Virus record (IMG/VR): IMGVR_UViG_3300005264_000124
Span: 1 to 55,685 of that record
Source: a virus
Length of the DNA: 55,685 nucleotides
Direction: 5' to 3' (one strand)
The position numbers and the translations under genes were made by a program. Below are positions 1-55,685 of this stretch, piece by piece. Position 1 is the first letter of the stretch, and each line of letters starts with the position of its first letter. Under the pieces are notes generated by a model. The model made no database searches and was not told the origin of the DNA. It saw only the letters and a program-made list of their open reading frames with translations.

Positions 1-1347
1 GCAACTAAACAAAGTGATTTCAAAAATATGTATCAAACATATAAGGATGAAACTAAAAATGATATATCATTTAATGCTTATAATGATATGACTAATAAAT
101 CAGTTGCTGGTTCAATATCTAGTATATTTAAATCAGATCCAAATACTCCAAAAGTTAATAATGGATTTTTAATGGGATACAAATATCCAAATCAAGGTGG
201 AATGATTAAAGGTGCTTATGAACCACGAGGTATATATCAAAAAACTATTGACAGTTTTAATGGTACTAATAAAGTATTAGATGATAATAATAATTTAGTA
301 GATAAAACAAATTTTGATTCAGAGTTTGAAACTCCTGATATGTATAAAGATATTCCTTCAACTTATCAAGGTACTGAAGCTGTACCTAAAAACTTTATAG
401 AAGAGTTGCTAGGAGTATCCTCAGCATTCATATCTTCAATGTTTAATGGTAAGTCATTTAGTGAACTGGCAAGTAAAGAAAATATAACTACTACTGGAAT
501 TACTGGAGTGAAGAATGCAATACAAGGTGGACCTCAACCTGCAAATAGTTGGTTCTTAGATGCTGTTGGATTAAATAGAATGTCATCTGATTATGGGTAT
601 AGAACACATCCTATAACTGGTAGGAAAAGTTTCCATAGTGGAATAGATTATGCTGCTCCAGAAGGAACTCCTGTAAGAACTCCAGTTGCTGGATATGTAT
701 CTGTATCTAAATATTCACCTGGTGGTTATGGTAATAGAATTTATGTCATTGATGAAAAAGGTAATGCACATGTATTTGCTCATTTATCTAAACGCCTAGT
801 TCAAAAAGGAGATAAAGTAAATGCTGGACAAATTATAGGATTAATAGGAACAACTGGTAGTTCTACTGGACCTCATTTACATTATAGTGTATTTAAAGGT
901 AAACATTATAGTACTACTAAGCATTATGATCCTAATGAGTATTTTAGTAGAGTATATAAATCAGAAGCTGTTAAATCTAATATTGCTAGTAAAGTATTAA
1001 GTGATTCATATAGAGGTAAGTATGAACAATCAATATCTAATAATAACATAGTCAATAATAATCAGACTTCAAATGCTGGTGGTTATGATGATAATTTTGA
1101 GAAAATTCTACAAGTAGTCGTTTCATTATTATCTAAAGTTGTTAATAATACTTCAGATTTATCTCAAATTATAAGTATACTTTCTAATGGCTTAAATGTA
1201 ACTTTAGATAAAGAACAAATAAAATCTATTGGTACATCTACTAAATCTAAACAATCATTTAAAGATAATATAAGTAATAATGTCAATACTGATACAGCTG
1301 AATTGAAAGAGATTGCAGATGTATTAGCTCAATTAGCAAGAACATAA
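1..1347 (+). CDS. M23-family peptidase, tail-associated lysin (5' partial)
   Basis: A zinc metallopeptidase that cuts peptidoglycan cross-links, probably carried on the tail to help DNA entry. The frame is open to base 1 and the first ATG (28) has no ribosome binding site, so the gene very likely begins outside the window. Counting from base 1, the M23 zinc ligands are visible: H212 and D216 in HSGID, and the HLH pair H292/H294 in GPHLHY, within a typical LasA/lysostaphin-like domain (about residues 195-320). The flanks are low-complexity, Asn/Ser-rich and repeat-free, more like a virion protein than a free endolysin; no signal peptide is visible. It precedes another virion-type gene and is followed by a strong terminator. 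The family call is secure; the tail location is inferred. Confidence 0.85.
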   Translation, partial: ATKQSDFKNMYQTYKDETKNDISFNAYNDMTNKSVAGSISSIFKSDPNTPKVNNGFLMGYKYPNQGGMIKGAYEPRGIYQKTIDSFNGTNKVLDDNNNLVDKTNFDSEFETPDMYKDIPSTYQGTEAVPKNFIEELLGVSSAFISSMFNGKSFSELASKENITTTGITGVKNAIQGGPQPANSWFLDAVGLNRMSSDYGYRTHPITGRKSFHSGIDYAAPEGTPVRTPVAGYVSVSKYSPGGYGNRIYVIDEKGNAHVFAHLSKRLVQKGDKVNAGQIIGLIGTTGSSTGPHLHYSVFKGKHYSTTKHYDPNEYFSRVYKSEAVKSNIASKVLSDSYRGKYEQSISNNNIVNNNQTSNAGGYDDNFEKILQVVVSLLSKVVNNTSDLSQIISILSNGLNVTLDKEQIKSIGTSTKSKQSFKDNISNNVNTDTAELKEIADVLAQLART

Positions 1348-1357
1348 AAAAATATAT

Positions 1358-1388
1358 ACTAAGGATAGACATCTATCCTTAGTATTTT
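1358..1388 (+). terminator. Rho-independent terminator
   Basis: An 11-bp perfect stem (ACTAAGGATAG with CTATCCTTAGT), a 4-base loop and a T-run follow the peptidase gene. Confidence 0.85.
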
Positions 1389-1406
1389 TATTGAAAGGAG
1401 GACGAT

Positions 1407-3263
1407 ATGTCAAATATAGCAGATGGAGCTGGTGGATCTAGTGCACCGTATTTACCAATATCTACAGGATTTTTATATAATCCACCTGTAACAAGTATAT
1501 CGAATAATAATTCTTCTTCGTATAACTATTCTTCAAGAGGTAATCAGCATTTATCAGAAAAAGATAAACGAAAGAACCCTATAATAGAAGTAGACTACGA
1601 CATGAAAGTAATAGTTACATCTGTAGCAGTTAGAAGCGGTCCAGGAATATCTTATAATCAAATTCCTAATAAATTATATTTATATAATGGTGATATTATT
1701 CATGTTACTAAAGCTAGTAAAGGGTGGTTTAAACATGAAGATGGATGGAGTTATGGCAATAATGGAAAATACTTACAAATAACAGCTCCAATAACTCAAT
1801 CAGTGTCTATAACTAAAGTTGAACAAGATGATGAATTAAATGATTCAAAAATGACACAAATAGATTATGGAGTATCTCCAATACGTCAAGATTACCAAGC
1901 TGCCGTTAATTATAAAAGTGATATATATCAGAATTATAATACTTCAACATTAGATTCATTTAAAGGTATTCATGGATTACCATTTCATCATTTAAATTCT
2001 ACAGATATTTATATGAATAAACTTACAGATAGTAAAGTTAATTATGGTAGAAAATTTACAGAAAAGATTTTAGAAAATATGCCATTATTATTATTATCTC
2101 CAGGGAAACCTAGTTTTTTAGATGGTTATACTTCATCAGAAAAAAGTTCTTTTATATCAAATGCACTTGGTGCATTTAATGGTGATAAAAGTGAACTTGA
2201 TAATATACTAAATATAGATAGCAGTAATGGTAGATATTATACTTTTAAATTTGATTATGCAAATTATTATAAATATGTAAATGGAATGATATGGGCACAT
2301 GCACAACTTTTAGGTATAGGTGATGAATCTATGTATGGATCTACATGTGGTAAATATGATTGGTCTAAATTTTCTGATAATAATGAATTACGTGGATTTT
2401 TTTCATCTAGAGAATTTGTTGCGTTTTATATAGATGCAGAAGCTCAGATTTCTGAATCTTTTTCAAATAGTACTGGTGAAAGTATGCTAGACTCAGGATT
2501 AAATAAAATGTCTGATCTTGGAAAAGAAATGGATTTTCTTTTAGGGGCAGGAATGGGTGTTAAGGTTGATGCATTAAATGCAGATAACTATGATGCTACG
2601 ATGGATGATGTAAATAAAATGCTAGGAAAATTTAGTAGTCCTAGTGCTGTTATGGATAGATTAAAAAGCGGATTAGTAACAGTAGCTGGTGGAGGTCAAT
2701 TAATATTTCCTGAAATATGGAAAGATTCTTCATTTAGTAAATCATATGACATTACAATAAATTTAGTTTCTCCAAATGGCGATGATAAATCTATATTTAA
2801 ACATATATTCGTACCAATGTATCATCTAATGGGACTTGTTGTACCACAACAAATGGGTATGAATGGATATAGATCACCATTCTTAATAAGAGGTTTTTAT
2901 AAAGGTATTTTCAATGTAGATATGGGTATTATAACTAATATGTCAATTGAAAAAGGTGGCGAAGGAAGTTGGAATGCTAACGGGTTACCAACAGAAATGA
3001 AAATAACTCTTAGTATAAAAGATTTATATGAAATTTTAACAATGACTAATTATGTTGATAGTGTTAAAGATTTTATAAAAAATACTCCAATGTTAGACTT
3101 TATTGCAAATATGGCTGGTGTAAGTATTAACCAACCAGAGTTATTTAGAACTACAGAAATGTGGTTGAACCTTAGAACTAATGCTGTTACTCAATCTCCA
3201 CGTAATGCTTGGTTAAATGTAAGTAATGCTTTGTCTAATTCATTGCGTGGTGTATTTAGATAA
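1407..3263 (+). CDS. virion structural protein with SH3-like domain, probable tail/baseplate
   Basis: A 618-residue protein starting at an ATG with a strong site (GAAAGGAGG). The first 60 residues are Ser/Asn/Tyr-rich. Residues about 62-127 look like a bacterial SH3 domain (motif VRSGPGISYNQI, then GDIIHVT and GWFKHEDGW), a fold that binds peptidoglycan. The long remainder has a Gly/Ala-rich hydrophobic stretch near residues 375-390, and a C-terminal part (about 430-560) reading like the beta-rich tail/baseplate proteins of large Firmicute myophages. It sits just after the M23 peptidase, so a wall-binding tail component is the likeliest role. The SH3 call rests on pattern only and the specific tail position is inferred. 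Confidence 0.55.
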   Translation: MSNIADGAGGSSAPYLPISTGFLYNPPVTSISNNNSSSYNYSSRGNQHLSEKDKRKNPIIEVDYDMKVIVTSVAVRSGPGISYNQIPNKLYLYNGDIIHVTKASKGWFKHEDGWSYGNNGKYLQITAPITQSVSITKVEQDDELNDSKMTQIDYGVSPIRQDYQAAVNYKSDIYQNYNTSTLDSFKGIHGLPFHHLNSTDIYMNKLTDSKVNYGRKFTEKILENMPLLLLSPGKPSFLDGYTSSEKSSFISNALGAFNGDKSELDNILNIDSSNGRYYTFKFDYANYYKYVNGMIWAHAQLLGIGDESMYGSTCGKYDWSKFSDNNELRGFFSSREFVAFYIDAEAQISESFSNSTGESMLDSGLNKMSDLGKEMDFLLGAGMGVKVDALNADNYDATMDDVNKMLGKFSSPSAVMDRLKSGLVTVAGGGQLIFPEIWKDSSFSKSYDITINLVSPNGDDKSIFKHIFVPMYHLMGLVVPQQMGMNGYRSPFLIRGFYKGIFNVDMGIITNMSIEKGGEGSWNANGLPTEMKITLSIKDLYEILTMTNYVDSVKDFIKNTPMLDFIANMAGVSINQPELFRTTEMWLNLRTNAVTQSPRNAWLNVSNALSNSLRGVFR

Positions 3264-3306
3264 ATATTAATAACCTTACAAACTATATAATAATGCAAAG
3301 ATAATG

Positions 3307-3344
3307 TATTAGAATATATCTTTAAGATATATTCTAATATTTTC
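3307..3344 (+). terminator. long hairpin, terminator abutting next start codon
   Basis: A 14-bp perfect stem (TATTAGAATATATC with GATATATTCTAATA), a 5-base loop and a short T-run. The hairpin ends 6 bases before the ATG at 3346. Confidence 0.75.
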
Positions 3345-3345
3345 A

Positions 3346-4041
3346 ATGATCCCTAAAAACTTTGAAGATAGATTAAGTTGGATGGTTGATCAATATAAAA
3401 TGAATGAAAATAAATTTAAGAGTATATTAAATACAAGAGATGAAATGATTAATACTTTAAAATATGATGATTTAAATATTATATTATATGAAATTCCTGA
3501 AGGTTCACCGAGACCTAGATTTCGTATAATAAATAGATCTAATTTTGCTAATGCTGCACTAGCCAATTCAGCATTTGTACATGTGTATAGTAGAGATGCA
3601 GAACAAGATTCTGCACATATGAAAAGATTAAAAGAAGATGAATTAAATAATATTATTAATAATACTAATGAATTATTAAATACACCATGTATAATAGATT
3701 ATATAGTTTTTCATAAAACTCCATCTAATTTTAATATAGATGAAACATTTTTAGCAGAGATGGGAATTATTCGTCCATTGAATAAACCTGATTGGGATAA
3801 TATAGGAAAGAAATATTCTGATATGTCTAATGAAAATATATGGTTAGATGATTCATTTGTTATTGATGGAAGAGTACAACGTTTTTATTCTGTATTGCCA
3901 AGAGTTGAAATAAATATTAGATATTTAAATATGGTATATACAAAAAAACAATATGATAGCATATCAAAAAGAAAAGATTTTAATAAATATAATTTAAGTT
4001 TAGAATATTTTAAAAAAGGAATGAGGGATAAAAATGTTTAA
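3346..4041 (+). CDS. rusA: RusA-like Holliday junction resolvase
   Basis: A structure-specific endonuclease that resolves branched DNA, expected to act in phage recombination and before packaging. The RusA signature is clear in the C-terminal half: RPLNKPDWDN with acidic D149 and D151, then LDDSFV with D168/D169, followed by a basic/aromatic stretch and PRVEINIRY. PRPRFRI near residue 57 fits the N-terminal strand. At 231 residues it is longer than E. coli RusA (about 120), because of an N-terminal helical extension and an insert at about 65-115. The start is odd: the ATG directly follows the terminator hairpin and no ribosome binding site is visible. It overlaps the next gene by 8 bases. Family call good; activity not shown. 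Confidence 0.75.
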   Translation: MIPKNFEDRLSWMVDQYKMNENKFKSILNTRDEMINTLKYDDLNIILYEIPEGSPRPRFRIINRSNFANAALANSAFVHVYSRDAEQDSAHMKRLKEDELNNIINNTNELLNTPCIIDYIVFHKTPSNFNIDETFLAEMGIIRPLNKPDWDNIGKKYSDMSNENIWLDDSFVIDGRVQRFYSVLPRVEINIRYLNMVYTKKQYDSISKRKDFNKYNLSLEYFKKGMRDKNV

Positions 4042-4444
4042 TACTAAAGACATATATGAAATGAAGAAAGCACTATATTCTGCAATATATACAGATAAAT
4101 TAAAAATTAGATTCTTAATAGATAATATAGAAAAATTAGATCTATTTAATGTATATATTGGAGAAGGTACAAATTTAGTACTAAAGGTAAAGAAGACTAA
4201 TATAAAGAAAAAATTTGGAATAAACTATCATCATACAAGTAATTTTTACAAAGATACTCTTTATGGAAGTTTTTATAATTTATTTGTTAAATATAGAGAA
4301 GAAATAAACATAGAGTTAATTAAAAGAAATTTATTTCAAGAATATAATTATGATATATTTAATATAATAAATAATAATGAAGACATTCGTTTATTTTATA
4401 CATGCATTCCTATTATGGATAATATAGTTAATTTAGATTTATAA
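4034..4444 (+). CDS. unknown protein, 136 aa
   Basis: I do not recognise this family. The protein is 136 residues, Lys/Ile/Asn/Tyr-rich, without membrane segment, signal peptide or obvious metal motif. Its start overlaps the last 8 bases of the RusA-like gene, with GAGGGATAAAA just upstream, so it is probably translated by coupling and may work with the resolvase. A strong bidirectional terminator follows. Confidence 0.6.
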   Translation: MFNTKDIYEMKKALYSAIYTDKLKIRFLIDNIEKLDLFNVYIGEGTNLVLKVKKTNIKKKFGINYHHTSNFYKDTLYGSFYNLFVKYREEINIELIKRNLFQEYNYDIFNIINNNEDIRLFYTCIPIMDNIVNLDL

Positions 4445-4452
4445 AAAAATAT

Positions 4453-4489
4453 ATCTCTATACGCTTTTACGGCGTATAGAGATTTTTTG
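4453..4489. terminator. bidirectional terminator
   Basis: A 12-bp stem (ATCTCTATACGC with GCGTATAGAGAT) is flanked by an A-run on the left and a T-run on the right, between convergent genes. Confidence 0.85.
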
Positions 4490-4494
4490 TTTTA

Positions 4495-5409
4495 TTAAGA
4501 TAATTCTTTGTATATCTTTTCAATATATGCTTCATCTACTAATACCATTTTAGTTGTATTAACAGTTTCTAAGAAACTATACATAGTAACAGCAGATTCC
4601 ATAACCAAATCAAAGTTTATTTTATTATCTTGCATAAATACTTCTTTAGCATAATCTTCTTTTATTACTTCTTTTGTAATATGTCTAACCATTTGTTCAA
4701 AGATTGTATTAGATTTTTTATTTTTAATAGCATTAACTTTTTGTGTAGCAGTTCTAATATAAGATTCCTTTACAGCATCATTATTAGTGCTATCAATTTT
4801 TTCTTTAGAATCATCTACTATTTTATTAATATCTTCTTTATCTTTTTTATTCTTTTCTATAAATGAATTTACAGAATCAGCAACTTTAGTCTGTACTGCA
4901 CTTACTACATCATCTACGTCTTTATCATTTAAATCTTCAACGAAATCTGACTTAACTTGTGTATTTAATAAGAAACTATCTACATCGTCTTTATCGACAT
5001 CTTCCATGTTTTTCTTCACTGCCTCTACAACCATTGTAGATATAGAAGAAAGTAAAGGAGATTTAGATTTGAATTCATTTATTAATTTAAATGGTCCACC
5101 AGATTCTTCTATAAAATTATTTACATATGCCATTCTTATTGATGGTGAAGATACTTCTGAAGATTCTGAAATATCTATTGTTTTATTATAGATATAGTGA
5201 ATAGCTTCTGCCAAATAAACTTTATTTAAATGACGTTTAAATTTATTGTATTCATGCTCTAATTGAATTCTATCTTTCTTAGGTTTAAATAAATCATCTG
5301 CTTCAACACTTTCTCTATATGCATTATAATTTTTTTCACCTTTTTTTAATAACTCTTTTCTTTCTTTTCTATCCGCTTCTTCTAATTGCATTTTAATGTA
5401 TTCTGACAT
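4495..5409 (-). CDS. unknown charged, helical protein, 304 aa (possible virion protein)
   Basis: I do not recognise the family. The 304-residue protein is acidic to mixed-charge. It has a Lys/Glu-rich N-terminal helix, and a long Asp/Lys/Val-rich section (about 135-205) likely to form coiled coil. A helical C-terminus follows. No signal peptide or membrane span. It begins with a good site (AAGGAGATGATATAAA) and lies downstream of the miniature fibre gene, in a minus-strand run of virion-like genes, so a structural or scaffolding role is possible. That is inference from neighbourhood only. The start context, including TTTTATATCATCTCC on the + strand, recurs at 20948 and 54069 downstream of other fibre-family genes. 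Confidence 0.6.
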   Translation of the reverse strand: MSEYIKMQLEEADRKERKELLKKGEKNYNAYRESVEADDLFKPKKDRIQLEHEYNKFKRHLNKVYLAEAIHYIYNKTIDISESSEVSSPSIRMAYVNNFIEESGGPFKLINEFKSKSPLLSSISTMVVEAVKKNMEDVDKDDVDSFLLNTQVKSDFVEDLNDKDVDDVVSAVQTKVADSVNSFIEKNKKDKEDINKIVDDSKEKIDSTNNDAVKESYIRTATQKVNAIKNKKSNTIFEQMVRHITKEVIKEDYAKEVFMQDNKINFDLVMESAVTMYSFLETVNTTKMVLVDEAYIEKIYKELS

Positions 5410-5423
5410 TTTATATCATCTCC

Positions 5424-5492
5424 TTAAAATTTATATATGTCTATTGTTTCTCCACCAGTACTACTTTGTCCATAAACCATTCCTCTAGCCAT
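5424..5492 (-). CDS. 22-codon miniature of the fibre family (tag plus tail only)
   Basis: A tiny gene with a strong ribosome binding site (AAGGAGGAATATAA) before its ATG. It encodes 22 residues: MARGMVYGQSS, matching the N-terminal tag of the fibre/propeller proteins at 20324, 20963, 51446, 52668 and 54084, then directly TGGETIDIYKF, matching the C-terminal end of the genes at 20963 and 54084. All of the roughly 350-400 residues between are missing. The flanks match the full-length copies: the upstream TTATATTCCTCCTT and the downstream bases leading into the next gene. It could be a deletion remnant, an empty cassette or a functional peptide. No ordinary gene caller would keep it. Confidence 0.7.
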   Translation of the reverse strand: MARGMVYGQSSTGGETIDIYKF

Positions 5493-5512
5493 TTATATTC
5501 CTCCTTAAAAAA

Positions 5513-6373
5513 TTACACTAATTCTATTTGTATATCAGGTATAGCATCTACACCTTTAGAATTTATATTTAAAAACTCTGGAATATAATGACCATCCATT
5601 TCAATTTTTTCTATAAATTGATAAGTCGTATCGTAATCATTTATTCCCATAAATTCTATATATTCGATATCAAAAAATTTATTAGTCAAATACGTAGTCA
5701 ATTTAGATATATGCATTTCTTGGATTTCATTTATATTCTCTATATAATCTTTAATCTCTGCAATCATTAAATCTTTTATATTTTCCACAGCAGATTTTTG
5801 TATCTTAATTCTAAATTTAAGAGTAATATTTGTTTTGTCTAAAGATTCTTTATTGTATCCAATAGTAAACATATCTGATGGCCCATAAGTATTAAAGAAT
5901 TTTACATCTATACCAAATTGATCATCTATTAATTCTTTAGCATCATCTATATAAATCTTTTTAGAAATTAAGTAGTCTATTAAAAATCTAATACTTTCAG
6001 CATTATGCATATATGAATATTTAACTAAAGGTATTGACTTTAATGTAAAATCATTATCTACAGCAGGAACTAAATCTACTTTCGTTTGAATAATATCGGT
6101 AAAGTTAACAAAGAAATCTAATCCACCATCTACATCATATGTATTACATAGTGAATATTCTTCTAATCCTGGAATAGATATATCTAAATTATTTAAACCA
6201 TAATTCTCTTCAAATTTTGCTAATACATGGATACTTGCTTTACAAGCTGTAGAATCTATATAGCCAGTATTTTGTGTAGTTGTATTCATATCATTCATAT
6301 TAGTAATTCTTATTGTAGAGTCTACCATGATAGTATCATCTGTAACAAATGGTACTACAAAAGTATAAGACAT
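5513..6373 (-). CDS. virion/baseplate protein, possibly the C-terminal part of the preceding wedge-like gene
   Basis: A 286-residue protein of unknown family, rich in Ile/Asp/Asn with alternating strand-like segments. Its ATG lies inside the end of the upstream gene (19-base overlap) and has no ribosome binding site. Adding one A in the upstream GATGTAATAC would fuse the two frames into a smooth sequence, LDV-NTSD-MSYTFVVPF, giving one protein of about 835 residues. The upstream gene's last dozen residues are hydrophobic and look like out-of-frame reading. So this is either a coupled gene or the second half of a frameshifted or mis-assembled gp6/J-like baseplate wedge. Confidence in coding is high, in function low. 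Confidence 0.55.
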   Translation of the reverse strand: MSYTFVVPFVTDDTIMVDSTIRITNMNDMNTTTQNTGYIDSTACKASIHVLAKFEENYGLNNLDISIPGLEEYSLCNTYDVDGGLDFFVNFTDIIQTKVDLVPAVDNDFTLKSIPLVKYSYMHNAESIRFLIDYLISKKIYIDDAKELIDDQFGIDVKFFNTYGPSDMFTIGYNKESLDKTNITLKFRIKIQKSAVENIKDLMIAEIKDYIENINEIQEMHISKLTTYLTNKFFDIEYIEFMGINDYDTTYQFIEKIEMDGHYIPEFLNINSKGVDAIPDIQIELV

Positions 6374-8001
6374 ATCAGAAGTATTACATCAAGAACAACT
6401 ATATTTCTATTTTCATTAGTATTTTGATTTAATGTAATTTCTAATTTATAAGTATCAGAATCTTCAAGTAATCTTCTATACCATTTTATTCTTGTTGATA
6501 TAAATTGAATAAAACTATTTTGATTTATATAATTAAATAATAATAGATATCGTCTATCAAATAAAGTTAAATAACTACTAACTGTTAGAGGATATTTATT
6601 TACAGCAATAAAGAATGGCGAACAATATAAAAATCCTTGTTGTTCTAAATCTAATATTTCTTCATCAGTATAATTATTTAAATCTCTCACAATATTCCCA
6701 GTATTTGGATCTAATCTAAATAACTCACCAGGATTTAACGTGTATCTATCATCAGTTTCTCCATTAAATTCACTTGCAAATATCTTTATATCTCCAGTGT
6801 TTGATGGTATAATATTATCATTCTTATCTTTTAATATCATAAATGAATAATATGAACGTTCAAATTGATTATGGACTTTTTGTAAAAATTTCATTTTATT
6901 ATTTTTGTCATCTAGCATATTAAAATAATTCTCTAAATCTTTAGATGTCGAAATACTCCCCCTAGATAACATAGCTTTTGGAACAATTGATTTCAATTCA
7001 CTAATAGATTTTCTATCAATACCATATTCAGAATCTGTAATGGGTTTAACTATAAAAGTCATATTAGTATAACTATAAATATCACTAAACGGTTCTACTA
7101 TTACATCTTCAGTATATTTAAATACACCTTTAGAACCTTCAGTTGTTTTAACTAACACAGTTATATTAGAATTTAAACTAGGTTCATATGATTCCCTAAT
7201 AAAAGATACTCTTATAGTTTGAGAATCTATATAGGTATAATAACAATATTTTTTATCTGGATCTTCTAAAGGCATACCATCAAATAATGGTAATAGTTCT
7301 ATAGTAGTATTTTCATTTGGATGAACTAATATTTTAAAATCTGCTAATTGAGAAGTAAATGGAAAATTAAATGTTTTATTTTCTATATTATCATCATTAA
7401 TAATTTTATGATATATTTTATTTAAATTGATTTGTCTAATTTTACATTTAATAAATACATATTTTTCATTATCTATATTTAATATATAAGGTGGTAATAA
7501 ATATGGATTACTAATATCGGATAATCTATTACTATTAGACATATCATATAATCCTATATAAATATTATCTCCAGTTGTTACAGATGTATTTCTAGTTATT
7601 TTAATATTATAGTCTAAATGAAATTCAAAATCACCTAAATATATAGGAGTTTCTGAGTCTATATAGAATTTATCATCAACTAGATTGTTTAATAATTCTC
7701 TTTCTGATATACCAAATAGTATATCCATTTTTGCTGGCGTTGCATTTATATCATTTACCTTAGCAATTATAGCATGAGTAATAATATTTCTTTCATATTT
7801 AGAACGTGTAATAAACATTTCATTACCCCATTCTGATGCTATCATTATATTATTTTGTATTTGATTAGAGAATATGTCTCCAATATGCCCAAATATACCC
7901 ATAGCTAAAGTATCTTCATCTTCATCGATATGATCTTTTTTAATCTCATCAATAAATTCTGATATTTTATATATATCAGTACTGAGACTTTTAGTATTCA
8001 T
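6355..8001 (-). CDS. baseplate wedge-like protein (gp6/J-like candidate)
   Basis: Start taken at the ATG at 8001 (MNTKSLSTD), which has GGAGGTAAAA in front; an ATG 12 bases upstream overlaps the previous stop and lacks a site. About 548 residues, beta-rich. Around residues 325-350 the sequence KSISELKSIVPKAMLSRG followed by SISTSKDLENYF resembles the conserved region of baseplate J/gp6 proteins (a helix, then R-G/A-x-T/S-x-x-D-Y/L-E). The C-terminal tail VVLDVILLICLILL looks unnatural and ends inside the next gene; see that entry for a possible frameshift. Two bases separate it from the upstream gene. Role as a wedge component is tentative. Confidence 0.45.
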   Translation of the reverse strand: MNTKSLSTDIYKISEFIDEIKKDHIDEDEDTLAMGIFGHIGDIFSNQIQNNIMIASEWGNEMFITRSKYERNIITHAIIAKVNDINATPAKMDILFGISERELLNNLVDDKFYIDSETPIYLGDFEFHLDYNIKITRNTSVTTGDNIYIGLYDMSNSNRLSDISNPYLLPPYILNIDNEKYVFIKCKIRQINLNKIYHKIINDDNIENKTFNFPFTSQLADFKILVHPNENTTIELLPLFDGMPLEDPDKKYCYYTYIDSQTIRVSFIRESYEPSLNSNITVLVKTTEGSKGVFKYTEDVIVEPFSDIYSYTNMTFIVKPITDSEYGIDRKSISELKSIVPKAMLSRGSISTSKDLENYFNMLDDKNNKMKFLQKVHNQFERSYYSFMILKDKNDNIIPSNTGDIKIFASEFNGETDDRYTLNPGELFRLDPNTGNIVRDLNNYTDEEILDLEQQGFLYCSPFFIAVNKYPLTVSSYLTLFDRRYLLLFNYINQNSFIQFISTRIKWYRRLLEDSDTYKLEITLNQNTNENRNIVVLDVILLICLILL

Positions 8002-8003
8002 TT

Positions 8004-8918
8004 TTACCTCCATTTCAAATAATACGTATTTTCTTTTTCTTCAATATATGGTATATTAGCCCATTTAGCATTTACCATATTATTATCTATATCGTATAAT
8101 GGCATATCGTTAGAAGAAACAGTTCCAACTAATCGTTTAAATTCTTCTATAATAATAGGATCAGAGTCTTCTACCCATGTAAATTTAAATGGTATTGAAT
8201 ATATTAACTTATCTTGCAATTCGGAAAAAGCTTCTCTTGGTACACTGGTTGGAAATCCTCCAGTAAGTTTACTATAAAACAATATAGTAGTAAAGTCAGA
8301 AGCTACTATAAATTTATATATTGAAATTTGGTCATCTAATATATTATTATCTATATATTCTTCTTTAGGTTTAATTAAGCCTAAACTTTTCATTCTAGTA
8401 TACTCATCCCAAACTTTAAATAATGAATAAACTTCGAGATTTTTTGTATCTTGAAATTCAACTGTTATATCATTTACATTATCTGATTCAAAAGAATGCT
8501 TTCTATATATCATTCCAGAATCAAATATAGTTTTACTTGTTTCCATTACCTTAGATGTAATTGAAGGTAAGTCTACAGTATTTTTTAAAGTGTTAGATAG
8601 TATATTCATAAAAGGTCCAGATGATGAAGAAGATGACATTTGAAGCTGACTTAATATATGTGGAAATCTATTATTTACATCATTTATAATAGTATTATTA
8701 GAAGCTTCAGTTGTTAATATATGACCATTATTTGTATATAGATTTAAATCTGGTTTAGTAAAAAATACAAATTCTTTAGAACCATCTAATTTGTTGTATA
8801 TATCTAGTGCACCAAATCTATTAAATTTATCTAATAATCTTATATCTTTTTCTGCATATAGGTTATTAGCATTTAATAATCTTTTTAATTCATTATTTAG
8901 ATTTAGAACTTTATCCAT
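8004..8918 (-). CDS. putative virion structural protein, 304 aa
   Basis: A 304-residue protein of unrecognised family with a good start (AAAAGGAGGTTAATCTATA). A Ser-rich linker (MSSSSSSGP, about residue 95-103) separates two parts. The C-terminal part has an aromatic, Pro-containing segment (GGFPTSVPREAF) and ends YYLKWR, typical of beta-rich tail or neck proteins. It heads a tightly spaced minus-strand set: its stop is 2 bases from the wedge-like gene's start, indicating one transcript and probably one substructure. No enzymatic motif, signal peptide or membrane span. Structural role is inferred from position. Confidence 0.5.
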   Translation of the reverse strand: MDKVLNLNNELKRLLNANNLYAEKDIRLLDKFNRFGALDIYNKLDGSKEFVFFTKPDLNLYTNNGHILTTEASNNTIINDVNNRFPHILSQLQMSSSSSSGPFMNILSNTLKNTVDLPSITSKVMETSKTIFDSGMIYRKHSFESDNVNDITVEFQDTKNLEVYSLFKVWDEYTRMKSLGLIKPKEEYIDNNILDDQISIYKFIVASDFTTILFYSKLTGGFPTSVPREAFSELQDKLIYSIPFKFTWVEDSDPIIIEEFKRLVGTVSSNDMPLYDIDNNMVNAKWANIPYIEEKENTYYLKWR

Positions 8919-8970
8919 TATAGATTAACCTCCTTTTATTATAATACGTAGTTATATTAATGTTAAATAT

Positions 8971-9015
8971 AAAAAAAATAATATATAGCATAGACCTTTA
9001 TAGTCTATGCTATAT
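8971..9015 (-). terminator. terminator of 9022-9471 gene
   Basis: A 13-bp stem (ATATAGCATAGAC with GTCTATGCTATAT), with an A-run on the + strand that reads as a T-run on the minus transcript. Confidence 0.8.
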
Positions 9016-9021
9016 AATGTT

Positions 9022-9471
9022 TTATTTTCTTGCTTGACTTTTAGCTTTTTTTAGTCCTGATATACTAGCAGTCTTAGTTGATACTAATTTACTATATTTA
9101 TTTTGAGCAACTTTTGCGATCTTACCAGCTTCAGATCTATTTTTCTTATATATTTCAACTTTAGCTTTATTTGCTAAATCCATATATTTTTTATAATTTG
9201 CATAACTTTTAGTTCCTTTTTGTTTAGCTAATTGAATTGCTGCTTGTTTAGTTCTTCTTTCTAGATCAGAAGATTTAGAAATTTTAACAACAGAACTTCT
9301 TTCTAAAATAGCCATATCTTGCATAGCTTCACATTCTTCAGATTCTAAGAATGCATTAAATTCATCAACATCCATAGATTCCATAATACTTGTTAATACT
9401 AAATCAGCAATTATTTTATTAGATCCTTCTCTAATTTCTAATTGTTCACTATCTTTCTTTGTAAATAACAT
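9022..9471 (-). CDS. small basic protein, unknown
   Basis: A 149-residue protein with an acidic N-terminal half (ESMDVDEFNAFLESEECEA) and a strongly basic C-terminal half rich in Lys/Ala/Ser (KKYMDLANKAKVEIYKKN, ending KKAKSQARK). The layout could suit nucleic-acid binding or head assembly, but I recognise no family. Start has GGAGGTAGCATA. It has its own terminator and stands between the virion-type genes and the accessory region. Confidence 0.6.
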   Translation of the reverse strand: MLFTKKDSEQLEIREGSNKIIADLVLTSIMESMDVDEFNAFLESEECEAMQDMAILERSSVVKISKSSDLERRTKQAAIQLAKQKGTKSYANYKKYMDLANKAKVEIYKKNRSEAGKIAKVAQNKYSKLVSTKTASISGLKKAKSQARK

Positions 9472-9517
9472 TATGCTACCTCCTTATATAATATGCTTTA
9501 TACTTATGTTAGACTAT

Positions 9518-9550
9518 AAAAAAAATAAAGTGGATATTGATATCCACTTT
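9518..9550 (-). terminator. terminator of 9563-9796 gene
   Basis: A 10-bp stem (AAAGTGGATA with TATCCACTTT), with the A-run on the left as expected for a minus-strand terminator. Confidence 0.8.
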
Positions 9551-9562
9551 AAAATAATTATT

Positions 9563-9796
9563 TTATTTATATATGCCCATATTATTAATAGCAAAACTAT
9601 CATCACTAGCAAAACTTACTTCACTAGTATATTCTTCACCTTTAAAATTAATGACTCTGTATCCTTTTAAGGGCTCCAACAAATCTTTATATATTACTGT
9701 ATTCTTATCTTTATTTAATTTTACTAAGAATAATTCATCCTTATCTTTTGCAGCCTCTTCAATTAATTTAAATATATTTAATTTTAATTCAGTCAT
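9563..9796 (-). CDS. small unknown protein, 77 aa
   Basis: A 77-residue protein of unknown family, with an Asp/Lys-rich middle and a hydrophobic N-terminal half (LNIFKLIEEAAKDKDELFLV). The start has AAAAGGAGAGATGTAAA. It is transcribed alone: the shared hairpin leader (9824-9868) lies directly upstream and a terminator follows. A longer open frame exists on the opposite strand over the same bases, but it lacks a ribosome binding site and signals there all point to the minus strand. Confidence 0.65.
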   Translation of the reverse strand: MTELKLNIFKLIEEAAKDKDELFLVKLNKDKNTVIYKDLLEPLKGYRVINFKGEEYTSEVSFASDDSFAINNMGIYK

Positions 9797-9823
9797 TTTA
9801 CATCTCTCCTTTTAAAATATATA

Positions 9824-9890
9824 AATAATATACAATATATTATTCTTTCATTATTATAATATATAATTAAAGATAAGAAGTATTACAAAA
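9824..9890 (-). promoter_or_regulatory. shared promoter/hairpin leader (minus strand)
   Basis: Read on the minus strand: TTGTAATACTTCTTATC, an AT-rich core (AATTATATATTATAATAATG), then a 9-bp inverted repeat AATAATATA-TTG-TATATTATT, then the ribosome binding site of the 77-residue gene. The same array occurs before a dozen genes in the window. Confidence 0.7.
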
Positions 9891-9918
9891 AAAATAGAAT
9901 AGGTATAACCCTATTCTA
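9887..9918 (-). terminator. terminator of HAD gene
   Basis: Stem TAGAATAGG with CCTATTCTA overlapping the stop codon of the HAD gene, preceded on the + strand by an A-run. Confidence 0.75.
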
Positions 9919-10534
9919 TATTATCATTAATATTTAATATATTAATTATTTTATCTGCATCTATTTCATTCAGACCTCTAACTTGTATAAATTCATCTGG
10001 ATAAAATGTTATTATATCAAATTTTTCATCATCTAATATAGCAAATGATTCAAGTTTTCCATATTTATCTTCATGATTTAAACACGCTGTCTCTAACCAA
10101 TCCTTAATCTCTGCCCCTCTACAGCTACCAACATTATGATCTATTCCATCTAATTTAACAATTCCACTTTTAAAACCTGTTGTACCAATACAAGCTTCTG
10201 GATATTTAAATCCTTTTAATGTTAAATACAATGCTAGATTATCAACACCGTCTCCTCGCCACGATGTACTAAATACAATTTTACATCCAGTTTCTTTTAC
10301 AATTTTATTTAACCATTGTGTTTTATCATAATCTATATTACTTATCATATATAATGATGGTGGTTTGTCAAAATGCTCATCATCAAATTTATATTTCAAT
10401 AATGCATAATATACATAATTATTAACTTTTTTATATAGCTCATATTCCTCTTCAAAATAATCTATTTCATGTTTTTTATTATTTGGATAATCTCCGTTTA
10501 ATACTCCATCAAAATCTAAAAACAATATCTTCAT
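9911..10534 (-). CDS. HAD-superfamily phosphatase-like protein
   Basis: A 207-residue HAD-fold protein. Motif I is FLDFDGVL at residues 5-12 (nucleophile D7, acid D9). Motif II is IVFSTSWRG, with the Trp-Arg typical of the HAD branch fused to phage and RNA-repair proteins. A C-terminal acidic motif ILDDEKFD supplies the magnesium ligands. It therefore probably hydrolyses a phosphate ester in the cytoplasm, possibly on nucleotides or nucleic-acid ends; the substrate is unknown. Start with AAAGGAGATTATAC. It lies downstream of WG-repeat genes on the same strand, and a decayed WG module sits between them. Confidence 0.75.
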   Translation of the reverse strand: MKILFLDFDGVLNGDYPNNKKHEIDYFEEEYELYKKVNNYVYYALLKYKFDDEHFDKPPSLYMISNIDYDKTQWLNKIVKETGCKIVFSTSWRGDGVDNLALYLTLKGFKYPEACIGTTGFKSGIVKLDGIDHNVGSCRGAEIKDWLETACLNHEDKYGKLESFAILDDEKFDIITFYPDEFIQVRGLNEIDADKIINILNINDNIE

Positions 10535-10547
10535 GTATAATCTCCTT

Positions 10548-10642
10548 TATTCTATAGTATTACCATTAATACATATATAAATATATTCATTATTTGATAT
10601 AACCATAGCTATACCATTTATATATACATATACATGATCATA
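10548..10642 (-). pseudogene. decayed WG-repeat module after a stop codon
   Basis: Directly in frame after the TAA of the WG gene (10643), the minus strand encodes another repeat: YDHVYVYINGIAMV, then ISNNEYIYICINGNTIE and a second TAA. It keeps the unit's rhythm (Y-D-x-V, N-G-I-A) but has lost F-H-I and G-K-P-L-Y. The ending GNTIE resembles GNIIE at the end of the gene at 11677. It looks like a former C-terminal module cut off by a stop or by recombination. Confidence 0.65.
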
Positions 10643-11254
10643 TTATTTTTCTTCTACTTTTTTACCATTGAGATCTATATTTATCCATTTATCATCTAAT
10701 TCTACACTAGATATATTATTTACATAAATACTTATATAGTCATATCTCTCTTCATATAATGGCTTTCCGTTAATGTCTATATGAAAGTGTTTATCATTTA
10801 ATTGAGCTCTAGATATATTATTTTTATAAATACTTACATAATCATATTTTTCTTTATATAATGGTTTACCTTTAAGATCTATATGAAATTCTTTATCATC
10901 TAATTGAGCTCTAGATATATTATTTTCATATTCACTTACCCAATCATATTTTTCTTCATATAAAGGTTTACCTTTAGTATCTATATGAAACCGTTTATCA
11001 TTTAATATAGCTACAGCTATATCATTTTTATAATTACTCACCCATTCATATTTTTCTTTATATAATGGTTTACCATCAAGACCTATATGAAAGTACTTAT
11101 CGTTTAATCTAGCTACTGCTATACCATTTATATATACACTTACCCAATCATATCTCTCTTCATATAAGGACTTACCACTAAGATCTATATGAAACCATTT
11201 ATTATCTAATATAGCTATACCATCTTTATTTCTACATATCCAATCATATTTCAT
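10643..11254 (-). CDS. WG-repeat protein, 6 units
   Basis: A 203-residue protein made of about six tandem units of 32-33 residues with the consensus Y-D-x-V-S-x-Y-x-N-x-I-A-x-x-x-L-D-x-K-x-F-H-I-D-L-x-G-K-P-L-Y-E-E-R. This matches the WG-type (KWG) beta-repeat family, whose members are thought to bind ligands or proteins; no enzymatic residues. No signal peptide, so likely cytoplasmic or virion. Its start overlaps the region just after the stop of the preceding WG gene, with AGAAGGAGAATAAT as the binding site, making a two-gene set. It ends KKVEEK; a remnant repeat continues in frame past the stop. Confidence 0.8.
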   Translation of the reverse strand: MKYDWICRNKDGIAILDNKWFHIDLSGKSLYEERYDWVSVYINGIAVARLNDKYFHIGLDGKPLYKEKYEWVSNYKNDIAVAILNDKRFHIDTKGKPLYEEKYDWVSEYENNISRAQLDDKEFHIDLKGKPLYKEKYDYVSIYKNNISRAQLNDKHFHIDINGKPLYEERYDYISIYVNNISSVELDDKWINIDLNGKKVEEK

Positions 11255-11255
11255 A

Positions 11256-11582
11256 TTATTCTCCTTCTACTTTTTTACCATTGAGATCTATATAAAATTC
11301 TTTATCGCCTAATTGAACAAGAGCTGTATCAGTATCATCAAAACGACTTATTAAATCATATCTTTCTTCATATAATGGGTTACCTTCATTATCCATATGA
11401 AACCATTTATGATCTATATTTACTAGAATAATATCATCATATTCACTTACCCAATCATATCTTTCTTCATATAATGGGTTACCGTTTTTATCTATATGGA
11501 ATTCTTTACCATCTAATTCGACTATAGCTACACCATTTACATATTCATATATCTCATCATATTCTTCTTTAATATTTTTCAT
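11256..11582 (-). CDS. WG-repeat protein, 3 units
   Basis: A 108-residue WG-repeat protein with three units (for example YDWVSEYDDIILVNIDHKWF, then H-M-D and G-N-P-L-Y-E-E-R). It uses G-N-P-L-Y where its neighbours mostly use G-K-P-L-Y, and ends DLNGKKVEGE, very like the next gene's end. It is first in a pair with the 203-residue WG protein one base downstream. The binding site AAGGAGATGATATAAA is preceded by the shared hairpin leader at 11606-11650. Function unknown. Confidence 0.8.
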   Translation of the reverse strand: MKNIKEEYDEIYEYVNGVAIVELDGKEFHIDKNGNPLYEERYDWVSEYDDIILVNIDHKWFHMDNEGNPLYEERYDLISRFDDTDTALVQLGDKEFYIDLNGKKVEGE

Positions 11583-11605
11583 TTATATCATCTCCTTAAA
11601 TATAT

Positions 11606-11650
11606 GATAAAGTATAATTACTTTATCTTCATTAATATAATATATAATTA
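11606..11650 (-). promoter_or_regulatory. shared promoter/hairpin leader (minus strand)
   Basis: On the minus strand: AATTATATATTATATTAATG core, then GATAAAGTA-ATTA-TACTTTATC (9-bp perfect stem), before the WG pair. Confidence 0.7.
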
Positions 11651-11652
11651 TA

Positions 11653-11685
11653 AAAAATATAGAATAGACATTAATTCTATTCTAT
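11653..11685 (-). terminator. terminator of 11677 WG gene
   Basis: A 10-bp stem (ATAGAATAGA with TCTATTCTAT) beside an A-run on the + strand; it overlaps the end of the gene. Confidence 0.75.
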
Positions 11686-12306
11686 AATATTACCTTTAAG
11701 ATCTATATTTATCCATTTATCATCTGTTTCTACAATACTAATACCATTAATATAGTTTCCTATAAAGTCATATCTTTCTTCATATAATGGTTTACCATTA
11801 AGGTCTATATGAAACCATTTATTATCTAATTTAACTCTAGCTATATTATTTATATACTCACTCGCATAATCATATCTTTCTTCATATAAAGGTTTACCTT
11901 TAAGATCTATATGAAAGTATTTATTTTCTAATTGAATAGAAGCTATATTATTTTCATAATTATTTATAAAGTCATATCTTTCTTCATATAAGGGCTTACC
12001 TTTAAGGTCTATATGAAATTCTTTACCATCCAATCTAACCATAGCTACACCATCTTTATATTCACTTACCCATTCATATCTTTCTTTATATAAAGGTTTA
12101 CCATTTTTCTTTATATGAAAGAATTTAATATCTAATCTAGCTCTAGCTACACCATTAAAATATGTACTTACCCAATCATATCTTTCTTTATATAATGGTT
12201 TATGTTTAATATTAATATGAAACATTTTATTATTCGATCTAACAACACTACTATCATCATCACTATTTGTACTTATCCAATCATATTTTTCTTTATTTTT
12301 TATCAT
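11677..12306 (-). CDS. WG-repeat protein, 6 units
   Basis: A 209-residue protein of six WG-type units (signature F-H-I-D-L-K-G-K-P-L-Y-E-E-R-Y-D), ending IDLKGNIIE. Unit one is more divergent (NKMFHINIKHKPLYKERYDW). The near-identical coding sequence between units means recombination within and between the six WG genes is plausible. Binding site CAGAGGAGTGATATAA; shared hairpin leader upstream (12335-12372); own terminator. The gene is divergent from the DNA polymerase gene. No catalytic motifs; function unknown. Confidence 0.8.
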   Translation of the reverse strand: MIKNKEKYDWISTNSDDDSSVVRSNNKMFHINIKHKPLYKERYDWVSTYFNGVARARLDIKFFHIKKNGKPLYKERYEWVSEYKDGVAMVRLDGKEFHIDLKGKPLYEERYDFINNYENNIASIQLENKYFHIDLKGKPLYEERYDYASEYINNIARVKLDNKWFHIDLNGKPLYEERYDFIGNYINGISIVETDDKWINIDLKGNIIE

Positions 12307-12334
12307 TTATATCACTCCTCTGTTTTAATATATA

Positions 12335-12372
12335 ATAAAGTATAATTACTTTATCTTCATTATTATAATATA
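12335..12372 (-). promoter_or_regulatory. shared promoter/hairpin leader (minus strand)
   Basis: Minus-strand core ATATATTATAATAATGAAG followed by ATAAAGTA-ATTA-TACTTTAT (8-bp stem), upstream of the 11677-12306 WG gene. Confidence 0.7.
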
Positions 12373-12479
12373 TAGTTTAATAATATATTAAAATGTGTGT
12401 GCCTTCCGCTATGTATATACACAAACAAAATTAAAAGATATAATATGTTTAACATAAAATTAAAAGGAGATGATATAAT

Positions 12480-14576
12480 TTGAATAATTATCAAATAGTA
12501 AATAAATATATAAAAGAAATTACTAAAATAATGAGATCAATTTATCCACAAGCAACATCTGAAGAATTGCAAAATGCTATTAATTATAGTTTTGCAGGAA
12601 AAATGAAAAATTCTGAAGTTGTTATAAATAATATATATAAAGATACTACTATAGATACGACCCTATTAGATACAATAGAATATATAATTAGCAAAGAACC
12701 AATAATAACTCCGTATGGTGTTATGTTTAAGAGACATGATCAAGAAGAAAACTACTTGATTAATTTAACGGTTAAAAAATTCTTAAATGAAAGAAATATT
12801 AATAAAGCTGAAATGTTTAAATATCCAAAAGGTTCAGAAATGTTTAATAAATATAATCTATTACAGCTTTTAAATAAAATTGATGCTAATGGTTTTTATG
12901 GAGCATCTGGTGCACCATCATGTTTATTCTATAATTTAAATGTAGCAGCAAGTACTACATCTAGTGGTCAAAGTGCTATTGCAACTTCAGGAGTTGCATT
13001 CGAAGCTTTCTTAGCTAACAATGTTAAATTTAGAAGACTTAATGAAATCACTAGATTTATTACAAATGTATTAGAAGAAAAAAGATATACTATAGATAGT
13101 GTTGTATTAGATAGATATATTCCTAGAACAATGGTATTTGAAAAACTTATAGAAACATGTGGTCATGGTTACACTCCAACTGAAGCAGATATGGAAGTTG
13201 TATGGAAAATATTATTAGACTGTGGACCAATTGATTTAAATAGAATTTTTTATAAAAATAATCTATTTGCATTTATGGAAAATAGTAATATACAAAATAT
13301 GATGATAGATATATTAAAAAAATTAAAAATGCCTTATCTTAATCCTAATAAGCTTCCAAAAGAAATTGCTGTTGAATTAAATATAATGTGGGATTTTGTC
13401 AAAGAGTATGTATTCTATAATCATCAATATATAGATAGAATTGATAGATTAACATATTTACCACGTAAAGTTGTGTTACAGATAGACACAGATTCTAATT
13501 TTATGAGTGCTGAACCATGGTATCAATATTGGAAAGAGAAAATAAGAAATATAGATTTAGATATAAAGAAAGTTATGGTACAACCATATGATATTATAGA
13601 GTATGATGATTTTGGTGATCCTATATTAAAAACACCTTTTGAAATATTAGATCCTGATTTAGATTTTGATTTAGATAACGATGTTATCGTTGAATTGAAA
13701 AGAGATGCTAATGTAGATAAAGTTATCCCTGAAGATGGTGTAAGATTTTCAGTAATTAATATATTAGCATTTATGGTAAGTAATATGGTTAATGCAACTA
13801 TGGAAGAATATACTAAACATACTAATTCATATGCCCCAGGAAAACCATGTAAGTTTATAATGAAAAATGAATTCTTATTAAAGAGAACTTTAATAACTTC
13901 TAAGAAGAAAAATTATGCTTCTATAATTCAACTCCAAGAAGGTAATAAAGTAGATAATCATTTAGGGATTACAGGATTAGCAATTAATAAATCGACATTA
14001 AATCCAGCAATACAAAAAGCATTAAAAAAAGTATTATATGATGATATTCTTATGGCAGATGATATTAGCCCAATGAATGTAATTAAGAAATTAATGGTAA
14101 TTGAAAGACAGATATTTAATTCACTTAAAAGTGGCAAGAGAGAATTCTTTAAACCGCTAAAAGTAAAATCTATATCAAGTTATGATGATCCAATGAGAAT
14201 ATCAGGAATTAAAGCTTCTTTAGTTTGGAATGCTGTTAAAGCTTTGGATTTAGAAAATATAGATATGGATAAAAGAAATGCTATTGATGTTGTTAAAGTT
14301 GATATAAACACAAAAAATGTAGAAGAAATAAAAGATATATTCCCAAATGAATATAATAGATTAATAAAATTAATAAATTCAAATGATAAGTTTAAAAAGA
14401 TTAATGCTATTGCAATACCATTAGATGTAAAGGTAATTCCTGAATGGATATTGCATTTTATAGATTATGATACTATTATAAATGATAATATAAAATCATT
14501 TAATCCTATGCTAGAAACTTTAGGCATTACACAATTAAACAATGGTATCAATTACACAAACATATTAAAAATATAA
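12480..14576 (+). CDS. family B DNA polymerase, catalytic C-terminal part (motif A absent)
   Basis: Template-directed DNA synthesis for phage replication. Clear family B marks: a fingers helix FLNERNINKAEM; motif B K133-IDA-N137-GFYG (Kx3NxxYG); motif C D336-TD338-S; and a thumb-side KKKNYA near residue 475 followed by the typical G-L-A-I-N-K segment. The first 130 residues begin just before the fingers; no exonuclease domain and no motif A (DxxSLYPS) are present, and none of the other genes in the window supplies them. So this is 698 residues of a polymerase whose N-terminal half must be encoded elsewhere or be lost. TTG start after AAAGGAGATGATATAAT. Followed by two small genes in the same operon. 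Confidence 0.85.
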   Translation: MNNYQIVNKYIKEITKIMRSIYPQATSEELQNAINYSFAGKMKNSEVVINNIYKDTTIDTTLLDTIEYIISKEPIITPYGVMFKRHDQEENYLINLTVKKFLNERNINKAEMFKYPKGSEMFNKYNLLQLLNKIDANGFYGASGAPSCLFYNLNVAASTTSSGQSAIATSGVAFEAFLANNVKFRRLNEITRFITNVLEEKRYTIDSVVLDRYIPRTMVFEKLIETCGHGYTPTEADMEVVWKILLDCGPIDLNRIFYKNNLFAFMENSNIQNMMIDILKKLKMPYLNPNKLPKEIAVELNIMWDFVKEYVFYNHQYIDRIDRLTYLPRKVVLQIDTDSNFMSAEPWYQYWKEKIRNIDLDIKKVMVQPYDIIEYDDFGDPILKTPFEILDPDLDFDLDNDVIVELKRDANVDKVIPEDGVRFSVINILAFMVSNMVNATMEEYTKHTNSYAPGKPCKFIMKNEFLLKRTLITSKKKNYASIIQLQEGNKVDNHLGITGLAINKSTLNPAIQKALKKVLYDDILMADDISPMNVIKKLMVIERQIFNSLKSGKREFFKPLKVKSISSYDDPMRISGIKASLVWNAVKALDLENIDMDKRNAIDVVKVDINTKNVEEIKDIFPNEYNRLIKLINSNDKFKKINAIAIPLDVKVIPEWILHFIDYDTIINDNIKSFNPMLETLGITQLNNGINYTNILKI

Positions 14577-14591
14577 GGAGAGTGATTTAGT

Positions 14592-14936
14592 ATGTTTAAA
14601 CTTTATAAACCTTTTGAATTTATATTAGACATGCATAATGTCAGAAAAGAAAAAATAGATACAAAATTTAAAGTAATAAAAATGTTAATTCATACTGCTA
14701 ATTCTGAACAAATATATATACATTCTATATATATATATTATATGGCATGCTATCAATATAATATTGATGTAAATTCTTTTTATTTAGAAAAATTAAGAGA
14801 TGATAAAGAATTAAGAAATTATGGTATTAAGATATTTTATTACGATGATGGCGAAATATCATACTGTACAAACAGTATTAATTTAACTTATAATGGAGGT
14901 AAATATAATGAATGGGGCGGGCACTATAAAAAATAG
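14592..14936 (+). CDS. small unknown protein, 114 aa
   Basis: A 114-residue protein, Tyr/Ile-rich, lacking recognisable motifs; the segment IYIHSIYIYYMACYQYNI is hydrophobic but broken by polar residues, so a membrane role is doubtful. Start with AAGGAGAGTGATTTAGT, 15 bases after the polymerase stop, so co-transcribed with it. The end overlaps the next gene by 29 bases. Confidence 0.6.
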   Translation: MFKLYKPFEFILDMHNVRKEKIDTKFKVIKMLIHTANSEQIYIHSIYIYYMACYQYNIDVNSFYLEKLRDDKELRNYGIKIFYYDDGEISYCTNSINLTYNGGKYNEWGGHYKK

Positions 14937-15117
14937 ATTTCAATATATTAAAAAAGTAGTATCGATATGTGATTATGAAAAAAAGTTTCCTAAAAATGTT
15001 ATAACAGAAGAAGAAAAAAAATATTTTAATGTAGATTATAATGATTTTCATATTGATTCTAACACTAATAGAATGTATTATGATGATGGACGTTTTGTGT
15101 ATAGATTAGAAAAATAA
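14908..15117 (+). CDS. small unknown protein, 69 aa
   Basis: Start chosen at ATG 14908 (MNGAGTIKNRFQ), because GGAGGTAAATATA precedes it; the earlier in-frame ATG at 14893 overlaps that site. The 69-residue product is Lys/Tyr/Asp-rich and unrecognised. Its last part (RMYYDDGRFVYRLEK) echoes the upstream protein's IFYYDDGEISY, hinting the two are distant relatives. Last gene of the polymerase operon, followed by a bidirectional terminator. Confidence 0.6.
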   Translation: MNGAGTIKNRFQYIKKVVSICDYEKKFPKNVITEEEKKYFNVDYNDFHIDSNTNRMYYDDGRFVYRLEK

Positions 15118-15122
15118 AATAA

Positions 15123-15155
15123 AGAGTATACCATAATAGGTATACTCTCTTTTAT
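15123..15155. terminator. bidirectional terminator (repeated stem type)
   Basis: AGAGTATACC with GGTATACTCT, A/T-runs on both sides, between convergent genes. The same 10-bp stem recurs at 20289 and 51413. Confidence 0.85.
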
Positions 15156-15161
15156 TATTTT

Positions 15162-16409
15162 CTATGATGTTGATGAAACAAATTTAACTTTATCTTTTGG
15201 TAATTTTTGTATACTTGGATAAAATGCTGATCTTGCTCTATGAGTATAAGCATAATACTCACCTTTTTTTGTTTTCCCGATAGAGCATTGTATTTTACCA
15301 AATCTTTGTTTAATCTCATCTCTTTCTTTTGGAGTTAAAGGAACTTTTTCTAAACCTTTCTCCATTATAACACTTAATTGAATATTTTTATTTATATTAT
15401 ATTCTAATAGATTCTCTCCACTATCATATATATTAACTCTAGCATCATATAAGAATTCTTCATATGTCATCTCTTTTATATTATTTGGTATCTCAGAACA
15501 ATTAAATATAACAAAGTTTTTACTTTCTTTTAATCCTATAGATAAATCTTTAGTATATATTCTATCTGTCCATCTAACCCCATCTTCAGATATAAATATA
15601 ATATATTTATCTTCTGAATTTTTAGATATCATATTCAATTCATTAATATGAATGACTGGTTTAAAATCTTTTTCTGTCATCATCTTTAATTTTAATTCTG
15701 TAAATATTTGAAGTATTTGTTCAAAGTTATTATCAGTTAATCTAATATAATTATGTGTACCTAATTTTTTAATAGCATCTTCTTTAGCAACTTGCTTATC
15801 TCTATTAACTTGCATATCTGGATGAGTATTTTTATTAGATCCACCATCTTTAACATCAAACACTAGATTATATGGTATATAATATATATCAGTAATAAAC
15901 TGATGAATAGCTCCATCAAATTTATATTCAAATATTGGTCCTGGAGTTACGATATCTTTAGATGATATTTCTAAAACTTTATCCATAAATTCTAAAGCTT
16001 TCTTTTCATATGTACCAGTATAAGTTCTATATTCACCATCTGAGAATTTATATTTACCAGAAATTTTTCTATTTGCTAACATTTTCTTTTGGTGTTCCAT
16101 ATCATTAAGTAATGTAGTCTTGCCATGAACATTAATCATATTTTTTTTAAATCTTTCTCTAGATTCTATTTTACATGATTCTTTTTCGCACAGACGATCA
16201 TATCTCCATTTATCTTCAAGCCATTTTGTTTTATCTCCACATATAATGCATGTTCCGTTTTGCTTATTATATATATGATTAAATACTACTCTAGCTGCAG
16301 TATAACCTTGAGGAATCATATCTTCATGCTCTTCATCAACATGATGAACTAGTTCTTCTTTATCCCCTCGATAATCACAATATGGACATTTATATCTTCG
16401 TTTAGCCAT
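15162..16409 (-). CDS. zinc-finger nuclease-like protein, PD-(D/E)XK candidate
   Basis: A 415-residue protein. Residues 6-28 form a C2H2-type finger (YKCPYCDYRG then HHVDEEH). A second zinc cluster follows (TCIICGDKTKW, later LCEKESC), then a basic helix FKKNMINVHGK. In the middle, FITDIYYIPYNLVFDVKDGG fits the D-x(n)-D-V-K core of a restriction-like nuclease fold. Proteins with this finger-plus-nuclease order are common in large Firmicute phages but of uncertain role; cleavage of phage or host DNA is an inference. Binding site GAAAGGAGTGATTATAA. Transcribed against the polymerase operon, with a shared terminator between. Confidence 0.6.
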   Translation of the reverse strand: MAKRRYKCPYCDYRGDKEELVHHVDEEHEDMIPQGYTAARVVFNHIYNKQNGTCIICGDKTKWLEDKWRYDRLCEKESCKIESRERFKKNMINVHGKTTLLNDMEHQKKMLANRKISGKYKFSDGEYRTYTGTYEKKALEFMDKVLEISSKDIVTPGPIFEYKFDGAIHQFITDIYYIPYNLVFDVKDGGSNKNTHPDMQVNRDKQVAKEDAIKKLGTHNYIRLTDNNFEQILQIFTELKLKMMTEKDFKPVIHINELNMISKNSEDKYIIFISEDGVRWTDRIYTKDLSIGLKESKNFVIFNCSEIPNNIKEMTYEEFLYDARVNIYDSGENLLEYNINKNIQLSVIMEKGLEKVPLTPKERDEIKQRFGKIQCSIGKTKKGEYYAYTHRARSAFYPSIQKLPKDKVKFVSSTS

Positions 16410-16522
16410 TTATAATCACTCCTTTCTATATTAATATTATGTTTTAAACATATAATATCATTAAAGTATTATTTTAAGTATATAACAAAATAGTAATATT
16501 ATACTACTAAAGAAGGGGGGAT

Positions 16523-16900
16523 ATGTATATGAAAGATTATGCATTTTCTATTAATAATTTTAATCAACCATTAGAATTAGATGGAAACAAAGCAGTATAC
16601 ACATATATTATTAAATTATTATTATTAGAAAAAGGTACTATTAAATCTCATCCTGAAATGGGTGTAGGAATACTATCGTATAGGTATAGTGATATAGAAA
16701 ATATAGATACTATAAAGCAAAGCATATATGATCAAATTGGAAAATATATGCCGACATTAATGGTTACAGACATTCGATTGAATTTTATTGAAAAAGAAAA
16801 AGCTTTACAAATTATCATTATAATAAATAATGAAATTCATTATATATTTAATGCTGATTATAAAAATAATGTTGTAACTTTACAAGATTTGATATCTTAA
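16523..16900 (+). CDS. gp25/GPW-like baseplate wedge protein
   Basis: A 125-residue protein with the pattern of the T4 gp25 / P2 gpW family: N-terminal ALPHA-beta start, KGTIKSHPEMGVGI (the family's P-x-x-G-x-G/P turn), ENIDTIKQSIYDQI, YMPTLMVTDIRL, and a short C-terminal strand pair. gp25-like proteins form part of the baseplate wedge of contractile tails, so the phage is probably a myovirus. Start at 16523 or the ATG two codons later; GAAGGGGGG lies upstream. Followed 16 bases later by the frameshift gene, suggesting a tail-assembly pair. Confidence 0.7.
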   Translation: MYMKDYAFSINNFNQPLELDGNKAVYTYIIKLLLLEKGTIKSHPEMGVGILSYRYSDIENIDTIKQSIYDQIGKYMPTLMVTDIRLNFIEKEKALQIIIIINNEIHYIFNADYKNNVVTLQDLIS

Positions 16901-16916
16901 AAGGAGGAATTGGATA

Positions 16917-18254
16917 ATGGAAAATAACGAAGTTAAATTAAATGACATCATAAAGGATACAGAAATTAATTCTTTAGATAGTTTAAAAAAGAAAGAAGAA
17001 GTAAAAGAAGAAATTCAAGAAATATCTACAGATGAAATTAAAAAAGAATTAGGTGTAGAAGAAGAAAAACCTCATTCTTATATGGATGATATTTTTGATA
17101 AAGTAAATGCTAAAATCGAAAAAGATACAGAAAAAGCAGTAGAGATAGTAGAAGAAGGTTTATCTAATATGAACGAAGAAGAGATTAAACGAATAATAAA
17201 ACCTTTAAAGAAAGATACAATATTTGATGATGAAGAAGAGGATGACGATTTTCAATATGAAGATGAAGAGGTTATTCAAGAAAGAATGGAGCAAGTTAAA
17301 AAACAAATCAAAGATAAACTTAACGTTATTAATAATAAGATAGATTTAAATTCATTTAAAGTATCTAAAAAACCTATTAGTGTTTATAAAGCATTTAAAC
17401 AAACAGAGTTAAAGAGTACTAAATATACAGCAGACTGGTATTTACCAGAAACAGATATAGTATTAACAATGGAAGAGTTTCAAGGATTAGAAATTATTAA
17501 TTTGAATCCTTCTAATAGTAGTAGTAATAGAAAAAATACTTTTAAAAAGATTTACAAGAATATTTATGATCATATTATTACACCTGGTAAACCACCATTT
17601 GAAGAGTTTTTAAAATTAATTAGATTTGATGATATTCCACATTTATATTTTAATATTATTAGATCTAGTTTTAATAAAAAAAATAGTATGCCATACGAAT
17701 GTCCTAATACTAGTTGTAAAGAAACATTTATTGAAGATATACCTATTGATGAAATGGTTAAATTTGATTCTGATGAAGTTAAAGATAATTTCTTTGCAAA
17801 ACTAGAAGAAGGTGGAGAAACATTTAATGTTAAAGAATTTGAAATTGATAGAGTTCAAATTTCTGATGAGTATGTAATAGATTTTAGACAACCTTCTGTA
17901 TTTAATGTATTATTTGAAAATTTAGCATTACCAGAAAAATTTACTGAAGCTAATACTGATATAATTAGTGCAATTGCTTTTATTGAAGATATATATTTTA
18001 TTGATTTGGAAAATCATGAATTAAGATCTATCAAATATAAAGTAGATTCAGAAAGTTTTAGTAAAACTATAATGAATAAAGTTATTCAGTATGGTAAAGT
18101 TATTAATAGTTTTAACTCTGATCAATACTTTAAATTTGCTGCTATAATGAGAGATATAGAACCTGATCTTAATATTAGATATGTATTTTTAGAGGAAAAG
18201 CTAATGTTACCCAAGTTATGGAAATGGGTAACAGAGCTTTTACTATGTTATTAA
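16917..18254 (+). CDS. tail/baseplate-region protein with programmed -1 frameshift (0-frame product)
   Basis: The unshifted product is 445 residues. The first 150 are very acidic and helical (EEEDDDFQYEDEE), the rest a folded domain with one CPNTSC pair near residue 260. I do not recognise the family. It follows the gp25-like gene, so a tail assembly or baseplate chaperone is likely. Near its end the mRNA carries G-GAA-AAG (18194-18200), a 5-base spacer and a 7-bp hairpin (18206-18232), and the -1 frame stays open to 18349 without its own start signal. Frameshifting would give 428 common plus 49 new residues. This arrangement matches how tail assembly chaperones (lambda G/GT type) are made. 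Binding site AAAGGAGGAATTGGATA. Confidence 0.7.
   Translation: MENNEVKLNDIIKDTEINSLDSLKKKEEVKEEIQEISTDEIKKELGVEEEKPHSYMDDIFDKVNAKIEKDTEKAVEIVEEGLSNMNEEEIKRIIKPLKKDTIFDDEEEDDDFQYEDEEVIQERMEQVKKQIKDKLNVINNKIDLNSFKVSKKPISVYKAFKQTELKSTKYTADWYLPETDIVLTMEEFQGLEIINLNPSNSSSNRKNTFKKIYKNIYDHIITPGKPPFEEFLKLIRFDDIPHLYFNIIRSSFNKKNSMPYECPNTSCKETFIEDIPIDEMVKFDSDEVKDNFFAKLEEGGETFNVKEFEIDRVQISDEYVIDFRQPSVFNVLFENLALPEKFTEANTDIISAIAFIEDIYFIDLENHELRSIKYKVDSESFSKTIMNKVIQYGKVINSFNSDQYFKFAAIMRDIEPDLNIRYVFLEEKLMLPKLWKWVTELLLCY
18194..18232 (+). promoter_or_regulatory. programmed -1 ribosomal frameshift signal
   Basis: Slippery G-GAA-AAG (zero-frame codons GAA AAG; the AAG lysine tRNA can re-pair on AAA), spacer CTAAT, and the stem GTTACCC (18206-18212) with GGGTAAC (18226-18232) around a 13-base loop. 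The AGAGG just before the slip site is also Shine-Dalgarno-like. Confidence 0.7.
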
Positions 18255-18349
18255 AAACTAGATCTAAGGAATTAGAAAACGAAAACGCAAGAGAAGCTGA
18301 AGCGGGTGCACAGATGGAAGAAGATTTAGATGAAAGGGGAGGAATATAG
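18200..18349 (+). CDS. -1 frame extension of the preceding gene (frameshift product tail)
   Basis: Reading from the slip at 18200 gives 49 residues before TAG: ANVTQVMEMGNRAFTMLL, then KTRSKELENENAREAEA and an acidic end. This extends the unshifted protein's last 17 residues (LMLPKLWKWVTELLLCY) by about 30. There is an ATG at 18218 in this frame but no ribosome binding site, and its upstream codons remain open, so independent initiation is unlikely. The helical, charged tail is what one expects of a chaperone's shifted extension. The next gene's binding site (GGGGAGGAATATAGC) overlaps its end. Confidence 0.65.
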   Translation, partial: ANVTQVMEMGNRAFTMLLKTRSKELENENAREAEAGAQMEEDLDERGGI

Positions 18350-18350
18350 C

Positions 18351-18647
18351 ATGGACAGACCAGTATTTGTAAAAAGTATAAGTCCTAATATTTCTATAGA
18401 TAGTTTTATTCGAACTTATTTTGATGAAATAATGGCTTTATACAATGTAGTAGGTCATATTAATGAATGTGATATTAAAGCTAATTTCCAAATTCATCAA
18501 TACGAAATTAAATTTAATGCAGTTGAAGATGCACAAAAATTAATAAGTGCTGTTGGCAAAACTATTATAATTCATATTTATGGAAAATGCATACATGGCA
18601 CAATTGAACATATTGATAATACCTTGTTAATTAAATTAGATTTATAA
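18351..18647 (+). CDS. unknown protein, 98 aa, tail/RNAP operon
   Basis: Start chosen at ATG 18351 (MDRPVFVKSISP), with AGGGGAGGAATATAGC upstream; longer in-frame starts lie within the frameshift extension. The 98-residue product is unrecognised: alternating strands, one helix (EDAQKLISAVGK), no motifs. It sits between the frameshift gene and the RNA polymerase gene, 1 and 15 bases apart, so it belongs to one operon. Confidence 0.65.
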   Translation: MDRPVFVKSISPNISIDSFIRTYFDEIMALYNVVGHINECDIKANFQIHQYEIKFNAVEDAQKLISAVGKTIIIHIYGKCIHGTIEHIDNTLLIKLDL

Positions 18648-18662
18648 AAAGGAGATTATAAT

Positions 18663-20279
18663 ATGACAAAAGAATTTAAAGTTGAAATATTAGATATAGA
18701 AAAATTAATAAAGACTAATGGAATAGAAGAAGTTACTAATCCTGTATTTTTTGAAAAAGAGAACGTTCCAACTATTGATGGATTATTATCAAATGAATTA
18801 TTTGGAATTAGTAAAGATGATAGATCTCATAAATATGCATATATAGATTTATCTGATTATTTTTTACATCCTTTTATTTATAAACAATGGTCTGCTATGG
18901 ATAAAAATATAAAGCATATTGTTTATGGAACTAAAAAATTTGTTATTAATAATAAAGGTTATTTTGTAGAAGATGAAAATGGAGATACTGGTATATCATT
19001 TTTGAAAAGAAATATTAATAATATAAAAATATCTAGTACTGGCAAGACTAGAAGAGATGTAAAAATAAAATTATTAGAGGAAAATAAAGATAAATTATTT
19101 ATCAAAAAATATTTAGTAATTCCAGCATATTATAGAGATGTGAATAGTACAGGATCTAAAGGTATTGGTGTTGGAGAAATAAATAAATTATATAGTAAAC
19201 TTTTAATATCAGTAAGATCTTTAAAAGAATCAAGTGATTATGGAATACTTATGGGAAATTCAGTAAAAGCTAGAATACAAGAATTATTAGTAGCTATATA
19301 TGATTGGTTCGTAAGTGAACCAAATTTATCTGGTAAGAGAGGTATCACTAGAAGATCAGTAATGTCTAAGACAACAGATTATGCATCTAGATTAGTAATA
19401 TCATCTCCTGATATAGATTCTGAAGATTATAATGATTTAATGGTTAACATAGATACATCTGCAGTTCCTTTAGCTTCAATAACTGCAAATATGTTTCCAT
19501 TAGTTATGTTTAATTTAAGAAGATTCTTTGAGAATGAATTAGCGTCTGGACAATATCCAGTTAAGGATAAAAATGGAGAGATTACATATCATAATATTAA
19601 AGATTTCCATGAAGCATTTTCTGATGATAAATTAAAAAAGCATATAGATAATTATATAAAAAGTTATTCTAATAGATTTGAACCAATAGAAATAGTATTA
19701 GATAATGGTAAAACAGTAAATATGAAATTTAAAGGATACCATGTTGATCCTAAACATGTAGACGATCCTGGAACTAATAAAATTATGGTAGATAGACCAT
19801 TAACATGGTTAGATGTAATTTATATTGCAGCTAAGGAGGCTACTGAAGATAAACATATATTAATAACACGTTATCCTCTTGAAGATAGCTTTGGTCAATT
19901 TCCTACAAAAATAGATATATCTACAACTAAGAAAACTGAACCTATTATTATTGGAAATAAATTATATAAATTTTATCCTTATATAAGAAAAGAAGATATT
20001 GGTAGAGATACTAGTAGTATGTTTATTGATACTTTGAGAATGAGTAATCTACATCTTAAATCAATTGGTGGAGATTATGATGGTGATCAAGTTACTATTA
20101 AAGGTGTATATAGTATTCAAAGTAATGATGAATTAGATAAATTCATGGATAAGAAGCATCATTATCTTGCAGTGAACGGTATAAATATTAGAGTATCATC
20201 TAATGAAGCAGTACAAGCTTTATATAGCTTTACAAAAGTATTAGATTCTAAAGAATTAAAAAATCCTAAATTTAATTAA
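18663..20279 (+). CDS. phage RNA polymerase beta-prime subunit, N-terminal half (catalytic DxDGD)
   Basis: Part of a phage-encoded multisubunit RNA polymerase. The magnesium-binding loop is plain: GG-D471-Y-D473-G-D475-QVT, equivalent to NADFDGD of bacterial beta-prime. About residues 224-245, GKRGITRRSVMSKTTDYASR plus LVI matches the K-G-R-x-R-x-x-L-x-G-K-R-V-D-Y-S-x-R-S-V-I segment. ITRYPLEDSFGQ fits the R-x-P-x-L-H segment. At 538 residues it stops soon after the catalytic loop; the rest of beta-prime is the separate gene at 34120. Such splitting is known from phiKZ-like and AR9-like jumbo phages. Binding site AAAAGGAGATTATAAT. Followed by a bidirectional terminator. Confidence 0.85.
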   Translation: MTKEFKVEILDIEKLIKTNGIEEVTNPVFFEKENVPTIDGLLSNELFGISKDDRSHKYAYIDLSDYFLHPFIYKQWSAMDKNIKHIVYGTKKFVINNKGYFVEDENGDTGISFLKRNINNIKISSTGKTRRDVKIKLLEENKDKLFIKKYLVIPAYYRDVNSTGSKGIGVGEINKLYSKLLISVRSLKESSDYGILMGNSVKARIQELLVAIYDWFVSEPNLSGKRGITRRSVMSKTTDYASRLVISSPDIDSEDYNDLMVNIDTSAVPLASITANMFPLVMFNLRRFFENELASGQYPVKDKNGEITYHNIKDFHEAFSDDKLKKHIDNYIKSYSNRFEPIEIVLDNGKTVNMKFKGYHVDPKHVDDPGTNKIMVDRPLTWLDVIYIAAKEATEDKHILITRYPLEDSFGQFPTKIDISTTKKTEPIIIGNKLYKFYPYIRKEDIGRDTSSMFIDTLRMSNLHLKSIGGDYDGDQVTIKGVYSIQSNDELDKFMDKKHHYLAVNGINIRVSSNEAVQALYSFTKVLDSKELKNPKFN

Positions 20280-20283
20280 TAAT

Positions 20284-20322
20284 AAAAGAGAGTATACCTA
20301 TTATGGTATACTCTTTATTTTT
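20284..20322. terminator. bidirectional terminator (repeated stem type)
   Basis: AGAGTATACC with GGTATACTCT, long T-run on the right and A-rich left side, between convergent genes. Confidence 0.85.
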
Positions 20323-20323
20323 T

Positions 20324-20947
20324 TTATATTATATAATTAATTGTTCCATCAAATTTAACAGTTGACATTGGATTATTATGTATACCACGTACATATTGAT
20401 ACATACATAATTCTATATTTCCATCTAATACTATATCTTGAGATATTGTCATGCGTACTTCATTATATTTATCTGTATAAAAAGTACAAATAATTGTCCA
20501 TGTACCATCAGGTTTTAAAAAACCAGAAGCATTAATTAAATAAGATTTTTTTATTTGATAATCTGATGAATATTGTCTAAGTATAGTAATATATCCATTA
20601 CTTCCTTTTAATACTATATTTGATGAACTAGGATTTAATCCATCACCATCAGTTGTTGATCCATATATATAAGATGTATTATCTTCTTCATTATATACTC
20701 TTGGAATGATACTAAACGCTTTACATTTTTGCATATTTAATATACTAGTATATATAGAGCTACCAGAAAGTTCCTCTGTATTTATAACATTTTTTTCAAC
20801 AGTATAACTTTCAGTTGCTGCTGATTCTAAAGTTCCTAATACCCCATGTATATTTATATCTTTTTTAATATTATCTGGTATTAATAATGCTTTATCGTTA
20901 ATACTTAATCCACCATTACTTTGTCCATATATATTTCCTCTAGCCAT
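20324..20947 (-). CDS. fibre-family protein with common N-terminal tag (non-propeller)
   Basis: A 207-residue protein beginning MARGNIYGQSNGGLSINDK, the tag shared by the fibre family. Next comes LLIPDNIKKDINIHGVLGTL, a pattern (N-I-K-x-x-x-x-I-x-G-V-x-G-T) typical of phage tail-fibre and baseplate appendage proteins. The rest is a beta-rich domain without the propeller repeats, ending in DGTINYII. It has a strong site (AAGGAGATGATATAAA) and lies 15 bases after the broken propeller gene in the same transcript. The shared tag suggests that both dock at the same virion site; that is inference. Confidence 0.6.
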   Translation of the reverse strand: MARGNIYGQSNGGLSINDKALLIPDNIKKDINIHGVLGTLESAATESYTVEKNVINTEELSGSSIYTSILNMQKCKAFSIIPRVYNEEDNTSYIYGSTTDGDGLNPSSSNIVLKGSNGYITILRQYSSDYQIKKSYLINASGFLKPDGTWTIICTFYTDKYNEVRMTISQDIVLDGNIELCMYQYVRGIHNNPMSTVKFDGTINYII

Positions 20948-20962
20948 TTTATATCATCTCCT

Positions 20963-22053
20963 TTAAAATTTATATATATCTATTGTTTCTCCACCAGTAC
21001 CACTCTTAAGAGCAATACCTTCTATATCTGTTTTAGATACATCTAATACTATAGCAGCTCCTCTATTTGTATCATAATTTATATATGTAGCAACTGCTTT
21101 TTTATCAGATAATAATACTGCATCAATATAAGATGGATTATTGAATGAATATTCACTGCCTTTAATCATAGTATTGCCATCTATAGTAATAATTATAGCT
21201 GCACCATAAAAAATAGTAGTACGATTTCTATAAATAATTAATATTTTATTACTAGATAATTTTAATGCGTTTAATTGATATGTGATATTATTATTAAATA
21301 TATATTCATCACCAACAGTAATGTTTGTACCATCAATATCAAATATTACAATAGTACCATAACTATTAATACCTTGATAGCATAATAACAATTTTGTTTC
21401 AGATAAAGATATTGCACTTATATCATTATTGTTATGATTATTAAATACATAAGGACTACCACTAGTTATAGTATTACCACTTATATTAAGTACTATAGCA
21501 GTACTATAATAGTTATTATTAGAATCGCTATAAATAACAAGTATTTTAGTATTAGATATATATGATGCAAATGTATTATATACATTTGTACAAAATATAT
21601 ATTAAGTACTATAGAAGTACCATATCTATGAGTATTATTATAATCTTGATAGCTAACAAGTACTTTATTATCTGTTAATTTTACTGCACTTATATGATAT
21701 GTATAATCATATTTAAATACTAATCCGCTACTGCTATCTATAGTATTGCCATCTATAGTAATAATTTTAGCAGTACCATATCTATTATTACTATAATCAG
21801 TATAACAAACAAGTACTTTAGTATCTGTTAAAGATACTGCACTTATATTGTTAGTTTCACCATAACTGAATGCGTATTCACTACCAATAGATATATCATT
21901 TAATATATCTCTCTTAATTACTTCACTACCACTATAACTAATAAGATCTCCTATATTTATAGTGCTACCATTCTTTATTACTACTGTAGTCTTCTCTACA
22001 TCATTTACTTTAAGACCTCCACTACCTTGACCATAAACATTAGCATATTTCAT
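20963..22053 (-). pseudogene. propeller-repeat fibre gene broken by an internal deletion
   Basis: Starts at 22053 (MKYANVYGQGSGGLKVND), encodes two intact ~50-residue repeats, then shifts frame after SIVLNI near 21600-21605. From there the other frame continues the family: YNTFASYISNTKILV, further repeats, and the conserved end GTGGETIDIYKF at 20963. Compared with intact units about ten codons (the S-G-N-T-I-T-S-G section) are missing, and an ATATA microhomology lies at the joint. As it stands, translation from 22053 ends at 21493 with about 30 nonsense residues, and an isolated ORF from 21391 lacks a start signal. Either a true loss of function, a switched-off variant, or a mis-assembled repeat. 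Confidence 0.75.
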
Positions 22054-22083
22054 TTTATATTCCTCCTTAGATATTCTCTTTAA

Positions 22084-22157
22084 TTATAGTAATGTTCTAT
22101 TTTTGTAATACTTCTTATCTTTAATTATATATTATAATAATGAAAGAATAATATATT
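22084..22157 (+). repeat. 74-bp intergenic sequence duplicated at 55402-55475; shared leader core
   Basis: Identical by eye over 74 bases to 55402-55475. Both copies sit directly upstream of a minus-strand propeller fibre gene and a plus-strand gene. It contains TTGTAATACTTCTTATC and the core AATTATATATTATAATAATG. In this copy the downstream half of the usual hairpin is replaced by a different leader. Confidence 0.75.
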
Positions 22158-22162
22158 TAGTT

Positions 22163-22251
22163 GATTATGATAAACATCATAGCTTAAGCACGGGCTAAAC
22201 GATCCTAGCGACGTTCAATGTTCTGCACACATAATAATATAAATCATAATC
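22163..22251 (+). promoter_or_regulatory. structured, GC-richer 5' leader
   Basis: GATTATGAT (22163-22171) pairs perfectly with ATCATAATC (22243-22251), enclosing a 71-base interior that is far richer in G+C than its surroundings (for example AAGCACGGGC and CCTAGCGACG). Inside, GCTA/TAGC (22194-22197 with 22206-22209) and AACG/CGTT (22198-22201 with 22212-22215) can form alternative or interleaved pairings. It lies just before a ribosome binding site. I cannot match it to a known riboswitch, ribozyme or tRNA. Confidence 0.45.
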
Positions 22252-22276
22252 TTATATTTTAAAGGAGGAATTAAAA

Positions 22277-22477
22277 ATGACAACTACAAATAAAGTAAAC
22301 AAAAATAATTTAGCACCTGATGGATCTGATGTATATATTAAAACTATTGGTAGTCTAATATGTATATTCATCTTTGGAGTTAAGTATTATGTAACAACAG
22401 ATACAACAAGATTAAATGAAATTATTTATAATTTCAGAAAAAATGAGAAAAGTATATACATTGAAAATATAGCTTAG
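22277..22477 (+). CDS. small unknown protein, 66 aa
   Basis: A 66-residue protein with a polar N-terminus (MTTTNKVNKNNLAPDGS), a hydrophobic stretch IGSLICIFIFGVKYYV that could be a single membrane segment or a beta hairpin, and a charged C-terminus. Unknown family. Strong site AAAGGAGGAATTAAAA. It stands alone between the structured leader and its own terminator, so it is regulated separately from its neighbours. Confidence 0.65.
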   Translation: MTTTNKVNKNNLAPDGSDVYIKTIGSLICIFIFGVKYYVTTDTTRLNEIIYNFRKNEKSIYIENIA

Positions 22478-22512
22478 ATAAAGATTAATAATTCATTAAT
22501 CTTTATTTTTTT
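22478..22512 (+). terminator. terminator of 22277 gene
   Basis: Stem ATAAAGATTAAT with ATTAATCTTTAT, followed by a T-run. Confidence 0.8.
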
Positions 22513-22552
22513 ATTTAAAAACATATTATTAAATATAAAGGGAGGCATTATA

Positions 22553-24595
22553 ATGGATACAAATAATATACACTCTATAGATGTACAGGGAAAAATATTA
22601 GAAGGAAATGATTCAAAAATTAAATTAGCTAATACATTTTATACGCCTAAAGAAATGCTTCATAAAGGAGTATATGGTATTAATGACGAAACAGATATTG
22701 TTGATTATGCTAAGAATAATTTCTATGGAGTTAAAGCATATAAAGATACAATGATAGATAATGAAACTAAAGTAGAAGATTGGTTTGAAGAACACTCTAT
22801 GAGATTTGCAGGAATGCAAACTGATAAGTCTGGTAAATATGATATTCTTTTAGATCGTACATTAAAAGATGAATGGTTAATATTAAAAGAATTAATAGAA
22901 AATGAAGAACCTATAACTATAATTAATTCCCATAAACAATATATGCTTGAATTAGGGTGGAATTCTAACATAGCATATAATGGACAAATTATTAATAGAT
23001 TAGATTTTGTTAATAAGCAATCTTATAAGATTGTTAAAGTTCCAGATGAAGTTAATAATATTAATACTATTATAACAGAAAGTGATAAAAGTGATTTAAA
23101 TTTTAAATCACCAGCAGAACTTTCAAATTGGATGAAAGATAATATAAAGTATTCTGAATTTACTAGATTAAAATCACCATATGATGTACAACATGATAAA
23201 AAAGGATCTTGTCATGATCAAGTTTTATTTGAGCTATGTGCATTTGAAAATATGGATATAGAACCAAGAGCTATGTTTCTTATAGAATATGATAATAATA
23301 ATAATGGTGGAACTACTCATACATTTATATACTATACTAAGCATAATAAAACATATTGGTTTGAAAATGCATGGGATGATTATCAAGGCATAGAAGAATA
23401 TAATAGTATAGATGAGATAAAATCAAAAATTATAAGTCTTCATACGGATAGAGAATTTGGTAACTTCAATAAATTTCCGAATATAATGTTTAAACCATTT
23501 ATAGTAGATAATCATAAAATTGGAGAGACGCTAAGTGAATTTGTAGAGGTGTCTTTAAAAGATGAAGTTATAACAGAGTATCATAAAGTAAAAGAGTATA
23601 ATGGTGATAACGTTCCTGTATTTATATTACTCTCATCTAATGATACAGTACAATCAAAAGTTATTCGTAAAGTGACTAAATATGAGAGTAGCCACTCAAG
23701 TATATCATTTGATCCTTCATTGACTATGGTATATAGTTTTACTCCTGGAGGTTTTACTTATGAAAATATTTTAGAATATATAGATAAACATTCTAATATT
23801 AAATTATATGCAGTAATTATGAGTAAGAATCAAGCTAAGAATATACGATTTAAATTAGATGAATTATTAAATGGTAAAAAAAAATTTGGTTATAATTATT
23901 TAGGAATTATGGGATTTTTATTAAAAGAGCCAATTAAAAGAAATGATAGAATGTTTTGTTCTGAATTCGTTGATGCTATGTTTAGATTAGCAAATATAGA
24001 TTTAACACAAAAAGGTGCTGGTTTAGTATCTCCTGGGGATTTTTCTAAGAGTACTAATAAAAATATATATGAGTTATATGACGGAACAGCAAAAGCATAT
24101 ACAGCATATAAAGTAGAAAAAAAAGTTGATAAGATACTATCAAGTTATATTAAAGAGTTTGCGATATTAAATGAAGTTAAAGAGTTTCCTGTACAATTTG
24201 ATAAAGATGGTAATCTATTAATTAAGAAAATTAATAAATTAAATTATGCAGAAGAGTATTATAAATGTCATAAATTATTAGTTATATATCATAAGACTAA
24301 TAATATTGAGGGAATGAAATATGAGCTTAGTAAATTATGGTTCTTAAATAATATATTAGAATATAAAATATATAATGAAAAACTAAACGATACAACTAAG
24401 AAAGAATATATTAAGACTAGAGCTAAAATACTAAATGACTTTAAACAGTATTTAGAGTATGTATCTAAAGAAGATAATAATTTTAATTTTATAGAATATT
24501 ATGATAATACTCCATTTAGCGATGCTACATTTAAGATAAATAAGTATACTGTTAAACATTCTATTGAATTATTAAAAATGGTATTAAAACCATAA
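22553..24595 (+). CDS. two-domain cysteine hydrolase: transglutaminase-like plus permuted NlpC/P60 (YiiX-like)
   Basis: A 680-residue protein with two papain-fold candidates. The first has the transglutaminase-like triad pattern: GS-C220-HDQ, then TT-H256-TFIYY and EN-A-W-D275 (N272 nearby). The second has the permuted NlpC/P60 order of YiiX-type enzymes: SS-H381-SSISFD first, then MF-C469-SEFVDAMF. A helical C-terminal region (about 540-680) follows. Such hydrolases cut amide or peptide bonds, for instance in cell-wall peptides or during virion maturation; the real substrate is unknown. No signal peptide. Monocistronic: binding site AAAGGGAGGCATTATA and a terminator. The pairing of both folds in one protein is unusual. 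Confidence 0.6.
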   Translation: MDTNNIHSIDVQGKILEGNDSKIKLANTFYTPKEMLHKGVYGINDETDIVDYAKNNFYGVKAYKDTMIDNETKVEDWFEEHSMRFAGMQTDKSGKYDILLDRTLKDEWLILKELIENEEPITIINSHKQYMLELGWNSNIAYNGQIINRLDFVNKQSYKIVKVPDEVNNINTIITESDKSDLNFKSPAELSNWMKDNIKYSEFTRLKSPYDVQHDKKGSCHDQVLFELCAFENMDIEPRAMFLIEYDNNNNGGTTHTFIYYTKHNKTYWFENAWDDYQGIEEYNSIDEIKSKIISLHTDREFGNFNKFPNIMFKPFIVDNHKIGETLSEFVEVSLKDEVITEYHKVKEYNGDNVPVFILLSSNDTVQSKVIRKVTKYESSHSSISFDPSLTMVYSFTPGGFTYENILEYIDKHSNIKLYAVIMSKNQAKNIRFKLDELLNGKKKFGYNYLGIMGFLLKEPIKRNDRMFCSEFVDAMFRLANIDLTQKGAGLVSPGDFSKSTNKNIYELYDGTAKAYTAYKVEKKVDKILSSYIKEFAILNEVKEFPVQFDKDGNLLIKKINKLNYAEEYYKCHKLLVIYHKTNNIEGMKYELSKLWFLNNILEYKIYNEKLNDTTKKEYIKTRAKILNDFKQYLEYVSKEDNNFNFIEYYDNTPFSDATFKINKYTVKHSIELLKMVLKP

Positions 24596-24610
24596 TAAAA
24601 TCAAATTTAT

Positions 24611-24648
24611 AATAGAGAGCTTAATATGGCTCTCTATTATTTTTTTAT
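24611..24648 (+). terminator. terminator of 22553 gene
   Basis: Stem AATAGAGAGC with GCTCTCTATT, followed by a run of seven T. Confidence 0.85.
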
Positions 24649-24686
24649 GATATCTACAACTATTAAATAAGAGAGGTGAGTATGAC

Positions 24687-25034
24687 ATGATGAAAATTGA
24701 ATTAATTGGTAATAATGAAAATATTTATATTTTTAATATATCTATGTATTATAAATTTAGTATACAAATAAATCATGAGTATGATAAAGTTAATTCTTTA
24801 TTAGATTCTTTAATATTAGATATATTTCATAATTATAAAAATAATATTAATTATGAAAAAATTATGAATTATTTTCATCATTATGGATTAGCTTTTAGAT
24901 TTAATGATATTGAAATAAATTATACTTATTTAGTATCTGTTGATATGACTATTGATGGAGAATATTTTTTAGGAGAAAGGGAGTTGTATGATGCAAATGG
25001 ACAAAAATATAGGTCAAAAATTATACCGAGTTAA
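24687..25034 (+). CDS. unknown protein, 115 aa
   Basis: A 115-residue Tyr/Asn/Ile-rich protein of unknown family with no clear motif. It starts ATG-ATG with GAGAGGTGAGTATGAC upstream. Its last 47 bases overlap the next gene, whose binding site (AGGAGAAAGGGAG) lies within it, so translation of the two is probably coupled. Confidence 0.6.
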   Translation: MMKIELIGNNENIYIFNISMYYKFSIQINHEYDKVNSLLDSLILDIFHNYKNNINYEKIMNYFHHYGLAFRFNDIEINYTYLVSVDMTIDGEYFLGERELYDANGQKYRSKIIPS

Positions 25035-25914
25035 TGATAATAATGAATTAGAAATTGTTAGAATAATTAAAATATCAGATAATGAATATATTTTAGACAA
25101 TGGAAATAAGATGTCACAATCACAATTAGATACTGATTATGTAATGCTTAATGGAGATGGATTATTAAGTTTTAATATTGTACAACTTGGAAAAAATGAA
25201 AAATCTAAAGATGTAATTGTTACTCTTCATAGAAAAGATGATATTAAATTAAATAATAATATTCCTTATATGGCTTGTAGACAATGTATATATGATAGTT
25301 TTGCATCTGTAGGTCAAAAATTTTCAGATAATATTTATATGGGGTTATCAATGACACAAGATAATTGTCCAGAAAATGTACCATTCAATTCAATGTTAGC
25401 ATGTGATGGATTAATCTATTCAGAAGTTATTAAAATATATATGGATGATTCTTTAGATACTATATTAAGTTTAATTAATGTAGATAAATATGATGAAGTT
25501 TTAAATACTATGTTTAAACAAAATGAATTAATGGATAATAATGTATATGCATATGCATCATCATTAAAAGAGTTATTAGAAATGAATTATTTTATGTATG
25601 ATTTTAGACAATCATATAAAATAGAGTCAATGCCTATTGAAACATTATCATATGATAATGAGTCCAAAGAATTATATATAAAAGATAAAGAAATAATATC
25701 AGAAATTCTTAGAATTAAAATGTTTAGAACATATGTTATGGAGTTTAGTAAAGAAATAGATTTAGATGAAATTAAAAGATCATATGTATTAATAGCTACA
25801 GAAGATAATAAAGTATATATTATAGGATATGATAAAGGAAAATTTATCAATAATGATATAAAGAAAAATCTTTCTGAAAAACAAAGATTAGTTCAAAGTT
25901 TAAAATATAGATAA
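24988..25914 (+). CDS. unknown protein with cysteine motif, 308 aa
   Basis: A 308-residue protein of unrecognised family. The N-terminal 60 residues look like a small beta domain (QKLYRVNDNNELEIVRIIKI). CRQC near residue 93, plus further cysteines at about 120 and 132 (DNCPENV, LACDGL), could bind a metal. The C-terminal half is helical and acidic. Start at ATG 24988 after AAAGGGAGTTGT. Followed by a terminator. The zinc idea is only a pattern guess. Confidence 0.6.
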   Translation: MMQMDKNIGQKLYRVNDNNELEIVRIIKISDNEYILDNGNKMSQSQLDTDYVMLNGDGLLSFNIVQLGKNEKSKDVIVTLHRKDDIKLNNNIPYMACRQCIYDSFASVGQKFSDNIYMGLSMTQDNCPENVPFNSMLACDGLIYSEVIKIYMDDSLDTILSLINVDKYDEVLNTMFKQNELMDNNVYAYASSLKELLEMNYFMYDFRQSYKIESMPIETLSYDNESKELYIKDKEIISEILRIKMFRTYVMEFSKEIDLDEIKRSYVLIATEDNKVYIIGYDKGKFINNDIKKNLSEKQRLVQSLKYR

Positions 25915-25947
25915 TAGAATAGACTTTTGTCTATTCTATATTTTTTT
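25915..25947 (+). terminator. terminator of 24988 gene
   Basis: Stem TAGAATAGAC with GTCTATTCTA and a T-run. Confidence 0.85.
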
Positions 25948-25949
25948 AT

Positions 25950-25995
25950 AATTATATATTATATTAATGAAGATAAAGTAATTGTACTTTATTAT
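25950..25995 (+). promoter_or_regulatory. shared promoter/hairpin leader
   Basis: Core AATTATATATTATATTAATG, then ATAAAGTA-ATTG-TACTTTAT (8-bp stem), then ATATATTAAAAAGGAGG. Confidence 0.7.
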
Positions 25996-26022
25996 ATATT
26001 AAAAAGGAGGAGTTATGTAAAA

Positions 26023-26550
26023 ATGGAAGATAAAGCATTTATACAAAAATTATATTTCTTCGAAGCATTAAAAGAATTTTTATTAATATATGCCCATAGT
26101 AATATTGGTGGCGAAATAGAAATCAATATAGAAGAAGTTGCAAAATATTTAGAATCAGATAGATTCCTAATCCAAATAGGAATAAATAAATATACACGAG
26201 ATGAAATGTTTAAATTATTAGAAGAAGATTTATTAAGCGGTATGCCAGTATGGAAATTTTTAAAATTAACAGAATTTCAATATAAATATCTAAAAGAAGA
26301 ATTAGAAATATTATCGACAGATATTAAAGATAAACTAAAAGATGAATATTTATGTCCTACATGTATATTTTATGAAATTAGTAATACTAGTTTTGGAACT
26401 TTTAATAAATGTAAATCTTATGGTATACTAAAAGGTAAAGAAATAAAAAGAGGAATTACTAATTCAAGATTTAGAAATACATTAATTAGACGTGGAGGTA
26501 GTGATTTACCTGTAAAAGAATGCAAAGATTATATTAAGGGAGATGTATAA
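26023..26550 (+). CDS. unknown protein with four-cysteine zinc-site candidate, 175 aa
   Basis: Start chosen at ATG 26023 (MEDKAFIQKLYFFEALKEF), preceded by AAAAAGGAGGAGTTATGTAAAA; the longer frame to 25927 runs through the leader hairpin. The N-terminal 110 residues are helical and acidic. The C-terminal 60 hold C-P-T-C, later NKC and KEC, arranged like a small zinc ribbon, with basic residues between. Unknown family. First gene after a shared hairpin leader and overlapping the WG gene's alternative start, so the two are co-transcribed. Confidence 0.65.
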   Translation: MEDKAFIQKLYFFEALKEFLLIYAHSNIGGEIEINIEEVAKYLESDRFLIQIGINKYTRDEMFKLLEEDLLSGMPVWKFLKLTEFQYKYLKEELEILSTDIKDKLKDEYLCPTCIFYEISNTSFGTFNKCKSYGILKGKEIKRGITNSRFRNTLIRRGGSDLPVKECKDYIKGDV

Positions 26551-26551
26551 T

Positions 26552-27436
26552 ATGAAATTTATTAAAGAATTATTAATTAAATATTTTTATAAAAGCAAGA
26601 AAGATAAATATGTAAGTCAATATAATAATGGTATAGTTAAGTTAGACGATAAGTTCTTTCATATAGATAATAATGGTAAACCACTATATGAAGAAAGATA
26701 TGACTGGGTTTATACATTTTATAATGATATAGCTGTAGCTAGAATGGGTAATAAATGGTTTCATATAGGTTTAGATGGTAAACCATTATATGAAGAAAGA
26801 TATGATGAGATACATGACTATGAAGATGGTATAGCTGCTGCTAAATTAGATAATAAAATGTTCCACATAGGATTAAACGGTAAACCATTATATAAAGAAA
26901 GATATGATAGTGTATATAAATTTTATGATGATGTTACAATAGCTATATTAGATGGTAAATATTTTCATATAGATAAAAATGGTAAACCTATATATGAAGA
27001 AAGATATGATTGGGTAAGTGAATATGAAGATGGTATGGCTAAAGTTCAATTATATTATAAACAATTTCATATAGATAAAAATGGTAAACCATTATATGAA
27101 GAAAGATATGATTATATTTATGATTACAAATATGGTATATCTAAAGTTAGATTAGATGGTAAATATTTTCATATAGGTCTTGATGGTAAGCCTTTATATG
27201 AAGAAAGATATGATTGGACAAATGATTATATCTATGGTGCTGCTATTGTTAGATTAGGTAATAAGTATTTTCATATAGACCTTAAAGGTAAACCATTATA
27301 TAAAGAGAAATATGATGATATACGTATAGAAAGTGACGAATTAACAATAGCTAGAATAGGTGGAAAATTTGTTGAAATAGATATCAAATATAGATCAATT
27401 GCAGAAATAGAAATGGATAATGAAAAAGATTTTTAA
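26552..27436 (+). CDS. WG-repeat protein, 8 units
   Basis: The largest WG-repeat gene here: about 294 residues with eight units (for example KFFHIDNNGKPLYEERYDW). Start placed at ATG 26552, eight bases after AAGGGAG; an ATG at 26543 overlaps that site. A 20-residue Lys/Tyr/Phe-rich N-terminus (MKFIKELLIKYFYKSKKDKY) precedes the repeats; it is not a clear signal peptide. It ends with a divergent module. It follows the four-cysteine protein in the same transcript. Function unknown. Confidence 0.8.
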   Translation: MKFIKELLIKYFYKSKKDKYVSQYNNGIVKLDDKFFHIDNNGKPLYEERYDWVYTFYNDIAVARMGNKWFHIGLDGKPLYEERYDEIHDYEDGIAAAKLDNKMFHIGLNGKPLYKERYDSVYKFYDDVTIAILDGKYFHIDKNGKPIYEERYDWVSEYEDGMAKVQLYYKQFHIDKNGKPLYEERYDYIYDYKYGISKVRLDGKYFHIGLDGKPLYEERYDWTNDYIYGAAIVRLGNKYFHIDLKGKPLYKEKYDDIRIESDELTIARIGGKFVEIDIKYRSIAEIEMDNEKDF

Positions 27437-27450
27437 GGAGATGATTACAA

Positions 27451-27810
27451 TTGAAAATCATTATTGTAAATAAAGCTTTAGAAGATGATATTTTAGAATT
27501 AGCTGAAATATATAATACTTATAGACCAATATTATTCCAAACAACTCATTATAGTAATATTAATGAATTAAAGGAATTTTTAGAAAAACATGGACATAAC
27601 TTATTAATTAAAGATGAGTGTAATATAACATCTTTTTCTATAGATAGATTAATGGAATATTTAAAAGTAGAAAATTCTAAAAATAAATATAATATCCCAT
27701 TATATAATGAAGATAAGTACATACAAAATGTCGATATAGATGAATCCGCATTCGGAGATTACTATACAGATGATTATGGGTATCTATGGGAAAAATTAAA
27801 TAAGTTTTAA
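27451..27810 (+). CDS. unknown acidic protein, 119 aa
   Basis: TTG start after AAGGAGATGATTACAA, 15 bases after the WG gene. The 119-residue product is acidic, helical in the first 70 residues and ends in an Asp/Tyr-rich tail (GDYYTDDYGYLWEKLNKF). No known motif; unknown function. Probably the last gene of the operon starting at 26023. Confidence 0.6.
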   Translation: MKIIIVNKALEDDILELAEIYNTYRPILFQTTHYSNINELKEFLEKHGHNLLIKDECNITSFSIDRLMEYLKVENSKNKYNIPLYNEDKYIQNVDIDESAFGDYYTDDYGYLWEKLNKF

Positions 27811-27821
27811 TATCTAAATTA

Positions 27822-27897
27822 ATTATATATTATTATTATGATAGTAAAGAGATTATAAAAAAATAGTCTCTATAACTATAAAGTAAATCATAGTGAA
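27822..27897 (+). promoter_or_regulatory. leader with core and two hairpins (divergent form)
   Basis: TTAATTATATATTATTATTATG resembles the shared core in position and sequence (differing near its end). It is followed by AGAGATTAT/ATAGTCTCT (one G-U pair, A-rich loop) and then ACTAT/ATAGT. It precedes the 27923 gene. Confidence 0.5.
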
Positions 27898-27922
27898 ACA
27901 TTATTTTAAGGAGGAATTCAAA

Positions 27923-28639
27923 ATGAGTAATAACAGAAGTAATGAAAACAAAGGTAAAAGAGAAAAAACAAGTTTAACATTAGAAGAGCCATTAGTATTT
28001 GGTGATACTTATGAAACTAAGATAACTACATTACGTAAATTATCTAAAACAATTGCAGGTTTATTTGACGGTGCATTCCAAGATTTTGTAGGATGTAATA
28101 TTGTACCTGAGGTTAATACTGGACAATTGAAATTAGCATTATTCTTTAAGGATAATGGTGGTAATGATATTATTCCATTAGATCATATTCAAAATAATAA
28201 TAGAGGTGTTAGACCTTCTATTGCTAATAGAATTTCATCATTTAATGCACGTAATAGAAATAAGACTTTAGAATTAAGTCAAGATTTAAAAGATGTTTTA
28301 TCTGACTTTATTCCTACAGGTAGAAAAAACAATGTTAACTGGAATCAACATGTTACAGAAGTAACTACACAAAGTACTATAGGATATACTATTTATATCC
28401 AAGTTACTGGATTTGACATTAATAGAATTCTTAAAGTTCTATATGGTGGTCAAGATGAAGATGGTTCTAGAATTGATTACAACATCCAAGTTCTTAGACC
28501 AATTGGACAAATTAATTATTCAGCTAATCAAGATTATTTAGTATCAATTTTGAAAGTAAATAATAAAGCTGTTGAAGAGTTAACAAAAGATGTTGGCATG
28601 ATGCCTTCTGTTGGTGACATTCCAATGGTAAGAGCTTAA
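27923..28639 (+). CDS. unknown protein, 238 aa, monocistronic
   Basis: Start at ATG 27923 (MSNNRSNENKGKREKTSL) after TTAAGGAGGAATTCAAA; the upstream in-frame ATG at 27893 is within the leader hairpin. A basic, Asn-rich N-terminus is followed by a beta-rich region and short basic helix (SIANRISSFNARNRNKTL). No signature I can name. It has an elaborate leader, a very strong binding site and its own terminator, suggesting high and separately controlled expression, as for a DNA-binding or virion protein. That is inference. Confidence 0.65.
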   Translation: MSNNRSNENKGKREKTSLTLEEPLVFGDTYETKITTLRKLSKTIAGLFDGAFQDFVGCNIVPEVNTGQLKLALFFKDNGGNDIIPLDHIQNNNRGVRPSIANRISSFNARNRNKTLELSQDLKDVLSDFIPTGRKNNVNWNQHVTEVTTQSTIGYTIYIQVTGFDINRILKVLYGGQDEDGSRIDYNIQVLRPIGQINYSANQDYLVSILKVNNKAVEELTKDVGMMPSVGDIPMVRA

Positions 28640-28654
28640 TAAATAATATAATTG

Positions 28655-28688
28655 AATATAGATACGGTTACTCGTATCTATATTTTTT
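28655..28688 (+). terminator. terminator of 27923 gene
   Basis: 12-bp stem AATATAGATACG with CGTATCTATATT and a T-run. Confidence 0.85.
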
Positions 28689-28702
28689 TGAGGAGGAATT
28701 AT

Positions 28703-29035
28703 ATGAAAGCATTTAAATATACAATACATGATGAATTTGATAAAGTATTTGACGAGAAAGGAAATACATTTCTTTCAATAAGAAAATTATCATGGGGTGA
28801 TAAAACAGATTGGAAATATGATATTCGCAAATGGATGATTAATAAAGAAGGAGAAGAAATTCCTAACAAAGGATTCTCTATATTAACTGAGCATGGAATG
28901 GATAACTTAACTGAGACATTAATTAAAGAAGGATTTGGTGACACTTTAGAATTAAAAAGTCTTTTAGAAGAAAGAAAAGATTTCGATGATGAAGAAGATA
29001 CTATGTATGATCCTAATGATTTTATAGCCAGTTGA
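28703..29035 (+). CDS. unknown protein, 110 aa
   Basis: Start at ATG 28703 (MKAFKYTIHDEFDKVF), with TGAGGAGGAATTAT upstream; the longer frame runs back through the terminator. A 110-residue acidic protein with a Trp-containing middle (KLSWGDKTDWKYDIRKWMI) and an acidic C-terminus. TGA stop, unusual here. Unknown family. The FEN-like gene follows 39 bases later. Confidence 0.65.
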   Translation: MKAFKYTIHDEFDKVFDEKGNTFLSIRKLSWGDKTDWKYDIRKWMINKEGEEIPNKGFSILTEHGMDNLTETLIKEGFGDTLELKSLLEERKDFDDEEDTMYDPNDFIAS

Positions 29036-29074
29036 GGCACTGAACTATAATAAGTTTATTATAAAGGAGTCAAT

Positions 29075-30145
29075 ATGCAACCAACAAATTTTCCAGTAGC
29101 AAGATTTATAGATTCTTTTAATATAAAATATAATATATTAAAAGATATAACTGATAAAAAATTTAGTAATCCTTTATATGCAAATAATAGTGAAGTTATA
29201 AATTTATATATAGATTTAAATTCAATGCTTAAACCTATATATCATACTTGTAAAGGACAAAATATAGAAGATTATTCTGGCATAACAGCATCTTTGATAA
29301 ATGTATGCTCTCATTATAGACGATTTTATCTTACACGATATGGTGTATATACTAGAATATTTATAATTAATTCTAAGAATAATCATTATTTAAATAGACA
29401 ATTAGTGTATGATTATAATAAATCATTGCAAGATGCAATTAATGCTAATGATATTGCAAAAGATTTAATAGAGCATAATATGAAACTATTAAATATATTA
29501 GTACCATATTTACCAAATATATTTTTAATAGATACTACATTTGAAACAGGTGTAATGATATATGATATAATGAGTCGTAATGATGTAATGAATGAAAAAA
29601 CTCATATAATACTGACTAAAGATACTTATAATTATCAGCTTTGCAGTATGAAACCTAATACGTATATATTGCGTAAGAGAAATTCTGACATTGCTGAGTA
29701 TATATCTTCAGATACTCTTATGAATGTATATTTAAAAGAGAAAGGTACAAAAGTAAGAACAGATATCATATCATCAGAATTATATACTGTATTATTAGCA
29801 ATGAGTTCTGTGCATCAACGTAATATTAAATCGGCTATAAATATTTCAAAGTCTATAAAAGCTTTAGAAAGAGCTATAAAAGATCATAGATTAATAAATA
29901 AATATAATAGTGATATTTCATATTTATGGAAATCCATATTATTATATGGTAATATTAAAGCAGATGCAGGAACTTTAACTTCTAGATTTAAAGCAATAGA
30001 TATAATGTTTCAACATAATATATTTATGCAATCTTCAGAGCATGATTATTCTGATAGACTAATTAATTTAAATGATCCTAATGGAGTGAGAGAAATTAAT
30101 AATAAATATTTTGCAAAAAATCCATTAGATTTAAATAATTTATAA
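29075..30145 (+). CDS. FEN/PIN-like nuclease candidate
   Basis: A 356-residue protein. NLYIDLNSMLKPIYH near residue 45 resembles the first metal-binding motif of flap-endonuclease/PIN-fold exonucleases (L-x-D-x-N-S-L). A hydrophobic strand (YTRIFIINS) and an acidic helix (TTFETGVMIYDIM), then THIILTKDTYNYQL, match the later strand motif ending in T-x-D. The C-terminal third is helical and basic. Such enzymes trim 5' flaps or RNA primers during replication, which suits the window. Several acidic residues expected of FEN enzymes are not obvious, so the call is tentative. Binding site ATAAAGGAGTCAAT. Confidence 0.4.
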   Translation: MQPTNFPVARFIDSFNIKYNILKDITDKKFSNPLYANNSEVINLYIDLNSMLKPIYHTCKGQNIEDYSGITASLINVCSHYRRFYLTRYGVYTRIFIINSKNNHYLNRQLVYDYNKSLQDAINANDIAKDLIEHNMKLLNILVPYLPNIFLIDTTFETGVMIYDIMSRNDVMNEKTHIILTKDTYNYQLCSMKPNTYILRKRNSDIAEYISSDTLMNVYLKEKGTKVRTDIISSELYTVLLAMSSVHQRNIKSAINISKSIKALERAIKDHRLINKYNSDISYLWKSILLYGNIKADAGTLTSRFKAIDIMFQHNIFMQSSEHDYSDRLINLNDPNGVREINNKYFAKNPLDLNNL

Positions 30146-30176
30146 AAAGATATCTTTATGATATCTTTTTTTTATT
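30144..30176 (+). terminator. terminator of FEN-like gene
   Basis: Stem AAAAGATATC with GATATCTTTT, followed by T's. Confidence 0.8.
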
Positions 30177-30209
30177 TAAACATTATATTAAATATAGGAG
30201 GTATCAAAA

Positions 30210-31400
30210 ATGATTAGTAATACATACAGATATACAATATCCATGAATTGGGTTAATGGGGAAGAAACCATTCCTATACAACAGAATAGAATATCATCAT
30301 TAGTAATAGACTATGACTATGAGCGTGCTAATATGCCAGTGATGATGATAACAATGAAATTATCAAGAAATTTTATAGATAAAATAATATTAAATAAAGT
30401 TAAATCTAAATTTTTTGTATCGATAGATAAATTTAAAGAAGACAATATAGATTTTAAGAAAAAATATATTAGAGGAGAGTTTATTTATTTCATTTCAAAA
30501 GATATAAATTATTCTAAAAATATAGATTATACAACATCGACTAATGTAGATTCGACAGAAGAAGATAAAGCGTATAAAGTTACTATAGGATTATTTAATA
30601 TAGAATTTATAAATTCTAATAAACAAACGATTAATGCTATATATAAAGATGCTACTAGGAGTGAAATAATTCTTTTAAATACTCGTCATGCGAATTTAAT
30701 AATGGAGCCATTTAGTAATGATATAAGATATGATGAAATATTAATTCCACCAGTGAATAGTATTTCACAATTACTTAAATATTTAAATAATATTAATTCT
30801 TTATATGACACACCATATAGATATTTTATAGATTTTGATGAAAATATATATTTAATGAGTTCTAAAGGAAATCCCATTGCTACAAATACAGATAATAATA
30901 CTGATGTAAATATACGTATAAAAGATCCTAGATATTTAGATTCTAAGGTTCAAGGTATAATTTATGATGAATCTGCAAATAGTCATATATTAGATGTATC
31001 TGCAGAGAATACTAAAGTTAAAATAAATAATGCTCAAGATAAATTATATAATCGAATTATTACTATAGATGGCAATGGTAATACACAAAGAATTGATTTA
31101 GATATAAATAGAGATCCAGCTATAAAAGATTTAGATTTATTTATAAAAATAAATAATCTTAATGCTAATGCTATAAATATAATAAAAAAAGAAAGTGAAA
31201 AATCATCTATAAATGTATTAATAAATAAATCTAATATTGATAGTTCTGCATTTACTATGAATAAAAGATATTATATAAATCATTTTGATAGTTATAAAAA
31301 TCTGAATGGTAATTATATAATAAATGATAAAAAAGAGATATTCGTATTAAATGGTGATTCATTCAAAATAAATATAGTATGCAATTTTTATAAGATATAA
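30210..31400 (+). CDS. tail hub-like protein candidate (gp27/gpD type)
   Basis: A 396-residue beta-rich protein. Its middle (PPVNSISQLLKYLNNINSLY, then YRYFIDFDENIYLMSSKG) follows the pattern of baseplate hub and late-control D proteins, where a helix is followed by a strand pair reading out a loop. N-terminal half consists of alternating strands, and the C-terminal part ends in a short beta domain. A hub protein would sit at the tail centre under the tube. No enzymatic motif. Strong site TATAGGAGGTATCAAAA, single gene between terminators. The hub call is from pattern only. Confidence 0.45.
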   Translation: MISNTYRYTISMNWVNGEETIPIQQNRISSLVIDYDYERANMPVMMITMKLSRNFIDKIILNKVKSKFFVSIDKFKEDNIDFKKKYIRGEFIYFISKDINYSKNIDYTTSTNVDSTEEDKAYKVTIGLFNIEFINSNKQTINAIYKDATRSEIILLNTRHANLIMEPFSNDIRYDEILIPPVNSISQLLKYLNNINSLYDTPYRYFIDFDENIYLMSSKGNPIATNTDNNTDVNIRIKDPRYLDSKVQGIIYDESANSHILDVSAENTKVKINNAQDKLYNRIITIDGNGNTQRIDLDINRDPAIKDLDLFIKINNLNANAINIIKKESEKSSINVLINKSNIDSSAFTMNKRYYINHFDSYKNLNGNYIINDKKEIFVLNGDSFKINIVCNFYKI

Positions 31401-31434
31401 AGCTATACCCTTAATACGGGTATAGCTTCTTTTA
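31400..31434 (+). terminator. terminator of hub-like gene
   Basis: 11-bp stem AAGCTATACCC with GGGTATAGCTT and T-rich tail. Confidence 0.85.
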
Positions 31435-31442
31435 TTGTATTT

Positions 31443-31505
31443 GTAATACTTCTTATATCTGGTTATATATTATAATAATGAAAGAATAATATATTGTATA
31501 TTATT
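31443..31505 (+). promoter_or_regulatory. shared promoter/hairpin leader
   Basis: GTAATACTTCTTATAT, core GGTTATATATTATAATAATG, then AATAATATA-TTG-TATATTATT (31485-31505), before a WG gene. Confidence 0.7.
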
Positions 31506-31531
31506 TATATATTTTAAAGGAGTTGAGATAA

Positions 31532-31867
31532 ATGAAAAAGAGTATTTATGAAACATTAAGAAGTGTATATGATGAGGTAAATATGTTTAATGATGGTATA
31601 GGTATTGCTACATTAGATGGTAAACAATTTCATATAAATTCTAATGGTAAACCATTATATGAAGAACGTTATGATAAAGTATGGGAATTCAATAATGGAA
31701 TAACTATGGCTAGATTAGATAACAAAGAATTCCATATAGGTTTAGATGGTAAACCTATTTATGAACAAAGATTTGATACAGCTCTACGTTTTAAATATGG
31801 TAAAGCTAGTGTTATTTTAGACCATGAATGTTTTTATATAGACATCAATGGTAATAAGATAGTATAA
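31532..31867 (+). CDS. WG-repeat protein, 3 units
   Basis: A 111-residue WG-repeat protein of three units (for example KEFHIGLDGKPIYEQRFDT). The third unit is divergent (HECFYIDINGNKIV). Binding site TTTAAAGGAGTTGAGATAA. It has its own shared hairpin leader, and another leader copy begins 10 bases after its stop. No terminator is apparent between, so transcription may continue into the 31972 gene. Function unknown. Confidence 0.8.
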   Translation: MKKSIYETLRSVYDEVNMFNDGIGIATLDGKQFHINSNGKPLYEERYDKVWEFNNGITMARLDNKEFHIGLDGKPIYEQRFDTALRFKYGKASVILDHECFYIDINGNKIV

Positions 31868-31877
31868 TTAATAATTT

Positions 31878-31922
31878 AATTATATATTATAATAATGAAA
31901 GAGTAATATATTGTATATTACT
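31878..31922 (+). promoter_or_regulatory. shared promoter/hairpin leader with compensated stem
   Basis: Core AATTATATATTATAATAATG, then AGTAATATA-TTG-TATATTACT. Compared with the sister copies, an A-T pair has become G-C with both sides changed. Confidence 0.7.
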
Positions 31923-31930
31923 TTATATTT

Positions 31931-31955
31931 AAACTAGTATTTAAGTATGATGCTA
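31931..31955 (+). repeat. 25-bp leader extension shared with 55495-55519
   Basis: AAACTAGTATTTAAGTATGA followed by TGCTA occurs at both sites, between the shared hairpin and the ribosome binding site. Here CTAGTA can pair with TGCTAG (one G-U). Confidence 0.65.
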
Positions 31956-31971
31956 GTGAAGGAGGAGACAT

Positions 31972-32877
31972 ATGATAGCATTAAGACAAATCGCAAACCA
32001 AGTAAAAGATAACGCCAATGCAGCAAAGGCAACTAAATTAAGAATAGTTTATTCAAATAATGATTTTGATAAAATCAAAAAGGATAAAACTGATGAAGTA
32101 GTTCAATCTAGTAAAGAAAGAAAAAATGTTAAGTTCAAAGATAGTACTATTAAATTTAAACTAGATAAGATCAATCCATTAATCTTAAATAATTTAGATT
32201 TACTTAAAACTATTGTAGATAATAAGGCATCACGTAACGATATGGAATTAATAGTTGCAGATGCCTTTGATGAAAAGTTTATTAAAAGATTAGAAGAAAA
32301 GCTTCCAAAGTTAACTGCAATGTTAAGTAGTGGAGATGATAGAGAAGATCTCTTTAATAAAAAGAATATGAAAAAATATTTAAATGATATTAATAAAACT
32401 ATTAAGTATTCTTTTAATTCAGAAACATTTGGAATATTAGAAGAATTATTAAATAAGTTTACTAGAGTTATTAGTGATATCAAAAAATTAGATACTGGAA
32501 AAACATCAACTAAGTCTACAAAGAAAGTTCATCCAAAAGATAAGATAATATCAGATCCATTAGAAATTTCTGAATTATTTAAAAAATCTGGACTTGCTGT
32601 AGGTCTTAATATAATACCAATTGAAAACTATAATGAATTAGTATTTATGAATGTACAGAATATTAAAACACATATAGAATACAATATTGCTATTGATAGA
32701 GCTGGAGAATTTAAAAATAAAAATCCAAAGATGATATTACTACAGCCTACTCCTTTTGATGCTAATGGTAATATGCTAGATATGCTTAGTATTAAATTAA
32801 CAAAAGAAAGTTTATTAACATTTGCTAAGTCTATAGTAACAGGCAATACAAGATTAGTAGATCCATATTTAATTTAA
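31972..32877 (+). CDS. unknown charged protein, 301 aa
   Basis: A 301-residue Lys/Asp-rich protein. Residues about 60-155 are helical; a Lys/Thr/Ser linker (KKLDTGKTSTKSTKKVHPKD, about 175-194) leads to a mixed C-terminal domain. No recognisable motif, signal or membrane segment. Two-domain layout with a basic linker could suit a DNA-associated or structural protein, but no function is claimed. Strong site GAAGGAGGAGACAT; shared leader upstream; terminator follows. Confidence 0.65.
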   Translation: MIALRQIANQVKDNANAAKATKLRIVYSNNDFDKIKKDKTDEVVQSSKERKNVKFKDSTIKFKLDKINPLILNNLDLLKTIVDNKASRNDMELIVADAFDEKFIKRLEEKLPKLTAMLSSGDDREDLFNKKNMKKYLNDINKTIKYSFNSETFGILEELLNKFTRVISDIKKLDTGKTSTKSTKKVHPKDKIISDPLEISELFKKSGLAVGLNIIPIENYNELVFMNVQNIKTHIEYNIAIDRAGEFKNKNPKMILLQPTPFDANGNMLDMLSIKLTKESLLTFAKSIVTGNTRLVDPYLI

Positions 32878-32883
32878 TAAAAA

Positions 32884-32912
32884 TAGAGAGAATAAATTTC
32901 TCTCTTTTTTTT
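32884..32912 (+). terminator. terminator of 31972 gene
   Basis: AGAGAGAA with TTCTCTCT and a run of T. Confidence 0.75.
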
Positions 32913-32968
32913 GAAAATAATAACTTCATAAACATATAATTAATAAGTATATTAGGAGAGGCGGTATT

Positions 32969-33724
32969 ATGTATAACCCTATACAAATTATAGATTATGA
33001 TAAACTAAGTGATGATTTATATTTTCTTGGAAAATACACATCTCTTAAATTTAATGTGATATTAAATTCTAAAAATAGTGATAAGACTAGACGTAATTAT
33101 CATCAAGAATTCAGTTATAATTCTAATAAATATATTGATGTAAAAAAATTACATTCTTTAAAACGTCAATATAGATTTTATTATAGTATAGAATCAAATA
33201 TGGATAATGAAAAAATATTCATTATGATACATCCTGAGAATATGAGACAAGTTATTAATAAACTTAATAAAGTATTCGAATGGTTTGAGTCAGATAAATT
33301 TAAAAATCTATTTGCATTAGATAAAGATAAACTAATAAGATTAGATAGACCTGAACCTGTTATAATTGAAAGATTAGCTATGGATATGAAAATAGCATTT
33401 GAACCTATTGTTATAGAGTATGAGAATAGTATGTATGAAGGTGTTCGTATGTATCTTAACAGTAAAAATTCATATGTCGATTTACCAGTACAAAAATTAT
33501 CTGGACTATTATATATATTAGAAAATACTAATATGGTTAATGCTGCTCAATCTATGATTACATATAATGGTAGACCTGCATTAGGAGAAAATAGTTATGA
33601 TATAAATTCTGGTAAACATCAGAATAATAATCAAGAAGATATGTCCAGAGTATCTACAGGAAAGAAACGTCAGATACCAGGAACTTACAATAAAAAAAGA
33701 TCTATATTTGATAATATAGATTAA
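32969..33724 (+). CDS. unknown protein with disordered C-terminus, 251 aa
   Basis: A 251-residue protein. The first 200 residues form a mixed fold with basic patches (KTRRNYHQEF, KLHSLKRQYRFYY). The last 50 are Asn/Gly/Lys-rich and probably disordered, ending KKRSIFDNID. This shape, folded core plus flexible tail, recalls single-strand DNA-binding or recombination partners in phages, but I recognise no family. Binding site TTAGGAGAGGCGGTATT. Co-transcribed with the 95-residue gene 22 bases downstream. Confidence 0.6.
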   Translation: MYNPIQIIDYDKLSDDLYFLGKYTSLKFNVILNSKNSDKTRRNYHQEFSYNSNKYIDVKKLHSLKRQYRFYYSIESNMDNEKIFIMIHPENMRQVINKLNKVFEWFESDKFKNLFALDKDKLIRLDRPEPVIIERLAMDMKIAFEPIVIEYENSMYEGVRMYLNSKNSYVDLPVQKLSGLLYILENTNMVNAAQSMITYNGRPALGENSYDINSGKHQNNNQEDMSRVSTGKKRQIPGTYNKKRSIFDNID

Positions 33725-33746
33725 ATATTATAAAGGAGAATAAATT

Positions 33747-34034
33747 ATGAGTATAAGATTAGTAAAAAAAGAATTTGGTCCATTAGTAAATTTGGTAAAT
33801 ATTCGTATAGCTAAAAACAATATAGAAGCAGTAGTATTTCCTACATCTAGATATATATATACATTAATAGATACATACATTAAAGATAATAATATTGATG
33901 TAGTATTGTTAGCAGCATTTACAACTAACAATACAGTAAAAAATATGTCATGTGTAATACTAAATAAAAAAGATATGACATTTGTAGATACATCTATTCC
34001 ACAAATTGCTATACTAAATAAAATTAAGATTTAA
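33747..34034 (+). CDS. unknown protein, 95 aa
   Basis: A 95-residue protein of alternating hydrophobic strands (VLLAAFTTNNTVK, SCVILNKKDMTFV). Unknown family, no motifs. Binding site ATAAAGGAGAATAAATT. A terminator overlaps its end and the shared leader for the RNA polymerase gene follows. Confidence 0.65.
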   Translation: MSIRLVKKEFGPLVNLVNIRIAKNNIEAVVFPTSRYIYTLIDTYIKDNNIDVVLLAAFTTNNTVKNMSCVILNKKDMTFVDTSIPQIAILNKIKI

Positions 34035-34051
34035 AATCTTAATTTTTTTAT
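34024..34051 (+). terminator. terminator overlapping the 33747 gene end
   Basis: TTAAGAT with ATCTTAA and seven T's. Confidence 0.7.
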
Positions 34052-34052
34052 T

Positions 34053-34096
34053 AATTATATATTATATTAATGGAGATAAAGTAATTGTACTTTATC
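34053..34096 (+). promoter_or_regulatory. shared promoter/hairpin leader before RNAP gene
   Basis: Core AATTATATATTATATTAATG, then GATAAAGTA-ATTG-TACTTTATC (9-bp perfect stem, 34075-34096). Confidence 0.7.
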
Positions 34097-34119
34097 ATAT
34101 ATTAAAAAGGAGTGATTAG

Positions 34120-36126
34120 ATGTTAAATAATATTGAAATGTATGGTCCTTATAAGGATATACTAACCAAACCAATATATGTAAAAACTAAAGATTTATAT
34201 GATATTGATTATCATATAAATTCAATGCTAAATATTTTTAAAGATGGTATAGAAATACCAGAATTAAATTCTATATTTATATCTATAGAATTTTCAGATA
34301 ATATAACATTAGAATTATCAGCACATGATTATTTAATTAATTTAATAATGTGGAAACCTATACGATTAATATATAATGAGATTAAAGCTCATCATGTATT
34401 TTTTCCAGAACCTGCTATTACTAGAAATAGTTTAAAAAATTATATAGATATATTTATAATAGATAAATTAAGAGATAAAATGCAAAATAATAAATTAAAT
34501 AATATTATTAATGATTGTATTAGTCCTTTAAAATTTATAGATAATTTTAGTTATTTTCTATCTAATACAATTAATATAGAAGATGATATAAAATTAATGC
34601 GTAAACATCCTGAAGTACGAAAATTATTAAATTCTGATTTATCACATATTCCAATAGAAGATGTTAATAATGTAGCTATGGAACTTACTGATACATTGAT
34701 AGATTATATTGTAAAAGATGATCATAATATGAAAGTATATTTTCAATCAAAAGAAGGAATAAAAAAGAAACAATATAAAGAATATGCTATAAACATTGGT
34801 CCTAAACCAGATGGTCAAGGAGGGATATTTTCAGAAATAATTAATAGTAGTTTTGTAAATGGTGGATTGAAAAATATATCATCATTATTTATAGAAAATA
34901 GTGCTGGTAGAGTAGCTCAAATATTATCTAAACAAAATGTAGGAAGAAGTGGTCATTTTGCTAGGTTGCTAGGATTAAATAATTCTAATAGTATATTCCA
35001 TAAAGATCCTAAATATTCATGTGATACTCAGAATTTACAAATAATTACAATTAAAAATCAGAAAATGTTAGATAAATTTAAACATAGATATTATCGTAAT
35101 TCACCAAATGGTGTTGAACATAAAATAGATATTAATGATACTAGTTTAATAGGTCGCACAATACATTTAAGATCACCAATGACATGTGCATCAGCAGCAA
35201 GGGGTGAAGGAATATGTTATAAATGTTATGGCGATTTAGCATATATCAATGCAGATATAAATGCTGGAAAAATCGCTGCACAATTATTATCAGCGATATT
35301 AACACAAATGTTATTATCTGCTAAGCATTTATTAGAAGCTATGATTAGGAATGTTAATTGGGGAGATTACTTTAATGAATTCTTTAATGTAGATGCCGAT
35401 ACTATTACAGTATTAGATGATATAATAAATAAAGGATATAGTATTATTATAGATACTAATTATATAGAGAGAGAAGAAGAATTAGATGATAAAGACTTTA
35501 ATGAATATGTATCTTCTTTTAGTGTACTTAGTCCTAATGGAGATACTCATGATATAGGGAACAATGAAAATAAATTATTTATAACTAATGAATTTAATAT
35601 GATCATTAAAAGTAAAGCAGTTAAATATAATGATAATTGTATTAAAATTCCTATAGACCAAAGTTTTGAAGAAATATCTATATTCATGGTTAAAATTCAT
35701 AATAATGAATTATCAAGAATACTAGAAAAGTTAAAAAGTATATTAGACTCAAAAAAGATGACAGAATCTTTTAACAGACACGAAATATTACAAGAATTTG
35801 TAGAAGTATTATTAGAAGGTCATGTAAATATTGATTCTATACATGCTGAATTAATTATATCAAATCAGATTAGAGCATTAAATGATATCTTAGAAATTCC
35901 AGATTGGTCTAAATATAATGAGCCATATCAGATATTAACATTAAAGAAAGCTTTAGAATTAAATCCTAGATTAACTGTGTCATTGTCATCAGTGGCATTA
36001 GCTAGACAAATATCTTCACCATTAACATATTTGAAATATAAACCTGCTAAAATGGATTTATTCTTTAATGTAACACCACTAGAATACATTATGAGCTCAA
36101 AAGAAAAATTAAATGAAAATGTGTAG
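34120..36126 (+). CDS. phage RNA polymerase beta-prime subunit, C-terminal half
   Basis: The remainder of beta-prime, 668 residues. From about residue 228, GPKPDGQGGIFSEIINSSF then GGLKNISSLFIENSAG aligns by pattern with the bacterial K-P-D-G-x-x-x-x-x-P-I-x-x-x-F-R-E-G-L region and trigger-loop helices (GRSGHFARLLGL). Four cysteines stand where the bacterial C-terminal zinc site has them: C301 (SCDT), C356, C366 and C369 (GEGI-C-YK-C-YGDLA). GKIAAQLLSAILTQMLLSAKHL corresponds to G-x-I-A-A-Q-S-I-G-E-P-G-T-Q-L-T-M, though the S-I-G-E-P-G part is changed. It lies nearly 14 kb from the N-terminal half, as in phiKZ/AR9-type enzymes. Binding site AAAAAGGAGTGATTAG. No beta subunit is in the window. 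Confidence 0.85.
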   Translation: MLNNIEMYGPYKDILTKPIYVKTKDLYDIDYHINSMLNIFKDGIEIPELNSIFISIEFSDNITLELSAHDYLINLIMWKPIRLIYNEIKAHHVFFPEPAITRNSLKNYIDIFIIDKLRDKMQNNKLNNIINDCISPLKFIDNFSYFLSNTINIEDDIKLMRKHPEVRKLLNSDLSHIPIEDVNNVAMELTDTLIDYIVKDDHNMKVYFQSKEGIKKKQYKEYAINIGPKPDGQGGIFSEIINSSFVNGGLKNISSLFIENSAGRVAQILSKQNVGRSGHFARLLGLNNSNSIFHKDPKYSCDTQNLQIITIKNQKMLDKFKHRYYRNSPNGVEHKIDINDTSLIGRTIHLRSPMTCASAARGEGICYKCYGDLAYINADINAGKIAAQLLSAILTQMLLSAKHLLEAMIRNVNWGDYFNEFFNVDADTITVLDDIINKGYSIIIDTNYIEREEELDDKDFNEYVSSFSVLSPNGDTHDIGNNENKLFITNEFNMIIKSKAVKYNDNCIKIPIDQSFEEISIFMVKIHNNELSRILEKLKSILDSKKMTESFNRHEILQEFVEVLLEGHVNIDSIHAELIISNQIRALNDILEIPDWSKYNEPYQILTLKKALELNPRLTVSLSSVALARQISSPLTYLKYKPAKMDLFFNVTPLEYIMSSKEKLNENV

Positions 36127-36150
36127 ATTTTACACATTTCATTTTTTTAT
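36117..36150 (+). terminator. terminator of RNAP C-half gene
   Basis: AAATGTGTA with TACACATTT and a T-run; the stop codon lies inside the hairpin. Confidence 0.8.
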
Positions 36151-36176
36151 TAGAATATATAAAAGGAGATAGCATC

Positions 36177-37754
36177 ATGGCAAAAATAGAAGTTAGACAT
36201 TCTTCAATATATATAAATGATTATGAAATGGGTGATTGCAAAAAATTAGAAAGGATATTTTCTTTATATGATAAAGTGACCCATAGCTATTATATTAAAG
36301 GATTAATATATGATGAAGAAGATAAAATATTAATAGTACCTAGAGGTATAGATATACATTTATTAGAGAATTATTTTGGAGTACCACCAACTATAATAAA
36401 TAAACATGACCATATGGATAAAATTAGTGATGTTCAGATCAAATATACTCCAAGAGATGATGTTCAATTAGAAGCTTTGAGGTTCATGGTTGGTAAAGAT
36501 AAATATAGAGGCAATCATAATAAATCTCAGTTATCATTAAATCTTAATACTGGTAAAGGAAAATCATATTGTTCTATTACAACTTCTGCAATATTTAAAT
36601 TAAGAACAATGATTATCACATCATCAATAGATTGGTTAAATCAATGGAAAAATTATATATTAGAATATACAGATATAAAATCTCAAGAGATATATATGCT
36701 AGTAGGCTCTCCATCTATAATAAAGTTACTAAATACTGATATAAGTAAATATAAATATATTTTAGCATCTCATAGTACTTTAACATCATATGCTTCTACA
36801 TATGGATGGAAAGCTGTTACTGAGTTATTTAAATATACTAAAATAGGAATTAAAATATATGATGAGGCCCATTTAAATTTTGACAATATGATGTATATAG
36901 ATGGATATACTAATACATATAAGACTTATTATGTTACAGCTACTCCAGCTAGAAGTGATAAAGATGAAAATATTATATTTAAATATTACTTTAAAAATGT
37001 ACCAGCTATAGATTTATTTGATGACAACGATGATCCTAGAACTGATTATATTTCTATTCATTATAATTCAAGACCTACAGCTATAGATATAGATAATTGT
37101 AATAATGCATATGGTTTTAATAAAACATCGTATGCTAATTATGTTACAAGTAAAAGTAAAAATTTCTATATGCTGTTAAGAATAATAATGGATATGGCTA
37201 TTAATAATGGTCAGAAAAATGTTTTTTATATAGCTACAAATAAGGGAATAAAAATAGTATATAATTGGATAATGGATAATTATCCAGAACTATCAAACGA
37301 TATAGGCATATATACATCAATAATAAAAAAAGATAAGAAAAAACAATTAGATAAAAGAATTATATTATCAACTACTTCATCTCTTGGTGCAGCTGTTGAT
37401 ATAAAAGGATTAAAAATGGTAGTTGTATTGGCTGAACCATTTAAATCTAAAGTAATTGCTAGACAATCTTTAGGTCGTACAAGAGATAAAAATACTTTAT
37501 ATGTAGAAGTAATAGATACAGGATTTTTACGTGTAAAGAAATATTATAGTATTAAAAGACCTACATATAGAACATATGCATTGTCTATGAGTGCTATACA
37601 ATTATCTGATGAAGAATTATATAAAAGATCAAATATTATTATTAATAAAAGAAAAAGATTATTAGAATATTTTTATAGATCAGATTTAAATTTATTTAGC
37701 CCATTTATAATATATGATAAAAATAATCTATATAGTCCATTTGATATAAAATAA
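36177..37754 (+). CDS. superfamily 2 DNA helicase, UvsW-like
   Basis: An ATP-driven helicase of 525 residues. Motif I is NTGKGKS (about 124-130), with a fingerprint Q-x-x-A-L/R region before it (DDVQLEALRFM). Motif II is D229-E-A-H232. Motif III is YVTATPAR and motif VI is QSLGRTRDKN (about 430-440). A 100-residue N-terminal domain precedes the helicase core, as in T4 UvsW, which unwinds R-loops and recombination branches. Together with the RusA-like resolvase it suggests recombination-dependent replication. Binding site AAAAGGAGATAGCATC. Terminator follows. The UvsW assignment over other SF2 helicases is from length and layout. Confidence 0.75.
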   Translation: MAKIEVRHSSIYINDYEMGDCKKLERIFSLYDKVTHSYYIKGLIYDEEDKILIVPRGIDIHLLENYFGVPPTIINKHDHMDKISDVQIKYTPRDDVQLEALRFMVGKDKYRGNHNKSQLSLNLNTGKGKSYCSITTSAIFKLRTMIITSSIDWLNQWKNYILEYTDIKSQEIYMLVGSPSIIKLLNTDISKYKYILASHSTLTSYASTYGWKAVTELFKYTKIGIKIYDEAHLNFDNMMYIDGYTNTYKTYYVTATPARSDKDENIIFKYYFKNVPAIDLFDDNDDPRTDYISIHYNSRPTAIDIDNCNNAYGFNKTSYANYVTSKSKNFYMLLRIIMDMAINNGQKNVFYIATNKGIKIVYNWIMDNYPELSNDIGIYTSIIKKDKKKQLDKRIILSTTSSLGAAVDIKGLKMVVVLAEPFKSKVIARQSLGRTRDKNTLYVEVIDTGFLRVKKYYSIKRPTYRTYALSMSAIQLSDEELYKRSNIIINKRKRLLEYFYRSDLNLFSPFIIYDKNNLYSPFDIK

Positions 37755-37785
37755 AGCTATAGGGGTTATCCCTATAGCTTTTTAA
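37753..37785. terminator. bidirectional terminator
   Basis: 12-bp stem AAAGCTATAGGG with CCCTATAGCTTT, T-rich right side, between convergent genes. Confidence 0.85.
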
Positions 37786-37788
37786 TAT

Positions 37789-38247
37789 TTATTTTTTATT
37801 TGTTTTTTTAGCTTTCTTTTCATCTGCTAATTTCTTAGCTGCTTCAGCTTCTTCCTTAGCTTTCTTTTCATCTGCTAATTTCTTAGCTTCAGCTTCTTCT
37901 TTAGCTTTCTTTTCATCTGCTAATTTCTTAGCTTCTTTAGCTTTCTTTTCATCTGCTAATTTCTTAGCTGCTTCAGCTTCTTCCTTAGCTTTCTTTTCAT
38001 CTGCTAATTTCTTAGCTGCTTCAGCTTCTTCCTTAGCTTTCTTTTCATCTGCTAATTTCTTAGCTTCATGAATATTTAAATAATTTTTTAATGTTAATTT
38101 AATTTTTTTTCCATTAATTGTTTCATATACTTTAGCGCAAGCTCTTATCTCACCATTACTTAATTTAATATTTTGAAATTCGCCACTCATAACTGGCTTT
38201 AAAACATGTAATGGAGCATTAGATATAACATCTACAGTTCTTTTCAT
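37789..38247 (-). CDS. protein with tandem Lys/Glu/Ala repeats (single-helix type)
   Basis: A 152-residue protein. The first 65 residues form a small domain (MKRTVDVISNAPLHVLKPVM, then LSNGEIRACAKVYE) of unknown family. The remainder is six near-identical units of about 16 residues, consensus KKLADEKKAKEEAEAA, predicted to be a long charged helix or coiled coil that may bridge proteins or span a distance. One unit is shorter (12 residues), another 15. Start binding site GAGGAGGAATAGTA lies in the end of the 36-residue gene. The virion-appendage genes upstream suggest a structural role. Confidence 0.7.
   Translation of the reverse strand: MKRTVDVISNAPLHVLKPVMSGEFQNIKLSNGEIRACAKVYETINGKKIKLTLKNYLNIHEAKKLADEKKAKEEAEAAKKLADEKKAKEEAEAAKKLADEKKAKEAKKLADEKKAKEEAEAKKLADEKKAKEEAEAAKKLADEKKAKKTNKK
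37800..38070 (-). repeat. tandem DNA repeat, ~48-bp unit, six copies
   Basis: Near-identical units reading CTTTCTTTTCATCTGCTAAT and onward on the + strand, encoding the K-K-L-A-D-E-K-K-A-K helix. Differences are whole-codon length changes, as expected from slippage. Confidence 0.8.
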
Positions 38248-38249
38248 TA

Positions 38250-38360
38250 CTATTCCTCCTCTTCATTAATATCGAATTCATCATCTATTGAATTTCTAAT
38301 TAATTCATTTTCATTAAATTCTACCTGTTCTTCATATAATATTTGATCTAAATCTTTCAT
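38250..38360 (-). CDS. small acidic protein, 36 aa
   Basis: A short gene below usual length limits. ATG at 38360 after AAGGAGGTTTTCACAA; 36 residues, very acidic, beginning MKDLDQILYEEQVEF and ending DINEEEE. The next gene's binding site is inside its last codons, two bases separate stop and start. Unknown function, perhaps a small assembly factor. Confidence 0.65.
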   Translation of the reverse strand: MKDLDQILYEEQVEFNENELIRNSIDDEFDINEEEE

Positions 38361-38378
38361 TTGTGAAAACCTCCTTAA

Positions 38379-39191
38379 TTAAAGACTGTCTATTTTCTGT
38401 TCAATTCTTTGTAATAATATATCAATATCTAAATTAGCATTGTTTAAAGTATTAAGAACATTCATTTCCCCGTCAGATTTATTAAGTAAAATATCAACTT
38501 TATTATCTGTCAATATGGAGATATCGTTTATATTTGTAGAAATGTTTTTAATATCTTCTATCTTATTAGACATTAAATTTATTTTATCTTCTAATGAAGT
38601 AGTATCAACAGTTACAACAAAATCATTTTCTTGATTAAATCTTTGTGTATTTATATCTATTCTATCTATAATAGTATCAATACTATATAAATTAGGCATA
38701 AGTCCACTTGTTGGATTCAATGTCAAAGCATCTCTAATAGATTGTTTTTGTAAATCATTATATTGTAAAACTGTTTCAAAGAATTGATTAAGCATATCTT
38801 CTATAGCAACACGTTGTATTTCTGCATATTCAATTGTTGATGCAGACATAGTTGGTATCATAGAATATATAGTGACAGTATATCCTCCATCTGTTGGTGC
38901 TATTGGTTGTTGACCATCTAGAGTAAATAATAAACCATCTATAATTAATGTATGATCTTCTTCTCTGGGTTTTATTTTCCAGCCATTAGTTAAAAAGAAG
39001 TATGGTTCTATTATTTCTTCTTCTATAATAGATTCACCACCAACAACACTGAATGCAGGAAGATATCTACCATTATCTAAATCAACTACCCAACGTTTCC
39101 ATTGAGAATATACTTGTTTTATATTAAGCTTTTCGACATTATCTAAACAAGTTATTGTTTTTAAATCGCCATCAAATATAACTTGATCCAT
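38379..39191 (-). CDS. virion appendage/fibre-type protein, 270 aa
   Basis: A 270-residue protein. The N-terminal part (QVYSQWKRWVVDLDNGRYLP, then AFSVVGGESI, YFFLTNGWKIKP) follows a pattern common in uncharacterised virion proteins of large phages: a W-x-R-W-V segment, a P-A-F and a G-W-x-I-x-P. The C-terminal third is a long heptad-rich helix (about 190-270, DINDISILTDNKVDILLNK), probably a trimeric coiled coil. This fits a fibre, whisker or neck attachment. Start: GGAGGTGTCACTATAATT precedes ATG. It clusters with the 69-residue and 454-residue genes. Confidence 0.5.
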   Translation of the reverse strand: MDQVIFDGDLKTITCLDNVEKLNIKQVYSQWKRWVVDLDNGRYLPAFSVVGGESIIEEEIIEPYFFLTNGWKIKPREEDHTLIIDGLLFTLDGQQPIAPTDGGYTVTIYSMIPTMSASTIEYAEIQRVAIEDMLNQFFETVLQYNDLQKQSIRDALTLNPTSGLMPNLYSIDTIIDRIDINTQRFNQENDFVVTVDTTSLEDKINLMSNKIEDIKNISTNINDISILTDNKVDILLNKSDGEMNVLNTLNNANLDIDILLQRIEQKIDSL

Positions 39192-39217
39192 AATTATAGT
39201 GACACCTCCAATCTTCT

Positions 39218-39427
39218 TTAACTACCAGACTTTTTGACTGGATTTAAAACTAATCTTTTATACTCTTCCATATAAAATTCTATATCTTGTATACGAACTG
39301 ATAATAGATTATTTTTATATGGATCTCCTTCTGTTTCTTTTTCAGCATATAATTTTATTAATATTTTGTTCAACACTGTTAGATAAGATCCGAAATTTAT
39401 TAACTTAATTGGTTTTTGCTTTATCAT
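39218..39427 (-). CDS. small unknown protein, 69 aa
   Basis: A 69-residue mostly helical, basic protein (LTVLNKILIKLYAEKETEGD), between two virion-type genes. Binding site GGGAGGTTTATAA. Likely an assembly or minor structural component by position only; unrecognised family. Confidence 0.6.
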   Translation of the reverse strand: MIKQKPIKLINFGSYLTVLNKILIKLYAEKETEGDPYKNNLLSVRIQDIEFYMEEYKRLVLNPVKKSGS

Positions 39428-39476
39428 TTATAAACCTCCCTATACTTAATAAGATGTTTATATAATTAAACTTAAT

Positions 39477-39510
39477 TAAAAAGATAGTACAAAAATATAC
39501 TATCTTTTTA
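39477..39510 (-). terminator. terminator of 39520 gene
   Basis: AAAAAGATAGTA with TACTATCTTTTT-type stem beside the end of the 454-residue gene. Confidence 0.7.
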
Positions 39511-39519
39511 AATTTTAAA

Positions 39520-40884
39520 TTAAGCTAAATAATTTCTTTCTATACTACCAACTAATGAGAATATATTATAGATAGATTCTTCAATAATACCTTCTACTAA
39601 TGTATGTTTAGTTCCACCTAATCCAGCAACTACTACAGTAACAGGAGCATCTTTACCTTCAGAACCTGCACCTCTTTGAACATTACTAGTATAATCATAA
39701 TTAAATGTAACTTGAGAAGCACCACCAACAAGTCCTTTAATATCATTATTATCTCCGTCTTGAACAATTATAGCATTTGGAGTATCAAAGTTTTTACCAG
39801 TTGGAACAGTAGCAGCATTATCATTACTAAAGAACATCCAATATTTAGAACTAGCATCATTCTGAATAATATCATTAAATATAATAGATCCTGCAGATAT
39901 AAATGGATATTTAATTGATTCTCCATCATTATCAGTAAATATGATATTATTTATATCAATACTTCTAAAATTTTCAATATAAACTCCACCAAATGATGTT
40001 TGTAAAGTTTTAAGAGTATCTGCCATAAATACTAATAAATCTTCAGCAGTATCACCTCTAACTTCCATTCCATTAGTATCAGCATTGATATTTAATGGAG
40101 ATCTTAATTGTCTTTGTACATATTCATACACTTGAGGTAATGTAGCATTATTAGCATCAATAACAACACCAAAAGTTTTATCAACACCACCTATACTTTT
40201 AGTTACACTACCATAAGTTATACTCATACCAGTATAAGGTGCATTAGCATCAATATTGGCATCAGTTTCTACAATTTTACTATCATTATTATTATTTAAA
40301 GCAACTGTATAACTTTTATAAGTTAGCATTCCAATATTTTGACTTAATAATAAATCTACACTACTATAAGTAGTACCTTGTTCTCTTAAAAATATTTTAA
40401 AGAAATATCTATTATCTATATTACCATGAGCAGCATCTCCAAATATTTTAATAGATTGATTTGCTCTACCTGATGTAGATACTTCTATTGGTGGTTGGAA
40501 AGGTCCTTGTTGATAATAAACAATATCATTGTCTTCATCAACTATATTTCCTAAAGATTTTATATTTATAAAAGATTCTAAAACATTATCATTTTCATCT
40601 TTTACAGCCCAACCGAAATCTTTAATTAAATCAATAGTAACATCATTTTTAAAATTCCATCCATTAACTAATTCGTATCTTTCACCATACGTAACAATTG
40701 GGAATTCAAATTTGATTAATTCATCATTAATATTCCATTCTTTAGTAAGAAATGAGAATAATACTTGCAATGAAACTCCATAGTCATCCATATTTCCAAC
40801 TTTAACTAATTCAATAGTTTTAGCTACTGGATCAATAATAACTTCTTGATCTAGATGCAATAAATTTTGATCATTAATTTTCAT
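39520..40884 (-). CDS. large virion protein, 454 aa, probable fibre/appendage
   Basis: A 454-residue beta-rich protein with few helices, many Asn/Asp/Gly turns and no catalytic motif. The N-terminal 130 residues (MKINDQNLLHLDQEVIIDP, GWNFKNDVTIDLIKDFGWAV) resemble repeated adaptor domains in the fibres of large phages; the middle (SGRANQSIKIFGDAAHGNID) and C-terminus are beta-sandwich-like. Strong site AAAGGAGGAATATAATAT. It lies with the 69- and 270-residue virion-type genes downstream and the YPYGPY pair upstream. The exact location on the virion is unknown. Confidence 0.5.
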   Translation of the reverse strand: MKINDQNLLHLDQEVIIDPVAKTIELVKVGNMDDYGVSLQVLFSFLTKEWNINDELIKFEFPIVTYGERYELVNGWNFKNDVTIDLIKDFGWAVKDENDNVLESFINIKSLGNIVDEDNDIVYYQQGPFQPPIEVSTSGRANQSIKIFGDAAHGNIDNRYFFKIFLREQGTTYSSVDLLLSQNIGMLTYKSYTVALNNNNDSKIVETDANIDANAPYTGMSITYGSVTKSIGGVDKTFGVVIDANNATLPQVYEYVQRQLRSPLNINADTNGMEVRGDTAEDLLVFMADTLKTLQTSFGGVYIENFRSIDINNIIFTDNDGESIKYPFISAGSIIFNDIIQNDASSKYWMFFSNDNAATVPTGKNFDTPNAIIVQDGDNNDIKGLVGGASQVTFNYDYTSNVQRGAGSEGKDAPVTVVVAGLGGTKHTLVEGIIEESIYNIFSLVGSIERNYLA

Positions 40885-40905
40885 ATATTATATTCCTCCT
40901 TTTTA

Positions 40906-41130
40906 TTAACTAATTTTCTTTATTATAATTGAGTATCCATATAGCCCAGTATATCTTTCATATGGTCCATAAGGATATCTATAATTAAAATCAGCTTCTT
41001 TGCCACCTAATGCTACTGACATAGCATCACCAACATCTTGTATTGTATGAACTTCTGGCATTGATAATATTAATCCATTATAACTCGCACCTGTTGATAA
41101 AACAATACGATATTCACATAATTCATTCAT
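40906..41130 (-). CDS. small protein of the YPYGPY pair, 74 aa
   Basis: A 74-residue protein related to the next gene. Both start with a strand (CEYRIVLSTGAS), continue with a helix and share NxxYPYGPYxR followed by a Y-G and a final beta strand ending in KK/KE. The shared motif and compact size suggest a small virion decoration or regulator. Unknown family. Start after AAGGAGGTTTAACATTAC. Confidence 0.65.
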   Translation of the reverse strand: MNELCEYRIVLSTGASYNGLILSMPEVHTIQDVGDAMSVALGGKEADFNYRYPYGPYERYTGLYGYSIIIKKIS

Positions 41131-41136
41131 GTAATG

Positions 41137-41343
41137 TTAAACCTCCTTAAGTACTATTGATAATTCTGTCCCATAAACTCTTTTGTATGGGCCGTAAGGA
41201 TATATTGCATTAAATAAATAGTCTTCTCCACTAGCTTCTTTGAAAGCATTTTGGACATCACTAGTAGTGAAATCTGTTGGTAAAGACAATTTAGTTCCCA
41301 TATGTTTTCTACTTGAACTTAAGATAATAATATAATTTGTCAT
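41137..41343 (-). CDS. small protein of the YPYGPY pair, 68 aa
   Basis: A 68-residue paralogue of the gene downstream; conserved section FNAIYPYGPYKRVYGTELSI. Start after AAGGAGGTCAATAATTT. The pair arose by tandem duplication and differs mainly in the N-terminal helix. Function unknown. Confidence 0.65.
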   Translation of the reverse strand: MTNYIIILSSSRKHMGTKLSLPTDFTTSDVQNAFKEASGEDYLFNAIYPYGPYKRVYGTELSIVLKEV

Positions 41344-41423
41344 AAATTATTGACCTCCTTAAATTTTTATAATATATTTTAATATATCTTAATTAATAGT
41401 TAAATCGATTTAACTCCGATATA

Positions 41424-42854
41424 TTATTCTGGAGTAGTATAAGATAGAATTTGGCAATCTTCTAATATTAATGGCTCTGTAGTAGTAATAGCATGTTTCA
41501 TCTCATTATTTTTATTATATCTATTTATAACCCAAGTATTATTTGATAATTCACCAACAAAATATGCATATATTGCATCTGAAAAACTCTTCACTACAAC
41601 TACACCATATGTCACAACTTCAGGTTCAATTCCGATATCAACTCTTGGTACTCTTAGAGTTCCTTTAAGTATATCTTTAATAAATCCTTCTATAGCTAAT
41701 ATCAATATAGGAATATAATAAAATAATTCTATTGATGGAAGATAATCAAAATCGTCAAAGTAATCAATATCTGTTCCAGTAAATACCTCTTTATTAAAAT
41801 ATTTTACAATTAGATTATTTAAAGATGGATGAGATGTAGTATATCCATATAATATAGAATCAAATAATTCTAAAGGAAATATATCGATAGTATTATCTAA
41901 TGGTGTTGATGGTACATCAGTATGTTTTAACATAAAATAATCTTCTTTTCTCATATATAATGTAGATAAAGGTTGAGACACTAGGGTACCATTTGCCCAT
42001 AATACTTTATTCATAGTTTCTTTATCTCTCAATTCAATAGATCTAAAAAAACTATTATTATAATCTATCGGAAAAGTTGTAGGTAATGATACCTGATGTT
42101 GAACATTCATAAATTCTCCAGATCCATCCATAAGCTTATTCCTTATAATAAATTCTATTACATAAGGATCATAGAAATTTGCATCAAGATGCCTAAATAT
42201 GAACGTTTCAACTCTATCATTGTAGAATAAATATTTATAATATTTTTTTAATGTTTCTAACATATTCTCTAGATTTATAATATAATCTTTTTCACTACTC
42301 TTAATAATAACTTTGTAATCTGTTCCAACGTTATTTACAATCATATCATAATCTTGAATAACTTGTTTCATAATTATTTCATTGGTAGACTTATCATATT
42401 TATATTGTAGCTTAAATAAGTTATTACCATTTTCTAATGTATCTTGAGTAACCTCTAATATTTTAAATATATAAGGATTTTCTAAATAGTTTATTTCAAA
42501 ATAATCACCAGGTATAGGAATTATAGTATGCGGTAATATAATTGCTTCACCTTCTATTGTTGAAGATGCAATTCCAAAATCAGTATCTTCTAATTGTGTT
42601 TCTATTGTTGATATTCCATATAAATAAAAATTATTTATTTTATTATATCTTATAGGTGAATTATCGCCTAATTGATTTTCAGCAATTTGTAAAGCTTCAT
42701 CTAATGTAGAGGCTTCAATATTTTGTTTATAATAAGTTACAATAGTTGCTTTCTTATCAGAATGCATATAATATGGATTATCTAATTTCTGTTTAAAACT
42801 ATTAACTAATGAATCTATAGTATCTGTATAATTTGTATTAATAAATTTTCCCAT
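41424..42854 (-). CDS. virion structural protein, 476 aa
   Basis: A 476-residue protein. The N-terminal 170 residues (IEGEAIILPHTIIPIPGDYF, then YIFKILEVTQDTLENGNNLF) look like a compact beta domain used by phage neck or baseplate proteins to be positioned on the tail; the rest mixes helices and strands. A hydrophobic stretch near residue 380 (ELFYYIPILILAIEGFI) could be buried core. No catalytic motif. Binding site AAAGGAGGACAAC. Probably head-tail or baseplate, from position and general form. Confidence 0.45.
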   Translation of the reverse strand: MGKFINTNYTDTIDSLVNSFKQKLDNPYYMHSDKKATIVTYYKQNIEASTLDEALQIAENQLGDNSPIRYNKINNFYLYGISTIETQLEDTDFGIASSTIEGEAIILPHTIIPIPGDYFEINYLENPYIFKILEVTQDTLENGNNLFKLQYKYDKSTNEIIMKQVIQDYDMIVNNVGTDYKVIIKSSEKDYIINLENMLETLKKYYKYLFYNDRVETFIFRHLDANFYDPYVIEFIIRNKLMDGSGEFMNVQHQVSLPTTFPIDYNNSFFRSIELRDKETMNKVLWANGTLVSQPLSTLYMRKEDYFMLKHTDVPSTPLDNTIDIFPLELFDSILYGYTTSHPSLNNLIVKYFNKEVFTGTDIDYFDDFDYLPSIELFYYIPILILAIEGFIKDILKGTLRVPRVDIGIEPEVVTYGVVVVKSFSDAIYAYFVGELSNNTWVINRYNKNNEMKHAITTTEPLILEDCQILSYTTPE

Positions 42855-42889
42855 GTTGTCCTCCTTTATAAGTTTATTATAATGTTAAA

Positions 42890-42932
42890 AGATAAAAAAA
42901 ATAAGCTCTAGATGAAGTTATCATCTAGAGTA
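42890..42932 (-). terminator. terminator of primase gene
   Basis: CTCTAGATGA with TCATCTAGAG beside an A-run on the + strand; overlaps the primase stop. Confidence 0.8.
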
Positions 42933-43971
42933 TTCGTTTTATATTTTCTTTTATTCTATCTCTTGGCACACCAAAGTCTTTTTCATTTTCATAAATATTA
43001 AAATGATAATACAATGGTATATTATTTAAATTATGCAATATTTTTTCAGATTTTTTCATTTTATAAAGTTGTACATCATTATCTAAATACATATGAAACT
43101 CGATATTAATCAATTTTAATGTTACTATAAAGAATTTAATCATAGCAGTATATCCAAATCCATTGATTGAACAAAATATACTATTATTTCTATCTTTATC
43201 CATATTTAAATATATAGATAGTATATCTATAGGTCCTTCAGATATATGTATCTTAATGGGTTCTAGACTATTAAGATTAATATTTGTAGGTATTATATAA
43301 AATTTATGACTGTTATCAACTTTATTAAATATATTATAATTTTCATATCGCTTCTTTAAATACATTTCTTTATTTCCTATATGTATATTTCTCATATTTA
43401 TAAATGCATTATCTTGTGATATGAATCCTATAAAGTGTTTATCTAATTCTCTTACTACATTAGGATGCCTAGTTAACTCTTTTATATTATTAGACTTAAG
43501 TAAAGATATTATCGATGTATTAATTTTTAATTTTAATAAATCATCATACGATAAGTCTAAACCTAATCTATTATTGATATAATCTAATTTACTTTTATTA
43601 AGATTATCATCATCAGATATAATATTATTTAAATAATATGTTTCTCTATCTTTTAACTTCCTATTCTGTGGTAATGCTAGTATTTGTTTATTATATTTAT
43701 TTAAAGCTATTCCCGCATCAATATCATTATTTCCCCAACTTTGTAATAATTCTGGAGTAACAATTCCTTTTGCTTGGCAGTTTGCTCTAAAACAAATAAA
43801 CATTAAAGGTTTATCTTCATCTATACTAATATAAAAAGATCTTTTAGATTTGTCTGATTGTGAGTCACCACATATAGGACATCTAGCAGATATCTCTTTT
43901 CCCCCAGAAGCTATTACTGCGTTATTTAGTGTACTTAATAAGCTTTTAGTTATTATTGATTTATAATCCAT
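42925..43971 (-). CDS. DnaG-type primase
   Basis: Makes RNA primers for replication. Start placed at ATG 43971 (MDYKSIITKSLL), eight bases after AAGGGAG; the frame's first ATG (43989) overlaps it. The zinc site is C31-PI-C34 with C60-FRAN-C65 (a CHC2-type module, longer second spacing than in DnaG). The Toprim signature follows: E245 in ISEGPIDILS and D297-N-D299 in HMYLDND. Length 348 residues, shorter than bacterial DnaG because it lacks the helicase-binding end. No replicative helicase is visible in the window. Confidence 0.8.
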   Translation of the reverse strand: MDYKSIITKSLLSTLNNAVIASGGKEISARCPICGDSQSDKSKRSFYISIDEDKPLMFICFRANCQAKGIVTPELLQSWGNNDIDAGIALNKYNKQILALPQNRKLKDRETYYLNNIISDDDNLNKSKLDYINNRLGLDLSYDDLLKLKINTSIISLLKSNNIKELTRHPNVVRELDKHFIGFISQDNAFINMRNIHIGNKEMYLKKRYENYNIFNKVDNSHKFYIIPTNINLNSLEPIKIHISEGPIDILSIYLNMDKDRNNSIFCSINGFGYTAMIKFFIVTLKLINIEFHMYLDNDVQLYKMKKSEKILHNLNNIPLYYHFNIYENEKDFGVPRDRIKENIKRIL

Positions 43972-43989
43972 AATATCTCCCTTATACAT

Positions 43990-44023
43990 AAAAAATGATA
44001 TAGGAAATAAATCCTATATCATT
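43990..44023 (-). terminator. terminator of 44014 gene
   Basis: 12-bp stem AATGATATAGGA with TCCTATATCATT, with an A-run on the left. Confidence 0.85.
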
Positions 44024-45522
44024 GTAATATAAATTAATAATTCTTCAATCATAATATCTTTATTTATTTCAAGTTCTATTCCATCTATCTCTTTATCATA
44101 ATAATCTACTATTTTAAATTTAGATGATAGAATAGAAGCTATCATAGATAATATTTGTTTCTCTATTTCTTCGTCTCTATATTTATTTTTTATTTGAGCA
44201 TAGTATGAAGAAGTCTTTAATTTAAGTTTCTCTTTCTTATTAACTTTTTTCCTATTAACTTGTTTAGTTATTTCGCTAGAAAGTATATATGGAAGTATAC
44301 GAAACTTCTGTAATAGCAACATCTTTTTAGCTGCTATCATAAGTTTAATATAATCTTCTTTATTAATAGCTTTGATACTTACAGGATCACCAAAATACTT
44401 ATAAAATAAATTAAATATTAAAAGTTTTTGAAACATATTCATTATATTTACATGATCAAGATAGAAATCTATTTCATCTTGATTAAAAGGCCCAAATTTA
44501 GCCTCAATAATTTCCATAGTTTTTTCACTATTAACTACATTTTGCATATACAAAGATTCATCTTGTTTAATCTGATAAGCTTCAAATTTATCAAATTCTG
44601 AATTATCATTTTCATCTCTAGATGAATTAGATAAACTTATTAAATTATATTGGTACTCATTATTTAATACTTTGTAATTTAATCCATATCTTATAGTTGA
44701 AAAATTATAAGATATCATATTTTGAGAATAAATATATTTGGGTATTATATTTATTATAATATTTTGAGTAATATTTAATGACTCTATTAATGTGTCTATC
44801 CCTCTAATATCTTGTTTAACCCAGATAGGTTTATTATCTCTTTCTGATTTATTAGTTCTAGTGCTAACTGTTTCATAAAGTTTATTAATAATATGAACAC
44901 TAGAAAAAGTATTTATTACTATATCATATATACTAGCAATAAATCCATCTACATCTATTATTTGTTTTATATAAATAAAATGTGTAATTAAAGGAATTAA
45001 TATATTCATATATAAACTAATTAGCATAAGTATTTTTCCATGTTCATTATCATATTTTAATGATTCATCACCTCTATTATACGTTAAATTAATTGTATAA
45101 TTATCATCATTCATCATTATTAATTTAACTTTTAAATTTGGCCCTAATATATAATTTTGAATATCAAATTTAAAAGCATCAATTCCATATAATTGTTCAT
45201 AATCAATCATATATTTAATCTTAGCATATATTGATAATAATTCTTTATCTTTATCATAAAATTTAAAGAAATAATTTAAATATAAAGATGTGTGAGGTCT
45301 CATTTTATCACTATTATAACATCTTTTCTTTATCATATTAAAATTATTATATGTTTTATATAATGGATTATTAGTATTAACACCTATAATATTTGATAAA
45401 GGCATTTCTATAAATCCATTAGTGCTTGTTACAATCTTATCTTCTTTACGTGGTTTCCATTCATCTACATAGATGATATCTCGTGGTTTGTTTATTAATT
45501 CAAATGGTGATTGTAAATTCAT
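44014..45522 (-). CDS. unknown large protein, 502 aa
   Basis: A 502-residue helical protein of unknown family with Lys-rich C-terminal stretch (QVNRKKVNKKEKLKLKT) followed by an acidic end. It contains a strongly hydrophobic segment (MLISLYMNILIPLITHFIYI, about 165-185), possibly a membrane span or buried helix. It has its own shared leader (45558-45600) in which the hairpin stem is a different sequence. I considered an RNA-polymerase-associated subunit or replication protein, but no motif supports it. Monocistronic with terminator. Confidence 0.6.
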   Translation of the reverse strand: MNLQSPFELINKPRDIIYVDEWKPRKEDKIVTSTNGFIEMPLSNIIGVNTNNPLYKTYNNFNMIKKRCYNSDKMRPHTSLYLNYFFKFYDKDKELLSIYAKIKYMIDYEQLYGIDAFKFDIQNYILGPNLKVKLIMMNDDNYTINLTYNRGDESLKYDNEHGKILMLISLYMNILIPLITHFIYIKQIIDVDGFIASIYDIVINTFSSVHIINKLYETVSTRTNKSERDNKPIWVKQDIRGIDTLIESLNITQNIIINIIPKYIYSQNMISYNFSTIRYGLNYKVLNNEYQYNLISLSNSSRDENDNSEFDKFEAYQIKQDESLYMQNVVNSEKTMEIIEAKFGPFNQDEIDFYLDHVNIMNMFQKLLIFNLFYKYFGDPVSIKAINKEDYIKLMIAAKKMLLLQKFRILPYILSSEITKQVNRKKVNKKEKLKLKTSSYYAQIKNKYRDEEIEKQILSMIASILSSKFKIVDYYDKEIDGIELEINKDIMIEELLIYITMI

Positions 45523-45557
45523 TATTATAATCTCCTTTGTCTGATTTAAAATATACA

Positions 45558-45602
45558 GATAATTCCATTAATTATCTTTTATCATTAATATAATATATAA
45601 TT
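45558..45602 (-). promoter_or_regulatory. shared promoter/hairpin leader with different stem
   Basis: Minus-strand core AATTATATATTATATTAATGA, then a hairpin GATAATT-AATGG-AATTATC (45558-45576): same position, unrelated stem bases, pairing preserved. Confidence 0.6.
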
Positions 45603-45618
45603 AAAAAAAACAATAAGC

Positions 45619-46008
45619 TTAATATAGAATCCATTTCTCTAAGCGTGCTAATACATCATCAGAAGTATGACCATCCCATTCTATTCCTTTTTCTAATTTC
45701 TTAATTGAATTATTTTCTAGTACATATTTATAACTATCATTAATATGATATGAAATTTGTTCATTAGTCTCATTATTAACTACACCAACAATTAACCATC
45801 CATCCCATACTTCATCATTATAATGAACATCAGACCACCATACATCATATGTAGGTAACATATTTAAATATGTTATTAATGATAAGTATAAAATGATTCT
45901 ATGTTTATACAATTCATTAAAAGTATGATATCCATCACTTACATCTCCAATTGTATCATTCATTACAAAATCAGATACATCAAAATCTTCACCGTTAAAT
46001 TTTTTCAT
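45619..46008 (-). CDS. conserved phage protein of the YHTFNELY / WDGHTSxDV family
   Basis: A 129-residue protein belonging to a widespread phage family that I recognise by its two blocks: GDVSDGYHTFNELYKHR near the N-terminus and WDGHTSDDVLARLEKW at the C-terminus, with aromatic residues (WWSDVHYNDEVWDGWLIVGV) between. Its biochemical role is unknown to me; family members occur beside replication and nucleotide-metabolism genes in many phages. Binding site AAAGGAGATTATA. It is 11 bases downstream of the basic-tailed 253-residue gene. Confidence 0.7.
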   Translation of the reverse strand: MKKFNGEDFDVSDFVMNDTIGDVSDGYHTFNELYKHRIILYLSLITYLNMLPTYDVWWSDVHYNDEVWDGWLIVGVVNNETNEQISYHINDSYKYVLENNSIKKLEKGIEWDGHTSDDVLARLEKWILY

Positions 46009-46019
46009 TATAATCTCCT

Positions 46020-46781
46020 TTATATGCGTTTAGCTGTTTTAGATCTATTAGTATTGCTAGCAGATATACGTTTAGTTGTCTTAGCAACTTTAGTATTATT
46101 ATTAGTAGTAATACTTTTAGTATTTTGTGTTTTCTTTCTTTTCGCTTTTTTCTTTTCGCTCTTTTTTTTAGCACTAATTTTTTCTGCTTCTATTTGTCTA
46201 TTTTTTATTTTTGTATCAGCATGTACTATATTTTTTAATAATACTTTTTGATTATATTTTTTGCCATATGCTTTAAAATTGATTTTATTAAATAATCCAT
46301 ATTTTTTCATTAATAGATATGTAAAATATATTGATTTTACATACCCTAGAGTATTTTTAGGATTTCTTTCTTTAGCAGCATTTTTAACAGCCTGTTTAGA
46401 CATTCTTGGAACTAGATCTTTAATAAACATTTTATTTTTTAGCATACTATAAGCAAATGTATAAACAAATGAAGGATCATTAGAATAAAATCTTACATTA
46501 TAATTACTTATTGTTCTACTAGTTTTATATGCAGAATTATCAGTATAAAATTCTATTACAGTATCATAATAAAATTCAGGTACTACTTCTGAAGGTACAT
46601 GCATATGCACATAAAATTTATTCTTAGATGTGTATAATTCATATTTTACTTTACCACGTTCTCTTAAGAGTATAGCATCTAATTTATCTTTATATAAATT
46701 TCTATACATTTCTCTATGAGAAATTACTGCATTATTTTTACCCATTGGTGCAGAGATATAGTCATCAAAAGTCATTTCCAT
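46020..46781 (-). CDS. conserved phage protein with basic tail (APMGKNN family)
   Basis: A 253-residue protein. The folded part has a distinctive sequence seen in Firmicute phages: DDYISAPMGKNNAVISHREM, later VRFYSNDPSFVYTFAYSM and RNPKNTLGYVKSIYFTYLLM. The last 75 residues are almost all Lys/Arg/Ser/Thr/Asn (KKKSEKKKAKRKKTQ), likely disordered and able to bind nucleic acid. Role unknown. Binding site GAAAGGATATTAAT. Followed by the WDGHTSDDV gene. Confidence 0.65.
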   Translation of the reverse strand: MEMTFDDYISAPMGKNNAVISHREMYRNLYKDKLDAILLRERGKVKYELYTSKNKFYVHMHVPSEVVPEFYYDTVIEFYTDNSAYKTSRTISNYNVRFYSNDPSFVYTFAYSMLKNKMFIKDLVPRMSKQAVKNAAKERNPKNTLGYVKSIYFTYLLMKKYGLFNKINFKAYGKKYNQKVLLKNIVHADTKIKNRQIEAEKISAKKKSEKKKAKRKKTQNTKSITTNNNTKVAKTTKRISASNTNRSKTAKRI

Positions 46782-46812
46782 ATATTAATATCCTTTCATA
46801 TAAACTCTAATA

Positions 46813-46842
46813 TAGTAGTCGAGAGTAATTCCCGACTACTAT
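46813..46842 (-). other. hairpin after chaperonin gene
   Basis: ATAGTAGTCG with CGACTACTAT, lying between chaperonin and the next gene on the minus strand. No T-run, so it may act as a processing or partial termination site rather than a true terminator. Confidence 0.55.
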
Positions 46843-46849
46843 AAATTAA

Positions 46850-48586
46850 TTATAATTTATCTTTGTTTAAATATCTATTATACATTATATCTGGTACTAT
46901 AAATTGATTAGTTGTTACCACTAATGTAACTAAAGTATTAATCGCTTCTATTACTGCAATATCGCTATATATAGATGAAATAATGTTAGTTGAATAATGC
47001 ATTGAACGAATATCAAATCCTAATTTATTTGTACTATCATTTTTCAATATAGAGTTTACAATTTCTTCAATAGAATTTATATTTAAAGTAGTATTATTTT
47101 TTAATAATTTATTTGTATATAGTTCATGATATGCATCATATAAAATATTAATAATTTTAATTTTAACTTCATCTTTATATTTATGTTTAAGCTCATATGT
47201 TGCATGTAATCCTTCTATACTAGAAGCTCTACCATAGCCATGTTTAGCTGCAGATCTACAATTTAATACAGCATCTTCAACTAAATCTTTTGTAGCATCT
47301 CTGTCACTTGTAGTCATACCACCTACTAAATATTCTACCATAGAAGCTTTAAGAGATTGTATTCTCTTTTTAATTAAATGAATAACTGATAAATCTTTTT
47401 CATTTTCTTCTACATTAATTAATTCTTTTTCTAAATAATTAATTAAATTATTATATTCATCAGAATATGAACCATCATCATTAAGCATATTTTGAGGATT
47501 AACAAATTTTGTTCTCATTGTATCAGCTTCTACTAGTTCGGCCATTCCACAAAATTCATCTATAGTTTCTGGTGTTGGTGCATCACCATTTTCTATATCT
47601 ATTTTCATTATATCTGCATTGATATATTTTCTGATGAATGTAGCTCCTGTAAGTAATCTTAAATCTTCTAATTTTTCCATATCAAATATACCTGAACTAT
47701 TAGCAATAAGTAATACTGGTGGTCTATCTTTAGGATCTGTTATTTTGAATAATTGATCAGATAATTTAGTAATTAAACTAGAAAAATCTCTAGAAATCTT
47801 TGGTGCAATAATAACTACAGGATGTGCTGTATCTGTATTATATACATATTTATGAATAATAGAATCTAATAATGCTCCCATTTCATAAGTATCAATAGGA
47901 TCTACAAACATAAATATCTTTGGATTTTTAATTCTAGATGTACCTTGAGATGTATTAACAAAACAAGTTTCATCGTATCCAGTATCTAATGTAAGTCCAT
48001 CATATTCTTTAATCATTGTATTTTCATTTGGAGATGTAGATACATCTATAAATACATCATTACCAAACTTAGTATAAATATCTTTAATTGTATTAGCAAT
48101 GACAGTATTGTTATTTGTAGATATTAAAGAAATATTATAAGCATCATCAGGAGTTAAATCTCTAGCATTAGATAAAATTATTTTTTTAATATCTTCTACA
48201 ATTTCATTTAAAATAGATACTATATCAGATGGTAGCATATCTGTATTATTTACCATAAATTCATTTAAACTTTCGAATATTAATTGAGATAATATTACAG
48301 CTGATGTAGTTCCATCTCCAACAGTATTGACTATGTTTCTAGTAATATCTTCAATATTATTTTTTAATGCTGTTTCAATTGGATTTTGAAATATAATATT
48401 TTTTAAAATAGTATGTCCATCTTTACTATATTGAATACTTTCATCGGATTTCATAATCGCTGTTGTAGAACCCTTAGGACCATATGAAGGTAACAAATAT
48501 TCAGATATCATTTTCATTGTTTGCAATTGAACTTCACGCATTATATCGCTATCTGCTACATTTGTTAATAAAATTCTTTTTTCCAT
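46850..48586 (-). CDS. phage-encoded chaperonin (Cpn60/GroEL-like)
   Basis: A 578-residue chaperonin, slightly longer than GroEL. ATP-site marks: SYGPKGSTTAIM (residue 34 on), YSKDGHTILKNI (53-64) and VGDGTTSAVILSQLIFE (89-105), all matching the family's equatorial domain. The C-terminal equatorial part reads DLVEDAVLNCRSAAKHGYG then RASSIEG. No Gly-Gly-Met tail. It should form rings that fold proteins with ATP, likely phage proteins the host machine cannot handle. VGDGTTSAV lies between the group I and group II forms. Binding site GAAAGGAATAATAATAAATT. Phage chaperonins are known from EL, OBP and AR9-type viruses. No co-chaperonin gene is visible here. Confidence 0.9.
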   Translation of the reverse strand: MEKRILLTNVADSDIMREVQLQTMKMISEYLLPSYGPKGSTTAIMKSDESIQYSKDGHTILKNIIFQNPIETALKNNIEDITRNIVNTVGDGTTSAVILSQLIFESLNEFMVNNTDMLPSDIVSILNEIVEDIKKIILSNARDLTPDDAYNISLISTNNNTVIANTIKDIYTKFGNDVFIDVSTSPNENTMIKEYDGLTLDTGYDETCFVNTSQGTSRIKNPKIFMFVDPIDTYEMGALLDSIIHKYVYNTDTAHPVVIIAPKISRDFSSLITKLSDQLFKITDPKDRPPVLLIANSSGIFDMEKLEDLRLLTGATFIRKYINADIMKIDIENGDAPTPETIDEFCGMAELVEADTMRTKFVNPQNMLNDDGSYSDEYNNLINYLEKELINVEENEKDLSVIHLIKKRIQSLKASMVEYLVGGMTTSDRDATKDLVEDAVLNCRSAAKHGYGRASSIEGLHATYELKHKYKDEVKIKIINILYDAYHELYTNKLLKNNTTLNINSIEEIVNSILKNDSTNKLGFDIRSMHYSTNIISSIYSDIAVIEAINTLVTLVVTTNQFIVPDIMYNRYLNKDKL

Positions 48587-48613
48587 AATTTATTATTATT
48601 CCTTTCTTTTCTT

Positions 48614-49234
48614 CTAACCAAATACTTTATCTTCTTCTGTAAATCGTACACTCTCGAATAATTTTATTCGTGGAGTTAAGCTAAAATATTTTATAGGTAT
48701 CATTAAGTTATCACCATTTTTATCTAAATTAAATAATGCTTTTTGAATATAATATTCAGTATGCATATTATAATTTTTAAATTTATCTAAATATTGTATA
48801 TCTGAAAATATGATTATATCATAATCATATGAACTTATCTCACTATCAAAATTAATATACTTTAATTTATAATTAATTAAATCTTTTAATATATCTATAT
48901 CATTATCATTATGAATTAATACTGTTATATTACAGTCTAACGTCTTATTATACAAATCTAATACTTTAATTAAATCTGTTATAATTAAATAATCATTATA
49001 TTTAATCTTAATTAATTCTTTATATAAATTATCTTTATTATATTTTTCTGGCATATCTAATATTGATAGAGGATTAGAATTACTACTGTTTAATAACAAA
49101 TGTAATAATTTAATATTTGTATTATTTAAAATACTAAAATCACAATCATTTAATTCATAATTATTATTAAAATATCTTAATAATGATATATGTTTATTTA
49201 CAATGCTATTTATATCTATAAGAATATTTTTCAT
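48614..49234 (-). CDS. unknown protein, 206 aa
   Basis: A 206-residue Asn/Asp/Leu/Ile-rich protein. It begins with a hydrophobic strand and acidic residues (MKNILIDINSIV), a form seen in nucleotide- or metal-binding folds, and has YDIIIFSDIQYLDKF in the second half. Nothing conclusive. Start after AGGAGGATTATAAAAACT. Located between the SSB-like gene and the chaperonin, all on one strand. Confidence 0.6.
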   Translation of the reverse strand: MKNILIDINSIVNKHISLLRYFNNNYELNDCDFSILNNTNIKLLHLLLNSSNSNPLSILDMPEKYNKDNLYKELIKIKYNDYLIITDLIKVLDLYNKTLDCNITVLIHNDNDIDILKDLINYKLKYINFDSEISSYDYDIIIFSDIQYLDKFKNYNMHTEYYIQKALFNLDKNGDNLMIPIKYFSLTPRIKLFESVRFTEEDKVFG

Positions 49235-49258
49235 AGTTTTTATAATCCTCCTATAATT

Positions 49259-50026
49259 TTATAAATTATCTATAGAGTATTTAGACTCTCCTGACTCTAT
49301 AGCTGGTGTATCATTAGATGATTTATTGCTACTAAATATAGATGAAGATTTTTTATATCCACCTTTACCATACTCTACACCAAGTTTATCTGCTAAAGCA
49401 ACTAGTTTATTGTCAATAGATGCTTTGTCAAATTTAGAATATTCTCTATTAAAGTGAGCAGATGCTCCATTAGATTTTAAATAAAATTCTTGTAATAGAT
49501 CTCTAAATGATAATAATTCTAAATTATTATTATATACTTTAACAATGTCATCTTCCCCATCAGTATAATCTTTTACAGCAAAATTAAAATCTACTTTAAA
49601 TTCATATGCATAAGAAGCTTCAATTCTACCATGCTCATCTAATTTCTTAATTACAATACACATTCCTTTAGATCCATTAACAGATTTGTGTAGAGATATA
49701 ATACCATTAGAAGAAGGAACTCCAATACTATCATTTAGTACAGAAGGATCTTCTAATACTGCAGTAATACTATCTGCAAATATTTTAGCCTTCATTGGAC
49801 TTAAGTATACAAGTCCTGCATTTTCATAATCATATTGAGCATAATCTCCAGTACTTTCTTTTTTTGGAGCTATTGATAATTTCAATAAATTATTCCAAAA
49901 AGTAAATGTCATCGCAGTTGGATCTACACCATCCTTATTGTACATCTTTAAAGCTGAAAATGTTGTTGTGTGTAATTCCTTTTTATTATTGTTATAAGTT
50001 TTTCCTAAAGCCATTTGATTCACCAT
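49259..50026 (-). CDS. single-strand DNA-binding protein candidate
   Basis: A 255-residue protein with features of phage SSB families: a beta-rich core (FTFWNNLLKLSIAPKK, LVYLSPMKAKIFADSI, GMCIVIKKLDEHGR) and a C-terminal tail of about 40 residues rich in Ser/Asn with acidic residues (SNDTPAIESGESKYSIDNL), the arrangement used for partner docking. Start uncertain: AAAGGGA lies just before the ATG at 50026, too close, and 12 bases further is MALGK (50014), which may be the real start. The tail lacks the D-D-I-P-F of bacterial SSB. The call is from general form. Confidence 0.4.
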   Translation of the reverse strand: MVNQMALGKTYNNNKKELHTTTFSALKMYNKDGVDPTAMTFTFWNNLLKLSIAPKKESTGDYAQYDYENAGLVYLSPMKAKIFADSITAVLEDPSVLNDSIGVPSSNGIISLHKSVNGSKGMCIVIKKLDEHGRIEASYAYEFKVDFNFAVKDYTDGEDDIVKVYNNNLELLSFRDLLQEFYLKSNGASAHFNREYSKFDKASIDNKLVALADKLGVEYGKGGYKKSSSIFSSNKSSNDTPAIESGESKYSIDNL

Positions 50027-50116
50027 TCCCTTTCAATTTTTTAAATTAGTTTGTCTTAATTTACTGTTATCATATCTATATTATTTAATTTATACTATTG
50101 TAACAAGGATGTTTAA

Positions 50117-50148
50117 TATAAAAAAATATAGATGTGAAATCTATATTT
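50117..50148 (-). terminator. terminator of 50159 gene
   Basis: AAATATAGAT with ATCTATATTT, with an A-run on the left. Confidence 0.8.
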
Positions 50149-50158
50149 TATTTAATAA

Positions 50159-50754
50159 CTATATTATTTTTATCTCATTAGAGCCCATAAAATTTTCCAT
50201 ATAATCAAATTGAATAAATACAAATAATATAGTATTAGGTGTATCTTCTAATACCATATTATAATCACCAATTTCATCTAACTCTAATTGAATATAATCA
50301 AGTATTGAATTTTCCATATTCATCTTCTGACATAGCTGTACCAAATTGGTATTTCTTAATTCAATAATATTAGAGATTATTTTATTGTTATATATAATCT
50401 TGTGAGGGATCATATCTTTACTTTTAACAAATTTACTAAGATTTTTTAATGCTTTTTTCTGTTCATATATATCATGACGACCTGGTTCTAAATCTAAAAT
50501 AGTTACATCTTGAATACGTAAATCTTTAATATCACTTAAAAGATTATAATCTTTTTTATCAATTACTATAAATTGTTTATTAAATAATTTTTTAAATTGT
50601 ATTAATTCAATATTATTTGAATTTTAATATTTCTAGCTGTGCTATTTGATTCAAATATTATAGCATTACAAATAACATTTCCTATTTGTATATTGTTTCT
50701 TATTGCTGTTGGATCAAAACGTCCTTTTATATTGCTTAATATTTCTTTATTCAT
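50159..50754 (-). pseudogene. unknown gene with single-base frameshift, ~198 aa if restored
   Basis: Starts at ATG 50754 (MNKEILSNIKGRFDPTAI) with AAGGAGATGGTATAA. After about 43 residues the frame closes at 50602-50604. Adding one A to the A-run at 50622-50625 would continue as NSNNIELIQFKKLFNKQFIV and join the frame that runs to 50159, passing through the ATG at 50413 (MIPHKIIYNN), which has no convincing ribosome binding site. Restored length about 198 residues, unknown family. A true mutation or a base-calling error in a homopolymer; the fusion is smooth. Confidence 0.7.
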
Positions 50755-50777
50755 TTATACCATCTCCTTAAATATAT

Positions 50778-50822
50778 GATAAAGTACAATTACTTTATCT
50801 TCATTAATATAATATATAATTA
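50778..50822 (-). promoter_or_regulatory. shared promoter/hairpin leader (minus strand)
   Basis: Minus-strand core AATTATATATTATATTAATG, then GATAAAGTA-ATTG-TACTTTATC, before the frameshifted gene. Confidence 0.7.
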
Positions 50823-51341
50823 AAATATTTTTACCCATTCATTATGCAGCAATCCAATAGATTCTTTATCTTTATTATAACTTATTTGTTCATATCTTTC
50901 TTTGTATAAAGGCTTACCATCTAAACCTATGTGGAACCATTCATTGTCCAACACAGCTATAGCTGCATCATTTATATAATTATATACAAATTCATATCTA
51001 TCTTCATATAGAGGTTTCCCATTAATATCTATATGAAAATACTCAGCACCATACATAACTACAGCTATATTGTTATCATATGCAAGTACTATATCATATC
51101 TTTCTTTGTATAATGGTTTACCATCTAAACCTATATGAAACCATTTACCATCTAATATAACAGTAGATATACCATTTTTATACATAAAAACTTTATCATA
51201 TCTTTCTTTGTATAATGGTTTACCATCTAAACCTATATGAAACCATTTACCATCTAATACAGCTATAGCTATATTATCAATATAGTCGTAAACTTCATCA
51301 TATTCTTCATTGATTAATTTATTATCTTCCATTTTATTCAT
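50820..51341 (-). CDS. WG-repeat protein, 5 units
   Basis: About 173 residues, five WG-type units, several almost identical (KWFHIGLDGKPLYKERYDK). Start uncertain: GTG-ATG at 51344/51341 directly follow AAAGGAG, and the ATG at 51332 (MEDNKLIN) has more normal spacing. Glycine form F-H-I-G-L-D-G dominates here, while the 9.9-12.3 kb cluster uses F-H-I-D-L. It has the shared leader upstream (51361-51404) and the next leader downstream. Function unknown. Confidence 0.8.
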   Translation of the reverse strand: MNKMEDNKLINEEYDEVYDYIDNIAIAVLDGKWFHIGLDGKPLYKERYDKVFMYKNGISTVILDGKWFHIGLDGKPLYKERYDIVLAYDNNIAVVMYGAEYFHIDINGKPLYEDRYEFVYNYINDAAIAVLDNEWFHIGLDGKPLYKERYEQISYNKDKESIGLLHNEWVKIF

Positions 51342-51360
51342 CACTCCTTTAAAATATATA

Positions 51361-51404
51361 AATAATATACAATATATTATTCTCCATTATTATAATATAT
51401 AATT
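51361..51404 (-). promoter_or_regulatory. shared promoter/hairpin leader (minus strand)
   Basis: Minus-strand core AATTATATATTATAATAATG, then AATAATATA-TTG-TATATTATT, before the 50820 WG gene. Confidence 0.7.
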
Positions 51405-51440
51405 AAAAAAAGAGAGTATACCAATTACGGTATACTCTTT
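51405..51440 (-). terminator. terminator (repeated stem type)
   Basis: AGAGTATACC (51413-51422) with GGTATACTCT (51429-51438), A-run on the left; ends the fibre transcript. Confidence 0.85.
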
Positions 51441-51445
51441 ATTTA

Positions 51446-52646
51446 TTAATTAAATTTATATATAGCTATAGATTCTCCACCAATACCATTTGATAGAGCA
51501 ACTCCGCCTATCCTAGTTTTATCTATATCGAATAGTGTAAAAGTACCTTTAGAATCATTGCTAATATCTCTATAACTAACAAGAACTTTAGAACTTGTTA
51601 AAGTAGTTGCACTTATATAAGAAGTACTAGCACCACTATTAAATATATAAGAGTTACCACTAGTTATATTATCTCCATCTATAGTAAGTATTATAATATT
51701 ACCACTATCATTACTATCTCTATAACTAACAAGTACTTTAGTACTTGTTAAAGCTATCATATCGATATAAAACATTGTACAAATAGTTATTTCATTACCA
51801 GCAGTTATAGTACTACTATTTATATTAAGTATTATGGCTCTACCAGAACCATAAATAGCAAGAGCTTTAGTATCTGTTAATTTTATTAACTTTGTAGATG
51901 TTGTGGTGCTACCAAAATTAAATGGAATACCTTTACTTATAGTATTACCACTTATATTAAGTACTATAGCATAACCATAAGAACTACCATATCTATAACT
52001 AACAAGAACTTTAGAACTTGTTAATTTTACTGCACTTATATAAGAAGTAGTACCATTACTAAATGTATAAGCACTACCACTAGTTATAGTACTTCCACTT
52101 ATATTAAGTACTATAGAAGTACCATAATCGCTATCATTATCTGTATAACTAACAAGTACTAAAGTACTTGTTAAAGATACTGCACTTATATTAGAAGTAC
52201 TACTATTATTAAATGTAAAAGCAGAACCTTTACTTATAGTATCTCCACTTATATTAAGTATTATAGCAGTACCATAATCATTACTAGCTTTATAACTAAC
52301 AAGTACTAAATAAATAAGAACTACCACTAGTTATATTATTACCATCTATATTAATAACTATAGCTTTACCATAATCATCATATTTATAACAAATAAGCAC
52401 TTTAGTATCTGTTAAAGATACTGCACTTATATAAGAAGTAGCACCACTACTATTAAATATATAAGTATCACCTATAATTACATTATCGTTTATCTGTCTT
52501 TCAATTATATTATTATTATCATTATACGATATAATATCATATTTGTTAATAGTATTTCCTGTTTCTATCATTGATGTTGTTGTAATTGCATTATTTATTC
52601 TAATTCCTCCACCATTACTTTGTCCATATATATTTCCTCTAGCCAT
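51446..52646 (-). pseudogene. propeller-repeat fibre gene broken by an internal deletion
   Basis: Begins at 52646 (MARGNIYGQSNGGGIRINN), one good repeat, then SGSSYLFSTC and a stop at 52296. The second frame (from about 52327) resumes in mid-repeat as LVLVSYKASNDYGTAIILN, continues through five more units, and ends GIGGESIAIYKFN at 51446. The join lies near 52305-52320: the section between S-Y-I-F and T-L-V-L-V-S-Y (roughly 19 codons, not a multiple of three bases) is missing, with TTTA-type microhomology. Restoring the frame gives seven units. As sequenced, no full-length product is made. Confidence 0.75.
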
Positions 52647-52667
52647 TTTATATCACCCCTTATAATT

Positions 52668-54068
52668 TTATTTAAGTATTAAATAGTATTGTAATTTATT
52701 CATATCATCTGGGTGTATTAATGTTTCTCCAGATTTCCATTTTATTTTATTTCCAGATTTCCTATTACTATAATTACTTTCATTATAGTCTTCTGTAATC
52801 TTAATATTATCAGAATTATTAGTACTAAGAATTACAATATTTTTATCTACATTTTTTGGAGTATATCCTACGATTTCTTGTTGTGAAAACATTGCATTTG
52901 TTCTATAATCTCCATTAATAGTATTTGATATAACAATGATTCTTTTGTTGCTTTTATCAAATATTGAATATTCTCCACCATAACCGATTGATATATCTTT
53001 ATTATAAATTAAATTACCATCAAAATTAAATTTAACAAAAATATATTTCATTGATGAACTGTATTGAGATGATGATTTAAATGTAAGAATATACCCTGTA
53101 TCATCTTTATGATATCCTAAAATATGAGAAGAATTAAACGGTATATTATTAATAATTGATTTTGAAACTCCTGTATTGGCATCTAATATACTAATATATA
53201 ATTTACCACCAGTATATATAAAATATGCAACTTCTTGTCTTTCTTTATTATAAATAATAGCTAATGGTCTAAATCTGTCTAAACCCATATCAGGACCACT
53301 AAGAACGCTCCATATATTAGTTCCTGTTACATCATAACATTTAATTCTGTGATAAGCACTATTATCATATCTATAAGCATATTTATTATCATTTACAGTT
53401 GCTATACTTTCTATACTATTATAAGCACTAAGACCTGGTAAATCTTTATATTGAAATCCTCCACCTATAATATTATCTTCAATAACTCTAGTTGGACCAG
53501 ACCAATTACCACCTTTTACTAATATTCTATCAACACCTATACTTTTGAATGTTTGACCATACTCATTTGGGCGTTGATCTGTAGATACACTAATCACTCT
53601 ACTAGTAATATATTGTAAATTTCTACCATATTTTATTATGATTCTACCATCAGTAGTAAGTCCTTGAGATCCAGTTGATCTAACTAAAAAATATTCTCCA
53701 TCTATCATAGCAAAAGTTTTAGGATATGATCCATTTGTATATCCTGGTGATGATGGCAACGTACCTAATAATATATATCCATTAGTATTATTATCAAAAT
53801 AATAAACACTATGATTAGTTGGATTATAATATGCTATTCTATTATTATAACTATCATAAGCTGGCGTAACATACCCATTATTAGGAAGTGACCCAATTTT
53901 TAAACCATTTTTTGCATAATCTTCTAGTATTATATCATCTATATTTATAATAGATTTAATATCATAATCGCCTACTGCATTTGATAATACTTTTAAAGAT
54001 GGATCTACTTCATTTAATATTAATGCTTTTTTATTATTACTCTGTCCATATATATTTGCTTTCTTCAT
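52668..54068 (-). CDS. fibre-family protein with common tag, beta-propeller-like, 466 aa
   Basis: A 466-residue protein beginning MKKANIYGQSNNKKALILNE, the family tag in variant form. The rest is beta-rich with loosely repeated units (for example YDSYNNRIAYYNPTNHSVYY, YNKERQEVAYFIYTGGKLYI), reminiscent of a propeller or sialidase-like fold, and ends with HPDDMNKLQYYLILK. No catalytic signature. Start after AAGGAGATGATATAAA. It lies between two repeat-type fibre genes in one operon. A receptor-binding role is inferred from tag and position. Confidence 0.6.
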   Translation of the reverse strand: MKKANIYGQSNNKKALILNEVDPSLKVLSNAVGDYDIKSIINIDDIILEDYAKNGLKIGSLPNNGYVTPAYDSYNNRIAYYNPTNHSVYYFDNNTNGYILLGTLPSSPGYTNGSYPKTFAMIDGEYFLVRSTGSQGLTTDGRIIIKYGRNLQYITSRVISVSTDQRPNEYGQTFKSIGVDRILVKGGNWSGPTRVIEDNIIGGGFQYKDLPGLSAYNSIESIATVNDNKYAYRYDNSAYHRIKCYDVTGTNIWSVLSGPDMGLDRFRPLAIIYNKERQEVAYFIYTGGKLYISILDANTGVSKSIINNIPFNSSHILGYHKDDTGYILTFKSSSQYSSSMKYIFVKFNFDGNLIYNKDISIGYGGEYSIFDKSNKRIIVISNTINGDYRTNAMFSQQEIVGYTPKNVDKNIVILSTNNSDNIKITEDYNESNYSNRKSGNKIKWKSGETLIHPDDMNKLQYYLILK

Positions 54069-54083
54069 TTTATATCATCTCCT

Positions 54084-55367
54084 TTAAAATTTATATATAT
54101 CTATTGTTTCTCCACCAGTACCATTTGATAAAGCAAGACCTTCTATATCTGTTTTAGTAAGATCTAGCACTATAGAAGTACCATAAGAGCTATTACCACC
54201 ATCTTTATAACTAACAAGAACTTTAGTACTTGTTAAAGATACTGCACTTACATGATTAGTAATATCACTATTAAATATATAAGAAGTACCACTATTTATA
54301 TCACTTCCAGATATATTAAGTACTATAGAATTACCATAATCATTATTATTATGATCACTATAACTAACAAGAACTAAAGTATCTGATAATTTTACAGCAC
54401 TAATATAATAAGTAGTATCACTATTAAATACATAAGTACTTCCTTTAGTTATAGTATTACCACTTATATTAAGTACTATAGAAGTACCATAATCATTATT
54501 ACCATAATCTCTATAACTAACAAGAACTTTAGTACTTGTTAAAGATACTGTATTTATATTATTAGTATAATCATTATTAAATACAAAAGAACTACCACTA
54601 CTTATAACATCTCCACTTATATTAAGTACTATAGCAGTACCATAATAACTATTATTGCCATTATCTCTATAACTAACAAGAATTTTAGTATTTGTTAAAT
54701 ATACTGCACTTATATAAGCAGTACCGATATTATTAAATATATATTCATTACCACTAGTTATAACATCTCCACTTATATTAAGTACTATAGCAGTACCATA
54801 ACTATTATCACTACTGTTATAACTAACAAGAACTTTAGTACTTGTTAAAGATACTGCACTTACATGATTAGTAGTATCACTATTAAATATAAATTCATCA
54901 CCTTTAGTTATAGTATTACCACTTATATTAAGAACTATAGCAGTACCTTTGTTATAATGAGTAGGATCTTTATAACTAACAAGAACTTTAGTACTTGTTA
55001 AAGATACTGCACTTATATAATCAATTGTATTACTAGTAAAGAATATTCCATTACCACTAGTTATAATACTACCACTTATATTAAGTACTTTAGCATTACC
55101 AAATCTACCAGCACCATCTGTATAACTAACAAGAACTTTAGTACTTGTTAAAGATACTGCACTTATATCAGAAATATTATCGTTATTAAATACATATTCA
55201 TTACCTTTATTTATGTTTATACCTCTCTTTATTACTTCAGTACCATCATAAGATATAAGATCTCCTTTATTTATAGTGCTACCAGTCTTTATTACTGCTG
55301 TTGTCTTTAAAACATCATTTACTTTAATGCCTCTACTACCTTGACCATAAATATATCCTCTAGCCAT
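54084..55367 (-). CDS. intact propeller-repeat fibre protein, seven units
   Basis: The complete family member, 427 residues: tag MARGYIYGQGSRGIKVNDV, a 45-residue adaptor (TINKGDLISYDGTEVIKR), seven repeats of about 50 residues, and the end GTGGETIDIYKF. Each repeat reads like a four-strand blade: I-S-A-V-S-L-T-S-T-K-V-L-V-S-Y, a variable loop (K-D-x-x-N-x-x-Y), G-T-A-I-V-L-N-I-S-G-N, then T-I-T-K-G-S-x-Y-V-F. Seven blades suggest a closed beta-propeller. Variation clusters in the loop after V-S-Y. Binding site AAGGAGGAATATAAA. Probable receptor-binding tip; this function is inferred. Confidence 0.65.
   Translation of the reverse strand: MARGYIYGQGSRGIKVNDVLKTTAVIKTGSTINKGDLISYDGTEVIKRGININKGNEYVFNNDNISDISAVSLTSTKVLVSYTDGAGRFGNAKVLNISGSIITSGNGIFFTSNTIDYISAVSLTSTKVLVSYKDPTHYNKGTAIVLNISGNTITKGDEFIFNSDTTNHVSAVSLTSTKVLVSYNSSDNSYGTAIVLNISGDVITSGNEYIFNNIGTAYISAVYLTNTKILVSYRDNGNNSYYGTAIVLNISGDVISSGSSFVFNNDYTNNINTVSLTSTKVLVSYRDYGNNDYGTSIVLNISGNTITKGSTYVFNSDTTYYISAVKLSDTLVLVSYSDHNNNDYGNSIVLNISGSDINSGTSYIFNSDITNHVSAVSLTSTKVLVSYKDGGNSSYGTSIVLDLTKTDIEGLALSNGTGGETIDIYKF
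54180..55210 (-). repeat. seven tandem ~150-bp repeats
   Basis: Near-identical blocks, including ACTAACAAGAACTTTAGTAC and CTTATATTAAGTACTATAG on the + strand, recur about every 150 bases and also in 20963-22053 and 51446-52646. Confidence 0.85.
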
Positions 55368-55401
55368 TTTATATTCCTCCTTATAGTATTTTTTTTTTCA
55401 T

Positions 55402-55475
55402 TTATAGTAATGTTCTATTTTTGTAATACTTCTTATCTTTAATTATATATTATAATAATGAAAGAATAATATATT
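55402..55475 (+). repeat. second copy of the 74-bp duplicated intergenic sequence
   Basis: Matches 22084-22157 base for base by eye, and again lies just upstream of a minus-strand propeller gene. Confidence 0.75.
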
Positions 55476-55519
55476 GTATATTATTTATATATTTAAACTA
55501 GTATTTAAGTATGATGCTA
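55441..55519 (+). promoter_or_regulatory. shared promoter/hairpin leader plus extension
   Basis: Core AATTATATATTATAATAATG, hairpin AATAATATA-TTG-TATATTATT (55465-55485), then the 25-bp extension also found at 31931-31955. Confidence 0.7.
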
Positions 55520-55542
55520 AGTATTCCAAAGGAGGAATTATA

Positions 55543-55685
55543 ATGAAAAAGAAATTAATGTTAATGGTAAGTATGGTAATAATTTTATTAAGTATGAATA
55601 TTGCATTTGCTGAGGATCAAGAAACTCGTACATTTAAAGTGAATGGCGATGTGAATGTTCCTAGAGGAGGTGAAATGTTATTTTA
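55543..55685 (+). CDS. secreted or lipidless exported protein (3' partial)
   Basis: Start with CCAAAGGAGGAATTATA. The first 24 residues form a textbook signal peptide: MKKKLMLMVSMVIILLSMNI then AFA, with cleavage expected before EDQETR. Only about 24 mature residues (TFKVNGDVNVPRGGEML) are in the window before the right edge, so no family can be named. Export of a phage protein from an infected cell is notable. It has the shared leader and leader extension upstream. Confidence 0.75.
   Translation, partial: MKKKLMLMVSMVIILLSMNIAFAEDQETRTFKVNGDVNVPRGGEMLF

Follow-up and report, generated by a model that had tools for sequence, protein, structure and literature searches.

Early promoters of the AR9/phiKZ virion RNA polymerase type followed by a probable protective 5' mRNA hairpin in a jumbo phage fragment and its relatives

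A repeated cassette was found in the 55.7-kb stretch of viral DNA analysed here (the window, taken at its full length), in which an early promoter of the kind read by an injected virion RNA polymerase (RNAP) is followed by a hairpin at what would be the 5' end of the mRNA. The hairpin most likely shields early mRNA from decay that depends on the 5' end. The order of elements, as predicted, would be (often) the intrinsic terminator of the upstream gene, then TATATATTAT-N6-G, a stem-loop, a Shine-Dalgarno sequence (SD), and a start codon. Early virion-RNAP promoters were already known; the systematic 5'-terminal stem on early transcripts appears to be new. Text searches outside the subscription literature, covering the AR9 paper (PMC5312081), reviews of jumbo-phage RNAPs and jumbo-phage biology, a comparative overview, and a Staphylococcus jumbo-phage paper, found no such 5' stems on early transcripts. 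We put at an even chance the broader proposition that several RNAP-encoding jumbo-phage lineages, some of them cultured Staphylococcus phages, cap most messages of the injected RNAP with a private 5' stem, acquired or lost on two or more occasions with no change in the promoter, and that sister lineages, AR9 for one, place the ribosome site near the 5' end instead.

The repeated core and its identity as a promoter

The window is part of the genome of an AR9-like jumbo phage, with a divergent family-B DNA polymerase, GroEL, and split multisubunit RNAP genes (PHROGs 2986, 3015, and 25005 are present). Three of the RNAP genes bear on the argument:

18663..20279, plus strand: virion RNAP beta' N-part, orthologue of AR9 g145 (tblastn 7e-68 to AR9 g145); no early core ahead
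34120..36126, plus strand: non-virion RNAP (nvRNAP) beta' C-terminal part (7s00_D, E 1.6e-52; AR9 g154, tblastn 4e-52)
44014..45522, minus strand: AR9 g226-like nvRNAP promoter-recognition (specificity) subunit (7s01_A, E 0.0011 over 58-481)

By tblastn the product of the gene at 44014 also matches AR9 (5e-7) and phiR1-37 (1e-14), and the gene at 46850 is the orthologue of AR9 GroEL g228. The 20-mer core occurs in ten exact and three near copies:

9849..9868, minus strand: early promoter core, exact, predicted +1 at 9849, fits the AR9 consensus
11630..11649, minus strand: early promoter core, exact, predicted +1 at 11630
12358..12377, minus strand: early promoter core, found by core scan, 1 mismatch, outside TATATATTAT-N6-G
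22123..22142, plus strand: early promoter core, exact; the leader after it is long and differently structured, with the type A 3' arm missing
25950..25969, plus strand: early promoter core, exact, predicted +1 at 25969
27821..27840, plus strand: early promoter core, found by core scan, 2 mismatches, deviating in the 6-nt spacer only
31461..31480, plus strand: early promoter core, found by core scan, 2 mismatches (GG at the two outermost positions)
31878..31897, plus strand: early promoter core, exact
34053..34072, plus strand: early promoter core, exact, ahead of the nvRNAP beta' C-part (34120); in AR9 the orthologue g154 is likewise preceded by an early promoter
45583..45602, minus strand: early promoter core, exact, ahead of the nvRNAP specificity subunit; AR9 has an early promoter before g226
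50802..50821, minus strand: early promoter core, exact
51385..51404, minus strand: early promoter core, exact
55441..55460, plus strand: early promoter core, exact

With up to three mismatches allowed, the window holds 14 core matches, against a shuffle mean of 2.97 and with 0 of 100 shuffles reaching 14; the reversed motif, used as a control, gives 0 matches in the window. Downstream of the core at 50802 the next gene is a short ORF (near 50754..50605); the gene at 50159, which the earlier note named instead, is apparently the downstream piece of a broken gene.

The early promoters of AR9 were mapped by dRNA-seq as AAATATATATTAT-(6N)-G(+1), and since they are active without protein synthesis, the polymerase reading them is the injected virion RNAP (PMC5312081). 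In the window, the core AATTATATATTAT-AWTAAT-G fits this description in its AT-rich consensus of about 10-13 nt, its 6-nt spacer, and its G at +1. Early promoters in AR9 stand directly before g154 and g226 and are absent before g145 and GroEL g228; among the orthologues of these four genes in the window, cores likewise stand directly before those of g154 and g226 only. The neighboring genes are also the same in both phages, a helicase after g154 and a primase after g226, and a TATATTAT-type promoter precedes the g154 orthologue in S6, Machias, BpSp, and LPJP1 as well. Because consensus, orthologous position, and gene class all agree with AR9, the repeated core is, judged from sequence, the early promoter of an AR9/phiKZ-type virion RNAP, which gives a definite identity to the promoter for a phage RNA polymerase proposed in the earlier note. 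By the same correspondence, the last G of the core would be +1 in the window phage, and the hairpin would be the 5' end of the transcript.

A host sigma-70 promoter was considered and rejected, as inspection by eye showed no suitably spaced -35 box and as the whole core, not a -10 box, is conserved across phages. A tandem late promoter at about -40 (CTGTTNAAAC or TTTGTAATAC) was not supported, the motif having few copies away from cores.

Dozens of large contigs and isolates of phages carry the same core. Scanning viral contigs for exact copies returned 60 loci, many of them on contigs of 200-290 kb, which carry 8-49 core copies at up to two mismatches versus zero or one per strand for the reversed pattern. 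Of 28 core-bearing contigs, 14 encode the RNAP family phrog_2986, among them almost all of the large multi-copy ones. A 25-mer of core plus leader had no match in bacterial genome contigs, and neither an nvRNAP protein search of viral contigs nor a 20-kb megablast among phages returned relatives.

Hairpins at the 5' end of early leaders

Every core in the window except that at 22123 has a stem-loop within a few bases, beginning at +2 to +7 relative to the predicted +1. Window copies essentially represent two alleles, type A with arms AATAATATA/TATATTATT and type B with arms GATAAAGTA/TACTTTATC:

9823..9845, minus strand: 5' hairpin type A (+5..+27), fold -4.9
11606..11627, minus strand: 5' hairpin type B (+4..+25), fold -8.4, z -2.7
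12334..12355, minus strand: 5' hairpin type B, closing G-U, fold -6.3, z -2.8
25972..25993, plus strand: 5' hairpin type B, closing G-U, fold -6.3, z -2.6
27841..27879, plus strand: 5' nested hairpin, ATAGT/ACTAT with AGAGATTAT/ATAGTCTCT, fold -13 kcal/mol, z -3.5
31484..31506, plus strand: 5' hairpin type A, by fold
31900..31924, plus strand: 5' hairpin type A, compensated A-U to G-C change, fold including a second downstream hairpin -16.9, z -5.0
34075..34096, plus strand: 5' hairpin type B, fold -8.4, z -3.0
45557..45577, minus strand: weak 5' hairpin GATAATT/AATTATC, fold -5.2, z -0.35
50778..50799, minus strand: 5' hairpin type B, fold -8.4, z -2.3
51360..51382, minus strand: 5' hairpin type A, by fold
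55464..55486, plus strand: 5' hairpin type A, by fold

The earlier note had described a repeated leader of core plus hairpin, with a core alone before the gene at 22277. All of its cores are present, 11 of the 13 copies fold as a 5'-proximal stem, and the copy at 22123 does lack such a hairpin; missing from that description were the core at 27821 and its nested stem. Ahead of unrelated genes, the type A leaders are almost the same for about 75 nt. Considered as a separate non-coding RNA, the leader at 22142-22275 was rejected, with no homologue and a fold z-score of 0.45. An Rfam covariance-model search of the window matched no family, its one sub-threshold hit (E 0.84) lying at 31399-31464.

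Fold z-scores run from -2.3 to -3.0 for type B and from -0.2 to -1.8 for the weak, AU-only type A, and are strongest at 31878 (-5.0) and then 27821 (-3.5). As minimum-free-energy z-scores per genome are weak for AT-only stems, the stems were judged by arm-swap and stem-score tests. Types A and B were not compared by column counting, since MAFFT places the loop gap inside the stem. The window holds one true A-U to G-C double change, at 31878, and a change from G-C to G-U at each of 12358 and 25950; if the two types are matched pair for pair, three double changes separate A from B. The arm-swap test, which asks whether a 5' arm pairs within its own leader as against another leader of the same set, was not passed by the window and its near kin G004 (3/9, with 145 of 300 shuffles as high). 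The inference of selection on pairing that the earlier note drew from compensatory changes meets covariation that is real but thin in the window; the strong evidence comes from relatives, through both arm-swap and covariation.

In the arm-swap test, own-leader pairing reached 13/18 for G017 and G009 together (3.7 expected), 8/16 for G007 (2.0 expected), and 9/22 for G024 (3.9 expected), levels met by none of 300 shuffles in any of the three sets. For Staphylococcus phages, with 8-bp arms, the score was 29/39 against 3.2 expected (0/500), and AR9 gave 10/37 against 8.3 (87/300). Across homologous Staphylococcus cassettes, 98.3% of cells are paired, where slides reach at most 62%, and 8 cells show double changes versus 2.3 after shuffling (0/500). 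Positions in stems that are not Watson-Crick comprise 16 G-U versus 4 A-C (composition-shuffled, 2.95 versus 2.2), and those in Staphylococcus stems 7 G-U versus 0 A-C. Selection in the relatives therefore acts on RNA pairing and leaves the sequence free. Exceptions that are G-U but hardly ever A-C are what RNA of the transcribed strand would show, and a DNA dyad would not. The choice between an RNA hairpin and a dimeric binding site, previously left open, is tipped toward RNA by these exceptions together with the diversity of the stems and their location at the expected +1.

The 5' hairpin is present in the window's kin, G007/G018, G017/G009, G024, and, with the greatest clarity, the Staphylococcus jumbo phages, and on only some leaders of phiR1-37. 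AR9 (37 leaders), BpSp, and LPJP1 have the core but no excess of stems at early leaders. Among distinct Staphylococcus jumbo-phage leaders, 60 of 76 carry a strong stem (18 of 20 in S6), which starts, given the predicted +1, at +1 in 40 of the 60 and at +3 in 14. Only in the Staphylococcus phages and G017/G009 do most stems begin at +1; in the window, 3-4 nucleotides usually stay unpaired ahead of the stem. No motif is shared among the stems and loops of a single genome (S6, G017, G007), which vary between copies, and the Staphylococcus promoter-hairpin cassettes form dispersed families. On a virion-RNAP tree the hairpin label does not cluster, changing 4 times on 9 labelled tips, and at least two of these changes are forced by well-supported branches.

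In two kin, G003 and G011, an H-type pseudoknot can be drawn for the 5' leader; it ends just before the SD, and both its stems vary together, as in AATAATAG/CTATTATT and AATAAAAG/CTTTTATT; TTAGTAG/CTACTAA, TGATAGT/ACTATCA, and TGTAAGTT/AACTTACA. We offer this pseudoknot as a proposal, drawn from nine leaders by eye with shuffle support; MAFFT misplaced a gap in the stem here also, and column counting was not used.

Probable protection of the 5' end and rival explanations

After injection, the virion RNAP would initiate at G+1, and the first ~25 nt of nascent RNA would fold into the 5' hairpin. A 5' end kept out of single strands could slow attack by an RppH-type pyrophosphohydrolase, by RNase J, or by the 5' sensor of RNase E. 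According to a review (PMC3997798), hairpins at the 5' end stabilize mRNAs of both B. subtilis and E. coli, and in B. subtilis a ribosome site close to that end does so too; B. subtilis RppH cannot act with fewer than two unpaired 5' nucleotides and favors three or more. Protection fits because what stays constant among the hairpins is that they lie at the extreme 5' end and are paired, with the sequence free to vary. For the window phage the RppH version is weaker, since RppH tolerates 3-4 free nucleotides (a B. subtilis rule that may not be the host's); with such stems a block to 5' exonucleases may still operate. Also counting against protection are the weak AU-only type A stems and AR9, whose host has RNase J and RppH although the phage does without hairpins, which are therefore not needed for early transcription. 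The stabilizing function, which the earlier note had suggested alongside control, and folding in vivo are both presumed for the window hairpins. Stems occur in 44 of 80 long leaders versus 5 of 31 with an SD within about 18 nt of +1 (p 1.6e-4); AR9 leaders are mostly short, and the leader of the S6 nvRNAP gene is short and stemless. The contrast is in part geometric, as a stem takes room, and may be nothing more; it could otherwise reflect a choice between two means of 5'-end cover.

A role in translation, with the hairpin keeping the SD open or offering a ribosome standby site, seems unlikely: AAGGAG often lies within a few nucleotides 3' of the 3' arm (G017, G009), and the pseudoknot-like leaders stop just before the SD, but anything from 0 to about 25 nt may separate stem and SD, and the constant feature is the start near +1. 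We see little likelihood of a role in transcription, either as part of the promoter, as with the DNA hairpins of N4, or as an aid to nascent-RNA release or promoter escape by the virion RNAP. The hairpin does adjoin the promoter in all carriers, yet its sequence is not conserved, the N4 hairpin lies upstream of +1, the preference for G-U over A-C indicates the RNA strand, and the mapped AR9 early promoters work with the same core and no hairpin.

That the hairpin is an operator, a dimeric DNA site or RNA element through which a phage or host protein regulates early genes, is very improbable; such a site would account for several copies within one phage sharing a stem (types A and B), but not for the lack of a common motif in S6, G017, and G007, and a DNA dyad would not prefer G-U over A-C. 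Recent copying of the cassette alone, with no selection on the hairpin, has next to no chance and is refuted as a full explanation, because arm-swap and covariation results across diverged copies need selection on pairing. Copying is nevertheless the likely account of how the copies spread, given the extended likeness of type A leaders and the dispersed Staphylococcus families.

If the hairpin protects the 5' end, it would bear on the survival of early phage messages in a cell that has yet to make any phage protein. With a simple motif, the virion-RNAP promoters of uncultured jumbo phages can be mapped, and in some lineages the promoter travels together with 5' RNA structure. Cultured Staphylococcus jumbo phages (S6 and relatives) make the idea testable, with AR9, which has the same promoter without stems, as a natural control. 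The 5' ends of AR9 respond poorly to TEX treatment (PMC5312081), so that the 5'-end state of messages in such infections is already a noted puzzle.

Comparison with known systems

The early promoters of AR9 and phiR1-37 resemble those of the window in the core TATATATTAT-N6-G, in position before nvRNAP subunit genes, and in the split between early and late genes. They differ in that AR9 leaders lack the 5' stem and phiR1-37 has it on some only, and the 6-nt spacer, free in AR9, is almost fixed in the window (AWTAAT). The N4 virion RNAP is a single-subunit enzyme that recognizes a DNA hairpin upstream of +1; the likeness lies in an injected RNAP and a hairpin at an early promoter, but hairpins of the window type are downstream of +1, unconserved, and dispensable, being absent in AR9.

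The PeSLs (promoter early stem-loops) of T4 rely on early promoters of the host RNAP. T4-type PeSLs are described in PMC4503421 as a composite of promoter and stem-loop repeated before unrelated genes, and a title cited there calls them promoter-terminator motifs. To that extent PeSLs and the window cassettes are alike, as composites spread before unrelated genes, but the window stem-loop would open a transcript of a phage RNAP, started from a core of the virion-RNAP type. The leaders of ompA, papA, and aprE, like those of the window, have the 5' end in or near a stem, and slowed decay has been shown for those leaders (PMC3997798). Those are single genes, whereas here a stem accompanies the majority of a genome's early promoters, with a sequence particular to each.

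Sequences flanking the promoter cores

At window positions 11630, 25950, 34053 and 51385, the intrinsic terminator of the upstream gene passes directly into the core of the AR9-type early promoter, a junction that recurs in many copies from G007 and G017, two of the core-bearing viral contigs compared with the window. The terminator T-run adjoins the TATATATTAT element of the core, giving a terminator-promoter-hairpin unit. At G007 50116 (minus strand), the early promoter is followed by the 5' stem and then a strong terminator within about 55 nt; this cassette possibly represents a small early RNA without a gene. Some cores (G007, G009, G017, window/G003) are preceded at a distance of about 20 nt by another conserved motif, near -40 from the inferred +1, with CTGTTNAAAC in one group and TTTGTAATAC in the other. 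Away from cores, this motif has few copies.

Genes and leaders in the window

The window encodes a family of WG-repeat proteins, which looks amplified in this phage, and most members lie close to or behind an early promoter cassette:
10643-12306, WG-repeat
26543-27436, WG-repeat
31532-31867, WG-repeat
50820-51344, WG-repeat

The gene 3' of the 50802 leader (50160-50760) has an apparent frameshift break, the apparent products being a short ORF and a fragment at 50159. The leader at 22142-22275, before gene 22277, has lost the 3' arm of the type A hairpin and contains a GC-richer stretch of about 50 nt enclosed by a 9-bp GATTATGAT/ATCATAATC stem; a search for a homologue of this leader found none.

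Leader structures in other contigs

Many G007 leaders (L106-L119) share GAAGTAGAGATGNNACTACTATAAACATAAGGAAGAAA, 3' of the variable hairpin, as a second small hairpin containing the mini-ORF ATG-NNA-CTA-CTA-TAA. Early leaders of G003 (L126-L137) and G011 (L146-L155) can adopt a proposed 5'-terminal, H-type pseudoknot-like fold immediately 5' of the Shine-Dalgarno sequence, with covariation in both stems across nine copies. Examples are:
G007 82067, 127038 and 256000, leaders with GAAGTAGAGATGNNACTACTATAAACATAAGGAAGAAA
G003 9588, pseudoknot-like early leader
G011 63766, pseudoknot-like early leader
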